Source: Candidatus Sulfotelmatobacter sp.
Lineage (GTDB): Bacteria; Acidobacteriota; Terriglobia; Terriglobales; Acidobacteriaceae
Direction: 5' to 3'
Assembly: GCA_017883385.1 (NCBI GenBank)
Contig: JADGNQ010000027.1
Coordinates: 1 to 51,628 of the forward strand
DNA: 51,628 bases
The stretch's first letter is position 1. Each line of letters opens with the position of its first letter. Shown here in pieces: positions 1 to 51,628 of this stretch. The position numbers were made by a program, and so were the translations under genes. The notes below the pieces were generated by a model, which was not told the DNA's origin, ran no database searches, and worked only from the letters and a program-made list of their open reading frames with translations.

Positions 1-111
1 CTGGTAGATCGCGTCTGGCGACAGGTCCTTATATTGCAGACCAGCCGCCCAGCGCGCCATCCTCGCGGTCACTGTTTCCTTTGCCGGAACTACTGATTTT
101 GGTGCGGACAA
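1..111 (-). CDS. MmgE/PrpD family protein, N-terminal fragment
   Basis: Only the first 37 codons lie in the window; the gene continues beyond base 1. The start is a TTG at 109-111, preceded at 7 nt by AAGGAG, which overlaps the stop codon of the upstream HD gene. The residues ARMARWAAGLQYKDLSPDAI match the N-terminus of MmgE/PrpD proteins (2-methylcitrate dehydratase and relatives), where a helix ending in a Leu-x-Tyr-x-x-Leu-x-Pro-type segment is usual. MmgE/PrpD enzymes dehydrate or isomerise small carboxylic acids. Substrate cannot be told from this fragment. The shared Shine-Dalgarno/stop implies translational coupling to the HD gene. Confidence 0.6.
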   Translation of the reverse strand, partial: MSAPKSVVPAKETVTARMARWAAGLQYKDLSPDAIYQ

Positions 112-122
112 GATTCTTCTCC

Positions 123-683
123 TTAGGTCTTGACTCTCGTGTTCTTCGGGTTCTTGAACGGCAAGAACGCCATGAAGTCGGCGTGATGCACAATGAAAGC
201 TTCGGTCGTTCGCTTGACGAGATCGCCTTCCGCGGCATGCGCCGCAATGATGTGGCAAACCGCGTCCGGCACGCCGCATTCCAGCGCTAGCGCGACCCCG
301 GTGAACGGATGCCGCAAAGCTTCACCCCGCTCGCTCTGCCGGCTCTTGCCGTCGGGGCCAATTTCGTATTCCAGCAATTTGCCCACGTCGGCCAGAATCG
401 CGCCCGCAATCACGGTGTCCATATCGATCGGCAAGGCCCGCCCCATGAACTCCTGCATAGCCTTGGCGCTGTGTCGCGCGATGTGCACGACGCAGCGTTT
501 ATGCACCATGAAAGTGACGGAGCAGTTCGGAACCAGCAGCGTAAAAGGGATCTGCTTCAGGTCCTCCGCTTTGAGCGGACTGCGCTCGAGCGCCTTGATC
601 CAGGTCTGTGTAACTTGTTCACGTAATTGGAGATCTTCAATCCAATCGATCTCCGGCCATAACCGCTTGATGGTCTCTCGCAT
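123..683 (-). CDS. HD-domain protein with altered HD motif
   Basis: A 186-residue soluble protein. It has the layout of an HD metal-dependent phosphohydrolase: His67, the metal-motif region ILADVGK (97-101), His125, His149 and His167-Ala-Asp169. The first residue of the usual His-Asp doublet is Ala98, so one metal ligand seems to be missing while Asp99 is kept. HD proteins hydrolyse phosphate esters, often nucleotides or cyclic dinucleotides. With Ala98 the activity could be changed or lost. The stop codon lies inside the ribosome binding site of the MmgE/PrpD gene that follows, so the two genes are probably co-translated. No signal peptide or membrane segment is seen. Confidence 0.75.
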   Translation of the reverse strand: MRETIKRLWPEIDWIEDLQLREQVTQTWIKALERSPLKAEDLKQIPFTLLVPNCSVTFMVHKRCVVHIARHSAKAMQEFMGRALPIDMDTVIAGAILADVGKLLEYEIGPDGKSRQSERGEALRHPFTGVALALECGVPDAVCHIIAAHAAEGDLVKRTTEAFIVHHADFMAFLPFKNPKNTRVKT

Positions 684-978
684 GCCTCAGTCCCTATGCA
701 AACACTTCAGGCTAGCTTGGCCCGGAAGCGGGGACGACGATTAGGATCACACTGGCCTGTGATTGAAACACGCGCGCGTTTTGGGCTTCATCCATCTGGC
801 CGACGCCTCTTGATTTTCGGTTTCAAAGACGTCGACGGCCGCCCCCAAATGAGCCGATGCCGCCGCCACTCGAAAAGAGGGAGCGTTTTCGCAGCATGGA
901 ATCCCGCGAGAAATCTCTTGCAGGAACCGCCATTGAAACGTTTTACTATTCAGTCATCCCACAAATTCCGAGGACCCC
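684..978. other. Intergenic region, divergent promoters expected
   Basis: This gap separates two divergently transcribed genes and must hold both promoters. I see no clear -35/-10 pair, no long palindrome and no credible small gene. The plus-strand gene has a usable ribosome binding site (GAGG, 5 nt before the ATG at 979). Confidence 0.4.
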
Positions 979-3171
979 ATGTATCCTCTGCGCCGATTCT
1001 TGCCTCTGACTTGCTCGTTCTTTTTTATCGTCGTAGTCTGTGCCACCATCGTGCAAATCGTCCCACGATCTCTCGCTCAATCCACAACTACGCCCCCGCA
1101 ACCGACCGTCGTCCACGTTGACACCACTCCAGCCCACATCCTGAACTCGTTTGATCCCGACCGTTCCCTCGGCAGTTCGGTCGATGTGCTCTCCCACAGC
1201 GGTATTGACCAGGTCTATACCCCGCACATCCTTCAGGAATCTCTATCCGCAGGCTGGGGCCCGATCACCTACCGCAACAACACTGAACTGCGCATGGCCG
1301 CCTGGCACTGGACCGAAAACGGCACCTGGAGCGACCCAGAGCACAAGAGCGGATACTTTACCGGCAGCACCGAACTCAAGGAGCCGACACGCTACATCCT
1401 CGCCTACGCCCTGCCCCATCGCGGATTTTCCACCAGCGGCGACCGCCCCATCGGCACGCCCAATCTCACTTACTGGAAGAGCAATCCTTATCTCACGAGC
1501 AAGTTCACCCACGAGAGCGATACGCTGCATCCGCAATGGGTCATCGTCGATCTACGCTCTCCGCAGCCGGTCAGCGCGGTGCAGATCGCATGGGCCGCCC
1601 CGTTCGCCGTCACCTACCAGATCGAGTATTGGGACGGAAAATACGCGCTCGACTTCGATCGCGGTCCTGCAGGAAGTTGGAAGATTTTTCCTAATGGCTC
1701 ATTAAAGAACGCCAAAGGCGGCACTGTAACACTGAAACTCTCCGATGTGCCCGTCACTACTCAGTATGTCCGGGTGCTCATGACGGAGTCGTCGAACACG
1801 TGCGATCTGCACGGATCGGGCGATATCCGCAACTGCGTTGGCTATGCGATCCAGGAGATCCACGCCGGAAGCGTAGACGCCACCGGCACGTTCACCGACG
1901 TCGCAAAAGATGCCACCGGCAAGAACCAGCCCGAGTATTGCTCCTCCTCCATCGACCCATGGCATTCCCAGAGCGATGTAAACGCCACCGGAGGCTACCA
2001 GCACACCGGCTTCGATCTTTTCTTCACCAGCGGCATCACCAACAATCTGCCGGCAATGATTCCGGTCACAATGCTCTACGGGACTCCCGACGATGCCGCA
2101 GCGCAGATCGCGTACATCGAAAAGCGTAACTACCCGATCGCCTACATCGAAATGGGTGAGGAACCCGACGGCAAGCACGCCATGCCCGAAGATTACGGCG
2201 CTCTCTATGTCCAGTGGGCGGACGCGATTCACGAGATCGACCCCAAACTCAAGCTCGGAGGGCCCATCTTCGAGGGCGTGAACGAAGACATCCGCGTGTG
2301 GCCCGACGCCCAGGGACGCACATCGTGGATGGGCCGTTTCGTCGACTACCTCAAGACGCACGGCCACCTGAAAGACCTGGCTTTCGTGTCCTTCGAACAC
2401 TATCCGTTCGAGCCGTGCGATATCACGTGGAAGACCCTCTACTCCGAGCCGCAGTTAATGACGCATATCCTCCAGGTCTGGAGAGATGATGGTGTACCCA
2501 AGGACGTGCCTCTGATCGTTACCGAAAGCCACCTCGCGGCCGCTCTCACTGGCCCAATGAGCACGATGTTCGCCGGCCTCTGGCTGGCCGACAATATCGG
2601 ATCATTTTTCGAGGGCGGAGGTGCCGCGTTTTATCACTCACCCATCCAGCCCCAGGGATTGCAGAATAGTTGCCTGGGTTGGGCCTCGTGGTCGAATTTT
2701 GTCGCACCGCACGAGTACGACATCACGGGCTACACTTCGCTGTATTACGCCGCCCACATGATCAACCTCGAGTGGGCGCAACATCACTCCGGCACGCACC
2801 AGATGTTTCCGTCCTCTGTGGGAATTCAAGACAGCGAGGGCAACGCACTAGTCACCTCGTATGCGGTCCTTCGCCCTGACGGGAACTGGGCTGTCATGAT
2901 GGTCAATCGTGACGAATCCACGTCGCACTCGGTTCGGGTCACCTTCGAGAACTCCGCCAACAAACGTCATGGATTCTTCGCGGGCCCAGTCGACATCGTG
3001 ACTTTCGGCAGCGAGCAATATGTCTGGATCAGCGACGGCACGAACAGTCACGCCGACCCCGACCATCCGCCAGTTGGCACAACTGTAGAAGGCGACTCGA
3101 AAACGATCTTCACGCTGCCGAAGGCGTCAATCACCGTCCTCCGCGGAAAAGTAACGGGACTCCGCGATTGA
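979..3171 (+). CDS. Secreted glycoside hydrolase-like protein (clan GH-A type, discoidin-like N-terminal part)
   Basis: 730 residues with an N-terminal signal peptide (hydrophobic stretch 10-30, cleavage likely near Ala33-Gln). Residues about 190-300 are beta-rich and resemble a discoidin/F5-8C-like carbohydrate-binding module (VDLRSPQPVSAVQIAWAAPF). The central part resembles a TIM-barrel glycosidase of clan GH-A: IEMGEEPDG places Glu395 as candidate acid/base, and LIVTESHLA places Glu516 as candidate nucleophile. The usual Asn before the acid/base Glu is Glu394 here. The C-terminal part (about 600-730) looks like the beta-sandwich of GH39/GH51-like enzymes. Substrate is unknown; a plant or microbial polysaccharide is plausible. 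It is a monocistronic gene. Confidence 0.65.
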   Translation: MYPLRRFLPLTCSFFFIVVVCATIVQIVPRSLAQSTTTPPQPTVVHVDTTPAHILNSFDPDRSLGSSVDVLSHSGIDQVYTPHILQESLSAGWGPITYRNNTELRMAAWHWTENGTWSDPEHKSGYFTGSTELKEPTRYILAYALPHRGFSTSGDRPIGTPNLTYWKSNPYLTSKFTHESDTLHPQWVIVDLRSPQPVSAVQIAWAAPFAVTYQIEYWDGKYALDFDRGPAGSWKIFPNGSLKNAKGGTVTLKLSDVPVTTQYVRVLMTESSNTCDLHGSGDIRNCVGYAIQEIHAGSVDATGTFTDVAKDATGKNQPEYCSSSIDPWHSQSDVNATGGYQHTGFDLFFTSGITNNLPAMIPVTMLYGTPDDAAAQIAYIEKRNYPIAYIEMGEEPDGKHAMPEDYGALYVQWADAIHEIDPKLKLGGPIFEGVNEDIRVWPDAQGRTSWMGRFVDYLKTHGHLKDLAFVSFEHYPFEPCDITWKTLYSEPQLMTHILQVWRDDGVPKDVPLIVTESHLAAALTGPMSTMFAGLWLADNIGSFFEGGGAAFYHSPIQPQGLQNSCLGWASWSNFVAPHEYDITGYTSLYYAAHMINLEWAQHHSGTHQMFPSSVGIQDSEGNALVTSYAVLRPDGNWAVMMVNRDESTSHSVRVTFENSANKRHGFFAGPVDIVTFGSEQYVWISDGTNSHADPDHPPVGTTVEGDSKTIFTLPKASITVLRGKVTGLRD

Positions 3172-3183
3172 CATTCTTCACTC

Positions 3184-3278
3184 GTAGAGACGTAGCTTGC
3201 TACGTCTCTGCCGGCAGCGCAGGTGAACTCATGCCTGTAAGACTCCGCCGGCAGAGACGTTGCAAGCAACGTCTCTAC
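3184..3278. repeat. BIME-like pair of palindromes (family A)
   Basis: Two 29-nt palindromic units, 3184-3212 and 3250-3278, lie in opposite orientation 37 nt apart. Each has the core AGAGACGT-AGCTTGCT-ACGTCTCT or a one-base variant. The same paired arrangement recurs at 47077-47169. They sit just after the stop of the glycosidase gene, so the transcript 3' end would fold into strong hairpins. Confidence 0.9.
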
Positions 3279-3416
3279 GACAAACGTTTTCCACAGGTTT
3301 TATTTCATTCGTGTGACGAGCAACCGTGACTGAGAAACCTGCCTCCGCTACTGTGGACAACGTAGGTACCGGATGTGGCGACGCGCAAGTCCTAGGAAAC
3401 TCGCGACCCCCGCAAC

Positions 3417-3532
3417 CTCCCCACGTGAGTGAGGGACAGTCTGGGACATCCGAAAGCCAAGGCGCTCGGTAAGCTACCCCGAATAGCTCGGGACCAGCGC
3501 CCGCTGTGGGAGTGATCACTCCTAACGTTTTT
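3417..3532 (+). ncRNA. Candidate structured RNA with riboswitch-like terminator switch
   Basis: An outer helix pairs CTCCCCAC (3417-3424) with GTGGGAG (3506-3512), with one bulged base. Inside, GGCGCT (3461-3466) pairs with AGCGCC (3496-3501), GGT (3468-3470) with ACC (3493-3495), and CCCGA (3478-3482) with TCGGG (3488-3492). The strand 3488-3501 is therefore continuously paired. The 3' strand of the outer helix shares bases 3509-3512 with an intrinsic terminator hairpin, so the two structures exclude each other. No plus-strand gene follows within 1.1 kb, so it may be a standalone small RNA. The family is not recognised; the 5' boundary could be further upstream (to about 3330). Confidence 0.4.
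3509..3532 (+). terminator. Intrinsic terminator of the RNA candidate
   Basis: The perfect palindrome GGAGTGATCACTCC (3509-3522) would form a 5-bp stem with a GATC loop. It is followed after TAACG by five T (3528-3532). Confidence 0.5.
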
Positions 3533-3690
3533 CATCAAGGCGAAAGGCCACTTGACGCCAGATATCAGAAGGAAACAGAGGAAAGAGGAATAGATAACTG
3601 TAAAAGACGTAGCTGAAACCAAGAACTCAGGATGGGATTCCGAGGGTAGGTCACATGTTCCGCGACCTCAACGGGAGATTCCTCGCATCC

Positions 3691-3719
3691 CCCCGTGTCC
3701 TCTGTGTCCTCTGTGGTGA
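3691..3719. repeat. Copy of a widespread 'CTCTGTGTCCTCTGTGG' intergenic repeat
   Basis: The stretch CCTCTGTGTCCTCTGTGG belongs to a simple repeat type seen in intergenic DNA of many soil bacteria. The reverse-complement version (CGCAGAGAACACAGAGG) occurs inside the larger inverted repeat at 5014-5116. The remaining bases of 3533-3744 show nothing else that I can support. Confidence 0.6.
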
Positions 3720-3744
3720 GTAGCCTTCTGCGGACGCGCCCACC

Positions 3745-4473
3745 TCACGTCCCCGGCTTGATCTCCGCCGCCTTCCCGTCGTGATACACAATCACCAGCG
3801 GCTTCCCGCCATTCGGATAGCGCACCGTCTTCGAATAGGAAGTGTCCCCCGCGTCCGGCACGCCCATGCCAAGCGCGAAGTCCGCCTGCATCTCGTTCAT
3901 CCCCGGCTTGACTTCGTGCTGCGCCACCGCTTGCCACACGTCCACAGGCCAATGCTTGTACAGTTCGCGCGGGTCCTCAATAAAAAACATCTCGTCGGAA
4001 TAAATCTTGTACTGATCGTCCGCCTCGAATCCGATTGGCACCGCGTAGCTCTTCCCCTCTTTCTGAAATACCGCCATCACCTGCCGCCGCTGTCTCGCTC
4101 CTGAGGGCGTCGCGGTTACAACATCTTTGATCGCAAGCTGTTCGATCGGAAGCAACAGTCCGGCCTCATGCTCGAAGTCGATTTTCCTGTGCGCCAGATC
4201 GTAGGGATAATAGGTATACCGATATCCTTCCTTCACCCAAACTGGCTGCTGCGTAAGCTGTTTCGCGCTCTTCAGATCGTAGGGATAGAGCTTCTTGGGA
4301 GTAACGTAGTAGTCCGGATTCGAATACCCAACGCTCCGCGCCTGCTTCTGCCTCTCGGCGTCGAGGAGGTCCTCGTGGCGCTGGTAAAAGATGTACCCCG
4401 CGCGTAATCCCGCGATCACCAGCGCCACGACCAACGCCAGTTGAACCCTCTGTCTCGCCTCTGGACTGATCAT
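3745..4473 (-). CDS. Membrane-anchored protein of unknown function
   Basis: With the ATG at 4471-4473 this is a 242-residue protein. The open frame runs further upstream, but that part crosses the repeat at 4512-4552 and looks non-coding. One transmembrane helix lies at about residues 9-27 (VQLALVVALVIAGLRAG), followed by a long extracytoplasmic, Tyr/Pro-rich region with repeated PYDL segments (KLYPYDLKSAK; YTYYPYDLAHR). No family is recognised and no catalytic motif is evident. Orientation is probably N-terminus in the cytoplasm with a periplasmic body. It is divergent from the DUF59 gene at 4634. Confidence 0.6.
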   Translation of the reverse strand: MISPEARQRVQLALVVALVIAGLRAGYIFYQRHEDLLDAERQKQARSVGYSNPDYYVTPKKLYPYDLKSAKQLTQQPVWVKEGYRYTYYPYDLAHRKIDFEHEAGLLLPIEQLAIKDVVTATPSGARQRRQVMAVFQKEGKSYAVPIGFEADDQYKIYSDEMFFIEDPRELYKHWPVDVWQAVAQHEVKPGMNEMQADFALGMGVPDAGDTSYSKTVRYPNGGKPLVIVYHDGKAAEIKPGT

Positions 4474-4511
4474 GCTCTGCTCACCATGGGAAAACTCTAC
4501 CAGAACGTCGC

Positions 4512-4552
4512 GGGTGCCCCATCCTTCTCGCGTTGTTTGCGAGAGGGGGGGA
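4512..4552. repeat. Family B palindrome, copy 1
   Basis: GGGTGCCCCATCCTTCTCGC, then a short loop, then GCGAGAGGGGGG. It is one of four copies in the window (also at 6732, 28002, 37951). Copies 1 and 2 share the 3' extension TTTGATTT. Here it lies between divergent genes. Confidence 0.8.
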
Positions 4553-4633
4553 CTTTGATTTCCTCGGCGAAGTCCAGAAGACCTTGGCCCCGTTATAGAC
4601 TGAAGAATGTAAACTGAAGAAGAGGAATCGCCG

Positions 4634-4966
4634 ATGCCCATCACTGAACAAGACGTCCTGAGCGCGCTGAAGAGTTGCTATGATCCCGAAATCCCGGTCA
4701 ACATCGTCGACCTCGGCCTGATCTACCACGTAAACTTCGCACCCGCGCCAGCGGCGAATCCGGAGGAGCCGAAACAGGACGTCACCGTCGAAATGACTCT
4801 CACCGCGCAAGGCTGCCCCGAACACGTCAACATCAGCGCCCAGGTCAAATCCCGCGTCGAGCAACTGCCCGGTGTCGCCAACTGCACTGTGAATGTGGTG
4901 TGGACCCCCGCCTGGACTCCCGAACGTCTCAGCCCCGACGCCAGAAAGCAACTAGGCATCGAGTGA
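4634..4966 (+). CDS. MIP18/DUF59 family metal-sulfur cluster assembly protein
   Basis: A 110-residue protein with the hallmarks of the family: DPEIPVNIVDLGLIY near residues 18-32 and VEMTLTAQGCPEH around residues 51-63, containing the conserved Cys. Members (SufT, PaaD, yeast Cia2 relatives) help load or transfer Fe-S clusters onto target proteins; PaaD acts on an oxygenase complex. No suf or paa genes are nearby, so it is best read as a general Fe-S maturation factor. ATG start; it follows the spacer with repeat copy B1 and is divergent from the membrane protein gene. Confidence 0.88.
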   Translation: MPITEQDVLSALKSCYDPEIPVNIVDLGLIYHVNFAPAPAANPEEPKQDVTVEMTLTAQGCPEHVNISAQVKSRVEQLPGVANCTVNVVWTPAWTPERLSPDARKQLGIE

Positions 4967-5013
4967 GACCGGCCCCGGAACCTAGCCTTCCAGCCAAAGG
5001 CCGAAAAAAACTC

Positions 5014-5116
5014 TGACCGCAAAGGTCGTGAAGAAAAGCCGCAGAGAACACAGAGGAAATTGTCGCCTGCTCTTCTTTGCGTCCTTCGCGGCCTTTCTTT
5101 GCGATCTTTGCGGTCA
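5014..5116. repeat. Long imperfect inverted repeat between convergent genes
   Basis: The left arm begins TGACCGCAAAGGTCGTGAAG (5014-5033) and the right arm ends with its near reverse complement (about 5094-5116, CTTTGCGATCTTTGCGGTCA). The interior carries CGCAGAGAACACAGAGG and CTTTGCGTCCTTCGCGG. It lies between two convergent genes and would form a strong hairpin in both transcripts. The long open frame that runs out of it into the peptidase gene is an artefact of the repeat. Confidence 0.8.
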
Positions 5117-5134
5117 AGGGCTTTCCGAAATCCG

Positions 5135-5413
5135 CTATCCCCCGATTTCGTCCCAAACATCCTCCGCGCTCTGTCCCGCGGCTTCTGTAATCCGTTTGCC
5201 CGCTCGCCCGGCCATCTCCATCACTTGCATGCCACGATCGAAATACTCCGGCAACGCCTCCCGCACTCTCTCAAACGTCTCCGGATACTCCGACGCCACC
5301 ACCGCCAGCCCCACACCCGTAGCCAGCACCCCTGCCGGATACTTCTTTTTCATGAACAGAATTGCCGCCGCCCCTATCGAACCCAGAACCACTGCTTTCT
5401 TCCAGCTCTCCAT
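5135..5413 (-). CDS. Small membrane protein of unknown function
   Basis: A 92-residue protein starting at the ATG at 5411-5413 (MESWKKAVVLGSIG). Two adjacent hydrophobic segments (about 7-21 and 26-41) are separated by the basic hairpin MKKKYP, giving a likely helical hairpin in the inner membrane. An acidic, amphipathic C-terminal half follows (EYPETFERVREALPEYFD, ending AEDVWDEIGG). A G-rich stretch (GGGGGAG) directly precedes the start. It resembles short conserved hypothetical proteins of Acidobacteria; function unknown. The same frame continues upstream to 5599, but that part overlaps the divergent peptidase start and is unlikely to be translated. Confidence 0.65.
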   Translation of the reverse strand: MESWKKAVVLGSIGAAAILFMKKKYPAGVLATGVGLAVVASEYPETFERVREALPEYFDRGMQVMEMAGRAGKRITEAAGQSAEDVWDEIGG

Positions 5414-5540
5414 GCTCCCCCCAAGAAGGATTTCTTGCTCCGATTGTACGCCAGAGCCGCGCCTCCAAAAGCGCACCAAATCGCGTACCCTCTCCGCCCT
5501 CAACATCCTTGTATACTGCCTCCTTTGCTGGAGGGCCCCC

Positions 5541-6713
5541 ATGTCCACTCTCGTCCGCTGGTCCGCACTCATCCTTGCGGCCAGCCTGTTCGCCGCCACT
5601 CTTTCCGCTCAAACCAAACCGCGCGCCCGCGACCTCGGCGTTCCCTTCGACGGCACGCCCGGCCCCAACAACGCCATCACCGACGTCAAAGGGGTCGAGG
5701 TCGGCCACACCACTCTCATCTCCGGCGAGGGCAAACTCGAGATCGGCAAGGGCCCCATTCGTACCGGCGTCACTGCCATTCATCCTCGCGGCAAGACCAG
5801 CAACGACGCCGTCTTCGCCGCCTGGTTCACCCTCAACGGCAATGGAGAGATGACCGGCACCACTTGGGTCGACGACTCTGGATTCCTCAACGGCCCCGTC
5901 ATGATCACCAACACCCACAGCGTGGGAGTCGTCCGCGACGCGGTCATCGCCTGGAAGGTCAAGCACGGCTCACCCGACATGGAAGGCTACTGGTGGTCGC
6001 TCCCCGTCGTCGCCGAGACCTGGGACGGCTACCTCAACGACATCAACGGATTCCACGTCAAACCCGAAGACGCCTGGCACGCCCTCGACGTCGCCCACAC
6101 CGGCCCGGTCGAAGAAGGTAGCGTCGGCGGTGGCACGGGCATGATCTGCAATGAATTCAAAGGCGGCATTGGTACGTCGTCGCGCGTGCTCGATGAAAAA
6201 GCGGGAGGATACACCGTCGGTGTGCTGGTGCAATGCAACTATGGATCGCGCGAGCAACTCCGCATCGCTGGTATCAATGTCGGCCGCGAAATCCCTGAGC
6301 ACACCGTCTGGAAGGAGGACGTTGGGTCCATCATCGTGGTCCTCGCGACCGACGCCCCGCTCATCCCCACACAACTGAAGCGCATTGCCAGAAAGATTTC
6401 GCTCGGCTTGGGCCGCGACGGCAGCTACTCCGGCGATGGTTCCGGCGACATCTTCATCGCATTTTCCACCGCGAATCCCGGGGCTGACAAACAAAGTTCC
6501 GGCGGCACCAAGGCGCTACACCAGCTCACCATGCTCCCCAACGATTCGCTCGATCCGATTTTTCTGGCGACGGTCCAGGCCACTGAAGAAGCGGTGGTCA
6601 ACGCCATGGTCGCCGCCGAAACCATGACCGGCATCAACAATCACACCGTCATCGCCCTGCCGCACGACCGCCTGCGCGAAGCGCTGAAGAAATACAATCG
6701 CCTGGCAAAGTAA
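5541..6713 (+). CDS. Secreted P1 family peptidase (DmpA/BapA-type aminopeptidase)
   Basis: With the ATG at 5541 (GGAGG 7 nt upstream) the protein has 390 residues, usual for the family, with a signal peptide ending near Ala23-Gln24. Typical features follow: RARDLGVPFDG, NAITDVKGVEVGHTT, the TGVTAI segment, EEGSVGGGTGM (191-201), and the GIGTSSRV segment (209-216), which is where these enzymes cut themselves into two chains and expose the N-terminal nucleophile. Family members are aminopeptidases releasing D- or beta-amino acids, such as beta-alanine, from short peptides. The signal peptide implies a periplasmic site. A longer frame upstream comes from repeat sequence. Confidence 0.85.
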   Translation: MSTLVRWSALILAASLFAATLSAQTKPRARDLGVPFDGTPGPNNAITDVKGVEVGHTTLISGEGKLEIGKGPIRTGVTAIHPRGKTSNDAVFAAWFTLNGNGEMTGTTWVDDSGFLNGPVMITNTHSVGVVRDAVIAWKVKHGSPDMEGYWWSLPVVAETWDGYLNDINGFHVKPEDAWHALDVAHTGPVEEGSVGGGTGMICNEFKGGIGTSSRVLDEKAGGYTVGVLVQCNYGSREQLRIAGINVGREIPEHTVWKEDVGSIIVVLATDAPLIPTQLKRIARKISLGLGRDGSYSGDGSGDIFIAFSTANPGADKQSSGGTKALHQLTMLPNDSLDPIFLATVQATEEAVVNAMVAAETMTGINNHTVIALPHDRLREALKKYNRLAK

Positions 6714-6731
6714 TCGCGGGAAGAACCAACC

Positions 6732-6772
6732 GGTGTCCCACCCTTCTCGAGTTCTTCGCGAGAGGGTGGGGG
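6732..6772. repeat. Family B palindrome, copy 2, between convergent genes
   Basis: GGTGTCCCACCCTTCTCGAG, a short loop, then CGCGAGAGGGTGGGGG, followed by TTTTGATTTTCTC. It lies 19 nt after the peptidase stop and 41 nt after the end of the convergent sigma-54 activator gene, a position fit for a two-way transcription stop. Confidence 0.8.
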
Positions 6773-6812
6773 TTTTGATTTTCTCTTGAGGTCTCGCCGA
6801 GCGTTTTGCGCG

Positions 6813-9800
6813 CTATTCCCTGCCGAACGTCCCCGTCCCGCGCCGGTACTCCTGCAGTTCGATTCCGAACCGCTTGAGCATCGACTGCAGCGTCGTCCGC
6901 TTGATCCCGAGCCGGCTGGCTGCTCCGTCTTCTCCGGACAGCACTCCATTGGTCTCCCGCAAGACGCGAATAATATGCTCGCGTTCCATTTCCGTAAGAT
7001 TGTCCTCCGTGACGTCCTCCGCCATATTCAATTCCACTGGCGGTGCAGCCAGCGTCCTACTCTTGGTCATGATCACCATGCGTTCGATCACGTTCTCCAG
7101 CTCGCGGATGTTCCCCGGCCAGCTCCAGTTCTGAAGAACATCCATGGTCTCGTCTCGAACCGCGTCAATGTGCTTGCCCATGCGCGCGGAATGCTTGCGC
7201 ACAAAGTGATGAACTAGCACGGGAATGTCGGTTCGCCGCTCCCGCAACGACGGCAACTCGATGGGAAACACGTTGAGCCGGTAAAACAGATCCTCACGGA
7301 ACTTTCTGTCGGCAATGTCCTGACGCAAATCGCGGTTGGTCGCGGAGATGATTCGCACATCCACACGCAATGTGTTGACTCCACCCAGCCGTTCAAACTC
7401 GCGATCCTGCAGTACCCGCAACAGCTTTGGTTGCAGTTCGAGCGGCAATTCGCCGATCTCGTCCAGGAATAGCGTCCCTTTGTCCGCCAGCTCAATGCGC
7501 CCAACTTTCTGGTTTATGGCGCTGGTATACGCTCCCTTTTCGTGCCCGAAGAGTTCACTCTCCAGCAAGCCAGAGGGAACCGCGGCACAATTGAGCTTGA
7601 TGAAATTCTTGTCGTGCCGCGAACTCAGCGAATGGACCGAGCGCGCCACCAACTCTTTCCCCGTGCCCGTTTCTCCCAACAACAAGACGGTAGAGTCGGT
7701 CGGCGCCACAACCCGCGCCTTCTTCAATACTTCGCGTAACGCGGGACTCTGCCCGATGATTTCTTCAAACCCCAACTCCGTCTGAATCTCACCTTCCAGA
7801 TACGACTTTTCCTGCACCAGCCTGTCCCTGGCGTCTTGCAGACGATCGGCCATTTCGCGGAGGCGCGCAATGTCCATGGAAGAGCCCGTAATCCCAATCA
7901 CGTTTCCCTCTCCATCGAGCAGGGGTTCAATCGTGAGATCGAAGGCGTAGTTCTTGCCGTTGTACGGAACCACCACTTCTTCCCGCAACACTATCCCTGT
8001 TTTCAGAACCCGGCGTTTGAGTTCAACCAACCGCGCGGCCTTCTTCGACCCGATGATTTCTTCATCGGTCTTGGCCACGGCCTCATGCTGCCAATAGAGC
8101 TGAGGGTTATAAATCCAGGTATAGCGCAGGTCGCGGTCCTGATTGAAAACCGTGATGGGAGAGTCTTTGAGCGCCACCCGGAACCGTGCTTCGCTTTCTT
8201 CGAGAGATCGTTCCGCCTTCCTCCGCCCCTCTTCCGCCTTCACCTGCTCCGTTACGTCTCGCTGAATTCCCCACGTATGCAGCAGCTTCCCGTTCTCCAC
8301 AATCCCAATCAGGCTGTTAAGAAAAACTTTGGGATTGCCGTGACTATCCACTTCGTGCGACTCCCGCTCCACCACACGGAATCCGGAACGTATATATTCC
8401 CGAGTCAGCTCGACATTGTGCGGATCGTTCGGGTCGAGGGTCTCCGTCAGTCGCTTGCCGATGAGATCCTGCATGGTAATGCCATACATTTTTGCGATCG
8501 CGTCGTTGCATTCCGCCAGATAAGAATCGTGGAGGATATGACGGACCAATTCGTGTTCCGGCAGATCAATGGGGAGAGGGGCATCCAGATCTTGACGGAA
8601 AATGCCTTCCGAGCTCTGCGTAACAAAGTTGCGATAGTTCTCTTCACTGCTCCGGAGCGCCTCCTCTGCCTGTTTGCGCTTGGTGATGTCGACCAATGTA
8701 GCCTGCGCCGGTGGAGCTCCCTCGCCGCCAGGCACTAGAGCGGTGTTGAATAGGACCCAAACCGCCGTACCATCCTTGCGCCGGAGTCGCATTTCCCGAC
8801 TTGAGAACCCCCCCGTCCGCTTTAACTCGTCCAGGAGCGGTTCGCGATCGCTCGGGTTGAAATAGAACTCCGTTGTCGCGCGGCCGCGAACTTCCTCGGC
8901 CGTGCCGTAACCAAGGATGCGCGCCCAAGCATCGTTGCAGTCCAACACCGACCCTCCCGGGCTGCCGATCGCTACTCCTGCCAGGTTTTTTTCGAACAGC
9001 AGCCGGTATCGTTGTTCGGAACCACGAAGCGCCATTTCAGCATGTTTTTGCTCCGTGATGTCATGCGCCATACCTCGCACGATGGGCGAGGTCACTCCTT
9101 CGGTGCGTAGCGTGTTGTTGTACTCCCAGATCCTGCGCTCTCCGCTCCGGGTGAGAACCATCATGAAGCCCTTGTCCGCGCCACTTGTCCTGATCCTGGC
9201 CAGGTAGGCGTCGAACTGTTCGCGAAAATCGGGAGCGATCACTTCTCGCATCGGGATATTCAGCAGTTCAGCGACCTCATACCCCAGGATGCGTGCCGGG
9301 GCCGGATTGGCTGAGATCAGATTCCCCGCCAGATCGTGGGTGCACACTAGATCTTCACTGTGTTCGACCAGGTCGCGGTACCGGTCCTCGCTTTCACGTA
9401 GCGCGCCCTCCGCCTGCCGGCGCTCGGTGATGTCCTGGGCCATAACCAAGTACACCCTGTGGGGTTCGTGCTGGTTCCACATGGGCGCGACACTTACGCT
9501 GGCCCAGACCACCCCACCATCGGGACGGAGATAGCGTTTCTCCAGTTCGAAATGCGCAGACTTTCCTTCGGTAAGTTCATTTCTTCTTGAAAGACTCTCC
9601 GCCACGTCGTCGGGATGAGTCACACTCTGAAAATCGAGCTGCAGCACTTCCTCGTTAGTCCGCCCCAGAATTTCGCAGAACTTAGGATTGATCTCCAGAA
9701 AACGTCCACTGCCCGCATCCACTAGAGCTATGCCGACAGGAGACCTTTCATATACAGCCCGGAATCGCCCCTCGCTCTCCCCCAAAGCCTCCTCCGCCCG

Positions 9801-10040
9801 TTTGCGCTCGGTGATGTCCTGCAAAACGCACGCGACTCGGTCGACTCCACCTTGCCCTTCGATCGGAAAGTAGGAGGCGAAAAGAACCCTCTCGCCCAGC
9901 GACGGATATTCGTATCGCAGTTCGTATCGGACAACTTTGCCCTGGAAGCACTCATCGAGCTTTCCCTTAACTGTCGCCTCAAAGACTCCCGGGGTCAATA
10001 TTTCCGGAATCCGGCGGCCAACCAGATCCTCTCTCTTCAC
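6813..10040 (-). CDS. Multi-PAS sigma-54-dependent transcription activator (C-terminal part of a split gene)
   Basis: 1075 residues read from the GTG at 10038-10040. Residues 1-75 are the rear half of a PAS domain. Five more PAS/PAC units follow (about 88-205, 212-330, 337-455, 460-600, 615-735), each closed by a DITERK/Q-type motif, then a coiled coil (727-757). Next is an AAA+ sigma-54 activation domain: Walker A GETGTGK (789-795), sigma-54 contact loop GAYTSA (836-841; usual GAFTGA), Walker B LFLDEIGE (about 857-864), R-finger region, then a Fis-type helix-turn-helix (about 1018-1060). It would open sigma-54 promoters in response to signals sensed by PAS. The N-terminus joins the upstream frame after a single-base shift. 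Confidence 0.85.
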   Translation of the reverse strand: MKREDLVGRRIPEILTPGVFEATVKGKLDECFQGKVVRYELRYEYPSLGERVLFASYFPIEGQGGVDRVACVLQDITERKRAEEALGESEGRFRAVYERSPVGIALVDAGSGRFLEINPKFCEILGRTNEEVLQLDFQSVTHPDDVAESLSRRNELTEGKSAHFELEKRYLRPDGGVVWASVSVAPMWNQHEPHRVYLVMAQDITERRQAEGALRESEDRYRDLVEHSEDLVCTHDLAGNLISANPAPARILGYEVAELLNIPMREVIAPDFREQFDAYLARIRTSGADKGFMMVLTRSGERRIWEYNNTLRTEGVTSPIVRGMAHDITEQKHAEMALRGSEQRYRLLFEKNLAGVAIGSPGGSVLDCNDAWARILGYGTAEEVRGRATTEFYFNPSDREPLLDELKRTGGFSSREMRLRRKDGTAVWVLFNTALVPGGEGAPPAQATLVDITKRKQAEEALRSSEENYRNFVTQSSEGIFRQDLDAPLPIDLPEHELVRHILHDSYLAECNDAIAKMYGITMQDLIGKRLTETLDPNDPHNVELTREYIRSGFRVVERESHEVDSHGNPKVFLNSLIGIVENGKLLHTWGIQRDVTEQVKAEEGRRKAERSLEESEARFRVALKDSPITVFNQDRDLRYTWIYNPQLYWQHEAVAKTDEEIIGSKKAARLVELKRRVLKTGIVLREEVVVPYNGKNYAFDLTIEPLLDGEGNVIGITGSSMDIARLREMADRLQDARDRLVQEKSYLEGEIQTELGFEEIIGQSPALREVLKKARVVAPTDSTVLLLGETGTGKELVARSVHSLSSRHDKNFIKLNCAAVPSGLLESELFGHEKGAYTSAINQKVGRIELADKGTLFLDEIGELPLELQPKLLRVLQDREFERLGGVNTLRVDVRIISATNRDLRQDIADRKFREDLFYRLNVFPIELPSLRERRTDIPVLVHHFVRKHSARMGKHIDAVRDETMDVLQNWSWPGNIRELENVIERMVIMTKSRTLAAPPVELNMAEDVTEDNLTEMEREHIIRVLRETNGVLSGEDGAASRLGIKRTTLQSMLKRFGIELQEYRRGTGTFGRE

Positions 10041-10525
10041 CCCCGATAACTCAGGAAAGCATGATTTGCGATGACGTAGCGGTAGTCGCGGTCCACCACT
10101 ACGATCATTTCTTCCAACCCTTCCACGATCTTTTCGAATTCCTCCAACCTTTTCGTGCGTCGCCGAAACACATCGCCCACCCCACTAATCGCGAGTCCCA
10201 TCGCCCCAAACAACACCAACCCAACGATGTCGCGCGGATGCCTGATCGCGAATGAATTTAGTGGCTCCATGAAGAAGAATTCGGCGATCGCTGCCGATAA
10301 CAGAGTTGCAAACAAGCCAGGACCGAACCCGCCCAGCAGGGCGATGAGCATGATCGTGGGATAAAACAAAATAAAGGGGTGGGTAAACCCGAGAGCGACA
10401 TCCAGGCCGTACCGCACCAGACCTGCTGCGATCACGGCTACCAGCGCAAACCCGTACCTTCGAGGCCAGATGTGCAGCCAGTACACGGACGTTCCAACGG
10501 CTTCCCTTCGATCGGCAGAACTCAT
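10037..10525 (-). CDS. DUF4118-type membrane sensor fragment, front half of a PAS domain
   Basis: 162 residues from the ATG at 10523-10525 (AAAGG 6 nt upstream). Residues 17-110 are a DUF4118/KdpD-like block of about four transmembrane helices (YGFALVAVIAAGLVRYG; FILFYPTIMLIALLGGFGPG; DIVGLVLFGAMGLAISG). A linker helix follows, then VVVDRDYRYVIANHAFLSYRG, the first half of a PAS domain, and a stop. The missing half begins at once in the other frame of the next gene (KREDLVGRRIPEIL). The sequence has five G at the junction; six would fuse the frames into a 1240-residue membrane-tethered regulator. It is either a real frameshift, a sequence error, or a GTGA-overlap coupled pair. Confidence 0.8.
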   Translation of the reverse strand: MSSADRREAVGTSVYWLHIWPRRYGFALVAVIAAGLVRYGLDVALGFTHPFILFYPTIMLIALLGGFGPGLFATLLSAAIAEFFFMEPLNSFAIRHPRDIVGLVLFGAMGLAISGVGDVFRRRTKRLEEFEKIVEGLEEMIVVVDRDYRYVIANHAFLSYRG

Positions 10526-10897
10526 AGCCAACCTTTCACTTCACGGGATTCCCCTAGGTCAAAACCGTGCCTCTTTGCAAATTGGAACACTTTCTGCGAG
10601 GAGCAAGAGCCTGCGGCAACGTCTCCTTCTGCATAGAAGAAATTGCCGCCAAACAACCTTGAGTCTGTTCGATCAACTGGCTCGTCCGCCCGGGGGGGCT
10701 GCGAACCAACCGGCTAGAATGGGGGACAGTTCTATTCCGGTCTGTGACTCTAGTCACAAACGGCCTGAGTATACCCAAAATGGGAACATTAGTGCGGGAA
10801 AATGGATTGGGGTATGGTTAAAACGGATTAGTCTCGACGCGAGTCAAAGAGTGGGAATCTGACTTGGGACCGACGAAAAAGGATGTGAACGAAGACC
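10526..10897. other. Upstream region of the sensor/activator gene
   Basis: This gap lies between the end of the minus-strand catabolic cluster and the sensor gene on the same strand, so it should hold the cluster's 3' end and the sensor promoter. The one clear element is the TGTGA-N6-TCACA palindrome at 10743-10758. TATACT reads on the minus strand at 10773-10768 but lacks a good -35. No gene is seen. Confidence 0.4.
10743..10758. promoter_or_regulatory. CRP/FNR-family type palindrome TGTGA-N6-TCACA
   Basis: TGTGACTCTAGTCACA is an exact match to the 16-bp core consensus of CRP-type sites. It lies 218 nt upstream of the sensor/activator start and about 10 bp downstream of a TATACT hexamer on the minus strand. 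A one-mismatch relative precedes a PilZ gene at 44084-44099. Confidence 0.5.
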
Positions 10898-12235
10898 CTA
10901 GTCCTTCACCGCTTTGTCGGTAATCTCGAGCCCCTTGTCGATGATGGCGAACGCTTCCCGCAGTTGCTGCTCATTAATGCAGAGCGGAGGGTTGGTGTAG
11001 AACGTGTTCCAGCGCACCAGCGTATAGAGCCCCTGCTCGCGGAAGAAGCGACCTAGCGCGGCCATCTCGTCAGAAGTGCCGTTGAACGGGGCCATCGGCT
11101 GCCGCGTCTTGCGGCTGCGCACGAGTTCCACGATGCCGAACAACCCGATCGACCGCACCGCTCCGACCGAAGCATGTTTCGCCTGCAACTCGGCCCCCAG
11201 TTGCTTCATCACTACGCCCATCTTCTTCGCGTTCTCGATGAGGTGGTCTTCTTCATAGACGCGAATGGTCGCCAGTGCCGCCGCGCATCCCATGGGATGC
11301 GAGTTATAGGTCAGGCCGCCGTAGAAGACTTTGTCCTGAAAGTGCTGCGCGATGTGATGCCGCATTCCCACCGCTCCCAGCGGCAGATAGCTGGAAGTGA
11401 GTCCCTTGGCCATGCAGATCAGATCCGGGACAACCTTCCAGTGATCGACGGCAAACCATTCGCCAGTGCGCCCAAAGCCAGCCATGACTTCGTCGGCGAT
11501 CATCAGGATGCCGTACTTGTCGCAGAGCTTGCGCACGCCCTCGAGGTATCCGTCAGGCGGGATAAGAATGCCGTTGGTGCCTACAACGGTTTCGAGGATG
11601 AAGGCCGCAATCGTCTGTGGGCCTTCGAGTTGCATGGTCTCTTCGATCATGGCCAGCGACGTCTCCGCCGATTCCCAGCCACGCTCAATGCCGTGATAAG
11701 GATCGAGCACGCGCACCACGCCTGGGATGCCGGGCTCAGCGGCCCAGCGCCGCGGATCACCCGTGAGCGAGATAGCGCCTGCTGTCGCACCATGGTAGGA
11801 CCGATAGCGGGCCATGATCTTGTGCCGTCCGGTGAAGAAGCGGGAGATCTTGATGGCGTTCTCATTGGCCTCGGCGCCGCCGTTGGTGAAGAAGAACGTG
11901 TCGATGTCGCCGGGAGTGATTTCCGCGAGCTTCGCCCCAAGGCGCGCACGCGGCTCGGTTGCCATGAACGGATTAGCATAGGCGAGAGTAGCGGCCTGCT
12001 CGCTGATGGCCCGGATGACGCGTTCGTCGCCGTGTCCGATGTTGACCGACATCAACTGGCTATTGAAGTCGATGAAGCGTTTGCCCTCGGGCGTCCAGAA
12101 GTAAATGCCCTTGGCGCGAGCGACTGGGATCGGATCGACCTTCGATTGCGCGGACCACTCGAACAGCGTGTGCTTCTTGGTGAGGTCAACGATTTCCTGG
12201 CCGGTCATGGAGGAAGTGGTGAGGGTAGTGGTCAT
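10898..12235 (-). CDS. Class III PLP aminotransferase (taurine/beta-alanine:pyruvate type)
   Basis: 445 residues, ATG at 12233-12235. PLP-binding marks: FTNGGAEANENAIK (116-129), the SYHGAT stretch (146-151), ILMIADEVMAGFGRTGEW (243-260, with Asp248 contacting the pyridine nitrogen) and MAKGLTSSYLPLG with Lys277 as Schiff-base lysine. The sequence resembles taurine:pyruvate and beta-alanine:pyruvate aminotransferases, which produce an aldehyde plus alanine. It is last in a six-gene minus-strand cluster, right after MmsA. That fits conversion of beta-alanine to malonate semialdehyde, which MmsA then turns into acetyl-CoA. Other omega-amines are possible substrates. Confidence 0.85.
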   Translation of the reverse strand: MTTTLTTSSMTGQEIVDLTKKHTLFEWSAQSKVDPIPVARAKGIYFWTPEGKRFIDFNSQLMSVNIGHGDERVIRAISEQAATLAYANPFMATEPRARLGAKLAEITPGDIDTFFFTNGGAEANENAIKISRFFTGRHKIMARYRSYHGATAGAISLTGDPRRWAAEPGIPGVVRVLDPYHGIERGWESAETSLAMIEETMQLEGPQTIAAFILETVVGTNGILIPPDGYLEGVRKLCDKYGILMIADEVMAGFGRTGEWFAVDHWKVVPDLICMAKGLTSSYLPLGAVGMRHHIAQHFQDKVFYGGLTYNSHPMGCAAALATIRVYEEDHLIENAKKMGVVMKQLGAELQAKHASVGAVRSIGLFGIVELVRSRKTRQPMAPFNGTSDEMAALGRFFREQGLYTLVRWNTFYTNPPLCINEQQLREAFAIIDKGLEITDKAVKD

Positions 12236-12270
12236 AAGAGTCCTTAGTTTCTCAGATAGAGAACATCGCA

Positions 12271-12378
12271 GCGATTGAGTAATTGGGGAATTTGGTAATT
12301 GAGTAATTGAGAACCGTAACCGCGCGTTGCGCTGGTTTGAAATTACGCAATTACCAAATTTCCCAATTACTCAATCGC
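12271..12378. repeat. 38-bp AT-rich inverted repeat
   Basis: The arms 12271-12308 (starting GCGATTGAGTAATTGGGGAA) and 12341-12378 are reverse complements with two mismatches in 38 positions, around a 32-nt GC-rich centre. The arms are built from the units GAGTAATT and GGTAATT. They are far more AT-rich than the surroundings. The element fills the gap between mmsA and the aminotransferase and ends 2 nt from the mmsA stop. Confidence 0.9.
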
Positions 12379-12380
12379 TC

Positions 12381-13871
12381 TTAGAACTTGCGGCTGTGCT
12401 CCTTGGCCCAGCGTTCGACGACAACTTTCTTGTCGGTGTAGAACTCGATGGCGTCGCGGCCCTGGCCGTGGAGATCGCCGAAGAAGCTGTTCTTCCATCC
12501 GCTGAACGGGAAGTAGGCCATGGGTGCGGCGACTCCAATGTTGATGCCGATGTTGCCGGCAGGCGCTTCGTAGCGGAAGCGGCGCGCGGCCGAGCCGCTC
12601 GATGTGAACAGCGACGCCTGGTTGCCGTAGGCGCTGCGTTCGAGGAAGGCTAGAGCTTCGTCCATGTTGTCGGCGTGAACGAGGCTGAGCACCGGGCCGA
12701 AGATTTCCGTGTCGGCGAGATCGCTGGTCGCGGGAACGTCGTCGAGGACCGTGGGCTTCACGAAGTTTCCGGATTCGTATTTCGGAATCTTCGAGTTTCG
12801 GCCGTCCACTAGAACCTTCGCACCTTGCTTCTCGCCCAGTCCGATCAGGGACTCTACGCGTTCTTTGCTCTGCGGCGTAATCACGGGCCCCATCTGCACG
12901 CCTTCTTCAAGCCCATTGCCGACTTTGAGTTTAGAGGCAGCATCAGCGATCAAATCGCGGAACGTCTTCTGCGCTTCGCCGATGGTGACTGCGACCGAAA
13001 CGGCGAGACAACGCTGTCCCGCACAACCGAAGGCGCTGTCGCTGATGATCTGTGTCGCCATGGGCATGTCGGCGTCGGGGAGAATGACAACGTGGTTCTT
13101 GGCGCCGCCCTGGCACTGGCAGCGCTTCCCTTGCTCACCCGAGCGCGCGTAGATGTAGCGCGCAACCGGAGTCGAGCCAACGAAACTGATGGCTCGCACT
13201 CTCGGATGGTCGATGAGCGCGTCGACCACAGCCTTGCCTCCGTTTACGAGACTGACGACACCTTTGGGCAGCCCGGTTTTCGCCAGAAGTTCGTACACGT
13301 AGCGCATGGTCAGTGGCACACGCTCACTCGGTTTCAGAATGAATGTGTTGCCAGTAGCGATAGCGTAGGGCAGGTACCAGAATGCGATCATGCCGGGAAA
13401 ATTGAAAGGCACGATGGCGGCGGTAACGCCGAGGGGTTGGCGGATCATCATCTCGTCGATGCCGCGAGCGACGTCTTCGAGGTTGTAGCCCTGCATCATC
13501 ATGGGAATGCCGCAAGCCACTTCGACGTTCTCAATTGCGCGGCGCATTTCGGCTTTGGCTTCGGTGAAGGTCTTGCCGTTCTCCATCGTGATGATGCGGG
13601 CGATGTCGTCGATGTGTTCTTCGAGCAGCATCTTGAGCTTGAACAGAGGCTGGATGCGGTCTTCGGGCGGCGTGCGGCGCCATTCGGGAAAAGCTACGGC
13701 TGCGGCTTCGACCGCGACATTGACCTCGGCCGCGTCGGCGAGCGGGACGCTGGCCAGGACTTCGCCCGTGGCGGGGTTGACCACGTCGCGCCATTCGGAG
13801 GAGCGCGAGTCGGTCCATTGTCCATTGATGTAGTTCGTCAGCCGGGTGATGGGAGGTGCTGCTACGCTCAT
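12381..13871 (-). CDS. mmsA: Methylmalonate/malonate-semialdehyde dehydrogenase (CoA-acylating)
   Basis: 496 residues from the ATG at 13869-13871 (AGAGG 7 nt upstream), the usual MmsA length. Diagnostic residues: PFNFP (155-159), LKPSERVP (179-186), [15 protein letters not shown] (254-268, where most aldehyde dehydrogenases have LELGG) and FGCAGQRC, with catalytic Cys288. The enzyme converts (methyl)malonate semialdehyde, CoA and NAD+ to propionyl- or acetyl-CoA. Between GabT and a beta-alanine-type aminotransferase it is best read as the last step of beta-alanine degradation; valine or inositol breakdown genes are not nearby. The open frame extends upstream to 14069 but runs through repeat DNA. 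Confidence 0.92.
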
Positions 13872-13994
13872 GGTGATGCCTCTGCTATCGCGAAGAATGT
13901 CGTGCTGGGAACTCACGAAAGCCCTGCGCAACGTGAGAATTCCCCCAGATGAGAACTTAATGATACATGCCCTGTAGGGATCCTTCGACTGCGG

Positions 13995-14025
13995 TTGTCC
14001 TTCGCGCTTGAGGCGCGAAGGACAA
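13995..14025. repeat. 13-bp perfect hairpin between gabT and mmsA
   Basis: TTGTCCTTCGCGC (13995-14007), loop TTGAG, then GCGCGAAGGACAA (14013-14025). It is flanked by GGATCCTTCGACTGCGG and CTCGCTCAGGATGAC, which match a common intergenic element of the type TCCTTCGACTC-CGCTCAGGATGAC, here split by the hairpin. Confidence 0.85.
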
Positions 14026-14046
14026 TCCTCGCTCAGGATGACAAAG

Positions 14047-15408
14047 CTAAACCAACTGCGCCACTGCACCTTTCTGATCGCACACGGTGGCGATGGCGGA
14101 CTCGAGTACGTCGAGCGCTTCGTCCATTTGTTCGTTGGTCATGACCAACGGCACCAGAACGCGGATTACGTTGGAGTACGTGCCGGCCGTGATGGTAATC
14201 AGACCGTGTTCGTAGCAACACTGCGTAATCTTTTTCGTTTCCTCGGTTGCGGGAGTCTTTAGTTCCTGCGACTGCACAAGTTCGATGGCTTGCATGCCGC
14301 CGAGGCCGCGCACATCGCCGACGATCGGCCAGCGACGCTGCCATTCACGGGCGCGGCGCTGGAAGCGATCGCCGAGTTCGTTGGCGCGCGCGAGCAGGTT
14401 CTCACGTTCAAACAAATCGAGCACAGCCAGGGCTGCGGCACAGGAGAGCGGGTTTCCGGCAAACGTTCCGCCGAGACCGCCGGGGCCGGGAGCGTCCATG
14501 ATTTCGGCTCTGCCAGTGACGGCGGCAAGCGGCAATCCGCCCCCGAGAGATTTCGCCGTGACGATCAAGTCAGGCTCAATGCCGTAGCGCTCGCTGGCGA
14601 ACAGCGCGCCCGTGCGTCCGAAGCCGGACTGGACTTCGTCGGCAATAAAGAGGATGCCGTGCTTGTGGCACAGCTCGATGAGGACCTTGAAGTAATCCGG
14701 CGGCGGCGCGATGAATCCACCCTCTCCGAGAACAGGCTCGGCAATCACAGCAGCAACTTCCTCGTTCGCCACGACACGCTTGAACGTGTCTTCGAGATGA
14801 CGGGCGCAGTAAAGATCGCACGATGGATATTTCAAGTTGTACGAACAGCGGTAGCAGTAGGCAAACGGGACGCGATACACCTCGCCGGGAAACGGGGCGA
14901 ATCCGGCCTTATAAGGATGCGTCTTGCTGGTGAGGGCCAGTGTCATCATCGTGCGGCCGTGGAAGGCGTCCTCGAAAGCAATGATGCCGGGACGCTTGGT
15001 GTAGGCGCGGGCAATCTTGACTGCATTCTCGACGGCCTCGGCGCCGCTGTTCACAAAGATAGTCTTCTTCGCGAACTTTCCCGGCGTAACTTCGTTCATG
15101 CGCTCGGCGAGGCGAACGTAACTCTCGTAGGGCGTGACCTGCACGCAAGTATGCAGGAAGCGGTCGAGCTGGTCTTTCACTGCGTCGACGACAGCTTCCT
15201 GGCGATGGCCGACATTGAGGCAGCCGATGCCTCCGGCGAAGTCGAGGTAGCGGTTGCCGTCGACGTCTTCGAGCCAGGCACCTTCGGCCTTGGCGACATA
15301 GATGGGAGTACCGTGAGAAAGGCCGCGGGGCACGGCTTTGGCGCGGCGCTCGGAGAGGGCTTTGGATTTCGGGCCCGGGATCGGAGTGCGGAGTTGAATA
15401 GTGGACAT
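14047..15408 (-). CDS. gabT: 4-aminobutyrate aminotransferase
   Basis: 453 residues, ATG at 15406-15408. It is a class III PLP aminotransferase with [17 protein letters not shown] (118-134), FHGRT (149-153), [14 protein letters not shown] (254-267, Asp257) and [14 protein letters not shown] with Lys286 as Schiff-base lysine. The overall pattern ([34 protein letters not shown]) is GabT. It converts GABA and 2-oxoglutarate to succinate semialdehyde and glutamate. Four cysteines at 185, 188, 197 and 201 (CYRC, then CDLYC) form a possible metal or Fe-S site, as in a GabT subgroup. It sits between the aldehyde dehydrogenase and MmsA genes. No succinate-semialdehyde dehydrogenase of the GabD type is in the window. 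Confidence 0.88.
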
Positions 15409-15419
15409 AATTAAATCCT

Positions 15420-15497
15420 AGGGGTCAGGGGCTAGGGATCAGGGGTCAGGAACCCTCGTTTCTAACCGAGACCTAACCCCTAATCCCTGGTCCCTGC
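15420..15497. repeat. Imperfect inverted repeat between aldehyde dehydrogenase and gabT
   Basis: AGGGGTCAGGGGCTAGGGAT on the left (from 15420) and CTAATCCCTGGTCCCTGCC on the right (to 15497) are reverse complements with about 21 matches in 25 positions. Simple GGGGTCAGG/GGGATCAGG units repeat inside each arm. The element nearly fills the 90-nt gap. Confidence 0.8.
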
Positions 15498-15498
15498 C

Positions 15499-16980
15499 TC
15501 AATACCAGCCAATCGGCGCTTCATTCAGATTGATGTATACCTGCTTGGTCTCGAGATATTCTTCGATGCCCCAAGGGCCGAGTTCGCGGCCGAAGCCGGA
15601 TTGCTTGTAGCCTCCCCACGGCGCTTCGACGTAGGTGGGCTGCATGTGGTTGACCCAAACGATTCCGGCGCGCAGAGCTTTCACCGAGCGCATGGCTTTG
15701 AAAATATCGCGGGTCCAGACGGCGGCGGCGAGGCCGTAGGGAGAATCGTTGGCGATCTTCAGCGCGTCCTTCTCATCTTCGAATGGAATCACCGCAGCGA
15801 CCGGGCCGAAGATTTCTTCGCGAGCAATGCGAGCGCTGTTGGTCACGTCGTAGAAGATTGTGGGCTGCACGTAGTAGCCCTTCGCGAATTGTTCGGGACG
15901 TCCGCCGCCGGAAGCAAGCTTGGCTTCTTTCTTGCCAATCTCTATATAGGAGTTCACGCGGTCGTACTGCTCCTTGCTGACCAGTGGGCCCATTTTCGTC
16001 TCCCGCTCCAGTGGAGGACCGAGTTTGATCTTCTTCGCTTTCTCGGTCATGGCCTCGACGAACTTCTTGTAGATCGATTTCTGCACAAGGATCCGGCTGC
16101 CGGCCGAGCAGACCTCGCCTTGATTGATGAAGACGCCGAAGAGAGCACCGTCGATGGCCGCCTCGAAATCAGCATCGGCGAAAAAGATGTTGGGCGATTT
16201 ACCACCGAGTTCGAGAGTGACGCGCTTCACGGTGTCGGCGGCCTGTTTGACGATGATTTTGCCAACGGCGGCGCTCCCAGTGAAGGCGATCTTGTTGACG
16301 TCGGGGTGTTGGACGAGCGGGGCACCGCAGGACTCGCCGAAACCGGTAATGACGTTGACCACGCCCGGAGGCAGGCCGCAGTCTGCGAAATGCTTGGCGA
16401 ATTCCAAAGCCGTGAGCGGCGTCTGCTCGGCTGGTTTAAGCACGCAGGTGCAGCCTGCGGCCAGCGCCGGCGCTAGTTTCCAGGCGGCCATCAGCAGCGG
16501 GTAGTTCCACGGGATGATTTGTCCTGCGATACCGACGGGCTCTTTGAGCGTCAGGCTCATGGCATTGTCGGGGACAGGGTTCACGTAGCCGACGACCTTG
16601 GTGGCGAGTCCGCCGTAGTACTCGAAGCAGGTGGCGACGTCGTTGAGATCGTATTCGGCCTCGACGATGGGTTTGCCGGTGTTGCGGCATTCGAGTTCGG
16701 CGAGCGCGGGCAGGTTCTGGCGAACTTTGTCGGCGAGACGGAAGAGAACGCGGCCGCGTTCCTGCGCGGTCGTGGTCGCCCATGGGCCTTCTTCGAAGGC
16801 GGCTTTGGCAGCGGCGACGGCGCGGTTCACGTCGTCGGCAGAGGCGTCTGGGACTTGAGCGATGACTTCCTCGGTCGAGGGATCGTAGACAGGGAAGGTC
16901 TTCGCCGATTTGCTCGCGACCCATTCCCCGTTGATGAACATTTGATAGGTACGGACTTCGGTTGTGACTCCGCCGGGCAT
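15499..16980 (-). CDS. NAD(P)+-dependent aldehyde dehydrogenase (betaine/aminobutyraldehyde type)
   Basis: 493 residues from the ATG at 16978-16980, with an excellent Shine-Dalgarno (AGGAGGTCGG) 6 nt ahead. Catalytic set: PWNYP with Asn159, LKPAEQTP with Lys182, LELGGKSPN with Glu257 and GEVCSAGSR with Cys291; the C-terminal PWGGYKQSGFGRELG follows. Closest in pattern to betaine-aldehyde/gamma-aminobutyraldehyde dehydrogenases and plant-type ALDH2/9 enzymes. Next to gabT and a permease it would oxidise 4-aminobutanal to GABA, and perhaps 3-aminopropanal to beta-alanine. Betaine aldehyde as substrate cannot be excluded, though no choline genes are present. Confidence 0.87.
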   Translation of the reverse strand: MPGGVTTEVRTYQMFINGEWVASKSAKTFPVYDPSTEEVIAQVPDASADDVNRAVAAAKAAFEEGPWATTTAQERGRVLFRLADKVRQNLPALAELECRNTGKPIVEAEYDLNDVATCFEYYGGLATKVVGYVNPVPDNAMSLTLKEPVGIAGQIIPWNYPLLMAAWKLAPALAAGCTCVLKPAEQTPLTALEFAKHFADCGLPPGVVNVITGFGESCGAPLVQHPDVNKIAFTGSAAVGKIIVKQAADTVKRVTLELGGKSPNIFFADADFEAAIDGALFGVFINQGEVCSAGSRILVQKSIYKKFVEAMTEKAKKIKLGPPLERETKMGPLVSKEQYDRVNSYIEIGKKEAKLASGGGRPEQFAKGYYVQPTIFYDVTNSARIAREEIFGPVAAVIPFEDEKDALKIANDSPYGLAAAVWTRDIFKAMRSVKALRAGIVWVNHMQPTYVEAPWGGYKQSGFGRELGPWGIEEYLETKQVYINLNEAPIGWY

Positions 16981-17022
16981 GATTTTCCGACCTCCTACAG
17001 TATCGGCGAGCAACGCTCGCAC

Positions 17023-17050
17023 GGACAGCCGAAGGCGGCTGTCCCCACAT
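17023..17050. repeat. Family C palindrome, copy 1
   Basis: GGACAGCCGAAGGCGGCTGTCCCCACAT-type element: AGCCG(A)AGGCGGCT forms the hairpin and CCCCACAT is a conserved tail. A nearly identical copy lies at 18608-18634, at the other end of the permease gene. It is preceded by GCGAGCAACGCTCGC, another small palindrome. Confidence 0.85.
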
Positions 17051-17056
17051 TAATCT

Positions 17057-18574
17057 CTAGCGCCGAACTTCGCTCGCCGGCACAGGCGAGACGATTGCGC
17101 CGATTTGAACCGGTTGCGACACCTTATGCCGGCCGTAGACGAAGAAGAAAAATGCGGCCAGTCCGATGAAGAACACTGTGCCGCCGAACATCCACAGCTC
17201 GTAGGACCACAGCGACGTGATTTGCTGGGCCGGGAAAAACACCAAAGCGATACCAAGGATCGTTGTCAGGAATCCGCTGGTCCCAGCGAGAAAAAGTGTG
17301 GTCCGGCCGTATTGGCCTTGGGGTTTCGACTCCGTAACCGCGAACTTCACGAGCGCGCCGAACATGTAGACGAACGGGACAAGTTGAAGAACAACCGCGA
17401 GCGAAAGGAGCTTCTGGAACACTTCGCCGGCGCCCGCCGGGCTCAGATACAAACGCGGGAGTAATCCGAAAACGCCCATCAGCTTGTCCCAAAACCACCA
17501 GCCGAAGAAATTCCCGAGCACGAGGAGTCCCGAGACAATTGCCTGCACGATCAGCGCGGCGTACGGCGTGGTGTAACGCGGATGGACTTTGCCGAGCCAC
17601 GAAGGCATGTAGGAATCGAGTCCCGCGACGAAGGGAATGCGCGCGGAACCGCCCATCCACGCGGAGCCGATGCCCGCGATCGAAAGGCTGAGCATCAGAG
17701 CGAAGGGCATGGAGATCCAGCCGACGCCGACGCGCTCGGCCATGTGGCTGACAGCTTGGACGATTCCTTGCAGCACATTGACGTTCTTGCCGACGGCGAC
17801 GAGGAGGGTTAGCGTCGCACCGATGTAGAGAGCGCCGGAAAGGACTCCGCCCCAAGCAACCGCGCCGGGGAGAGTGCGGCGTGGGTCTTGAATTTCGTCG
17901 CCCATGACGGAAGCGAGTTCGAGACCGACCAGACCGAAGCAGATCACGCCGAAAGAGTTCAGTACGAATTTGGGATCGGCGGGGATCTTGAAGTCAGCCG
18001 CAGTGATGGTCGTTCCAAAGCGCGACCAGACCACCACACCAAGACCGATCAGCACGGCGGCGGCGATGAACGTTCCAATCGCGCCCAAGTTGTTGATCCA
18101 CTTGCCGATGCCCAGGCCGAGAATGTTGAGCACCGTCAGCACGACGAGCAAGGCGACGGAGGCGGTGGAGGCGAAGGCTCGATTATCCGCCAATCCCTGA
18201 TGGCCGGGGCCGAGTACGTAGACCGACACGCCGACGAAGTAGAGCATGACCGTCGGTACGTAGAGCATGTTGTTGGTCCAGTAACACCAGCCGGAGAGGA
18301 ATCCATGGAAGTCGCCGAAGACTTCTTTGGCCCAGAGGTAGACGCCGCCTTCGCCGGGATAGCGATGTGCGAGTTCGATGACCGCGATGCCCTGAGGCCA
18401 GAAGAAAAGGAGGAGCGAGATAATCCAAAGCCAGACGGTGACGCCGCCGTTGGCGGCGATGGAGGGGACGACGTTGAGATTGAAGACGGCAACGACGAAG
18501 AGCAGCACCAGATCGCGGCGTCCGAGGGCGCGGATCAGGTGCGGCTGAGCGTCGGGTTGGGCGGTGGTGGACAA
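17057..18574 (-). CDS. APC-superfamily amino acid/amine permease
   Basis: 505 residues if read from the TTG at 18572-18574 (GTAGAGAAATC ahead). Upstream in-frame codons fall in repeat C and D sequence and are unlikely to be coding. About 12-13 transmembrane helices are visible. The first helix carries VVAVFNLNVVPSIAANGG in place of the classic APC GSG motif, and the conserved YPGEGGVYLWAKEVFGDFHG loop follows helix 2, as in glutamate/GABA and amine exchangers. It probably imports a GABA-like, amine or amino acid substrate for the flanking enzymes. Flanking copies of palindrome C frame the gene. Confidence 0.85.
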   Translation of the reverse strand: MSTTAQPDAQPHLIRALGRRDLVLLFVVAVFNLNVVPSIAANGGVTVWLWIISLLLFFWPQGIAVIELAHRYPGEGGVYLWAKEVFGDFHGFLSGWCYWTNNMLYVPTVMLYFVGVSVYVLGPGHQGLADNRAFASTASVALLVVLTVLNILGLGIGKWINNLGAIGTFIAAAVLIGLGVVVWSRFGTTITAADFKIPADPKFVLNSFGVICFGLVGLELASVMGDEIQDPRRTLPGAVAWGGVLSGALYIGATLTLLVAVGKNVNVLQGIVQAVSHMAERVGVGWISMPFALMLSLSIAGIGSAWMGGSARIPFVAGLDSYMPSWLGKVHPRYTTPYAALIVQAIVSGLLVLGNFFGWWFWDKLMGVFGLLPRLYLSPAGAGEVFQKLLSLAVVLQLVPFVYMFGALVKFAVTESKPQGQYGRTTLFLAGTSGFLTTILGIALVFFPAQQITSLWSYELWMFGGTVFFIGLAAFFFFVYGRHKVSQPVQIGAIVSPVPASEVRR

Positions 18575-18607
18575 GATTTCTCTACGAGTCGCCTCGCTTC
18601 GCTTGGC

Positions 18608-18634
18608 GGACAGCCGAGGCGGCTGTCCCCACAT
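18608..18634. repeat. Family C palindrome, copy 2
   Basis: GGACAGCCGAGGCGGCTGTC followed by CCCCACAT; one base shorter in the loop than the copy at 17023. It lies just upstream of the permease start and supplies a false ATG (in CCCCACATGAG read on the other strand) in frame with the permease. Confidence 0.85.
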
Positions 18635-18648
18635 GAGCATTGCTGGTG

Positions 18649-18684
18649 CACGTAGGGGCGGACGAATGCGTCCGCCCCTACGTG
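18649..18684. repeat. 16-bp perfect hairpin (family D)
   Basis: CACGTAGGGGCGGACG (18649-18664), loop AATG, CGTCCGCCCCTACGTG (18669-18684). It ends 3 nt from the stop codon of the aminotransferase gene. Confidence 0.9.
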
Positions 18685-18687
18685 AGT

Positions 18688-20064
18688 CTAGTGCGCTACT
18701 GCGACCGGTTCGGCGCGCTCCTGCTGCGCTTTCGCGAGCGAGGCGGCGATGTCGTCGAACGCGGCCAGGTGCTTGTCGATGTCGGCGTCGGTGTGCTGGA
18801 CGGAGATGGTCCACTGTTCATCCCACCAGTAAGGCTGGGCCATCACGCCACGGTTGACCATGCCGAACCAATAGTGACGCCAGAGATCGACGTCGACCGT
18901 GGTCCAGTCGCGGTAGTTGCGAATTTCTTTCGGGTAGAACATTAGAGCGCCGTTAGCTCCAGCTTGCGCGATGTAAGCCTGAAGGCCGACTTTCGCGAGG
19001 GTCTTGCGGTAGCCGTCGGCCAACTTCTTGCTGAGCCTTTCGACGTGCACATAGTTCTCGCGCGTCAAGACGTGGCGGAAGGTCGCGAGGCCCGCGGCCA
19101 TGGAAACCGGGTTCGTGTTGTAGGTGCCGCCGTGGAAGACTTTGTGCTGCGAGATGAGATCCATGACGGACCGGCTTGCACCGAAGGCAGCGAGCGGCAG
19201 GCCGCCGCCGATCGACTTCGCCAGACAGATCATGTCGGGATGCACGCCGAAGTATTCGCTGGCACCGCCCCAGCAGAGTTTGGCGCCGGTTTTTACTTCG
19301 TCGAAGATCAGCAGCGCGCCGTGCTTGGTACAGATTTCGCGTAGGCCTTTCAAGAAGCCGGGCTCGGGCATGCAGAGTCCGACGTTCATGAGGATTGGTT
19401 CGAGAATGATCGCGGCAATTTCGCCGGGATTCTCCTTGAACCGGCGCTCGACCGTAGCGAGGTTGTTGAACGTCGCGATGAGAACATTGGCAATTGCGGA
19501 CTTGGGCACACCCAGACCGCCGGTAACAGCCGTTGGATTGTCGATGTCGCCGAAGTCGGGGGCATGCGGTTTGACGCTGACCAGGGCGCTGTCGTGCAGG
19601 CCGTGGTAAGCGCCTTCGAACTTGACAATCTTGTCGCGTCCGGTGGCCGCGCGGGCCAGGCGAATCGCATGCATCGTGGCTTCCGTGCCGCTATTACCGA
19701 AGCGGCACATCTCGACCGGAAAGCGATTGCAGATCTCTTCGGCAAGTTCCCATTCCATGTCGTGGGGCATGCCGAACATGGTGCCGGTGGAAAGGCGCTT
19801 TTCGACCGCCTTCATGACGTCCGGATGACAGTGTCCCGCCATCAGGGCGCCGAAGGTCAGGTTGTGGTCGATGTATTCGTTGCCGTCGAGGTCGCGGAAC
19901 TTGCTTCCACTGGCTTCCTTGACGAAGATCGGCCACGGGTCGTAGGCGCGATAGTTGCTGGCCACGCCGAGGGGAATACGTTTGAGATTCTTTTTGTGCG
20001 CTTCGGCGGACTTGGGCGTGCGCCGCTCGAAAGTTGACAGTTCCTTTTCTAATTCGGGATACAT
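18688..20064 (-). CDS. Class III aminotransferase / glutamate-1-semialdehyde aminomutase-like
   Basis: 458 residues from the ATG at 20062-20064 (CGGAG 7 nt upstream). PLP marks: RFGNSGTEATMHAIRLAR (121-138), the GAYHG segment (151-155), LLIFDEVKTGAK with Asp255 and [15 protein letters not shown] with Lys283. The pattern (NSGTEATMHAIRLARA; FDEV; GG-TYNTNPVSMAAG) is that of the HemL-like branch, which contains aminomutases and omega- or beta-amino-acid aminotransferases. No other tetrapyrrole genes sit beside it and the setting is amine catabolism, so a catabolic aminotransferase is more likely than HemL. It is first in the minus-strand catabolic cluster. Confidence 0.8.
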   Translation of the reverse strand: MYPELEKELSTFERRTPKSAEAHKKNLKRIPLGVASNYRAYDPWPIFVKEASGSKFRDLDGNEYIDHNLTFGALMAGHCHPDVMKAVEKRLSTGTMFGMPHDMEWELAEEICNRFPVEMCRFGNSGTEATMHAIRLARAATGRDKIVKFEGAYHGLHDSALVSVKPHAPDFGDIDNPTAVTGGLGVPKSAIANVLIATFNNLATVERRFKENPGEIAAIILEPILMNVGLCMPEPGFLKGLREICTKHGALLIFDEVKTGAKLCWGGASEYFGVHPDMICLAKSIGGGLPLAAFGASRSVMDLISQHKVFHGGTYNTNPVSMAAGLATFRHVLTRENYVHVERLSKKLADGYRKTLAKVGLQAYIAQAGANGALMFYPKEIRNYRDWTTVDVDLWRHYWFGMVNRGVMAQPYWWDEQWTISVQHTDADIDKHLAAFDDIAASLAKAQQERAEPVAVAH

Positions 20065-20115
20065 CAGATTACTCCGGGAAATCTCAAGCCTGCATCCTGG
20101 CAGGCCATTAGAATG

Positions 20116-20138
20116 CCCGGGCGGCGGGACCGCCCGGG
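20116..20138. repeat. GC-rich perfect hairpin between TonB-dependent receptor and catabolic cluster
   Basis: CCCGGGCGG, loop CGGGA, CCGCCCGGG: nine perfect G/C pairs. It lacks a T run on either strand, so it is not a standard intrinsic terminator, but it could stop or pause transcription leaving the receptor gene, or block decay of that mRNA's 3' end. Confidence 0.7.
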
Positions 20139-20172
20139 GGTGCACGTTTCTTCTTCTACTTTACTCTTCCCA

Positions 20173-23100
20173 CTAGAAGTAGAACTTCAAAGCAAACTGC
20201 ACCAGGCGCGGATCGCGAGCTTGCAGCACCTGGCCGAACGTCGTGTTGGAGAAGTTTCCGTCCGGATTGACGAATTGCGTTTTGTTAGCCAGATTGAAGA
20301 TGTCGGCCCGGAACTGGAAATATCTCGACTCTGACAGTGTAATCCTCTTGGAGACGGTGACGTCCCACTGGTTCTCGCCGGGGCCGCAGCAGATAGAGCG
20401 CGGCGTGGTGGCGAATTGCCCAGGAGTCGGATCGTTGAACTGGGACAGGTTGAGATAACGGTGAGCACAGTCGGGATCGCCGGCGCCGGCGCACGATGTA
20501 CCGTCGCTGTGAGTCAACACCTTAGGGTTCAACAATTGCGGTGTATTTCCCGTCATCTGCGGCGCCCCTGCCCCCAGGAAGAACAAGCTGCTGATCAACT
20601 CGTTGTCATCCTCGGTTTGAATGCGGATGGGAAAGCCGCTCTGGAACTGGATGATGCCTGAAACCTGCCAGTCGTCCAGCACTTTTCCGGCGAAGCCGCT
20701 GTATTTGCGAACCGGAAGATCCCACACGTAGTTGATGACGAAGCGCTGCTTCGAATTGAAGAGCGACAGCGCACGGCTCGCCTTGTAGTTGAAGGGATTG
20801 ACCGTTTCTTCGAAGCTCGAAGCCCAGTCGAGCGACTTGCTCAGCGTATATGCCGCCTGGAACTGAATGCCGTGCGAGAAGCGCTTTTCTACGCTGGCCT
20901 GGAAGGAGTGATAGGAGGAAGGGGCGATGGTGTCTTCGGCAAAAATGTTGCTGAAGACAGGAATACCGTCTACGGGACAGCCAGTGCCGACTCCGCCGCC
21001 CGACATCGGATTGCAATTCGGCGATGAATAGGGGCGAAGGCCGGGTAAGAAGATTCCATTCGGAGCCACCGAACCAATGGAAGTCCCCGCAGGAATAACC
21101 GTGGGATTACCTCCGCCGTTTCCGGTGTAAGGGACAACCAGTCCCCCAGTGGGGGCGACCGCAGCAGGACTCACGAGATACGAATTGTCCTCAGCGAACG
21201 GACTACAGGTCGCTTGCGTTCCAAAGCCGTCGGTGACCCACGTGGGATCCGTGTTGGCAAGTGCGGCGAGGCCGAGGCAGGTCTGGGGAATCCCCGGATT
21301 AATGTCGTGTGAGGCAAGCAGGCGATGACCTTGCGAGCCGACGTATCCGAGTTGCAGGACGATATCCCGCGCCAGTTCTCGCTGAATCGTGAAGTTGTAC
21401 TGCGCGGTGTACTGCGTCCGCATCTTGGGCTGGAAGTCGCCAAAGAGCAGCATGGAACGGAAACTAGCCCAATCGGTTGCCGTTCCGGGCTTCGGACTCA
21501 GAATTCCGGTGAACGGGTTCGGATTCACACCGCCGTTCTGGGCAATGAAGGGAGTATTGAAAAAGGTGGCAGGAAGGAAAGTGCTGCCGCCGAATGGAGG
21601 CTCGGCGCCGAACTGTTCGAGTACTAACTGCTCCATCGGATTGTAGAACAAGCCCCAACCCGCGCGGATGCTGGTCTTGCCGTTGCTGCCGAACAGCTTG
21701 GCAAGCGGCCCGCTCGGAGAATTTGGACTGTAGGCAATGCCAACGCGAGGCGCCCACGCCTTGTAGTAAGTCTGCGTCAGACCGTTCTGCACTCCCTTGT
21801 CGCCGGGAACGACCAACCCTGTCGGCAACACTCCTGCATCGGCGCAGGTGCTCGCGCCAAAAGCCGTCTGCTCATCCGCTGTCAGGGTGCAAGGATAGAC
21901 CGTCGTATTCTGCCCTGGCCGGAAAGTCTGAACATGGTGCAGCACATCGGTGAGCGGAGTATCGAGCTCCCAGCGAAGTCCGTAATTGAAAGTGAGTGAC
22001 GGATTGATCTTCCAACTGTCCTGCGCGAACGCATATACGCCGGTGCTACGGATATTTTCCCGCTGGGCCGACCCTTGGGCGTAACTATCGGCTAGGCCAA
22101 GCAGATAGCTCGGATAGTTATTGTCGAACTGCACTGCGTTCGAAGTCGATCCGTCGAAGGTGAACTGTCCGCTGGTCTCAAAGTACAGGGTCTGGTCGAA
22201 GCGCGAGCGCCGGATGTCGGCGCCGAACTTGAAGGTGTGATTCCCCTTGACCCATGTCAGATTGTCGGACCACATGAAGGAATTGCCCACCTGCGGCAGT
22301 TCGCCTTCCCAACCGTTCCCAATGGCAAACCCACCTGAAACATCGACAAAGGGAAGGCCGGTGCGGGTGGTAGGCAGACCTGTGGTAATGCCGTATTGCG
22401 GGTTAGTTCCGAACTGACCTTGCAGCGAGTTCGCACCGGAGTTCGAATCTGACGTTCCGTTGAAACATACAGCCTGAGCGGCGACTGACGAGCAGGATGA
22501 CTGCACCGAGCCCGTGGTCTGTGGATGCTGGAAGGTCAACTGTCCTTCACGCATGTACGTAAAACGAAATTCATTCACCAGCGAGTTGCTGATCGTCCAG
22601 GTGTGGCTGGGATTAAATTGCTGGTAACGCGAGCCGACTTTCGTCCCAAAACCCGGGATATTCGCTCCGGAGGCCTGGAAGTTGTAGAAAGGCTCAAAGT
22701 CTTTATCGTCGGTGAAGTAGTAATAAAAACTGAAGTTCTGGTGGTCGTTGATGTGGTGATCGAGGCGCAGCGTGAACTGATTCTGAGTGTCCGCCTTGGC
22801 GGGAACGGATTGGAAGGTACCGTCAGGCCGGTTGGCGCCAGGGACGAAGCGAAGCAGGTCGGTCGCTACCGGGTCCATGCAACTGCCGGGTATTGCGTTG
22901 GTCGGAAACACAGTGGACCAGTCAATCGTGCCTGTCTCGGAATCGACGGGGAGATTGGCAATGCCATTTGCCCCTAGGCCAAGGGCGCTATCGCACCCGG
23001 GACGACCGTCCAGGGCTTGAGCAACGGTGGCGTCGCTGATCCCTCCCAGAAATTGGGAACCACCAGAGAAATCTCCGGTCCTTTCCAGCGGGTTGGGCAC

Positions 23101-24093
23101 AGCCACCGTTTCGCCGGATACTCCCTGGCGAATGCGGCGGCCTTCATAAGAGGTAAAGAAGAAGGTACGGTCTTTCTTGATCGGGCCGCCGAAGGTACCG
23201 CCGAACTGATTCTGGTTGAACTGGGGCTTTACCGTATTGAGAAAGCCCTGCGCGTTCAGAACCTTGTTGCGGAAATATTCATACACGTTGCCATGCCACT
23301 GGTTGGTGCCCGACTTGGTGACGACGTTGACGACCGCGCCGGAGTTGCGTCCGTATTCCGCGTCGAAGGTGTTGCTGATGACGCGAAATTCTTCGATGGC
23401 GTCGGGAGTCGGCTGAATGGTGGGCAGGTTAACGAACTGGTCGTTGGCGTCGCCGCCATTGACGCTGAAATTGTTGGCGCGATCCCGGCCTCCGTTAACG
23501 GAAACCGAGCCGGCACTGTCGCTGCCATAGAAGGTCCCACCGCTGGAGCCCAACTGCGACTGCACTCCCGGTTGCAACTGCAGGAACTGGTAGCTATCGC
23601 GGGCGTTGAGCGGTAGTTCGTTTACCGAGCGATTGTTGACCACAGCACCGAGCTGGGTGCTGCTGGTATCGACCAGAGGGGCTTCGGAGGTGACGTCGAC
23701 CACTTCCTTCTGCTCGCCCAATTGCATGGTCATATTCAAGGTGATGACCTGGTTGATATCGAGGGCGATGCTGCGGCGGACAGCCTTCTTGAATCCGGTC
23801 AGGTCGAAGGTGAGAGTGTAGGTGCCAACGGGAAGATCAGGGAACCCGTAGTCGCCGCTGTCATTGCTGGTGACGTCGCGGGCCACGCCGGTCGCTTCGT
23901 TGGTGGCCGTCACTTTCACTGCCGCGAGCACTGCGCCCGTGGGATCGGCAATGCGGCCGAGGACCCGCCCTCCGGTGCCTTGGGCTGAGAGCAGAACGGG
24001 GAATGAGAGGCAGACAACGAGAGCCAGGCACACCGCTTTCAAATACGTCATAGACAGAGACAGCTCACACCAGCGGGCTCGCAGTGACGGCAT
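20173..24093 (-). CDS. Oar-like TonB-dependent outer-membrane receptor with carboxypeptidase-like N-terminal domain
   Basis: 1306 residues from the ATG at 24091-24093 (GGAGG 4 nt upstream). The signal peptide has its core at about residues 18-35 (LKAVCLALVVCLSFPVLLSAQ region). A carboxypeptidase-regulatory-like beta-sandwich follows (RVLGRIADPTGAVLAAVKV; GDYGFPDLPVGTYTLTF), then a TonB plug (about 130-260: LPLNARDSYQFLQLQPG), then a long 22-strand barrel ending in FALKFYF with a terminal Phe. Acidobacteria carry many such receptors, thought to import large or scarce substrates using TonB energy. Here it sits between amine catabolism genes and their probable regulator, so amine or polyamine-conjugate uptake is a fair guess only. 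Confidence 0.9.
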   Translation of the reverse strand: MPSLRARWCELSLSMTYLKAVCLALVVCLSFPVLLSAQGTGGRVLGRIADPTGAVLAAVKVTATNEATGVARDVTSNDSGDYGFPDLPVGTYTLTFDLTGFKKAVRRSIALDINQVITLNMTMQLGEQKEVVDVTSEAPLVDTSSTQLGAVVNNRSVNELPLNARDSYQFLQLQPGVQSQLGSSGGTFYGSDSAGSVSVNGGRDRANNFSVNGGDANDQFVNLPTIQPTPDAIEEFRVISNTFDAEYGRNSGAVVNVVTKSGTNQWHGNVYEYFRNKVLNAQGFLNTVKPQFNQNQFGGTFGGPIKKDRTFFFTSYEGRRIRQGVSGETVAVPNPLERTGDFSGGSQFLGGISDATVAQALDGRPGCDSALGLGANGIANLPVDSETGTIDWSTVFPTNAIPGSCMDPVATDLLRFVPGANRPDGTFQSVPAKADTQNQFTLRLDHHINDHQNFSFYYYFTDDKDFEPFYNFQASGANIPGFGTKVGSRYQQFNPSHTWTISNSLVNEFRFTYMREGQLTFQHPQTTGSVQSSCSSVAAQAVCFNGTSDSNSGANSLQGQFGTNPQYGITTGLPTTRTGLPFVDVSGGFAIGNGWEGELPQVGNSFMWSDNLTWVKGNHTFKFGADIRRSRFDQTLYFETSGQFTFDGSTSNAVQFDNNYPSYLLGLADSYAQGSAQRENIRSTGVYAFAQDSWKINPSLTFNYGLRWELDTPLTDVLHHVQTFRPGQNTTVYPCTLTADEQTAFGASTCADAGVLPTGLVVPGDKGVQNGLTQTYYKAWAPRVGIAYSPNSPSGPLAKLFGSNGKTSIRAGWGLFYNPMEQLVLEQFGAEPPFGGSTFLPATFFNTPFIAQNGGVNPNPFTGILSPKPGTATDWASFRSMLLFGDFQPKMRTQYTAQYNFTIQRELARDIVLQLGYVGSQGHRLLASHDINPGIPQTCLGLAALANTDPTWVTDGFGTQATCSPFAEDNSYLVSPAAVAPTGGLVVPYTGNGGGNPTVIPAGTSIGSVAPNGIFLPGLRPYSSPNCNPMSGGGVGTGCPVDGIPVFSNIFAEDTIAPSSYHSFQASVEKRFSHGIQFQAAYTLSKSLDWASSFEETVNPFNYKASRALSLFNSKQRFVINYVWDLPVRKYSGFAGKVLDDWQVSGIIQFQSGFPIRIQTEDDNELISSLFFLGAGAPQMTGNTPQLLNPKVLTHSDGTSCAGAGDPDCAHRYLNLSQFNDPTPGQFATTPRSICCGPGENQWDVTVSKRITLSESRYFQFRADIFNLANKTQFVNPDGNFSNTTFGQVLQARDPRLVQFALKFYF

Positions 24094-24145
24094 GGAACCT
24101 CCAGACATCTTCGGGAGAGTTTGATTTTTCCTTGAAAGCGACGGC

Positions 24146-24173
24146 TTGTAACCGGCCACAACCTTGCTATAAT
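24146..24173 (+). promoter_or_regulatory. Promoter of the MerR-XRE-cupin regulator gene
   Basis: -35 TTGTAA (24146-24151), 16-nt spacer, -10 TATAAT (24168-24173). The -10 hexamer matches the consensus fully and lies in the centre of the inverted repeat at 24160-24184. The transcription start would be near 24180. Confidence 0.6.
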
Positions 24174-24184
24174 CCCGCAAGGTT
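24160..24184. promoter_or_regulatory. Perfect inverted repeat, probable operator shared by two divergent promoters
   Basis: AACCTTGC (24160-24167), spacer TATAATCCC, GCAAGGTT (24177-24184). The spacer contains the plus-strand -10 box, and the right arm overlaps the predicted minus-strand -10 (24187-24182). A protein bound here would block both promoters. Confidence 0.6.
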
Positions 24185-24209
24185 AGAGAAGCAGGGTGGG
24201 GACTGTCAA
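24182..24209 (-). promoter_or_regulatory. Promoter of the TonB-dependent receptor gene
   Basis: On the minus strand: -35 TTGACA (24209-24204), 16-nt spacer, -10 TCTAAC (24187-24182). The -35 is a full consensus match and the -10 matches four of six. The start of transcription would fall inside the inverted repeat, giving a 5' leader of about 80 nt. Confidence 0.5.
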
Positions 24210-24245
24210 GGGGAAAAAAACGGGTCTCTCCGATAGAAATTTCTT

Positions 24246-25067
24246 ATGCAGCCGGGCGTGCAAGTGATGAAACCGACCAGTGCGGAACCCTATCTAAAAA
24301 TCGGCGACGTGGCAAAAAAAGTAGGAGTCTCGCCCTCGGTGATCCGTTCGTGGGAGAGTCTGGGACTGGCGCGTCCGCGGCGCACGGAGAGCAAGTACCG
24401 GCTCTACACCGCCGATGACGTAAAGCTTCTGAAACGGGCACGGTTTCTGCGCAAGGTGCGCGGGTTGAACGCCGCGGCGATCGTGCAGTTGCTGAAGCGC
24501 GAAGGCAAAGTACATCCGGCAGGCGATGGAAATGCGGGGGCCATCGGGGCTCACCTGCGGCAGTTGCGGGCGCGGCGGAGGCTTTCCCTGGCGCAAGTGG
24601 CGCAGGCCGTGGGTATCTCGGTAGGGTTTCTCAGCGCGCTCGAGCGTTCCCAAATGAGCGGCTCGGTGGGAACGCTGCGCAAGTTGGCCCGGTTCTACAA
24701 GAAGAACATTCTGGATTTCTTTAATGCCAGCGGAGCCAGCGGCCGGCAAGTGCGTCCAGCGGAGCGAAAGGTGCTGGAGGCGGGCGCGGGCGTGCGCATG
24801 GAATTGCTGGCGTGGGGCAACACAGTGATGGAGCCGCATCTGTTCCGCATCGCGCCCGAGGCAGGCAGCGGAGATCCCTATGCACATGAAGGAGAGGAAT
24901 TCATTTACATCTTGCGCGGAGACCTGGAGATCACGCTGGACGGAGAGGAATACCGGCTCAAATCCGGGGACAGTTTTTATTTCGAGAGTGCAACACCGCA
25001 TCGCTGGAAAAACCCGGGACGCAGGGAAACATGGGTGCTGTGGGTCAATACGCCGCCGACGTTCTAG
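24246..25067 (+). CDS. MerR-XRE-cupin fusion transcription regulator (PuuR-like)
   Basis: 273 residues with three parts. Residues 14-80: a MerR-type winged helix-turn-helix (LKIGDVAKKVGVSPSVIRSW; KYRLYTADDVKLLKRARFLR). Residues about 97-155: an XRE helix-turn-helix (LRQLRARRRLSLAQVAQAVG; GFLSALERS). Residues about 190-270: a cupin (PYAHEGEEFIYILRGDLEIT; SGDSFYFESATPHRWKN) able to bind a small ligand. XRE-cupin proteins include PuuR, the putrescine-utilisation repressor of E. coli. The additional MerR domain gives two DNA-binding domains in one chain. It is divergent from the TonB receptor and lies next to polyamine genes. A second in-frame ATG is at 24267; neither start has a strong Shine-Dalgarno. 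Confidence 0.9.
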   Translation: MQPGVQVMKPTSAEPYLKIGDVAKKVGVSPSVIRSWESLGLARPRRTESKYRLYTADDVKLLKRARFLRKVRGLNAAAIVQLLKREGKVHPAGDGNAGAIGAHLRQLRARRRLSLAQVAQAVGISVGFLSALERSQMSGSVGTLRKLARFYKKNILDFFNASGASGRQVRPAERKVLEAGAGVRMELLAWGNTVMEPHLFRIAPEAGSGDPYAHEGEEFIYILRGDLEITLDGEEYRLKSGDSFYFESATPHRWKNPGRRETWVLWVNTPPTF

Positions 25068-25080
25068 GGCGTTGCGGCAG

Positions 25081-25134
25081 CGCCTAAAGGCGGTCACGAT
25101 TCCGTCGCGAGTGCGGTACCGCTGAAGCGGCACC
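25081..25134. repeat. Two small hairpins between regulator and amidohydrolase
   Basis: CGCC-TAAA-GGCG at 25081-25092, and GGT-A-CCGC-TGAA-GCGG-C-ACC at 25115-25134 (one mismatch). They may be repeat copies or form an RNA barrier between the regulator and the downstream operon. Confidence 0.45.
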
Positions 25135-25177
25135 CTGATACGAATCAAAGGCACGAAAGCAGAGGAGAACAAATCAA

Positions 25178-26935
25178 TTGATCACGGAGAGGAAGTCGAG
25201 TGCGTGGAGATTGCGCCGGTTGGCAGCCGGCGCATTGGCGGCTCTCTGTTTCATGGCGGCGAATGCGGCGGCCGCCGGACAGACGGCAACTTCCCCTGCG
25301 GACAAGGTTGTTGTGCACGGCAGAATCTACACGGTGAACGAGAAGCAGGCGTGGGCTGAGGCTTTGGCTATCCGCGGGGAAAGAATCGTCGCGGTGGGGA
25401 GCGACAAAGAGATCGATGCTTACCGCGGAAGCTCTACCCAGGTGATTGATGCGGCGGGACGACTCGTGCTGCCGGGCTTTGAAGATTGCCACATCCATTT
25501 CATGGATGGATCGATTGGTCTGGACCAGGTCGATTTGAATGACGCCAAGACGGTGCGCGAGATCCAGAAGCGCGTGAAGGAATACGCTGCGTCGCATCCC
25601 AAGGAGCCGTGGATCACGGGCATGGGCTGGACCTACCCGACCTTTGGAGCGGCGGCCCTACCCGACAAGAAGATTCTGGATGAAGTCGTGCCTGACCGGC
25701 CCGTGTATCTCGTCGCGTTTGACGGTCACAGTTCGTGGGCCAACAGCAAAGCGCTGGCGATGGCAGGGATCACCAGGGAAACACCCGATCCAGCCAACGG
25801 AAAAATTGTGCACGACGCAAATGGGGAACCCACCGGCGCCCTGAAGGAAGCGGCGGGCGATCTGGTGGCCAGCAAGATGCCAAAGCCGACGCGCGCAGAA
25901 CGGTTGGCGGCGCTGCGCAAGGGAATCCATGAGGCGAACAAGTTTGGACTCACCCGGGTGCACAGCGCCGGGCAGGACTTTGAATATCTCGATCTCTACG
26001 ACGAATTGCGGCGCAGTGGCGAGTTGACACTGCGGTTCTACGTGGCGTACTTTCTCGATCCGCCGGAGTTGCGAACACAAGATCTGGAGAAGATCGAGAA
26101 AGCACGTCAGACGTATCACGACGAGTGGATTGCTGGCGGCGTGGTGAAGACGATGCTCGATGGCGTGGTCGAGGCCCACACTGCGGCCATGCTCACGCCG
26201 TACAGCGACGATCCCAGCCAGATCGGGAAGATGTTCTGGGAGCCGGACAAGTACAACGCGGCGATCGTTGAGTTAGACAAGCGTGGGTTGCAGATATTCA
26301 CGCACGCGATCGGCGAAAAGGCGGTGCGCACTGCGCTTGATGCGTATGAGAACGCGGCTCGAACGAATCATACGCACGATGCGCGGCCTCGCATCGAGCA
26401 CATTGAAACCGTCGCAGCGGATGACATTCCGCGCTTTGGAAAGCTGGGAGTAATTGCCAGCGTTCAACCTTTGCACTTGTATCCCGACGAGGACACTTTA
26501 GATATTTGGGCTCGCAATGCCGGACCGGAACGGGCGCAGAGGGCGTGGTCGTTTCACAGTATTGCCGCGAATGGTGGGCGGCTCGCTTTTGGCAGCGACT
26601 GGCCGGTGGTGACGATGAATCCGTGGAAGGGCCTGCAGACGGGCGTTACTCGCAAGACATCCGAGGGAAAGCCCGAGGGGGGCTTTGTGCCCAGTGAAGC
26701 CGTGAGCCTGGAGGACGGAATCAAAGCGTACACACTGGGTGCGGCGTTTGCGGGGCGGCGTGAGCAGCAGGAAGGATCGCTCGCGGCGGGTAAATTGGCA
26801 GACCTGATCATTGTGGATCAGGATCTGTTTAAGATTCCGGCGTCCAAAATTGACAAGACGCAAGTGGTGCTGACGATGGTGGGTGGAAAAGTGGTATACG
26901 AGTCCTCGAAGCCCAGAGCCTCGGAGGGAAAATGA
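25178..26935 (+). CDS. Exported amidohydrolase (YtcJ / N-substituted formamide deformylase type)
   Basis: 585 residues from a TTG at 25178, with GAGGAG 10 nt ahead. A signal peptide covers residues 1-34 (basic RLRRL, then AAGALAALCFMAANAAAA). Typical YtcJ motifs: GRIYTVN (48-54), LPGFEDCHIHF with metal ligands His105 and His107, THAIGEKAV, RIEHIETV and FGSDWPV near the end, with the C-terminal KLADLIIVD. Characterised relatives remove formyl or acyl groups from N-substituted amides. The stop overlaps the potD start (ATGA), so product and binding protein are made together. This suggests release of a free amine in the periplasm for capture by PotD. Confidence 0.85.
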   Translation: MITERKSSAWRLRRLAAGALAALCFMAANAAAAGQTATSPADKVVVHGRIYTVNEKQAWAEALAIRGERIVAVGSDKEIDAYRGSSTQVIDAAGRLVLPGFEDCHIHFMDGSIGLDQVDLNDAKTVREIQKRVKEYAASHPKEPWITGMGWTYPTFGAAALPDKKILDEVVPDRPVYLVAFDGHSSWANSKALAMAGITRETPDPANGKIVHDANGEPTGALKEAAGDLVASKMPKPTRAERLAALRKGIHEANKFGLTRVHSAGQDFEYLDLYDELRRSGELTLRFYVAYFLDPPELRTQDLEKIEKARQTYHDEWIAGGVVKTMLDGVVEAHTAAMLTPYSDDPSQIGKMFWEPDKYNAAIVELDKRGLQIFTHAIGEKAVRTALDAYENAARTNHTHDARPRIEHIETVAADDIPRFGKLGVIASVQPLHLYPDEDTLDIWARNAGPERAQRAWSFHSIAANGGRLAFGSDWPVVTMNPWKGLQTGVTRKTSEGKPEGGFVPSEAVSLEDGIKAYTLGAAFAGRREQQEGSLAAGKLADLIIVDQDLFKIPASKIDKTQVVLTMVGGKVVYESSKPRASEGK

Positions 26936-27999
26936 CCAGACAACGCATAGTGCGGTTGTTGCCCCTGCTGGCCGCCGTTCTGCTGGTCGGATCTTGCGCC
27001 AAGAAAACGCCAACGCTCAACCTTCTGGTGTGGGAGGGCTATGCCGACCCCTCGTTCGTCAAGGCTTTCGAGGAACAGAATCATTGCAAAGTCTCAGCGT
27101 CGTACATGGGATCGAGTGACGAACTGGTAGCAAAGCTGCGCGGAGGCAGCGCCGGGAACTATGACGTGATTTCTCCCTCGAGCGATGTGGCGACGTTCAT
27201 CACGGAGGCCGGACTGGCCGCGCCGCTCGATCTTTCGAAGATCCCGAGCTACAACCAACTTTCTGCGCAACTCAGTTCCCTGCCGCTGGTGCGCGCCAAC
27301 GGCCAAGTGTATGGAGTTCCGTTCATGTGGGGACCGGATCCGATCATCTACGACACGACCGTGTTCACCAAACCGCCGGACTCATGGAATGTCATGTGGG
27401 ACCCGAAGTACAAAGGAAAGATATCCGTGTGGGACGATCTGTCAACCGTGTACATGGCGGCGCAAGTTCTCGGTTATGACAAGCCCGACCCATCGCAGCT
27501 CTACAACCTGAGCGACGAGCAATTGGAAGCGGTCAAGAAGAAACTGCTGGAGTTGAAACCGAATATCCGCAAGATGTGGGCGACCGGCGGGGAGTTGACG
27601 AATCTGTTTGTGAGCCACGAGATCGTAATTGCAATGGGCTGGCCGCTCAATACTGCTGATTTGAAGAAGGCGAACTTCCCTGTGGGCGAGACGATCCCCA
27701 AGGAGAACACTACAGGGTGGATCGATCACCTGATGATCACGGCCGGCAGCGAAAACAAGGAACTGGCGCACAAGTTTCTGGAATACATGGTGGAAGCGAA
27801 GACGCAGAAACTTGTAACTGACAAGACGAACTATGCTCCGGCGAATCCGCAGGCGGGGCAGTTCATGACCGCCGACGAAGTGAAGATTCGGCATCTTGAT
27901 GATGTGGACAACTATCAGAAGCGAATCTATTTCTGGCAGAATGTGCCGCGGCGCGCAAAATACAACGAGACTTGGAACGACGTGAAGGCTGCGCAATAG
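26932..27999 (+). CDS. potD: Spermidine/putrescine ABC transporter substrate-binding lipoprotein
   Basis: 355 residues. The N-terminal signal has a lipobox (LLVGSC, Cys22), so this is a membrane-anchored periplasmic lipoprotein. The mature part follows the PotD/PotF pattern: LNLLVWEGYADPSFVKAFEE, YDVISPSSDVATFITEAGL, YGVPFMWGPDPIIYDT, the GELTNLFVSHEIVIAMGW segment and FLEYMV near the end. It captures polyamines for the PotABC permease. It starts inside the amidohydrolase stop codon by a 4-nt ATGA overlap and is followed after a repeat by potA. Ligand type (spermidine, putrescine or other) cannot be fixed by eye. Confidence 0.9.
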   Translation: MTRQRIVRLLPLLAAVLLVGSCAKKTPTLNLLVWEGYADPSFVKAFEEQNHCKVSASYMGSSDELVAKLRGGSAGNYDVISPSSDVATFITEAGLAAPLDLSKIPSYNQLSAQLSSLPLVRANGQVYGVPFMWGPDPIIYDTTVFTKPPDSWNVMWDPKYKGKISVWDDLSTVYMAAQVLGYDKPDPSQLYNLSDEQLEAVKKKLLELKPNIRKMWATGGELTNLFVSHEIVIAMGWPLNTADLKKANFPVGETIPKENTTGWIDHLMITAGSENKELAHKFLEYMVEAKTQKLVTDKTNYAPANPQAGQFMTADEVKIRHLDDVDNYQKRIYFWQNVPRRAKYNETWNDVKAAQ

Positions 28000-28001
28000 A
28001 A

Positions 28002-28043
28002 CCTCACTTCTCGCGCAAAAGGCGCGCGAGAAATGGGGCACCC
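28002..28043. repeat. Family B palindrome, copy 3, inside the pot operon
   Basis: CCTCACTTCTCGCGC-AAAAG-GCGCGCGAGAAATGGGGCACCC-type hairpin (arms TTCTCGCGC and GCGCGAGAA). It lies 3 nt after the potD stop and provides a false ATG (28033) in frame with potA. As an mRNA hairpin it may protect the potD message and raise PotD over the permease. Confidence 0.85.
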
Positions 28044-28071
28044 GACTGGTCCGTGGACCGAAAAACGACTC

Positions 28072-29175
28072 ATGGTTTCCCCTACCACTCCCGCGCCGGC
28101 AGTAACGGCAAGCATCCAATCCGCCGCGAAGCCAACCCTGCTCAGCATCCGCAATGTGGCCAAGACTTTCGGCCGCAATGCCGTTCTGCGGAATGTTTCG
28201 CTCGAGATTGCCGAGGGAGAATTCCTCACGATTCTGGGTGAGAGCGGCTCCGGGAAGACGACGTTGCTGCGAATTGTAGCCGGCTTTGAGACCGCGACTT
28301 CGGGCGAACTATGGATGGGCGACGAGCGTCTGGACCGGCAGCCCCCATATCGGCGTCGTGTGAATACAGTGTTCCAAAGCTATGCGCTGTTTCCACACCT
28401 CACCGTCGAACAGAACGTGGGATACGGATTGCGTGTAGCGAAGCGGCCGGCGGCGGAGATCGCGCAGCGAGTCGCTGACGCGCTGGACAAAGTAAAGATG
28501 ACGGCGCATGCAAAAGCGAAACCGTCGAAGATCAGCGGCGGACAGCAGCAGCGGGTAGCCCTGGCACGCGCGCTGGTGAACCGGCCCCGGCTGCTCTTGC
28601 TCGATGAACCGCTTTCGGCGCTCGACGCGAACTTGCGCCGGCAGATGCAGGTCGAACTGAAGTCCCTGCAGCGCGAAGTGGGCATTGCTTTTGTGTTTGT
28701 CACTCACGATCAGGAAGAGGCGATGGTCATGTCGGACCGGATCGCCCTGCTGCGTTCAGGGGAACTGGAGCAAGTGGCAACGCCGCGCGAGATTTATAGC
28801 CGTCCGGCGACTGCGTATGTCGCGCAGTTCATCGGGCATACGAATCTACTCAAGGGAGACGTGCGAGGCGGCGTGGTGCGGGGCGGATCGTTGTCGTGGG
28901 CTACTTCCCTTCCCGATGGGCCGGCGCTCTTTTCTCTCCGACCGGAGCATGTTCGCCTCGCCGGAACTGGCGGCCCGCCTGGGCTAGTTCGCACGCGGGG
29001 TCGAGTGCTGCATCAGGCGTTCCATGGCGCGACCGAATTGATCCGCGTGGAATGTGCCGACGACCTCGTGTTGGTCATGCGGACGGCGAGCGGAGGCGGA
29101 GCGCTGCATGAGGTCGACCTCGAGTTTTCCGCCGCCGATGCGGTTCTGGTACGCGAATCTCCGGAAAGAAACTGA
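28072..29175 (+). CDS. potA: Polyamine ABC transporter ATPase
   Basis: 367 residues from the ATG at 28072; the in-frame ATG at 28033 lies in repeat copy B3 and is less likely. Motifs: Walker A GESGSGKTT, Q-loop NTVFQSYALFPHLTVEQNVGYG, signature SGGQQQRVALARALV, Walker B LLLLDEPLSALD, H-loop VFVTHDQEEA. A C-terminal TOBE/OB region (LFSLRPEHVRLAG) is typical of PotA/MalK-type ATPases and senses regulation. It powers the PotB-PotC channel. The stop overlaps the potB start by one base (TGATG). Confidence 0.92.
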   Translation: MVSPTTPAPAVTASIQSAAKPTLLSIRNVAKTFGRNAVLRNVSLEIAEGEFLTILGESGSGKTTLLRIVAGFETATSGELWMGDERLDRQPPYRRRVNTVFQSYALFPHLTVEQNVGYGLRVAKRPAAEIAQRVADALDKVKMTAHAKAKPSKISGGQQQRVALARALVNRPRLLLLDEPLSALDANLRRQMQVELKSLQREVGIAFVFVTHDQEEAMVMSDRIALLRSGELEQVATPREIYSRPATAYVAQFIGHTNLLKGDVRGGVVRGGSLSWATSLPDGPALFSLRPEHVRLAGTGGPPGLVRTRGRVLHQAFHGATELIRVECADDLVLVMRTASGGGALHEVDLEFSAADAVLVRESPERN

Positions 29176-30023
29176 TGTTCTCCCGCGCTTACAAGACGGC
29201 CGTGGCGGCGCCTCCGCTGTTGTGGGTCTCGGTGTTCCTGCTGGCGCCGTACCTGCTGATGTTCTGCTACAGCTTCTGGTCGGTTTCTTCTTCGCGGACC
29301 ATCGTGCACTCGTGGAACCTGAACAACTATGAGGAGTTGCTGGCGAAGACGGTCTATTGGCAGACGCTGTTGCGCTCCATGTGGATTGCGGCGCGCGTGA
29401 TGTTGTTCTCTCTGCTGCTGGGGTATCCGCTGGCGTATTTCCTTTCGTTCTATGCGGGCAAGCGGAAAGACCTGCTGTATCAGATGGTGATTGTTCCGCT
29501 GTGGGTCAGCTACCTGGTGCGGGCGTATGCGTGGAAGACGATTCTCGGCTCTGACGGCGTGCTCAATACGCTGCTGCAGTATGTACATTTGACTCGCCAC
29601 CCGCTCGACTTTCTGCTGTACAGTCCGTTTGCGGTCGTGTTGACGCTCACGCATATCTACACGCCCTTCACGTTTCTGCCGATCTATGCGGCGCTGGAGC
29701 ATGTTCCGCGCAATCTGGTCGAGGCCTCGCATGATCTGGGCGCGACGCCGGTGCAGACATTCTGGAGAGTGATCTTCCCGCTGTCGATCCCCGGAGTCGT
29801 GGCCGGAGCTACATTTGCCTTCGTCTTGAGCCTGGGCGATTTTCTGGCGCCTCTGCTGCTGGGTGGACCGAGCGGCATCATGATTTCGAACATCGTGGTC
29901 AGCCTGTTCGGCGCGGCGTACAACTGGCCGCTGGGCGCGGCGATTTCTCTGGGCATGCTGGTGATCGTGGTGAGCCTGCTGTTCTTCTCGGAGCGGCTGG
30001 AAAAGAAATGGAGCTTCTCATGA
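29175..30023 (+). CDS. potB: Polyamine ABC transporter permease
   Basis: 282 residues with six transmembrane helices, first at about 11-32 (PPLLWVSVFLLAPYLLMFCYSFW). The cytoplasmic coupling loop carries an EAA motif: EASHDLGATPVQTFWRVIFP. It forms the inner-membrane channel with PotC. It overlaps potA by 1 nt and potC by 4 nt (ATGA), so the whole set is translationally coupled. Confidence 0.92.
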   Translation: MFSRAYKTAVAAPPLLWVSVFLLAPYLLMFCYSFWSVSSSRTIVHSWNLNNYEELLAKTVYWQTLLRSMWIAARVMLFSLLLGYPLAYFLSFYAGKRKDLLYQMVIVPLWVSYLVRAYAWKTILGSDGVLNTLLQYVHLTRHPLDFLLYSPFAVVLTLTHIYTPFTFLPIYAALEHVPRNLVEASHDLGATPVQTFWRVIFPLSIPGVVAGATFAFVLSLGDFLAPLLLGGPSGIMISNIVVSLFGAAYNWPLGAAISLGMLVIVVSLLFFSERLEKKWSFS

Positions 30024-30865
30024 GCGAGGGCGCGACCAACCTCCCACGCTCGCGCTGGCTGCTGGTCCATGCAGGGGCGGTGTTTGCATTCCTCTATCTT
30101 CCCATTGCCGTGCTCATCCTTTATTCATTCAACGGACAAGGAGTGGGCGGATTTCCGCCGCGCAACCTGACGCTCGACTGGTATCGCATCCTGTTCGCAG
30201 ACGAGCCGATCTGGGACGCGGTACTCAACAGCCTGCAAGTCGCCTTTGCAGCGATGGTGATTGCACTGGCACTCGGTGTGCCGGCAGCGCTGGCGCTGGA
30301 CCGAGCGCAGTTTCCAGGCAAGGCGCTGTTCCGGCGACTGGTGCTGCTGCCGCTGATTTTGCCGGGCATTATCACAGGGCTTTCGCTGCTCATGCTGTTC
30401 AACGTGACGGGCACGAAGCTCAGCCTGATGACGATTGTGTTAGGCCACGGGACCGCGTTGATCTCGGTGGCGACGACAGAAGTCTTCGCGGGATTGCAGA
30501 AACTGGATCGCCGTCAAGAGGAAGCGTCGCTCGATCTGGGCGCGACCTACTGGCAGACGTTCTGGCGGATCACGGTACCAAATCTGAAGCTTTCGATCAT
30601 CGGCGCGGCTCTGCTGATTTTCACGCTCTCGATGGATGAGATCGCGGTCAGCTTCTTCCTGATCGGCCGTGACAATACCCTGCCGCTGGAGATCTGGGGA
30701 CGGTTGCGGCGGGGCATCACGCCGGAAATCAATGCGGTGTCGACCATCATTTTTGTTTTCTCGCTGGTAACGATCGTCTTCTGGTACCGGCTGCGTGTAC
30801 GCAGCGAGGGCGGAGCCGATGTGGGGATGGAACTGCTGGAAACATCTGAGGGGAGTGCGAAGTGA
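30020..30865 (+). CDS. potC: Polyamine ABC transporter permease
   Basis: 281 residues from the ATG at 30020 (GGAG 6 nt upstream and overlapping the potB stop); an ATG at 30008 in the same frame has no ribosome site. Six transmembrane helices, with the EAA loop EEASLDLGATYWQTFWRITVP. The tail extends past the last helix with acidic residues (EGGADVGMELLETSEG). It is the partner of PotB and overlaps the oxidase gene by GTGA. Confidence 0.92.
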   Translation: MSEGATNLPRSRWLLVHAGAVFAFLYLPIAVLILYSFNGQGVGGFPPRNLTLDWYRILFADEPIWDAVLNSLQVAFAAMVIALALGVPAALALDRAQFPGKALFRRLVLLPLILPGIITGLSLLMLFNVTGTKLSLMTIVLGHGTALISVATTEVFAGLQKLDRRQEEASLDLGATYWQTFWRITVPNLKLSIIGAALLIFTLSMDEIAVSFFLIGRDNTLPLEIWGRLRRGITPEINAVSTIIFVFSLVTIVFWYRLRVRSEGGADVGMELLETSEGSAK

Positions 30866-32394
30866 ACGCGAATCGCAGGGACTTCATCAAATTTGTGGTG
30901 GCGGGAGCGGTGACGGCGGGATGTCCGGTGGATCTTTCGCTGGTGGCGGCGCAAACCAGTGGCGCACACGCCGGCGCAAACGTCGACGGCGAGGACAATC
31001 GCATCTGCCACCAGGTTCGCGACGGCCGCGTGTTCTCGAGGCCTCCGGCATCTACGAAGCACGATGTGGTGATCGTAGGCGGAGGCGTGAGTGGGCTCAC
31101 GGCGGCGTATCGGCTACAGCATCGCGACGTTCTGCTGCTCGAAAAGGAGCCGCAGTGGGGCGGGAATGCCTACGCCATGGAGTACGAAGGCAGCACTTAC
31201 GCGACGGGCTCTGCATTCCTGTGGTCGGACTCCGAGGCGTTTCGCTTTGCCAAAGAGATTGGGCTTGACCCGTTGCCTGTGAATTGCCCGGACGGCAGCA
31301 TCATCAACGGCGAGTTCGTGCCCGACACGTGGGGCGATGGGCTGAAGAAGTTGCCCTATCCGCCCATCACGCGCGATAGCTTCAAAAAGTTCAAGAACGA
31401 GATCATGGCTATCGACCTGGAAAAGCGGGGATCGGGGCTGTACGACGTTCCTTTCTCCAGTTTCATGAAGTTGTACGCGCAGGAAATCAAGCAATGGTGG
31501 GACGCGTTCGGCCTGTCCAACTGGGGTGCGACCAGCGACGAGACGGCAGCAGGGCTGGCGATCAGCGAGTTTCAGGATGTAGTGGACCAGAGCCGCGCCG
31601 ACAATCGCTACACCTGGCCGGGAGGCCTTGGAGCCATCACGAAGAAGCTGGCCGAAATGCTTCAACCTAAGTATGCCGACCGCATGCAGATAGGCGCAAC
31701 GACAGTGGCCGTCACTCCGGGCAAAGAAGAAGTCCAAGTCACTTACGTGTTAGGCGGCGATCTGAAAACTGTGACGGCAAAGACGGTCATTATGGCCACG
31801 CCGAAATTCATCACGCGGCGCATCGTGGAAGGACTCCCCGACAAGCAGAGCCAGGCCATGAAGCAGATTCGCTACACTCCCTACTGCGTGGTGAACCTGA
31901 TTTTCGACAAGCCGGTGTTCAACAAGGGATACGACACCTGGTGCCCCGGCAATTCGTTCACGGATGTTCTAGTGGCGGACTGGGTCATCCGCAAGAAGTC
32001 CGGCTACAAACAGAAGCACAACATCCTGAGCTGCTACACGCCCATGAAAGAGGAAGAGCGCGGCAATTTGTTGACCGAGGGCGGAGCGCGCAAGATCGCC
32101 GCGAACGTGCTGCGCGATTTTCAGAGGCTGACGCCGGAGACCAACGTGAATCCAGTCGAGGTCCACATCTACCGGCGCGGGCATCCTATGTATATGGCCA
32201 CGCCCGGGCTGTTCACGCAGGTGCAGCCACTGGTGCGGCAACCCATGGATCGCGTGTTCTTCGCGAACACCGATTCACAAGGGCCGGAGTCGACGACGAA
32301 CGAAGCGATTGTCGCAGCGCGCCGAGCGGTACGGCAGGTCGAGGCACGCCTGGCAGGCAGGCCCGCAGGGAAAGAAACCGCAGTGCTAGGCTGA
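30862..32394 (+). CDS. Tat-exported FAD-dependent amine oxidase/dehydrogenase
   Basis: 510 residues, GTG start overlapping the potC stop. The N-terminus has a twin-arginine signal (NRRDFIKFVVAGAVTAG), with Cys21 in a possible lipobox. Residues about 67-98 form a Rossmann FAD site (DVVIVGGGVSGLTAAYRL; LLLEKEPQWGGNA). The ending (RVFFANTDSQGPESTTNEAIVAARRAV) is the flavin amine oxidase C-terminal FAD contact. Tat export means a folded, cofactor-loaded periplasmic enzyme. In line with the operon it may oxidise polyamines, as spermidine dehydrogenases do, giving 4-aminobutanal plus 1,3-diaminopropane or similar. Another amine or a carotenoid-type substrate is possible; the family is broad. Confidence 0.8.
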   Translation: MNANRRDFIKFVVAGAVTAGCPVDLSLVAAQTSGAHAGANVDGEDNRICHQVRDGRVFSRPPASTKHDVVIVGGGVSGLTAAYRLQHRDVLLLEKEPQWGGNAYAMEYEGSTYATGSAFLWSDSEAFRFAKEIGLDPLPVNCPDGSIINGEFVPDTWGDGLKKLPYPPITRDSFKKFKNEIMAIDLEKRGSGLYDVPFSSFMKLYAQEIKQWWDAFGLSNWGATSDETAAGLAISEFQDVVDQSRADNRYTWPGGLGAITKKLAEMLQPKYADRMQIGATTVAVTPGKEEVQVTYVLGGDLKTVTAKTVIMATPKFITRRIVEGLPDKQSQAMKQIRYTPYCVVNLIFDKPVFNKGYDTWCPGNSFTDVLVADWVIRKKSGYKQKHNILSCYTPMKEEERGNLLTEGGARKIAANVLRDFQRLTPETNVNPVEVHIYRRGHPMYMATPGLFTQVQPLVRQPMDRVFFANTDSQGPESTTNEAIVAARRAVRQVEARLAGRPAGKETAVLG

Positions 32395-32457
32395 GCGCCG
32401 AAGCGCGTTATCCGGCCTCCCTCCCAGTCACCCCACATCCGATGTCGTCGGGAGTGT

Positions 32458-32472
32458 GCTGTTTTAAACAGC
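32458..32472. promoter_or_regulatory. 7-bp palindrome after the pot operon
   Basis: GCTGTTT-T-AAACAGC. It lies in the 162-nt gap between the oxidase and typA genes. It may be a protein-binding site near the typA promoter; no T run follows, so a terminator is less likely. Confidence 0.3.
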
Positions 32473-32556
32473 CCACTACCATATCGTCGCTTTGCGGGTA
32501 ATTTCGCCTCCCGCATAGTAAAGTGGTAGTAGCCAACAAATCAGGAAGGATCCTTT

Positions 32557-34376
<1,820 letters not shown>

Positions 34377-34380
<4 letters not shown>

Positions 34381-34613
34381 AGCCCCGTCGCAAGTCCGGA
34401 GAGAGTGCGGAAACCAAAGCTCCCTTGCGCATGTTCCTGGTCCCCTGCAGTTGCGGTACAACGTTTGCCGTGGCGGAGAACTACGATCACCAAGGCACGG
34501 CGTGGGGCCGGTATCTCAAGTGTCCCGGGTGCGGCAAGCGGCACGATCCCAAGAACCGGCTGCTGCAGATGGGATTTCACCCCGAAGGATATTGGAAAGT
34601 CGACGAGTGCTAG
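34377..34613 (+). CDS. Small zinc-ribbon protein of unknown function
   Basis: 78 residues, GTG start overlapping the typA stop (GTGA). Two cysteine pairs, VPCSCGTTF (about residues 23-31) and KCPGCGKRH (48-56), form a likely zinc ribbon. A basic N-terminus (MKPRRKSGE) precedes it. No known family is recognised. Its overlap with typA suggests co-translation and perhaps a role at the ribosome or on RNA, but nothing else supports that. Confidence 0.7.
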
Positions 34614-34681
34614 CTCGTCCGCTGCCCATCAGGGCGCCGCCACATCTTGAGATCAATTTGACAAGCCGGTTTCGGAAAACC

Positions 34682-34690
34682 TGCTATACT
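34682..34690 (+). promoter_or_regulatory. Extended -10 element of the RRM gene
   Basis: TGCTATACT is an extended -10 (TGn followed by TATACT). TTGACA occurs at 34658-34663 but 21 nt away, too far for normal spacing. The start site near 34697 would give a leader of about 113 nt before the TTG start. Confidence 0.4.
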
Positions 34691-34809
34691 TCTGCCCGCA
34701 ATTGACTGTTCGCCAGCTCCGGTATCGATTTTCAGGAACGGTCCTCCCGACCTGCCAAGTCCGCCGAACTGAGCTTGCACTTTCGACAGCTCAATGCAGA
34801 GGCAGACGC

Positions 34810-35169
34810 TTGAAGAATATTTTCGTGGGGAACCTGAGCTTCAACACCGCTGAAGACGAACTGCGGCAGCTTTTTGAGCCTTTCGGACAAGTGGATCGGG
34901 TAAGCATCATGACGGACCGCGACACCGGGCGCTCGCGCGGGTTCGGGTTCGTGGAGATGGCCAGCAACGAAGACGGAGAGAAGGCCATCACGGCCCTGAA
35001 CGGTTCGCAGGTCGGCGGACGCACCATCAACGTCAATGAAGCGCGTCCCAAGACTGAACGCAGCAGCGGTGGTGGCGGCGGCGGTGGTGGTGGTCGCGAT
35101 CGTGGAGATCGCGCTGGCGGTGGCGGTGGCCGCGGCGGCGGTGGCGGCGGACGGCGCGACCGCTACTAG
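34810..35169 (+). CDS. RRM-domain RNA-binding protein with Gly/Arg-rich tail
   Basis: 119 residues from the TTG at 34810 (AGAGG 7 nt ahead). Residues 1-80 are a complete RRM: RNP2 IFVGNL and RNP1 RGFGFVEM, with the fold ending TINVNEARPK. Residues 86-119 are an RGG-like tail of Gly runs and Arg/Asp (RDRGDRAGGGGGRGG). This matches the Rbp proteins of cyanobacteria and similar acidobacterial and proteobacterial proteins, often cold-induced and thought to act as RNA chaperones or in mRNA positioning. The long leader leaves room for post-transcriptional control. Confidence 0.92.
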   Translation: MKNIFVGNLSFNTAEDELRQLFEPFGQVDRVSIMTDRDTGRSRGFGFVEMASNEDGEKAITALNGSQVGGRTINVNEARPKTERSSGGGGGGGGGRDRGDRAGGGGGRGGGGGGRRDRY

Positions 35170-35235
35170 GGAGCCCGCTCCCAGGACATTTGATCGACCC
35201 GCGCCGGGCTGGCTCAGCGGCTCCGGACGCGGGTC
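35169..35235 (+). other. Hairpins downstream of the RRM gene
   Basis: GGGAGC-CC-GCTCCC (35169-35182) overlaps the stop codon, and GACCCGCG (35196-35203) pairs with CGCGGGTC (35228-35235) over a 24-nt loop. There is no T run, so these are 3'-end structures rather than a clear terminator. The rest of the 225-nt gap up to the tRNA shows no gene. Confidence 0.35.
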
Positions 35236-35350
35236 GTCGTCCTTAACAGCACTGCGACAACACAACCGACATCGGGACTGGTGAGCCTTCTCCTCAGTCA
35301 TAGGCAACAGACTCCCATCCCGCTTTCGCTCCAACCCGGCAACGTTGACA

Positions 35351-35380
35351 TTGATGCTCTTTCACCTGCCCATGTAAACT
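35351..35380 (+). promoter_or_regulatory. Possible tRNA-Arg promoter
   Basis: TTGATG (35351-35356), 18-nt spacer, TAAACT (35375-35380), placing the start a few bases before the tRNA 5' end. An exact TTGACA lies just upstream (35345-35350) but at 24-nt spacing. Confidence 0.3.
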
Positions 35381-35394
35381 GTAGACATTGGTGC

Positions 35395-35471
35395 GCGCCC
35401 GTAGCTCAGCTGGATAGAGCGGTTGCCTCCGGAGCAACAGGTCGGGAGTTCGAATCTCTCCGGGCGCACCA
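35395..35471 (+). tRNA. tRNA-Arg (anticodon CCG)
   Basis: A complete cloverleaf: acceptor GCGCCCG pairs with CGGGCGC, D stem GCTC/GAGC, anticodon stem GTTGC/GCAAC with loop CTCCGGA (anticodon CCG, reading CGG), T arm GGGAG-TTCGAAT-CTCTC. The 3' CCA is encoded (35469-35471). Length 77 nt. Confidence 0.97.
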
Positions 35472-35591
35472 TATTCCCATCACTTTGGCCGTGACCTGGC
35501 GCGTAGGCTCGGCGATTTGTGCCATCCTATGACCGGAGCCCAGCATACGCGCGGTCCCTGGTTGAAGAAATGCAGATCGAAGAGGAGCGTA

Positions 35592-36893
35592 ATGGCTGCG
35601 GATCTACCGTGGACGTGGGTAAAGCCGGTCGCAGGGCTCGCACTGATTGCCGCAGGACTCATCGCAGGTCAGGCCGCTTGCATGGCCACCGACGAACGGT
35701 CGGCTGATCCGCAACATCCGGCGTCCGCAGATTCGAGTCTTTACCTCAAAGTGAAACTCGCCTATCCGGTAAGAATGGCGAAGTTGAAGCCCGGCGACAT
35801 GGTGGAGGGCAGCCTTTGGCGCGATGTTTATTCCGCGGACCGTAAGGTGTTCCCCGCCGGCAGCAGCGTGCGGCTTACTGTCGATCACCTCGAGAAGAGA
35901 CGGCGGCCACGAAATGACCACTGGCCGTGGGTGGTTAGCGCGTTTACTCCGCGGCATGAGAACTACCCGGTCTTTAAGACCGCCACGGTAGCTCAGGCTG
36001 AGGGCGAGAGTGCGCTGCAGGTTTCCATGATTTCGGTCAGCCGCTTGCGCGAAGTGCACGCGCAGGCAAAGAAAGACAAATCAAAGCAGCCTGCCGATGA
36101 ACGCGGAGTGGTCGAGGCGAACCCGTCGCACGGGAAGAGGCCGGCTACGCCCACCATGGTGCTAGAGGCATCCGCCATCGGGAGGCCGACTTCCGCGGCA
36201 GAAGAACAGGATGAGGTCTCGTCGGAGACGGCCCCGTTCACACCCGAAACTCTTCCCGCAGGAACGCCGTGCAAGGTACTTCTCCTCGGCGATGTTAGCG
36301 CCTCGAAAAGCCAGACTGGAGACATAGTTCGAGCGCGTCTGCTTGAGCCCGTGCTTCTGAATTCCAAGTTGGTTCTGCCAGCGGGCAGCCGGTTTGAAGG
36401 TAAAGTGTTGAAGAAGACTCCGCCGCGATGGTTGAGCCGCGCCGGATCTCTGTACTTGACGTTCACTGATTTGACTCTGCCAAATGGGAAGCGTTTCCCG
36501 ATCACTGCCTCTCTCGCGGGAGCAGAACTGGATGAGAGCTCGCACACGAGAATGGACGCCGAAGGCCGGTTGCGGGGAGAACGTCCGGGCAAGGCGTGGA
36601 TGGCGATCAACCTCGGCACGACGGCGGGAGTGGCAAAGGTGGCCGACGACGGGCTCCAGCTTGTGATTGAGGCTCTTGTGTCGACCGCGACGGATGTTTC
36701 CACGGCAGGAACCGCACGGATCGTTTCCAGTTGCGCGTCGGGATTGTACATGGCAACGCGACATGGGCGGGATGTGGTACTGCCACGGTTCACGGAGATG
36801 GACATTTCGCTGGACCGGCCCGTGTCGCTGAACCAGCCGTCGCTGAACCGGCCTTCGCAAACTGAAGTTATTGGCACTGTGGCTGGGAAATAG
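35592..36893 (+). CDS. Secreted protein with a duplicated beta-rich module, unknown function
   Basis: 433 residues from the ATG at 35592 (GAGGAG 4 nt ahead). A signal peptide covers about residues 1-30 (VKPVAGLALIAAGLIAGQAA). Two related modules are visible: the first near 47-110 (KLAYPVRMAKLKPGDMVEGS; VFPAGSSVRLTVDHLEKRRR) and the second near 223-295 (LLLGDVSASKSQTGDIVRAR; VLPAGSRFEGKVLKKTPPRW). Each has the plan 'Gly-Asp, x-V/I, [10-15], L/F-PAGS, then an aromatic strand'. This layout is reminiscent of TrbI/VirB10-like barrel repeats in acidobacterial envelope proteins. A polar linker of about 80 residues joins them. No catalytic residues are seen; an envelope or structural role is a guess. 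Confidence 0.65.
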   Translation: MAADLPWTWVKPVAGLALIAAGLIAGQAACMATDERSADPQHPASADSSLYLKVKLAYPVRMAKLKPGDMVEGSLWRDVYSADRKVFPAGSSVRLTVDHLEKRRRPRNDHWPWVVSAFTPRHENYPVFKTATVAQAEGESALQVSMISVSRLREVHAQAKKDKSKQPADERGVVEANPSHGKRPATPTMVLEASAIGRPTSAAEEQDEVSSETAPFTPETLPAGTPCKVLLLGDVSASKSQTGDIVRARLLEPVLLNSKLVLPAGSRFEGKVLKKTPPRWLSRAGSLYLTFTDLTLPNGKRFPITASLAGAELDESSHTRMDAEGRLRGERPGKAWMAINLGTTAGVAKVADDGLQLVIEALVSTATDVSTAGTARIVSSCASGLYMATRHGRDVVLPRFTEMDISLDRPVSLNQPSLNRPSQTEVIGTVAGK

Positions 36894-36903
36894 CCCCGAT
36901 CGA

Positions 36904-37932
36904 ATGAACTATGACGCAATCCTGGTGGTCTCGTTTGGCGGACCGGAATCCCGGGACGACGTAATTCCTTTCCTCGAAAACGTTCTGCGCGGTCGAAATA
37001 TCCCGCGCGAACGCATGCTGGCAGTCGCGGAGCACTACTACCATTTCGGCGGCAAGAGCCCGATCAACCAGCAGACTCGTGAACTGATCGCGGCGCTGGA
37101 GAACGATCTCACGCAGCATGGTCCGAAGTTGCCCGTCTACTGGGGGAATCGCAACTGGCATCCGCTGCTGCCAGAGACGTTGCGGCAGATGAAGCAGGAC
37201 GGAATTCGCCGCGCACTCGCATTCGTCACTTCGGCGTACAGCTCATATTCCGGATGCCGTCAGTACCGTGAGGACATTGCCCGCGCGCAAAGCGAAGTTG
37301 GCTCGGGCGCGCCTGAGATTGATAAGCTGCGCGCATTCTTCAACCATCCGAGCTTCATTGAGGCGACCGGGGACCGACTGCGCGACGCCTTGCAAAAAGT
37401 TCCGGAGAACGCACGGCAGAATGTTCAGATCGTTTACATCGCGCACAGCATCCCGATTTCAATGGCGAGCACTTGCGACTATGTTCGCCAACTGGAAGAA
37501 GTAAGGAAGGTTGTTTCCGCGAGGCTGGGCATCACTAACGACGCTCTTGTGTACCAGAGCCGCAGCGGCGCGCCGGGGCAGCCGTGGCTGGAGCCTGACA
37601 TTCTCGACCACCTGCGCAAGGTGAAGGCGCGCAATCTGGCTAGCGCCGTCGTACTGGCGCCAATCAGTTTTATTTCCGATCACATGGAAGTGCTGTACGA
37701 CCTCGACATCGAGGCCCAGCAGCTTTGCGATTCGCTGCCTTTGCCGATGGCGCGGGCGAAGACGGTGGGCGTGCATCCCAAGTTCATTGGAATGATTCGG
37801 GAGTTGATCGTGGAGCGAACGAGTCCGGGAACGGAGCGGCGTGCGCTAGGATCGCTCGGGCCGCGAGAGGATACTTGCGCGGAAGATTGCTGTCCCGCGC
37901 CGCAACGACCGACGCGACCTGGCCCTTCTTGA
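36904..37932 (+). CDS. hemH: Ferrochelatase with [2Fe-2S]-type cysteine pattern
   Basis: 342 residues from the ATG at 36904. Active-site residues: His181 in IAHSIP and Glu262 in FISDHMEVLYDLD, both conserved in bacterial HemH. TSAYSSYSGCRQY places Cys118 where Fe-S-containing bacterial ferrochelatases have their internal cysteine, and the C-terminal tail supplies Cys325, Cys329 and Cys330 (DTCAEDCCP). The enzyme inserts Fe2+ into coproporphyrin III or protoporphyrin IX. The start lacks a strong ribosome site and lies 10 nt after the preceding stop, so it may be co-translated with the upstream gene. Confidence 0.93.
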   Translation: MNYDAILVVSFGGPESRDDVIPFLENVLRGRNIPRERMLAVAEHYYHFGGKSPINQQTRELIAALENDLTQHGPKLPVYWGNRNWHPLLPETLRQMKQDGIRRALAFVTSAYSSYSGCRQYREDIARAQSEVGSGAPEIDKLRAFFNHPSFIEATGDRLRDALQKVPENARQNVQIVYIAHSIPISMASTCDYVRQLEEVRKVVSARLGITNDALVYQSRSGAPGQPWLEPDILDHLRKVKARNLASAVVLAPISFISDHMEVLYDLDIEAQQLCDSLPLPMARAKTVGVHPKFIGMIRELIVERTSPGTERRALGSLGPREDTCAEDCCPAPQRPTRPGPS

Positions 37933-37950
37933 GGGTTACGACACAGAGTT

Positions 37951-37988
37951 CCCCACTTCTCGCAAAGAACGCGAGAAATGGGGCACCC
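37951..37988. repeat. Family B palindrome, copy 4, between convergent genes
   Basis: CCCCACTTCTCGC, loop, GCGAGAAATGGGG, then the conserved CACCC tail. It lies between the ends of hemH and the convergent kinase-like gene, a likely two-way 3'-end structure. Confidence 0.85.
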
Positions 37989-38009
37989 AGGAAAGTTCGT
38001 TACAAGGTC

Positions 38010-38678
38010 TTAGCGAGAAGACGCCGGAACCTTGGGAGCCTCGTAGTCCGTGGCTTTGGGGCGGCCCTCGACAAGATGCATCGTGCTCAGGATCGTCTGG
38101 ATCACTGGTTCGTTCCCCACGGCAGTGTTGAGCATGAGATGGTACAGGGAGCGCGTGGGCCAGTCGGCGTTGAAATAATGTTTGATGTAGGCGGCGCGCT
38201 CGCGGTCGACGGAATCGACCAACTCTTCCGCCTCTTCCGCGGTGTTTCCATCGGCTAGGGTGCGGCGGATTTTTTCTGCGCGCGGAGCATAGAGAAAGAC
38301 ATGGAACGCGTCCGGGTTTTCGCGTAGGAAATAGGGTGTGCCACGGCCCACCAACACCGCGTTCCCTTCCCGCGCAATTCCATTCACAATCTCCTGCATC
38401 ATCGACATCATGCGGTCGGTATCGAACACCTGACCCCCCAGAGCGGCGGAATTGCGTTCGTAGCTGCCACGCCAGAAGGACTTTGCCAGGCGGTGGAGGC
38501 GGCTGTCCATGCGCTCGTCGCAACGCATCACCGCCGAAGGATCAACATTGGCGAGGCGGGCAATCTCTTCGGTGAGGAGGTGATCCCAGAGCTTCCAACC
38601 CAGGTGGTCGGCCAGTTGGGCGGCGACGGCGCCGCCGCCGCAACCGTACTCGCGCTCGATGGTAATGAGCCGAAACAT
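38010..38678 (-). CDS. Cytidylate kinase-like family protein
   Basis: 222 residues, ATG at 38676-38678. A P-loop-like start, ITIEREYGCGGGAVAAQLA (5-23), then LTEEIARLA, GRGTPYFLRENPDAFHVFL and DRERAAYIKHYFNADW, the usual run of motifs of the Cytidylate_kin-like (PF13189-type) family. These proteins are related to nucleotide kinases but their substrates are largely unknown. It follows emrB by only 8 nt, so it is the fourth gene of the efflux operon. Confidence 0.85.
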   Translation of the reverse strand: MFRLITIEREYGCGGGAVAAQLADHLGWKLWDHLLTEEIARLANVDPSAVMRCDERMDSRLHRLAKSFWRGSYERNSAALGGQVFDTDRMMSMMQEIVNGIAREGNAVLVGRGTPYFLRENPDAFHVFLYAPRAEKIRRTLADGNTAEEAEELVDSVDRERAAYIKHYFNADWPTRSLYHLMLNTAVGNEPVIQTILSTMHLVEGRPKATDYEAPKVPASSR

Positions 38679-38686
38679 GGCTGGCG

Positions 38687-40276
38687 TTAGTGTACCGCCA
38701 TTCCTCCGCCCGGCTTCGATTTTCTAATCAGAAACACCATCGGGACCATTGACAGGATGGCGACTCCCAGGAACCAGAAGCAGTCCACGTACGCGAGCAT
38801 AGTCGCCTGCCGTTGCACCGTGCCCTGAACCAGCGCATAGGCCTGTCGATTTGCGCCAGCGGCACTGGCGCCGTGCGCCACCATCGCGCGAGACGCTCCC
38901 TGAATCATGGCTCGTAGCGCTGCGCTACCCGCACCGAGGTGGCTGGCAAGATTGTTCAAGTGCAGTTGGGTCCGGCGGTCGAGCATAGTGGTCACAACGG
39001 AAATTCCAACGCTACCGCCAATGTTGCGGGCTAAGTTCATCAGACCCGAAGCGGCATTGTTCTTGTCCCGCGGAAGAAATGCGTACGCTGCGGTATTGAT
39101 CGGCACAAACAGGAATGCCATCCCGCCGGCCTGGATTACGCGTGCCATGGCCACAGTCCGAAAATCAACTTGAAGATCAAAACCCGTCATGTGAAATAGC
39201 GAGAAAGACAACATGGCGAGGCCGAACAAAAGAAGCCATCGCGGAGTGTACCGTGAAAGCAGAAAGCCCACCAGCGGCAGCAGAAGAATGATCGTGAAAC
39301 CACCCGGCATAAGCGCCAGGCCCGCCTGCTCCGCTGTGTAACCGAGTAGTGTCTGTGAGAACAGCGGCAACAACAGAGTGCTGCCGAGCAAGGCAAAACC
39401 CAGCATGAACATCAACAAATTCGACACGCCAAAGGTGCGGTCGCGGAACAGATGCAGATCGATAATGGGGTCCTTGTGTCTCCACTCCCAAATAACCACG
39501 AAGATCAAGGCCGCGGCGGCGATCAGCGACAGGATCACAATGAAGTGAGACTCGAACCAGTCCTCGCGCTGACCTTTGTCGAGAACAATCTGCAACGCTC
39601 CAAGACCCAGCGCCACAAATCCCAGCCCCACATAGTCGATGCGAGTTTCGCTGAGCTTGCGGCGCTTGAAGTAAGGAGGATCCTGAATCAGACGTGAAGT
39701 GAGCAGGATGGAAAGAATACCGACGGGAATATTGATGAAGAAAATCCAGCGCCAGGTGAAGTTGTCCGTGATCCAGCCGCCCAGCGTTGGCCCGATCGCC
39801 GGAGCCGTCACGACGGCCATTCCGTAAACTGCAAACGCCATGCCGCGCTTGGCGGGCGGAAAAGTGTCGGCAAGAATGGCCTGTTCGCTGGGCTGCAATC
39901 CACCGCCACCGGCGCCCTGCAGAATCCGGCAGATGATCAATGTAGCCAGGTTCGGCGCCAGCCCGCACAGGAACGAACTCACCGTGAACAGGGCCACGCA
40001 GCCCATGTAGAAATTCTTGCGGCCAATGATAGATGACAGCCAGCCGCTCAAAGGAAGAACGATCGCATTGGAAACCAGGTAAGAAGTCAGAACCCAGGTG
40101 CTTTCGTCCTGCCCCGCAGAAAGACTTCCCGCGATGTGAGGCAGGGCAACGTTGGCGATCGAGGTGTCGAGCACCTCCATGAACGTCGCCAGTGTGACAG
40201 CGAGCGCGATCACCCACGGATTGACGGCGGGACGCCAGGCGTCGGCGTGATCCATGGTGGCGGTCGCCGTACTCAT
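38687..40276 (-). CDS. emrB: DHA2-family multidrug MFS transporter (EmrB type)
   Basis: 529 residues with 14 transmembrane helices. Motif C-like region in helix 5 (AVVTAPAIGPTLGGWI), motif A-like loops (LSSIIGRKNFY) and the conserved LDTSIANVALPHIAGSL at the first helix are typical of EmrB/QacA. It expels hydrophobic compounds using the proton gradient through an EmrA-TolC conduit. The ATG overlaps the emrA stop by 4 nt. Confidence 0.95.
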   Translation of the reverse strand: MSTATATMDHADAWRPAVNPWVIALAVTLATFMEVLDTSIANVALPHIAGSLSAGQDESTWVLTSYLVSNAIVLPLSGWLSSIIGRKNFYMGCVALFTVSSFLCGLAPNLATLIICRILQGAGGGGLQPSEQAILADTFPPAKRGMAFAVYGMAVVTAPAIGPTLGGWITDNFTWRWIFFINIPVGILSILLTSRLIQDPPYFKRRKLSETRIDYVGLGFVALGLGALQIVLDKGQREDWFESHFIVILSLIAAAALIFVVIWEWRHKDPIIDLHLFRDRTFGVSNLLMFMLGFALLGSTLLLPLFSQTLLGYTAEQAGLALMPGGFTIILLLPLVGFLLSRYTPRWLLLFGLAMLSFSLFHMTGFDLQVDFRTVAMARVIQAGGMAFLFVPINTAAYAFLPRDKNNAASGLMNLARNIGGSVGISVVTTMLDRRTQLHLNNLASHLGAGSAALRAMIQGASRAMVAHGASAAGANRQAYALVQGTVQRQATMLAYVDCFWFLGVAILSMVPMVFLIRKSKPGGGMAVH

Positions 40277-41544
40277 TTGCGGATCCAGACTTTGGGCAAC
40301 ACCGACATTCCGGGACGCAGCTGATGATCGTTGTTCGAACCCGAATCCAGCACGATCTTGACCGGGATGCGCTGCACAACTTTCACGTAGTTTCCGGTGG
40401 CGTTTTCCGGAGGCAGCAGGCTGAAACGAGCTCCGCTAGCGCCGGCGATGCTGTCCACCTTGCCGTTGTACGATCTGCCGTTGGCGTCGACATCGATCGT
40501 GACCCGCTGGCCGACCTTCATTTCCCGAAGCTGGGTCTCTTTGAAGTTGGCAGTGATCCAAACGTCGTCCAGATTGATCACCTTCATGAGTTCCTGGCCG
40601 GGGGCGACGTTCTGCCCGACCTCCACGGTGCGATTGCTGACGATGCCGTTCACCGGGGCCACGATTTTGGTGTATTGCAGGTTCAATGCAGCCTGATCCA
40701 GATCGGCTTTCTTGCGCTGCGCCTCGGCGAGCGCGGATGTGGCCTTGGCACGCGTGATCTGCATCTGCTTGGGCGCGGTATTGGCATTGCTCCAGTTCGC
40801 CTGCGCCTGAACGAGTTTGCCCTGAGCTTGCGTGACCTGCTGCTGTGCGCCGTCGGCGCTGGCACGCGCTGCTTCGACGCCGGCAGCGCTGGCCTTGGCG
40901 GCGGCGGTGGCCTGGTCGTACTGCTGCTGCGAGATTTCCTGCTTGTCGACCAACTGCTTGTAACGGACCAGATCGTTCTGCGCCTTCACATTATTGGCTT
41001 CGGCCTGTTGCAACTGGGCTTTCGCCGCTTCGAACTGTTGTTGGGCAACCTTGATCCCCGCCCGAGCACTACTAACGTCGGCCTCGGTCGCGGACACCTG
41101 GCTGGTGGTGTTGACTGAGGTAATGGGAACGTTCACTCCGGCGGCGACCGCGGCCGCTTGCGCATCTTCAAAATCCGCCTTGGCGCGCTCGTAGGCGACT
41201 TGATAGTCAGCCGGATCGATCTCCACCAGAACCGTCCCCGCCTGCACGGACTGATTGTCCTCGACGTTGAGCTTGATGACGTGGCCGGAGATTCGGGCGC
41301 TGACGGAATTAACGTGACCATCAATCTGAGCGTCGTCAGTCGATTCGTAGCTGGCCATGTAGCGGTAGAGGAAAAAAACCGCGACGAGCAAAACAAGCAC
41401 CGCGATCGCTACCCCGATTCGGAAACCGGCGGTGCCAGTTCGAGACGAACGCGCGCGCAAGTCCTCTTCGCCGGCCCGCAACGGCTTGGCGCCAGTTTCG
41501 GGGTGTTTGACCTCGGCAGGCGGGGTTTGTGTGGTTTCTGCCAT
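40273..41544 (-). CDS. emrA: EmrA/HlyD-type membrane fusion protein
   Basis: 423 residues. One transmembrane helix at about 41-62 (GFRIGVAIAVLVLLVAVFFLY). The biotinyl-lipoyl halves (SARISGHVIKLNVEDNQSV; IVAPVNGIVSNRTVEVGQNV) enclose a long alpha-helical hairpin (about 130-290) rich in Ala/Gln coiled coil, and a beta-barrel domain ends the chain. It bridges EmrB to the outer-membrane TolC-like channel. It begins 3 nt after the stop of the upstream TolC-like gene. Confidence 0.95.
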   Translation of the reverse strand: MAETTQTPPAEVKHPETGAKPLRAGEEDLRARSSRTGTAGFRIGVAIAVLVLLVAVFFLYRYMASYESTDDAQIDGHVNSVSARISGHVIKLNVEDNQSVQAGTVLVEIDPADYQVAYERAKADFEDAQAAAVAAGVNVPITSVNTTSQVSATEADVSSARAGIKVAQQQFEAAKAQLQQAEANNVKAQNDLVRYKQLVDKQEISQQQYDQATAAAKASAAGVEAARASADGAQQQVTQAQGKLVQAQANWSNANTAPKQMQITRAKATSALAEAQRKKADLDQAALNLQYTKIVAPVNGIVSNRTVEVGQNVAPGQELMKVINLDDVWITANFKETQLREMKVGQRVTIDVDANGRSYNGKVDSIAGASGARFSLLPPENATGNYVKVVQRIPVKIVLDSGSNNDHQLRPGMSVLPKVWIRK

Positions 41545-41547
41545 ACG

Positions 41548-42990
41548 CTATTGGCTGCCTTTCAAGTATCGCTTGACGCCCTGTTCCGCGTCGCCGATGG
41601 CATACGCGAGTTCCACCTTCGATAAGTTGTGGGCGTAAAGGCTTTGGATGTAACTCTCATGGGCGCCGGCCAGGGCTTCCTGGGCCTGGACCACCTCGAG
41701 GTTGTCGGCGACGCCTGCGGTGAATCGGTCCTGCGATTGGGCGAGGGCCTGCTCCGCCAAATCCACCGAACTGCGTGCCACCTCCACTTGCTCGGCGGCG
41801 GCGTTCAGGTCAAGCAACGCGCTGCGGACTTCGTAATCAATGCGCCCATGAAGATCTCCGAGTTGAGAACGCGCCTGCTTCAGTTGGGCGTCAGCCTCAA
41901 GCACATCGCTGTGCACGCGGTTGCCGGCAAAGATGGGGATGTTAACACCTCCATTCACTTGCCAGGTCCCGTTCGATTGGGAGGGCGTCACGCCGATGTC
42001 GCCGAGATTCGCACTCAAATCGATCGTGGGATAACGTCCCGCCGCGGCCGCGTGCCGCGACAGTTCCGCCGCCCGCACATGCGCCAGCGCCGCCTGATAG
42101 TCCGCGCGTGACGCGTAAGCGTGCTGCAAATATGTCTCCAGCGGCAAAGCCGTTAGCGCCTGGTACGGTGCCTTCTCGGTGAGGACGAATTCCTGTCCCG
42201 GCGGCAGGCCGATGACTCGCGCCACACTCAGTTTGAGTTTGGCCAGTTCGTTGCGCGCTACGATGAGTTGCTGCTGGCGGGTTTGCAGTTCAACTTGCGA
42301 TCGCAGCGCATCGATGGCTGGACTCAGTCCAGCTTTCCTCTGGTCGGCGGCCTTGCCGTAAAGAGCCTGAGCGTTCTTGACCTGCGCGTCCGCAGTTTCC
42401 ACGCGCGCCGTGGCAGCAATCGCCTGCAGGTAGGAGTTGCCCACCGCAAGCACGACGATCTCCCGCGCGTCTTTGTAGCTGAATTGCGCGGCCTTCAGGC
42501 TCTCCGAAGCGGCGCGCTCTTTCTCAACGTTCTTGAAATTAAATATCGATTGGCTGAGAGAAGCGCGCGCGTCGAAATAGTTGAACGCAGGAACCACCCG
42601 CGGAATACCGCTCCCCGGGAAAAGTTTGCTGAACCCAAGCACGGCGAGGCTCTGGGTTTGCACGTTCTCCTGCACCCGCGCGCTGAGGTTGGGCAAAAGC
42701 TCGCTCAGTTCTTTCCACCTCTCCCCGCGAGCCATCTGGGTCTGGTCTCCGGCCAGCAGCAGACCAAGATTGTTTCGCAAGCCGCGATCAATCGCGTCTT
42801 TGAAATCGATCTGCAGGACTTCCGGGCGAGCCTTACCGTCGGGTTCGCTGCCCAGAAAAGGGTTCTGACTGCCGGGGAGCGAAACGCTCGGAGTAGGCAC
42901 TCCGCCCTGAGCCATGAGCTGTGGAGCGGCCAACAGCACTAACATCAAGAATGAAAACAGTCTTCCGGTAACCTTCAATGGGCACCGCAT
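41548..42990 (-). CDS. TolC-family outer-membrane efflux protein
   Basis: 480 residues with a signal peptide (1-27, ending LMAQG). Two homologous OEP repeats of long helices follow (about 60-260 and 280-475), with IPIFAGNRV at the second beta entry and DNLEVVQAQEALA in the second hairpin. It is the outer-membrane channel for the EmrA-EmrB pump downstream. As first gene of the operon it reads from the 42991-43289 region. No regulator gene is adjacent. Confidence 0.93.
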   Translation of the reverse strand: MRCPLKVTGRLFSFLMLVLLAAPQLMAQGGVPTPSVSLPGSQNPFLGSEPDGKARPEVLQIDFKDAIDRGLRNNLGLLLAGDQTQMARGERWKELSELLPNLSARVQENVQTQSLAVLGFSKLFPGSGIPRVVPAFNYFDARASLSQSIFNFKNVEKERAASESLKAAQFSYKDAREIVVLAVGNSYLQAIAATARVETADAQVKNAQALYGKAADQRKAGLSPAIDALRSQVELQTRQQQLIVARNELAKLKLSVARVIGLPPGQEFVLTEKAPYQALTALPLETYLQHAYASRADYQAALAHVRAAELSRHAAAAGRYPTIDLSANLGDIGVTPSQSNGTWQVNGGVNIPIFAGNRVHSDVLEADAQLKQARSQLGDLHGRIDYEVRSALLDLNAAAEQVEVARSSVDLAEQALAQSQDRFTAGVADNLEVVQAQEALAGAHESYIQSLYAHNLSKVELAYAIGDAEQGVKRYLKGSQ

Positions 42991-43289
42991 CTTTGGTTCG
43001 GCAATCGTCCCGACACACTCAAACGGAGACCTGGGACACTTTTCCGGTACATAGGCTAAATTGTGAGTTTTGATTCGTTTGCAGCTGTTCGCGATGCAAC
43101 ATTTTGAGATTAGCTTGCACAGCGACCCTGAATCTTATTCCCCCAATCCCTCGGCGGGCAAGCTGATCAACCAACGCAGGAATTGGAAAACTCCGAAGCA
43201 AGAAATCTAGCATCTAAAGTCCAACATCCCTCCGTACTTTGCCCTCGTCCTGCGAGGCCCGCTAAGCTTGCAAATGGAGGGGAACGCTC
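42991..43289. other. Divergent intergenic region between efflux operon and TonB-C gene
   Basis: This 299-nt gap must carry two divergent promoters. I find no convincing hexamer pair, no strong palindrome and no gene. The plus-strand gene has the ribosome site GGAGGGG 7 nt before its GTG. Confidence 0.35.
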
Positions 43290-43619
43290 GTGCGAAAGCT
43301 CGCTGCAATTGTTGCCATGGCTGTCATCTCATTGAGCCCATTACTGGCGCAGACTACCTTTGCGCCGCCTACTTCGGACCGAAAGGTTACAGCGCGGGTC
43401 GCGCCCACCTACCCTGAGCTTGCGAGGAGAATGCGCATACAGGGAACAGTGAAGATTGAAGCGATCGTACGACCGAATGGCATCGTCAAATCTACCCGAA
43501 TCGTTGGGGGAAGCCCGGTTCTAGTGGAAGCAGCCTCCGACGCCGTTAAGAAATGGAAATTCGAGCCCGCACAAAGCGAAACCACTGAGGTGGTCCAACT
43601 TACGTTCGAGGGTCAATAA
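43290..43619 (+). CDS. Free-standing TonB C-terminal domain protein, secreted
   Basis: 109 residues, GTG start. A cleavable signal peptide (1-21, ending LLAQT) is followed directly by one TonB C-terminal domain: RVAPTYPELARRMRIQGTVK, VRPNGIVKSTRIVGGSPVLV, AASDAVKKWKFEPA. The inner-membrane anchor and proline-rich arm of classical TonB are missing, so it cannot transmit energy by the usual route. Such small proteins are common in Acidobacteria and may act as periplasmic binding modules. It lies just before two PilZ genes. Confidence 0.85.
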   Translation: MRKLAAIVAMAVISLSPLLAQTTFAPPTSDRKVTARVAPTYPELARRMRIQGTVKIEAIVRPNGIVKSTRIVGGSPVLVEAASDAVKKWKFEPAQSETTEVVQLTFEGQ

Positions 43620-43669
43620 CTCACTCAATCTTCCGGTCCGGATCCACGAATTTCAGGAATCTGCCCACC

Positions 43670-44038
43670 ATGTCATCCCAGCCAGGAAAGGCGCCGAATC
43701 GTGCAACCGAGCGGCGCCAGCGTAGGCACCCGCGCTACCGGTCGGACTTTCCCGTCACCGTGACGCTGTTCTCCGGAAAGGGACACCTGCGCCTCGGAGG
43801 CCGTTGCAGAGACTTATCGGAAGGCGGAATCGGCGTATTGATTGCAGCGGAACTCACGCTGGGCGAAGTTGCAGCTTTGGCCTTTTCTCTTCCGGCTATG
43901 CCTCAGCCTTGGGCTGTGCGGGCAGTGCTTCGGCACCGGCGGGGATATCACTATGGCTTCGAATTCCTTTCGCTCTCCGAGCCAGAAGCCAAGGCTCTCG
44001 CAGGCTATGTCCAGGGTCTTGAACGGATCGATTCTTAG
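43670..44038 (+). CDS. PilZ-domain protein
   Basis: 122 residues. The c-di-GMP binding motif is complete: ERRQRRHPRYRSD (RxxxR, residues about 14-26) and DLSEGGIGV (D/NxSxxG). A single PilZ beta-barrel fills the protein, with a short basic N-terminal tail. It would respond to cyclic di-GMP in the cytoplasm. It is 50 nt after the TonB-C gene. Target unknown. Confidence 0.88.
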   Translation: MSSQPGKAPNRATERRQRRHPRYRSDFPVTVTLFSGKGHLRLGGRCRDLSEGGIGVLIAAELTLGEVAALAFSLPAMPQPWAVRAVLRHRRGYHYGFEFLSLSEPEAKALAGYVQGLERIDS

Positions 44039-44083
44039 CTGAGAATGAAGACCTCGCGAACCAAACGCAGGAAACCGGAACTA

Positions 44084-44099
44084 TGTGACTAAGGTCATC
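44084..44099. promoter_or_regulatory. CRP/FNR-type palindrome upstream of the second PilZ gene
   Basis: TGTGACTAAGGTCATC matches TGTGA-N6-TCACA with one mismatch. A TACACT -10 candidate lies at 44141-44146, giving a start near 44153, so the site would be centred at about -61, a standard activating position. It is related to the exact site at 10743-10758. Confidence 0.4.
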
Positions 44100-44170
44100 T
44101 TGAACGACGGTGACCTTCAGTCCAACCTAGACGAGAGCCTTACACTAAGGAAACGGAAGAAGTGCATTCC

Positions 44171-44827
44171 ATGAGCACGGCAACAGGAACCGACTGGACC
44201 AAAATATTGTCCGACCCGGACCTTGTCCGGCATGTGGGGAAGCTGCTGCAGGCCTATCGAGAAGCTCCGCCTGAGAAGCGGGAAGCAGCCCTGCTCACGG
44301 CCATGCGCGAAATCAAGGCTGGGGTCTCGGCGACGGGTACACCCGCAACCGGCAAGTCCACCTCGGCAGAAGCCGCTCCTCAGCCGCTCCCAGTTACTAC
44401 CCCTGCGTCGGCAACGCCTCCTTTCGCGCCCGATTTGTACAGCCCGAACTGGGGTAGCGACCGTCGGCGCCACCCGCGCATCAAGTGCTTCGTAGCGGTC
44501 GAACTACACGTTGACGATGCCCCGGCTCCGATCTGGGGCAATCTGTCCAACACCGGCGTAGGCGGATGTCTGATTGAAACGGCAAGCCCGGTCAAGCCCG
44601 GAGCGAAGGTGGAGATCGGCCTTTGGCTAGCCAACGGGAAGATATGGGTAAAAGGCTTCGCGCTCAGCGGAGTCGTCACCCGTAGCGGCCCTGCCAACGG
44701 GGTGCGAGTCCGCTTCGAGGGTATGGTCCCGGCCGAGCGCGACAGTCTGCGCCAGTTCCTCAAGTTCGTGCAGGAAACGACCCGCGACTCCCACAGCGAG
44801 AGCAGTTACCTCCAACTCTTGAAATAG
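44171..44827 (+). CDS. PilZ-domain protein with N-terminal extension
   Basis: 218 residues from the ATG at 44171 (GGAAGA 10 nt ahead); a GTG at 44162 in the same frame is an alternative. Residues 1-60 are helical and charged, 60-90 a Pro/Ala/Thr linker, and 95-205 a PilZ domain: DRRRHPRIKCFV (RxxxR) and LSNTGVGGCLIE (NxSxxG-like, here L-SNTGVGG). Such proteins couple cyclic di-GMP to motility, surface or gene output; the partner is unknown. A CRP-like site lies about 75 nt upstream. Confidence 0.85.
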   Translation: MSTATGTDWTKILSDPDLVRHVGKLLQAYREAPPEKREAALLTAMREIKAGVSATGTPATGKSTSAEAAPQPLPVTTPASATPPFAPDLYSPNWGSDRRRHPRIKCFVAVELHVDDAPAPIWGNLSNTGVGGCLIETASPVKPGAKVEIGLWLANGKIWVKGFALSGVVTRSGPANGVRVRFEGMVPAERDSLRQFLKFVQETTRDSHSESSYLQLLK

Positions 44828-44994
44828 CGACCTCCCCCCTCGGCACTGCCAGTTTTTCACCGCAGCTCAATCCACGTGCTCGCGGAAATTGATACACTTT
44901 CTGCATACTGAACCCTTTCTGTTATCGGAAACTCTAATTGGTTTTGGCCTAATCGCGCGCCGGGAGAATTGCCCGGCGGGAGGAGCGAAGTCGC

Positions 44995-47073
44995 ATGGTA
45001 GCCAGTGAACAGGTATTGGCCACAGGGCAGCAACTGGAGACGCTGTGCATCAACACGATTCGAACTCTGGCGATTGATGCGGTGCAACAGGCGAACTCGG
45101 GCCATCCGGGCGCGCCTATGGGACTTGCCCCGGTGACTTATTGCCTGTGGCAGGAATTTCTTCGCTACGACCCCGCCGATCCCACCTGGCTCAATCGCGA
45201 CCGCTTCGTGCTCTCCAACGGCCACGCTTCCATGTTGCTGTACGCCATGCTCCATCTCGCGGAGGTGCGACAGGTCGACAAGCACGGCCAGGTTTCGAAG
45301 GAACTCGCGGTTCCGATGGAGGAGATCAAGCGCTTCCGCCAGTTGGGGAGCCGGACTCCGGGGCATCCGGAGTCGCACCTGACTTCTGGAATTGAAACCA
45401 CGACCGGACCGCTGGGCCAGGGCGTCGGCAACAGCGTTGGCATGGCCATCGCGGGCAAATGGCAGGCGGCGAACTTCAATCGTCCCGGGCTGGAGATTTT
45501 CGATTACAACGTGTACGCGATGTGTTCGGATGGCGATTTGATGGAGGGCATTGGGGGCGAAGCCGCTTCACTCGCCGGACATCTGAAACTTTCCAACCTC
45601 TGTTGGATGTACGACCACAATCACATCACCCTCGACGGCCCCGCCAATTGGTCGTTCAGCGAAGACGTGGCAACGCGCTTTGTGGGATACGGATGGAACG
45701 TCACGCGCGTGGCCGATGCAAACGATCTGGAGATGCTGGCGCGGGCGTTCGAAACCTTCCACAAGACAACCGACCGGCCGACTCTGATCATCGTTGACAG
45801 CCACATCGGCTACGGCTCGCCCCACAAGCAAGACAGCAATGCCGCGCACGGCGAGCCCTTGGGCGAAGAAGAGGTCAAACTGACCAAGAAGTTCTACGGC
45901 TGGCCGGAGGATGCCAAGTTCCTGGTACCCGACGGCGTGCGCGAGCACTTCCGCGAAGGCATCGGGAGGCGGGGCCACGATCTGCACGCGCAATGGTCCG
46001 ATCTTTTCGCGGAATACTCGAAAGAGTTTCCTGACTTGGCGGAGCGTCTGCGCTGCATGCAGCACCGCGAACTGCCCGCGGGCTGGGATAAGAACCTGCC
46101 GACGTTTCCCGCCGACCCTAAAGGCATCGCCACGCGGGAAAGCGGCGGCAAGGTTCTGAACGCTTTGGCGCAAAATATTCCATGGCTCATTGGCGGATCG
46201 GCCGACCTCGCGACCTCGAACAAAACCACGCTGAAGTTCGAAGGTGCGGGAGAATTTCAGGCGGCCACCCCTGCCGGACGCAACCTGCATTTCGGCGTGC
46301 GTGAGCACGCGATGGGCGCGAGCGTGAACGGGCTGATCGTGTCGGGCATTCGAGCCTTCGGAGCCACCTTCTTCAATTTCAGCGACTACATGCGCGCCAG
46401 CATCCGGCTGGCGGCGCTGATGGAGATCCCTTCCATCTTCGTCTTCACGCACGACTCGATCGGCGTTGGCGAAGACGGGCCGACGCATCAGCCGATCGAG
46501 CAACTGGCGTCGTTGCGGGCCATGCCGAATCTGATCGTACTGCGTCCCGGCGATGCGAACGAAGTCGTCGAGGCATGGAAGATCATCGCGCAATTGCAAC
46601 ACTCGCCGGCGGCGCTCGTATTGACTCGCCAGAATCTGCCAACCCTGGATCGCGCCAAGTATGCCCCCGCTACCGGCGTGGCTAAGGGAGCATACGTGCT
46701 GGCTGATGCGGGTGGAAACCCCGACGTGATTCTGATCGGGACAGGGAGTGAACTGTCACTGTGCGTGGACGCGTACGAGAAATTGAACGCCGATGGCGTC
46801 AAGGCGCGGGTGGTCAGCATGCCCTCGTGTGAAATCTTTGAACAGCAGGATGCGGCATACAAAGAAAGCGTGCTGCCGTCTGACGTCACAGCACGGGTTT
46901 CGGTGGAAATGGCCGCGACCTTCGGCTGGGGGCGTTACACCGGCCTCAAGGGGCGGAACGTGGGAATGCATCGCTTTGGAGCGTCAGCGCCCTTGAAAGA
47001 TCTGTTGAAGTTTTTTGAGTTTACCGCAGACAAAGTCGTGGCAGAAGCGCGCGCGGCCATGTCCGGAAATTAA
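44995..47073 (+). CDS. tkt: Transketolase
   Basis: 692 residues, ATG with GGGAGGAG 9 nt upstream. Complete thiamine-diphosphate enzyme: INTIRTLAIDAVQQANSGHPG at the N-terminus, TTGPLGQGVGNSVGMA, the ThDP motif CSDGDLMEGI, then FGVREHAMGASVNGL and DSIGVGEDGPTHQPIEQLASL of the Pyr domain. It moves two-carbon units between sugar phosphates in the non-oxidative pentose phosphate pathway. It is first of a run tkt-tal-pgi-gnd-zwf on one strand. Confidence 0.97.
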   Translation: MVASEQVLATGQQLETLCINTIRTLAIDAVQQANSGHPGAPMGLAPVTYCLWQEFLRYDPADPTWLNRDRFVLSNGHASMLLYAMLHLAEVRQVDKHGQVSKELAVPMEEIKRFRQLGSRTPGHPESHLTSGIETTTGPLGQGVGNSVGMAIAGKWQAANFNRPGLEIFDYNVYAMCSDGDLMEGIGGEAASLAGHLKLSNLCWMYDHNHITLDGPANWSFSEDVATRFVGYGWNVTRVADANDLEMLARAFETFHKTTDRPTLIIVDSHIGYGSPHKQDSNAAHGEPLGEEEVKLTKKFYGWPEDAKFLVPDGVREHFREGIGRRGHDLHAQWSDLFAEYSKEFPDLAERLRCMQHRELPAGWDKNLPTFPADPKGIATRESGGKVLNALAQNIPWLIGGSADLATSNKTTLKFEGAGEFQAATPAGRNLHFGVREHAMGASVNGLIVSGIRAFGATFFNFSDYMRASIRLAALMEIPSIFVFTHDSIGVGEDGPTHQPIEQLASLRAMPNLIVLRPGDANEVVEAWKIIAQLQHSPAALVLTRQNLPTLDRAKYAPATGVAKGAYVLADAGGNPDVILIGTGSELSLCVDAYEKLNADGVKARVVSMPSCEIFEQQDAAYKESVLPSDVTARVSVEMAATFGWGRYTGLKGRNVGMHRFGASAPLKDLLKFFEFTADKVVAEARAAMSGN

Positions 47074-47076
47074 GTC

Positions 47077-47169
47077 GCAGAGACGTAACTTGTTACGTCT
47101 CTGCCACAGCACCACTGACGCATGGAATCGAGGCGCTAGCGGCAGCGACGTAGCAAGCTACGTCTCTAC
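47077..47169. repeat. BIME-like pair of palindromes (family A), second locus
   Basis: Units 47077-47105 and 47141-47169, opposite orientation, 35 nt apart, same core as at 3184-3278 (GCAGAGACGTAACTTGTTAC and the mirror form GACGTAGCAAGCTACGTC). The element sits in the tkt-tal gap inside an operon, so it would form hairpins within the mRNA. Confidence 0.9.
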
Positions 47170-47204
47170 GAATGGGGAAATGGGGAATCACTAGGAGGTC
47201 ATCC

Positions 47205-48371
47205 GTGCAACCAACTGGAGTTCTGGAAACGTCGAAAGCAACCAAGAATCCGCTCAAGGAATTGCTCAACTACGGCCAGTCGATGTGGCTCGACTACATC
47301 CGGCGCGATCTTTTCACCACCGGAAAGCTCAAGCAGTTGATTGCCGAAGACGGACTGCGAGGAATGACTTCGAACCCGGCCATCTTCGAGAAGGCAATCG
47401 CCGACAGTTCGCTGTATGACGATTTTCTGAAGTCTCTCGCCTCGCGCAGCGATCTCGATACCACCGGCCGGTTCGAGCAGATCGCCATTCGCGACATTCA
47501 GGATGCTGCCGACACGCTGCGTCCCGTCTACGACGAGTCCAACTTCCGCGATGGGTATGTCAGCTTGGAAGTCTCGCCCTACCTGGCGCGCAAAACGCGA
47601 GAGACGATCGACGAGGCTCGCCGCCTGTGGAAGGCCGTGCAGCGCGAGAACGTCATGATCAAAGTCCCGGGCACGACGGAGGGATTGCCGGCGATCCGGC
47701 AATTGATCGGCGAAGGCATCAACATCAACATCACGCTGCTGTTTGCGCAGGAAGTCTACGAAAAAGTTGCCGAGGCCTACGTCGCCGGACTCGAAGATCT
47801 GGCGTCGCGAGGCGGCAATTTGAAAAAAATGGCGAGCGTCGCCAGCTTTTTTATCAGCCGCATCGACACACTGATCGACGCAATGTTGAATGACAAGCTC
47901 AAAGCGACGACTGACGCGAACCAGCAAGCTCTGTTGAAGAGCCTGTTAGGCAAGGTCGCCATTGCCAATGGCAAGCTCACGTATCAGAGCTACCAGCGCA
48001 TTTTCGGCGGACCACGCTGGGAGGCACTTGCGGCCAAGGGAGCCCAGACCCAGCGCGTGCTCTGGGCGAGCACGAGCACAAAGAACCCGAACTATCGCGA
48101 CGTCATCTACATTGAGGAGTTGATCGGGAAGGATACCGTCAACACCATGCCTCCGGCGACGATCGACGCCTTCCGCGACCACGGCCAACTCCGTAATGCA
48201 CTCACCGAAGATGTGGCAGGCGCAGCCAAAGTCATGCAGGATCTCGCGCACGCAGGCATTTCGATGAAAGAAGTTACCGACAAGCTTACCGATGACGGCG
48301 TGAAGTTGTTCGCCGACGCCTTTGACAAACTGCTGGCCGCAGTGGCGAAAAGCACGCAGCAAAAAGGATAG
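47205..48371 (+). CDS. tal: Transaldolase
   Basis: 388 residues from the GTG at 47205, which has a strong AGGAGG 6 nt ahead. It is of the long (TalA/actinobacterial and cyanobacterial) type: NYGQSMWLDYIRRDL, GMTSNPAIFEKAI, the catalytic VMIKVPGT with Schiff-base Lys, INITLLFAQEVYEKV, ASVASFFISRIDTLID. It transfers dihydroxyacetone units between sugar phosphates. The pgi gene follows after 19 nt. In many related bacteria these two are one fused chain. Confidence 0.95.
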   Translation: MQPTGVLETSKATKNPLKELLNYGQSMWLDYIRRDLFTTGKLKQLIAEDGLRGMTSNPAIFEKAIADSSLYDDFLKSLASRSDLDTTGRFEQIAIRDIQDAADTLRPVYDESNFRDGYVSLEVSPYLARKTRETIDEARRLWKAVQRENVMIKVPGTTEGLPAIRQLIGEGININITLLFAQEVYEKVAEAYVAGLEDLASRGGNLKKMASVASFFISRIDTLIDAMLNDKLKATTDANQQALLKSLLGKVAIANGKLTYQSYQRIFGGPRWEALAAKGAQTQRVLWASTSTKNPNYRDVIYIEELIGKDTVNTMPPATIDAFRDHGQLRNALTEDVAGAAKVMQDLAHAGISMKEVTDKLTDDGVKLFADAFDKLLAAVAKSTQQKG

Positions 48372-48390
48372 ATCGCGAAAGGAAAGATCC

Positions 48391-50109
48391 GTGAGCGGAC
48401 TGAAGAGTTCCCTGCCCGAGACCCTGGCCACCGCAGTGAAAGCGACGAGCACCGACTGGCAATCGGGCGGCAAGATGCAGCGCTTGTGGGAGCGCGATGC
48501 CACGCTCTGGACGGGCGCTGACGAAGCCAACTGGCTGGGATGGCTCGACATCGTCGAAGAGCAGATTGCACAGCAGGACCAACTGCAGAAGATTGCCAAG
48601 GAAGTTCAGCAGCGCACCTTCCAGCACGTCCTGCTTCTGGGCATGGGCGGTTCGAGTCTCTGTCCGGAAGTCTTGCGCATGACGTTCGGCAGGGCCACCC
48701 ACTATCCCACATTGCACGTACTTGATTCGACCGATCCCGCACAGGTCAAAGCGTTCGAGCATCAGATCGATATTCCCAAGACGCTCTTCATCGTCTCCAG
48801 CAAGTCGGGTAGCACGCTCGAGCCCAACATCTTCAAACAGTATTTCTTCGAGCGCACAAAGCAAGCAGTGGGTGCGGTCAGAGTGGGCAGTCACTTCATC
48901 GCCATCACCGATCCTGGATCGAAGATGCAACAAGTGGCCGAGACGGATCGCTTCCTGCATGTTTTCTTCGGACGTCCCTCGATCGGCGGGCGTTATTCTG
49001 CCCTGTCGAACTTCGGCATGGTGCCCGCGGCGGTCATGGGCATGGACACGAAGAAGTTTCTTACCCGGACGGCGGAGATGGTGAACGCCTGTGGGCCAAG
49101 CGTAGCCATCGAGGAAAATCCCGGCGCCGCACTGGGCATCATCCTCGGGACAGCGGCCACAACGGGGCGCGACAAAGTCACCATCATTACTTCCCCGGGC
49201 ATTTCCGATCTGGGCGCGTGGCTCGAACAACTGCTCGCCGAGTCGACCGGGAAACTCGGCAAAGGCATTATCCCTGTCGACCGTGAGAGTCTGGCCGCGC
49301 CAGACGTCTACGGCAAAGACCGCGTGTTTGTTTACGTTCGGCTGGAGTCGGGTGCAGACGCCGACCAGGATGCGAAAGTGGCCGCAATCGAGAAGGCGGG
49401 GCATCCGGTCGTGCGCATCGCGATGGCGAACACGTACGACCTTGGCGCTGAATTTTTCCGCTGGGAGATTGCTACGGCCGTAGCCGGCGCCATCATCGGA
49501 ATCAATGCCTTCAACCAGCCCGACGTTGAAGCCAGCAAAATCGCGACCAAGAGTTTGACCTCCGAGTACGAGAAGACCGGCTCCCTGCCGGCGGAAAAAC
49601 CGATCGTCGAAGATTCCGGCATCAAGCTGTTCACCGACGAAATCAATGCTGCGGAACTGGCGAAAGCCGCGGGCGGTGACCAGTCGCTCGCTGGATATCT
49701 CAAAGCACTTCTGGCTCGCCTCAAAGCCGGAGATTATTTCGCGGTGCTCGGCTACATCCAAATGAACGCCGAGCACGAACTGACCTTGCAGACTCTGCGC
49801 CACGCGGTTCGCGACAAGAAGGGCGTGGCAACGTGTCTGGGATTTGGCCCTCGTTTCCTGCACTCGACTGGGCAGGCATACAAGGGTGGGCCGAATTCAG
49901 GAGTATTTCTACAAATAACTTGCGATGATCCGGTCGAACTGCCGGTTCCGGGACAGAAATTTACGTTCGGAGTCGTGAAAGCGGCGCAGGCGCGCGGAGA
50001 CTTCCAGGTATTGGCTGAGCGTGGAAGGCGGGCGCTGCGGGTACATCTGGGGAGCAATGTAAGAGCGGGTTTGGCAGCTCTGCTGGCGGCGGTGCAGAAA
50101 GCGCTCTAA
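48391..50109 (+). CDS. pgi: Glucose-6-phosphate isomerase (tal-pgi fusion-type)
   Basis: 572 residues from the GTG at 48391 (AAAGGA 7 nt upstream). SIS-type sugar isomerase: [62 protein letters not shown]. The length and sequence match the isomerase half of bifunctional transaldolase/phosphoglucose isomerase proteins, here made as its own protein with its own ribosome site. It interconverts glucose-6-phosphate and fructose-6-phosphate. The next gene, gnd, starts 29 nt on. Confidence 0.94.
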
Positions 50110-50138
50110 CGGTCCGGCGCCACAGAGAGGAGCAAAGC

Positions 50139-51221
50139 ATGCAAATGGGAATGGTAGGTCTGGGCCGCATGGGCGCCAATATGACGCGGCGGCTCATGCG
50201 CGGTGGACATCAGCTGGTGGTTTCTGATCTCAGCGCAGATGCAGTGAAGGGATTGGCCGGCGAGGGCGCGACAGGATCGTCATCGCTCGAAGACCTGATT
50301 GCCAAGCTGACACCTCCGCGCGCGGTATGGATCATGGTTCCCGCCGGCGGTCCGACGGAGGCGACGGTGCAGAAACTCGCCGCGAAAATGCAGGCGGGCG
50401 ACGCCATCATCGACGGCGGCAACTCTTACTTCAAAGATGACGTGCGCCGGGCGAATGAACTGAAGAGCAAAGGCATTCACTATATCGACGTGGGAACCAG
50501 CGGCGGTGTCTGGGGACTGGACCGCGGTTACTGCATGATGATTGGCGGTCCGAAAGAAGCGGTGCAGAGGCTGGACCCGATTTTCAAGACGCTGGCCCCG
50601 GGCAAGGGTGACATTCCGAAAACGCCGGGCCGTGAGAAACTCGCTGGCACTGCCGAGGACGGCTACATTCACTGCGGCCCGTCAGGTTCAGGTCATTTCG
50701 TGAAGATGGTGCACAACGGGATTGAGTACGGGATCATGCAGGCCTATGCGGAAGGCTTCGACATTTTCAAGAATGCGACCTGCAAAGATCTGCCTGAGGA
50801 CATGCGTTACGACCTGAATCTGCCCGACATCGCGGAAGTGTGGCGGCGCGGTAGCGTGGTCAGTTCCTGGCTGCTGGACTTGACTGCGATGGCGCTAACG
50901 GAGAATCCCACGCTCTCGGAATACGAAGGATTCGTGCAGGATTCCGGAGAAGGCCGCTGGACGATTCAGGCGGCGCTCGAAGAGGCCGTACCGGTGGATG
51001 TGTTGACTGCAGCGCTTTTCGTGCGTTTCCGCTCGCGGCAGGAGCATACGTTCGCGGAAAAGATGCTCTCCGCCATGCGTCAGAAATTCGGCGGACACGT
51101 GGAGGCAGGCGCGGCAAAACCGGCACCAGCAAAGAAGACGGCGCCGACGACAATCAAGAAACCGCTGGCTCCGTCCCGGGGTTCGCAGAAAGTGCGCAGA
51201 AAGAGCTCCAGCCTGCGCTGA
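50139..51221 (+). CDS. gnd: 6-phosphogluconate dehydrogenase (short YqeC/Gnd type) with basic tail
   Basis: 360 residues, ATG with GAGGAG 6 nt upstream. Rossmann N-terminus [19 protein letters not shown], substrate motifs [10 protein letters not shown] and [40 protein letters not shown] with catalytic Lys. It is the short, decarboxylating form, usually about 300 residues and often NAD+-using. After residue 323 it has an extra 35-residue Lys/Ala/Pro-rich tail ([20 protein letters not shown]), not part of the enzyme fold. Confidence 0.94.
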
Positions 51222-51271
51222 ACTGGTTTGCTGCTTGCTAACTCCGGGCAAAGACCTCAGAGGACTCATTC

Positions 51272-51628
51272 ATGGCTGAATTAGCGGAACAACCGACAGC
51301 AGCAGCACCGCCGCGCATCGGCAAGCAGGGCGACCCCTGCGTAATGGTGATCTTCGGCGCAGCCGGCGATCTGACGGGGCGCATGCTGATTCCCGCGCTC
51401 TACAACCTGGCGCGGGCCGGCCTGCTCTCGCGCGAGTTTGCCGTGGTGGGCGTGGCGCGCACCCAGATGTCGAACGATGAATTCCGAAAAAGAGTTCATG
51501 ACGACGTCAAGGCGTACTGCGGAGAATGCATTGAAGACGATCTCTGGGAGTGGTTCACGCGCCGCTTCTACTACTTTGCTGGCGACTTCGGCGACGACAA
51601 GCTCTATCCCCAGCTCAAAGATTTTCTG
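51272..51628 (+). CDS. zwf: Glucose-6-phosphate 1-dehydrogenase, N-terminal fragment
   Basis: The first 119 codons; the gene runs off the window. ATG at 51272 with AGAGG 8 nt ahead. The NADP-binding start VIFGAAGDLTGRMLIPALYNLA matches Zwf (GxxGDLxxRKLxPALY), with Met where many Zwf proteins have the second Lys. VVGVARTQMSNDEFRKRV follows the usual order. It makes 6-phosphoglucono-lactone, the first oxidative pentose phosphate step, and completes the tkt-tal-pgi-gnd-zwf set. A 6-phosphogluconolactonase gene is not seen inside the window. Confidence 0.92.
   Translation, partial: MAELAEQPTAAAPPRIGKQGDPCVMVIFGAAGDLTGRMLIPALYNLARAGLLSREFAVVGVARTQMSNDEFRKRVHDDVKAYCGECIEDDLWEWFTRRFYYFAGDFGDDKLYPQLKDFL

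Follow-up and report, generated by a model that had tools for sequence, protein, structure and literature searches.

We describe a conserved gene cluster of soil acidobacteria that probably serves the import and breakdown of polyamines (small amines, e.g., spermidine), and whose two oppositely oriented halves are probably switched jointly, through a single DNA site, by an unusual regulator. Acidobacteria abound in soil, and in those parts of the literature brought up by a search on acidobacterial polyamine use, no description of such a cluster was found. The cluster, or island, lies in a contig of Candidatus Sulfotelmatobacter sp., of which we analyzed a stretch of 51,628 nucleotides (the window). 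We consider a polyamine-degradation regulon under one regulator the likely reading. The genes, their conserved layout, an operator between the halves and displaced copies of that operator are directly observed. The features are as follows, with orthologue counts in relatives at identity thresholds chosen after the lists were seen.

10898..12235, minus strand: AT1, class III aminotransferase of the PRK06062 subfamily (527 bits, cut-off 472); orthologue in 3/17 relatives readable that far
12381..14069, minus strand: MmsA, CoA-acylating (methyl)malonate-semialdehyde dehydrogenase (passes TIGR01722, 558.9 bits, cut-off 448.5); 14/17 relatives
14047..15408, minus strand: GabT, 4-aminobutyrate:2-oxoglutarate aminotransferase (passes TIGR00700, 565.8 bits, cut-off 506.65); 19/19 relatives
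15499..17022, minus strand: ALDH of betaine/aminoaldehyde type (best profile TIGR01804, below cut-off; best PDB match 5gtk); 19/20 relatives
17057..18814, minus strand: GadC-like APC permease (129.4 bits, cut-off 650); 20/21 relatives
18688..20064, minus strand: HemL-like class III aminotransferase, a paralogue, with the start placed at Met 28 of its ORF; 22/23 relatives
20173..24093, minus strand: Oar-like TonB-type outer-membrane receptor, first gene of the minus operon (OMP_b-brl_4, 654.9 bits); 25/26 relatives
24146..24173, plus strand: promoter TTGTAA-16-TATAAT on the regulator/Pot side (promoter scan)
24160..24184, no strand: operator, perfect 25-bp palindrome AACCTTGC-N9-GCAAGGTT, whose spacer contains the plus-strand -10 TATAAT
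24180..24209, minus strand: promoter with conserved TTGACA (24209-24204), seen by eye and not found by the promoter scan
24246..25067, plus strand: regulator, fusion of MerR wHTH, XRE HTH and cupin (PF13411, PF01381, PF07883)
25178..26935, plus strand: exported Amidohydro_3 metallohydrolase (PF07969, 358.6 bits); 19/26 relatives
26932..27999, plus strand: PotD-like binding lipoprotein (profile scans and pocket alignment); 20/24 relatives
28033..29175, plus strand: PotA-like ATPase (profile scan); 19/24 relatives
29175..30023, plus strand: PotB-like permease (profile scan); 19/24 relatives
30008..30865, plus strand: PotC-like permease (profile scan); 18/23 relatives
30862..32394, plus strand: Tat-exported FAD amine oxidase/dehydrogenase, distant relative of spermidine dehydrogenase (SpdH) (profile and fold searches); 11/23 relatives

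Profile scans placed every gene named in a preliminary description of this DNA where that description had put it. The description had missed the Oar-like receptor heading the minus operon (a 1335-codon ORF, 20173-24180); the ORF opens at 24180, and we set the start at ATG 24093 behind GGAGGT, a start and SD that by eye are conserved among relatives. The true MmsA start is probably inside its ORF. The ALDH falls below both equivalog cut-offs (576.3 of 668.6 bits for TIGR01804, 403.4 of 909.3 for TIGR03374), and its best PDB match is a betaine-aldehyde dehydrogenase. The HemL-like aminotransferase scores 391 bits against TIGR00713, below the 527.3 of HemL equivalence, and passes the broader PRK00062 (NF000818) subfamily (416.4 over 398); because the true HemL of the genome sits at C157 (603.6 bits), a role in heme biosynthesis was dropped. 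At the AT1 position, several other relatives have a different class III aminotransferase, one of which was scanned. The amidohydrolase has a signal-like N-terminus (by eye), and its closest structures are uncharacterized proteins. The window indeed contains no GabD, and across the 97%-complete genome none of 19 SSADH profile matches lies above the cut-off. The GadC-like permease might instead point to an amino acid/GABA antiport system by which the cell withstands acid in acidic soils, the catabolic genes being of secondary importance. However, glutamate decarboxylase was not found among the scanned island proteins and the remaining genes look catabolic, making this a highly improbable account.

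The two halves belong together. We compared gene order in 34 regulator neighborhoods of the family; 19 could be read on either side of the regulator, and both halves are present in 16 of the 19. The acidobacterial island and its co-occurring halves, as proposed in the preliminary description, stand, while its reading of the oxidase and the regulator, discussed below, does not. In a Silvibacterium locus the same genes are together in a different order, and another genome (G072) has PotDABC, a Tat-exported amine oxidase and SpdH in a single row. Some relatives have lost the Pot, amidohydrolase or FAD genes and retained the minus operon (the FAD gene is absent in 12/23 readable relatives and PotD in 4/24, at the thresholds given above), as might be expected of unrelated operons that are neighbors by chance. 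Against such separate operons, which we consider most improbable, stand the 16 loci with both halves, the reordered Silvibacterium locus, the single operator over the divergent promoter region, and a relocated PotDABC that has its own operator copy. The two-half arrangement is not chance.

The operator, AACCTTGC-TATAATCCC-GCAAGGTT in full, lies on a -10 box in the divergent promoter region, and by eye the weak -10 region of the minus promoter overlies its right arm; two regulator upstreams (G084 and G096) were too short for comparison of this region. Among 100 family genomes, 34 contain the consensus, and the control gave no matches. Its 40 sites in these genomes include 32 that precede the regulator, and it is found in 33/35 regulator-positive genomes vs 1/65 others (Fisher p = 6.7e-23, kinship ignored, with the list of 35 fixed after the lists were seen). 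The displaced copies precede PotDABC in G027, where PotDABC has moved, tandem SpdH genes in G004, receptor-SpdH-SpdH in G071, amidohydrolase-SpdH-SpdH in G073 and a different APC permease in G022; in the window's own genome, a two-mismatch copy precedes SpdH at C145. The copies before PotDABC (G027) and true SpdH (C145, G004, G071, G073) are the best link to polyamines that the sequences offer, and they back the polyamine assignment made earlier, as do the G072 row and locus L146, where two SpdH genes and MmsA precede the regulator. A one-mismatch site at C206 is without TATAAT and was left uncounted. Three-mismatch palindromes in the window's own genome look like chance (29 vs 25 for the reversed pattern).

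Is the operator common to all SpdH genes? We reject this. Of 31 SpdH loci, 30 have a readable upstream, and four of these carry a site at ≤3 mismatches (0.05 expected). None of 20 longer upstreams (1.9-9.3 kb), chosen among those without a near site and including 18 from regulator-positive genomes, carries the operator. By genome, SpdH and the regulator go together (28 genomes have both, 7 the regulator alone, 5 SpdH alone and 60 have neither; p = 1.9e-13, with SpdH called at ≥45% identity, a limit set after the lists were seen).

The operator-linked genes are classed as true SpdH by full-length match and both heme histidines. Our example, at locus L234 (8525-10483), matches P. aeruginosa SpdH (PaSpdH) at full length (544 bits over 621 residues). 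Its heme histidines, H86 and H584, are present in 14/14 aligned SpdH, and Y443, mutated in PaSpdH structures, is kept in it and invariant in the 14; D282, mutated in structure 7d9i, aligns with G and is not invariant. The island FAD enzyme, for which the preliminary description had cited spermidine dehydrogenases, does not match SpdH at full length and is a distant relative only. Its phmmer match to PaSpdH is limited to residues 47-110, and in a PDB profile search SpdH scores 54 bits, locally, and MAO-B higher, at 77. Profile against profile, it aligns with SpdH over 489 columns. In a fold search, putrescine oxidase, MAO and SpdH come out alike (about 1e-22 to 1e-23). H54 and H562 of PaSpdH bind heme b (PMC12564564). 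In the island enzyme, H50, within CHxxRDG, aligns with H54, and the invariant H441 falls two columns off H562 (profile alignment only); both are present in 17/17 sequences, and Val occupies the Y443 column of the profile alignment.

Across 25 sequences, the window's included, PotD keeps the aromatic cage (W34, Y37, W229, W255) and, in the pocket, Y293 and D257, with D168 in 24/25; E35, D85 and E221 are invariant in the alignment. Two of the four acidic contacts are missing, the E. coli spermidine contacts E36 and E171 being G and T here, and scores are below the NCBIfam cut-offs for PotD (105.5/582 bits), PotF (102/636) and YdcS (131.8/725). We considered a GABA-specific Pot as the island transporter and set it aside on a weak PDB match of 32.9 bits to Atu4243 (4euo).

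The regulator, which adjoins the receptor and the amidohydrolase in the window, had been called PuuR-like. It scores 76.4 bits against NF007408 (cut-off 211) and carries an N-terminal MerR domain before XRE and cupin; by its neighborhood it is GabR-like. We kept the best 80 matches in a search for its relatives. Among the matches listed, 23 rhizobial loci have full-length relatives (35-42% identity), divergent to GabT and ALDH (gabT-gabD) in 22/23, and half-sites CTTGC-N9-GCAAG (≤1 mismatch) occur in 10/23; two annotated records name the neighbors GABA transaminase and SSADH. In the wider count of neighborhoods, 23 relatives were classed as short; of these, L188 begins to match at residue 36 and L206 at residue 52. 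Distant full-length relatives have an island-set aminotransferase or ALDH within 3 kb in 33/41 of the loci among the matches listed, a count that excludes L128-L142 (15 loci of island type), L200 (partial) and 11 phylum loci (L212-L222) with flanks of only ~1.5 kb, where GabT is seen in 1/11. In other phyla it is mostly GABA genes that accompany the regulator, so GABA may be its core role.

These neighborhoods also suit a regulon for omega-amino acids, namely GABA and beta-alanine together with peptides or amides of these, in which Pot would carry such compounds instead of polyamines and a distal DmpA/BapA-type beta-peptidyl aminopeptidase would feed beta-alanine in. SpdH is beside the regulator in only 1/91 loci among the matches listed, and the closest solved structure to AT1 is a taurine:2-oxoglutarate aminotransferase (6jix). 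In addition, an S58 peptidase (the DmpA/BapA family, which includes 1b65) at 5028-6713 of the window matches DmpA (356.6 bits) and BapA (332.5 bits), and one lies beyond the distal end in 6/13 relatives. However, operator copies precede true SpdH genes, SpdH co-occurs with the regulator, PotD retains the cage residues and two of the acidic contacts seen in E. coli PotD, and G072 has the PotDABC-oxidase-SpdH run. Altogether, we judge an omega-amino acid regulon unlikely and favor polyamine degradation. The proposal that the island's aminotransferases and dehydrogenases divide the C3 and C4 arms of one polyamine is supported in part: C4 and C3 genes are found apart beside the same regulator elsewhere (among the matches listed), and which aminotransferase serves which amine can be suggested only.

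How might polyamine degradation proceed? Polyamines or their conjugates would cross the outer membrane, perhaps aided by the TonB-type receptor. The exported amidohydrolase, the Tat-exported FAD enzyme and a Tat-exported SpdH encoded elsewhere in the genome would free and cleave them, and PotDABC and the APC permease would take up amines and omega-amino acids. Inside the cell, the aminotransferases and ALDH may convert diamines and aminoaldehydes to GABA and beta-alanine; GabT would yield succinate semialdehyde. AT1 and MmsA together would lead through malonate semialdehyde to acetyl-CoA. By binding the palindrome, which lies across the -10 regions of the two divergent promoters, the MerR-XRE-cupin protein would keep both operons repressed until some intermediate, for example GABA, sets it free. 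Regulator binding, repression, the inducer and every enzyme substrate are here inferred from sequence. A more specific version strikes us as rather unlikely: conjugated polyamines of plant litter or necromass would be scavenged, the receptor importing acyl-polyamines, the amidohydrolase deacylating them, SpdH and a compact SpdH-like heme flavoprotein (both Tat-exported) cutting the amine in the periplasm, and PotDABC and APC taking the pieces. All of this, with GABA and beta-alanine breakdown, would be governed by the MerR-XRE-cupin regulator with its two HTH domains, and its half-site and spacing of nine bases would be common to the rhizobial gab operon.

Because there is a single exact operator, one binding experiment together with one mutant would suffice to test the regulon. 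For the regulator that accompanies gabT-gabD in rhizobia, the island supplies a candidate binding site and places it in a wider family. It also draws attention to a compact relative of spermidine dehydrogenase that may carry heme; spermidine dehydrogenase itself is of interest for polyamine sensors (PMC12564564).

Several known systems resemble parts of the island. The island FAD enzyme has a Tat signal like PaSpdH (PDB 7d9f-7d9j) and two conserved histidines that resemble those of SpdH (H50, H441), but it is ~110-140 residues shorter. The regulator shares the XRE and cupin part with E. coli PuuR, but has the extra MerR domain and scores far under the PuuR cut-off. Pseudomonas catabolizes polyamines and beta-alanine with spuC, kauB, gabTD and spdH, and with bauABCD. 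That system shares with the island Pot-type uptake, an SpdH-type dehydrogenase, an aminoaldehyde dehydrogenase, class III aminotransferases, GabT and an MmsA-type enzyme; in contrast, the island is one divergent regulon under one MerR-XRE-cupin regulator and adds a TonB-type receptor, an exported amidohydrolase and a second exported FAD enzyme. In rhizobia, gabT is reportedly induced by GABA, to go by the title of a cited paper. The gabDTR genes of R. leguminosarum are a rhizobial GABA system with GabR (PMC6421345). GabR would be this MerR-XRE-cupin protein, judging by its position in other rhizobial loci, not R. leguminosarum's own. The rhizobial system is like the island in its homologous full-length regulator, divergent to GabT and ALDH, and its related half-sites, but unlike the island it comprises the GABA arm only.

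The island is probably a well-conserved regulon for polyamines, GABA and beta-alanine. It lies in a window that is a complete contig (C198, 51,628 bases) from a genome of 6.8 Mb. All of the genes named in the preliminary description were found in the window, and its outline of a polyamine island holds, though the identities of the oxidase and the regulator had to be corrected. From the centre outwards, the minus strand carries an Oar-like receptor, a HemL-like aminotransferase, an APC permease, an aminoaldehyde-type ALDH, GabT, MmsA and a further aminotransferase, AT1, whose best match is the taurine:2-oxoglutarate aminotransferase 6jix (367.9 bits; runner-up, 273.5). The plus strand carries the regulator, an Amidohydro_3 amidohydrolase, PotD, PotA, PotB, PotC and a Tat-exported flavoenzyme (FAD enzyme). 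Stop and start codons overlap between the amidohydrolase and PotD genes and at each junction of the run that begins with PotA and ends with the FAD enzyme. The S58-family gene, which we take to be a beta-peptidyl aminopeptidase of the DmpA/BapA type, lies beyond the island's distal end in 6 of the 13 relatives with room for it and could be a source of beta-alanine.

Features of the window
5028-6713, plus strand: S58-family gene
6813-10040, minus strand: sigma-54 activator of 1075 residues with several PAS domains, adjoining a DUF4118 ORF
24160-24184: window copy of the palindrome (putative operator)
24246-25067, plus strand: regulator
30862-32394, plus strand: FAD enzyme
38687-42990, minus strand: row of MFS, HlyD and outer-membrane efflux genes

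We searched 100 family genomes, the window's own included, with the regulator and the FAD enzyme, fetched the surroundings and mapped the window proteins onto them. The regulator was present in 35 genomes, giving 34 neighbourhoods besides the window, in which each gene was scored only where enough of the contig was readable.

Genes present, out of readable neighbourhoods
Receptor: 25/26
HemL-like aminotransferase: 22/23
APC permease: 20/21
ALDH: 19/20
GabT: 19/19
MmsA: 14/17
AT1: 3/17
Amidohydrolase: 19/26
PotD: 20/24
PotA: 19/24
PotB: 19/24
PotC: 18/23
FAD enzyme: 11/23

Several neighbourhoods without AT1 have a different class III aminotransferase in its place; the one scanned is nearest PRK08117, under its cut-off. 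The HemL-like aminotransferase and PotD are both present in 16 of the 19 loci readable on both sides (exceptions, G028, G027 and G035); therefore, the two halves of the island do co-occur across genomes, as the proposed island requires. A Silvibacterium locus (L143) keeps PotD/PotA, the HemL-like aminotransferase, APC permease, ALDH, GabT, MmsA, regulator and receptor together, in a different order and orientation. In this locus and another from Silvibacterium (L144), a site AACCTTACATATATTCAGCAAGATT lies ahead of an additional ALDH.

The regulator combines MerR_1 (63.3 bits), HTH_3 (49.7) and Cupin_2 (72.7) Pfam domains in a single chain. It had been described as PuuR-like, but with 76.4 bits against a PuuR cut-off of 211, its identification as PuuR is ruled out. 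It is 84% identical to a Candidatus Sulfotelmatobacter protein (L128) and 91% to one from Acidobacteriaceae (L129), and its relatives include several "gp1" isolates; these matches place the window in Acidobacteriota. Among 396 genomes drawn from the phylum, 15 have a full-length regulator (E 1e-40), four of them from the window's family. A search of genome contigs (best 80 loci) found full-length relatives at 32-47% identity, whose hosts include rhizobia, Chloroflexi, Actinobacteria and Firmicutes. Among the matches listed, 33 of 41 distant full-length relatives lie within 3 kb of a member of the island's aminotransferase and ALDH set, and 27 of the 41 have GabT; none of 23 short XRE-cupin relatives has such a neighbour. 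A Luteitalea locus (L182) has, of the window proteins, only MmsA (45%), the regulator and AT1 (72%), and judging by these genes it is the C3 arm (beta-alanine side) alone.

A putative operator renders the proposed regulon testable. Aligned upstream regions of the regulator share a near-invariant block, AACCTTGC-TATAATCGC/CCC-GCAAGGTT, whose arms are exact or have one change in 30 of 32 and which is absent from those of G035 and G065; two more upstream regions were too short for alignment. In the window, this palindrome sits in the 152 bases separating the likely ATG of the receptor (24093) from the regulator. Its spacer TATAAT is the -10 element of a plus-strand promoter, TTGTAA-16-TATAAT, reported by a promoter scan (10/12 matches; shuffles, 0.1). 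A conserved minus-strand TTGACA at 24209-24204, recognized by eye and not reported by the scan, would put a second -10 over the right arm. The window's copy is the only exact one in its own genome, where up to three mismatches give 29 sites versus 25 with a reversed control. A search for AACCTTGCTATAATNNNGCAAGGTT with up to two mismatches gave 40 places, spread over 34 of the 100 genomes (control matches, 0): 33 of the 35 regulator-positive genomes versus 1 of the 65 others (G086, at a contig end; p = 6.7e-23, common descent ignored). Elsewhere in the window's genome (G000:C206:10884-10908; L240 2385), a one-mismatch palindrome without TATAAT lies about 140 bp upstream of another Oar-like receptor.

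Of these 40 places, 32 are upstream of the regulator, two, both on broken contigs (G059:C25, G086:C701), are upstream of the island's receptor, one is between receptor and PotD (G065), and five are elsewhere.

Displaced sites and the genes that follow them (SpdH, spermidine dehydrogenase)
G027:C14: PotDABC outside the island
G004:C38: tandem SpdH genes
G071:C175: receptor and two SpdH genes
G073:C444: amidohydrolase and two SpdH genes, receptor divergent
G022:C164: APC permease differing from the island's

The G022 permease is best matched by TIGR03428 (197.5 bits) and TIGR00907 (150.6 bits), both under cut-off, and its site falls within the listed ORF, 5' of a later Met taken as the start. 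In the window's genome, a site with two arm mismatches and the spacer TATAGT (C145:924) stands directly 5' of an SpdH gene that extends past the contig end. SpdH from one locus (L234) matches that of P. aeruginosa over its full length (544 bits). Across the genomes, SpdH (at least 45% identity) and the regulator occur together in 28, regulator alone in 7, SpdH alone in 5 and neither in 60 (p = 1.9e-13, common descent ignored). Evidence against this link is that, with up to three mismatches, the site precedes SpdH in only 4 of 30 loci with readable upstream regions (0.05 expected from shuffles), two of them in the window's own genome; longer SpdH upstream regions gave 0 of 20 (0.2 expected). 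In two genomes from a single genus (G000:C190:82387 and G082:C23; L252, L262), palindromes with three and four mismatches stand near -291 relative to SpdH. Evidence against the link is also that SpdH occurs in only 1 of 91 regulator loci among the matches listed, that of a more distant acidobacterium (L146), where two SpdH genes (3-1208 and 5737-7710; ~47-49%) and MmsA precede the regulator. G072 is without the regulator. Its genes for GabT, ALDH, APC permease and HemL-like aminotransferase run divergently from a group made up of PotDABC, SpdH and a Tat-exported amine oxidase; the oxidase gene, at 19535-21121 of the joined stretch, lies between PotC and SpdH.

How does the FAD enzyme relate to SpdH? 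Its N-terminus has, by eye, a twin-arginine signal. As a single sequence it matches MAO, with the SpdH match confined to the surroundings of the FAD motif, and its profile scores 77 bits with MAO-B and 54 with SpdH in the PDB. Profile to profile, it aligns with SpdH over 489 columns (E 1.3e-27); the G072 oxidase, as a single sequence a weak control, gave 5.1e-13 (410 columns, FAD family) and 1.2e-8 (276 columns, SpdH). According to PMC12564564, heme b in P. aeruginosa SpdH is held by His54 and His562. The His54 motif is CHxxRDG in the FAD family (17/17) and AHxxRDG in the SpdH set (14/14), and the profile alignment places an invariant His441 of the FAD family two columns off the His562 position. 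A structure model (pLDDT 72, pTM 0.79) shows roughly equal likeness to putrescine oxidase, MAO and SpdH.

We compared PotD with the E. coli contact residues given in PMC11414716. W34, Y37, W229, W255, Y293 and D257 are kept in all 25 sequences and D168 in 24, whereas E36 and E171 of E. coli PotD are G and T in the island type, in which E35, D85 and E221 are invariant (25 sequences). Searches for MerR-cupin-type regulators and acidobacterial polyamine genes found no description of the island in the open-licence literature; because they were limited to that literature, absence in print is not implied.

A parallel to a known system comes from rhizobia, where, among the matches listed, GabT and then ALDH are divergent to the regulator in 22 of 23 loci, the remaining one being interrupted by a contig end. 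Two annotated records name 4-aminobutyrate transaminase, succinate-semialdehyde dehydrogenase and a "MerR family transcriptional regulator". In one pair, the two proteins score above the cut-offs for GabT and SSADH. Among the matches listed, CTTGC-N9-GCAAG with at most one mismatch lies in 10 of the 23 rhizobial upstream regions (0.2 expected) and not in the other 13, in 1 of 23 upstream regions of short relatives (0.26 expected) and in 12 of a set of 51 loci that includes four of island type (versus 0.65); because the sampled rhizobia are related, the independent cases are few. Some rhizobial regulator upstream regions (e.g., L154, L156, L158) have a second, weaker site like TTCCTACATTTTTTCTGCAAGAAT, 33 bp past the first. 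The gabDTR genes of R. leguminosarum are raised in pea bacteroids, according to PMC6421345, and we infer that its GabR is the same MerR-XRE-cupin protein.
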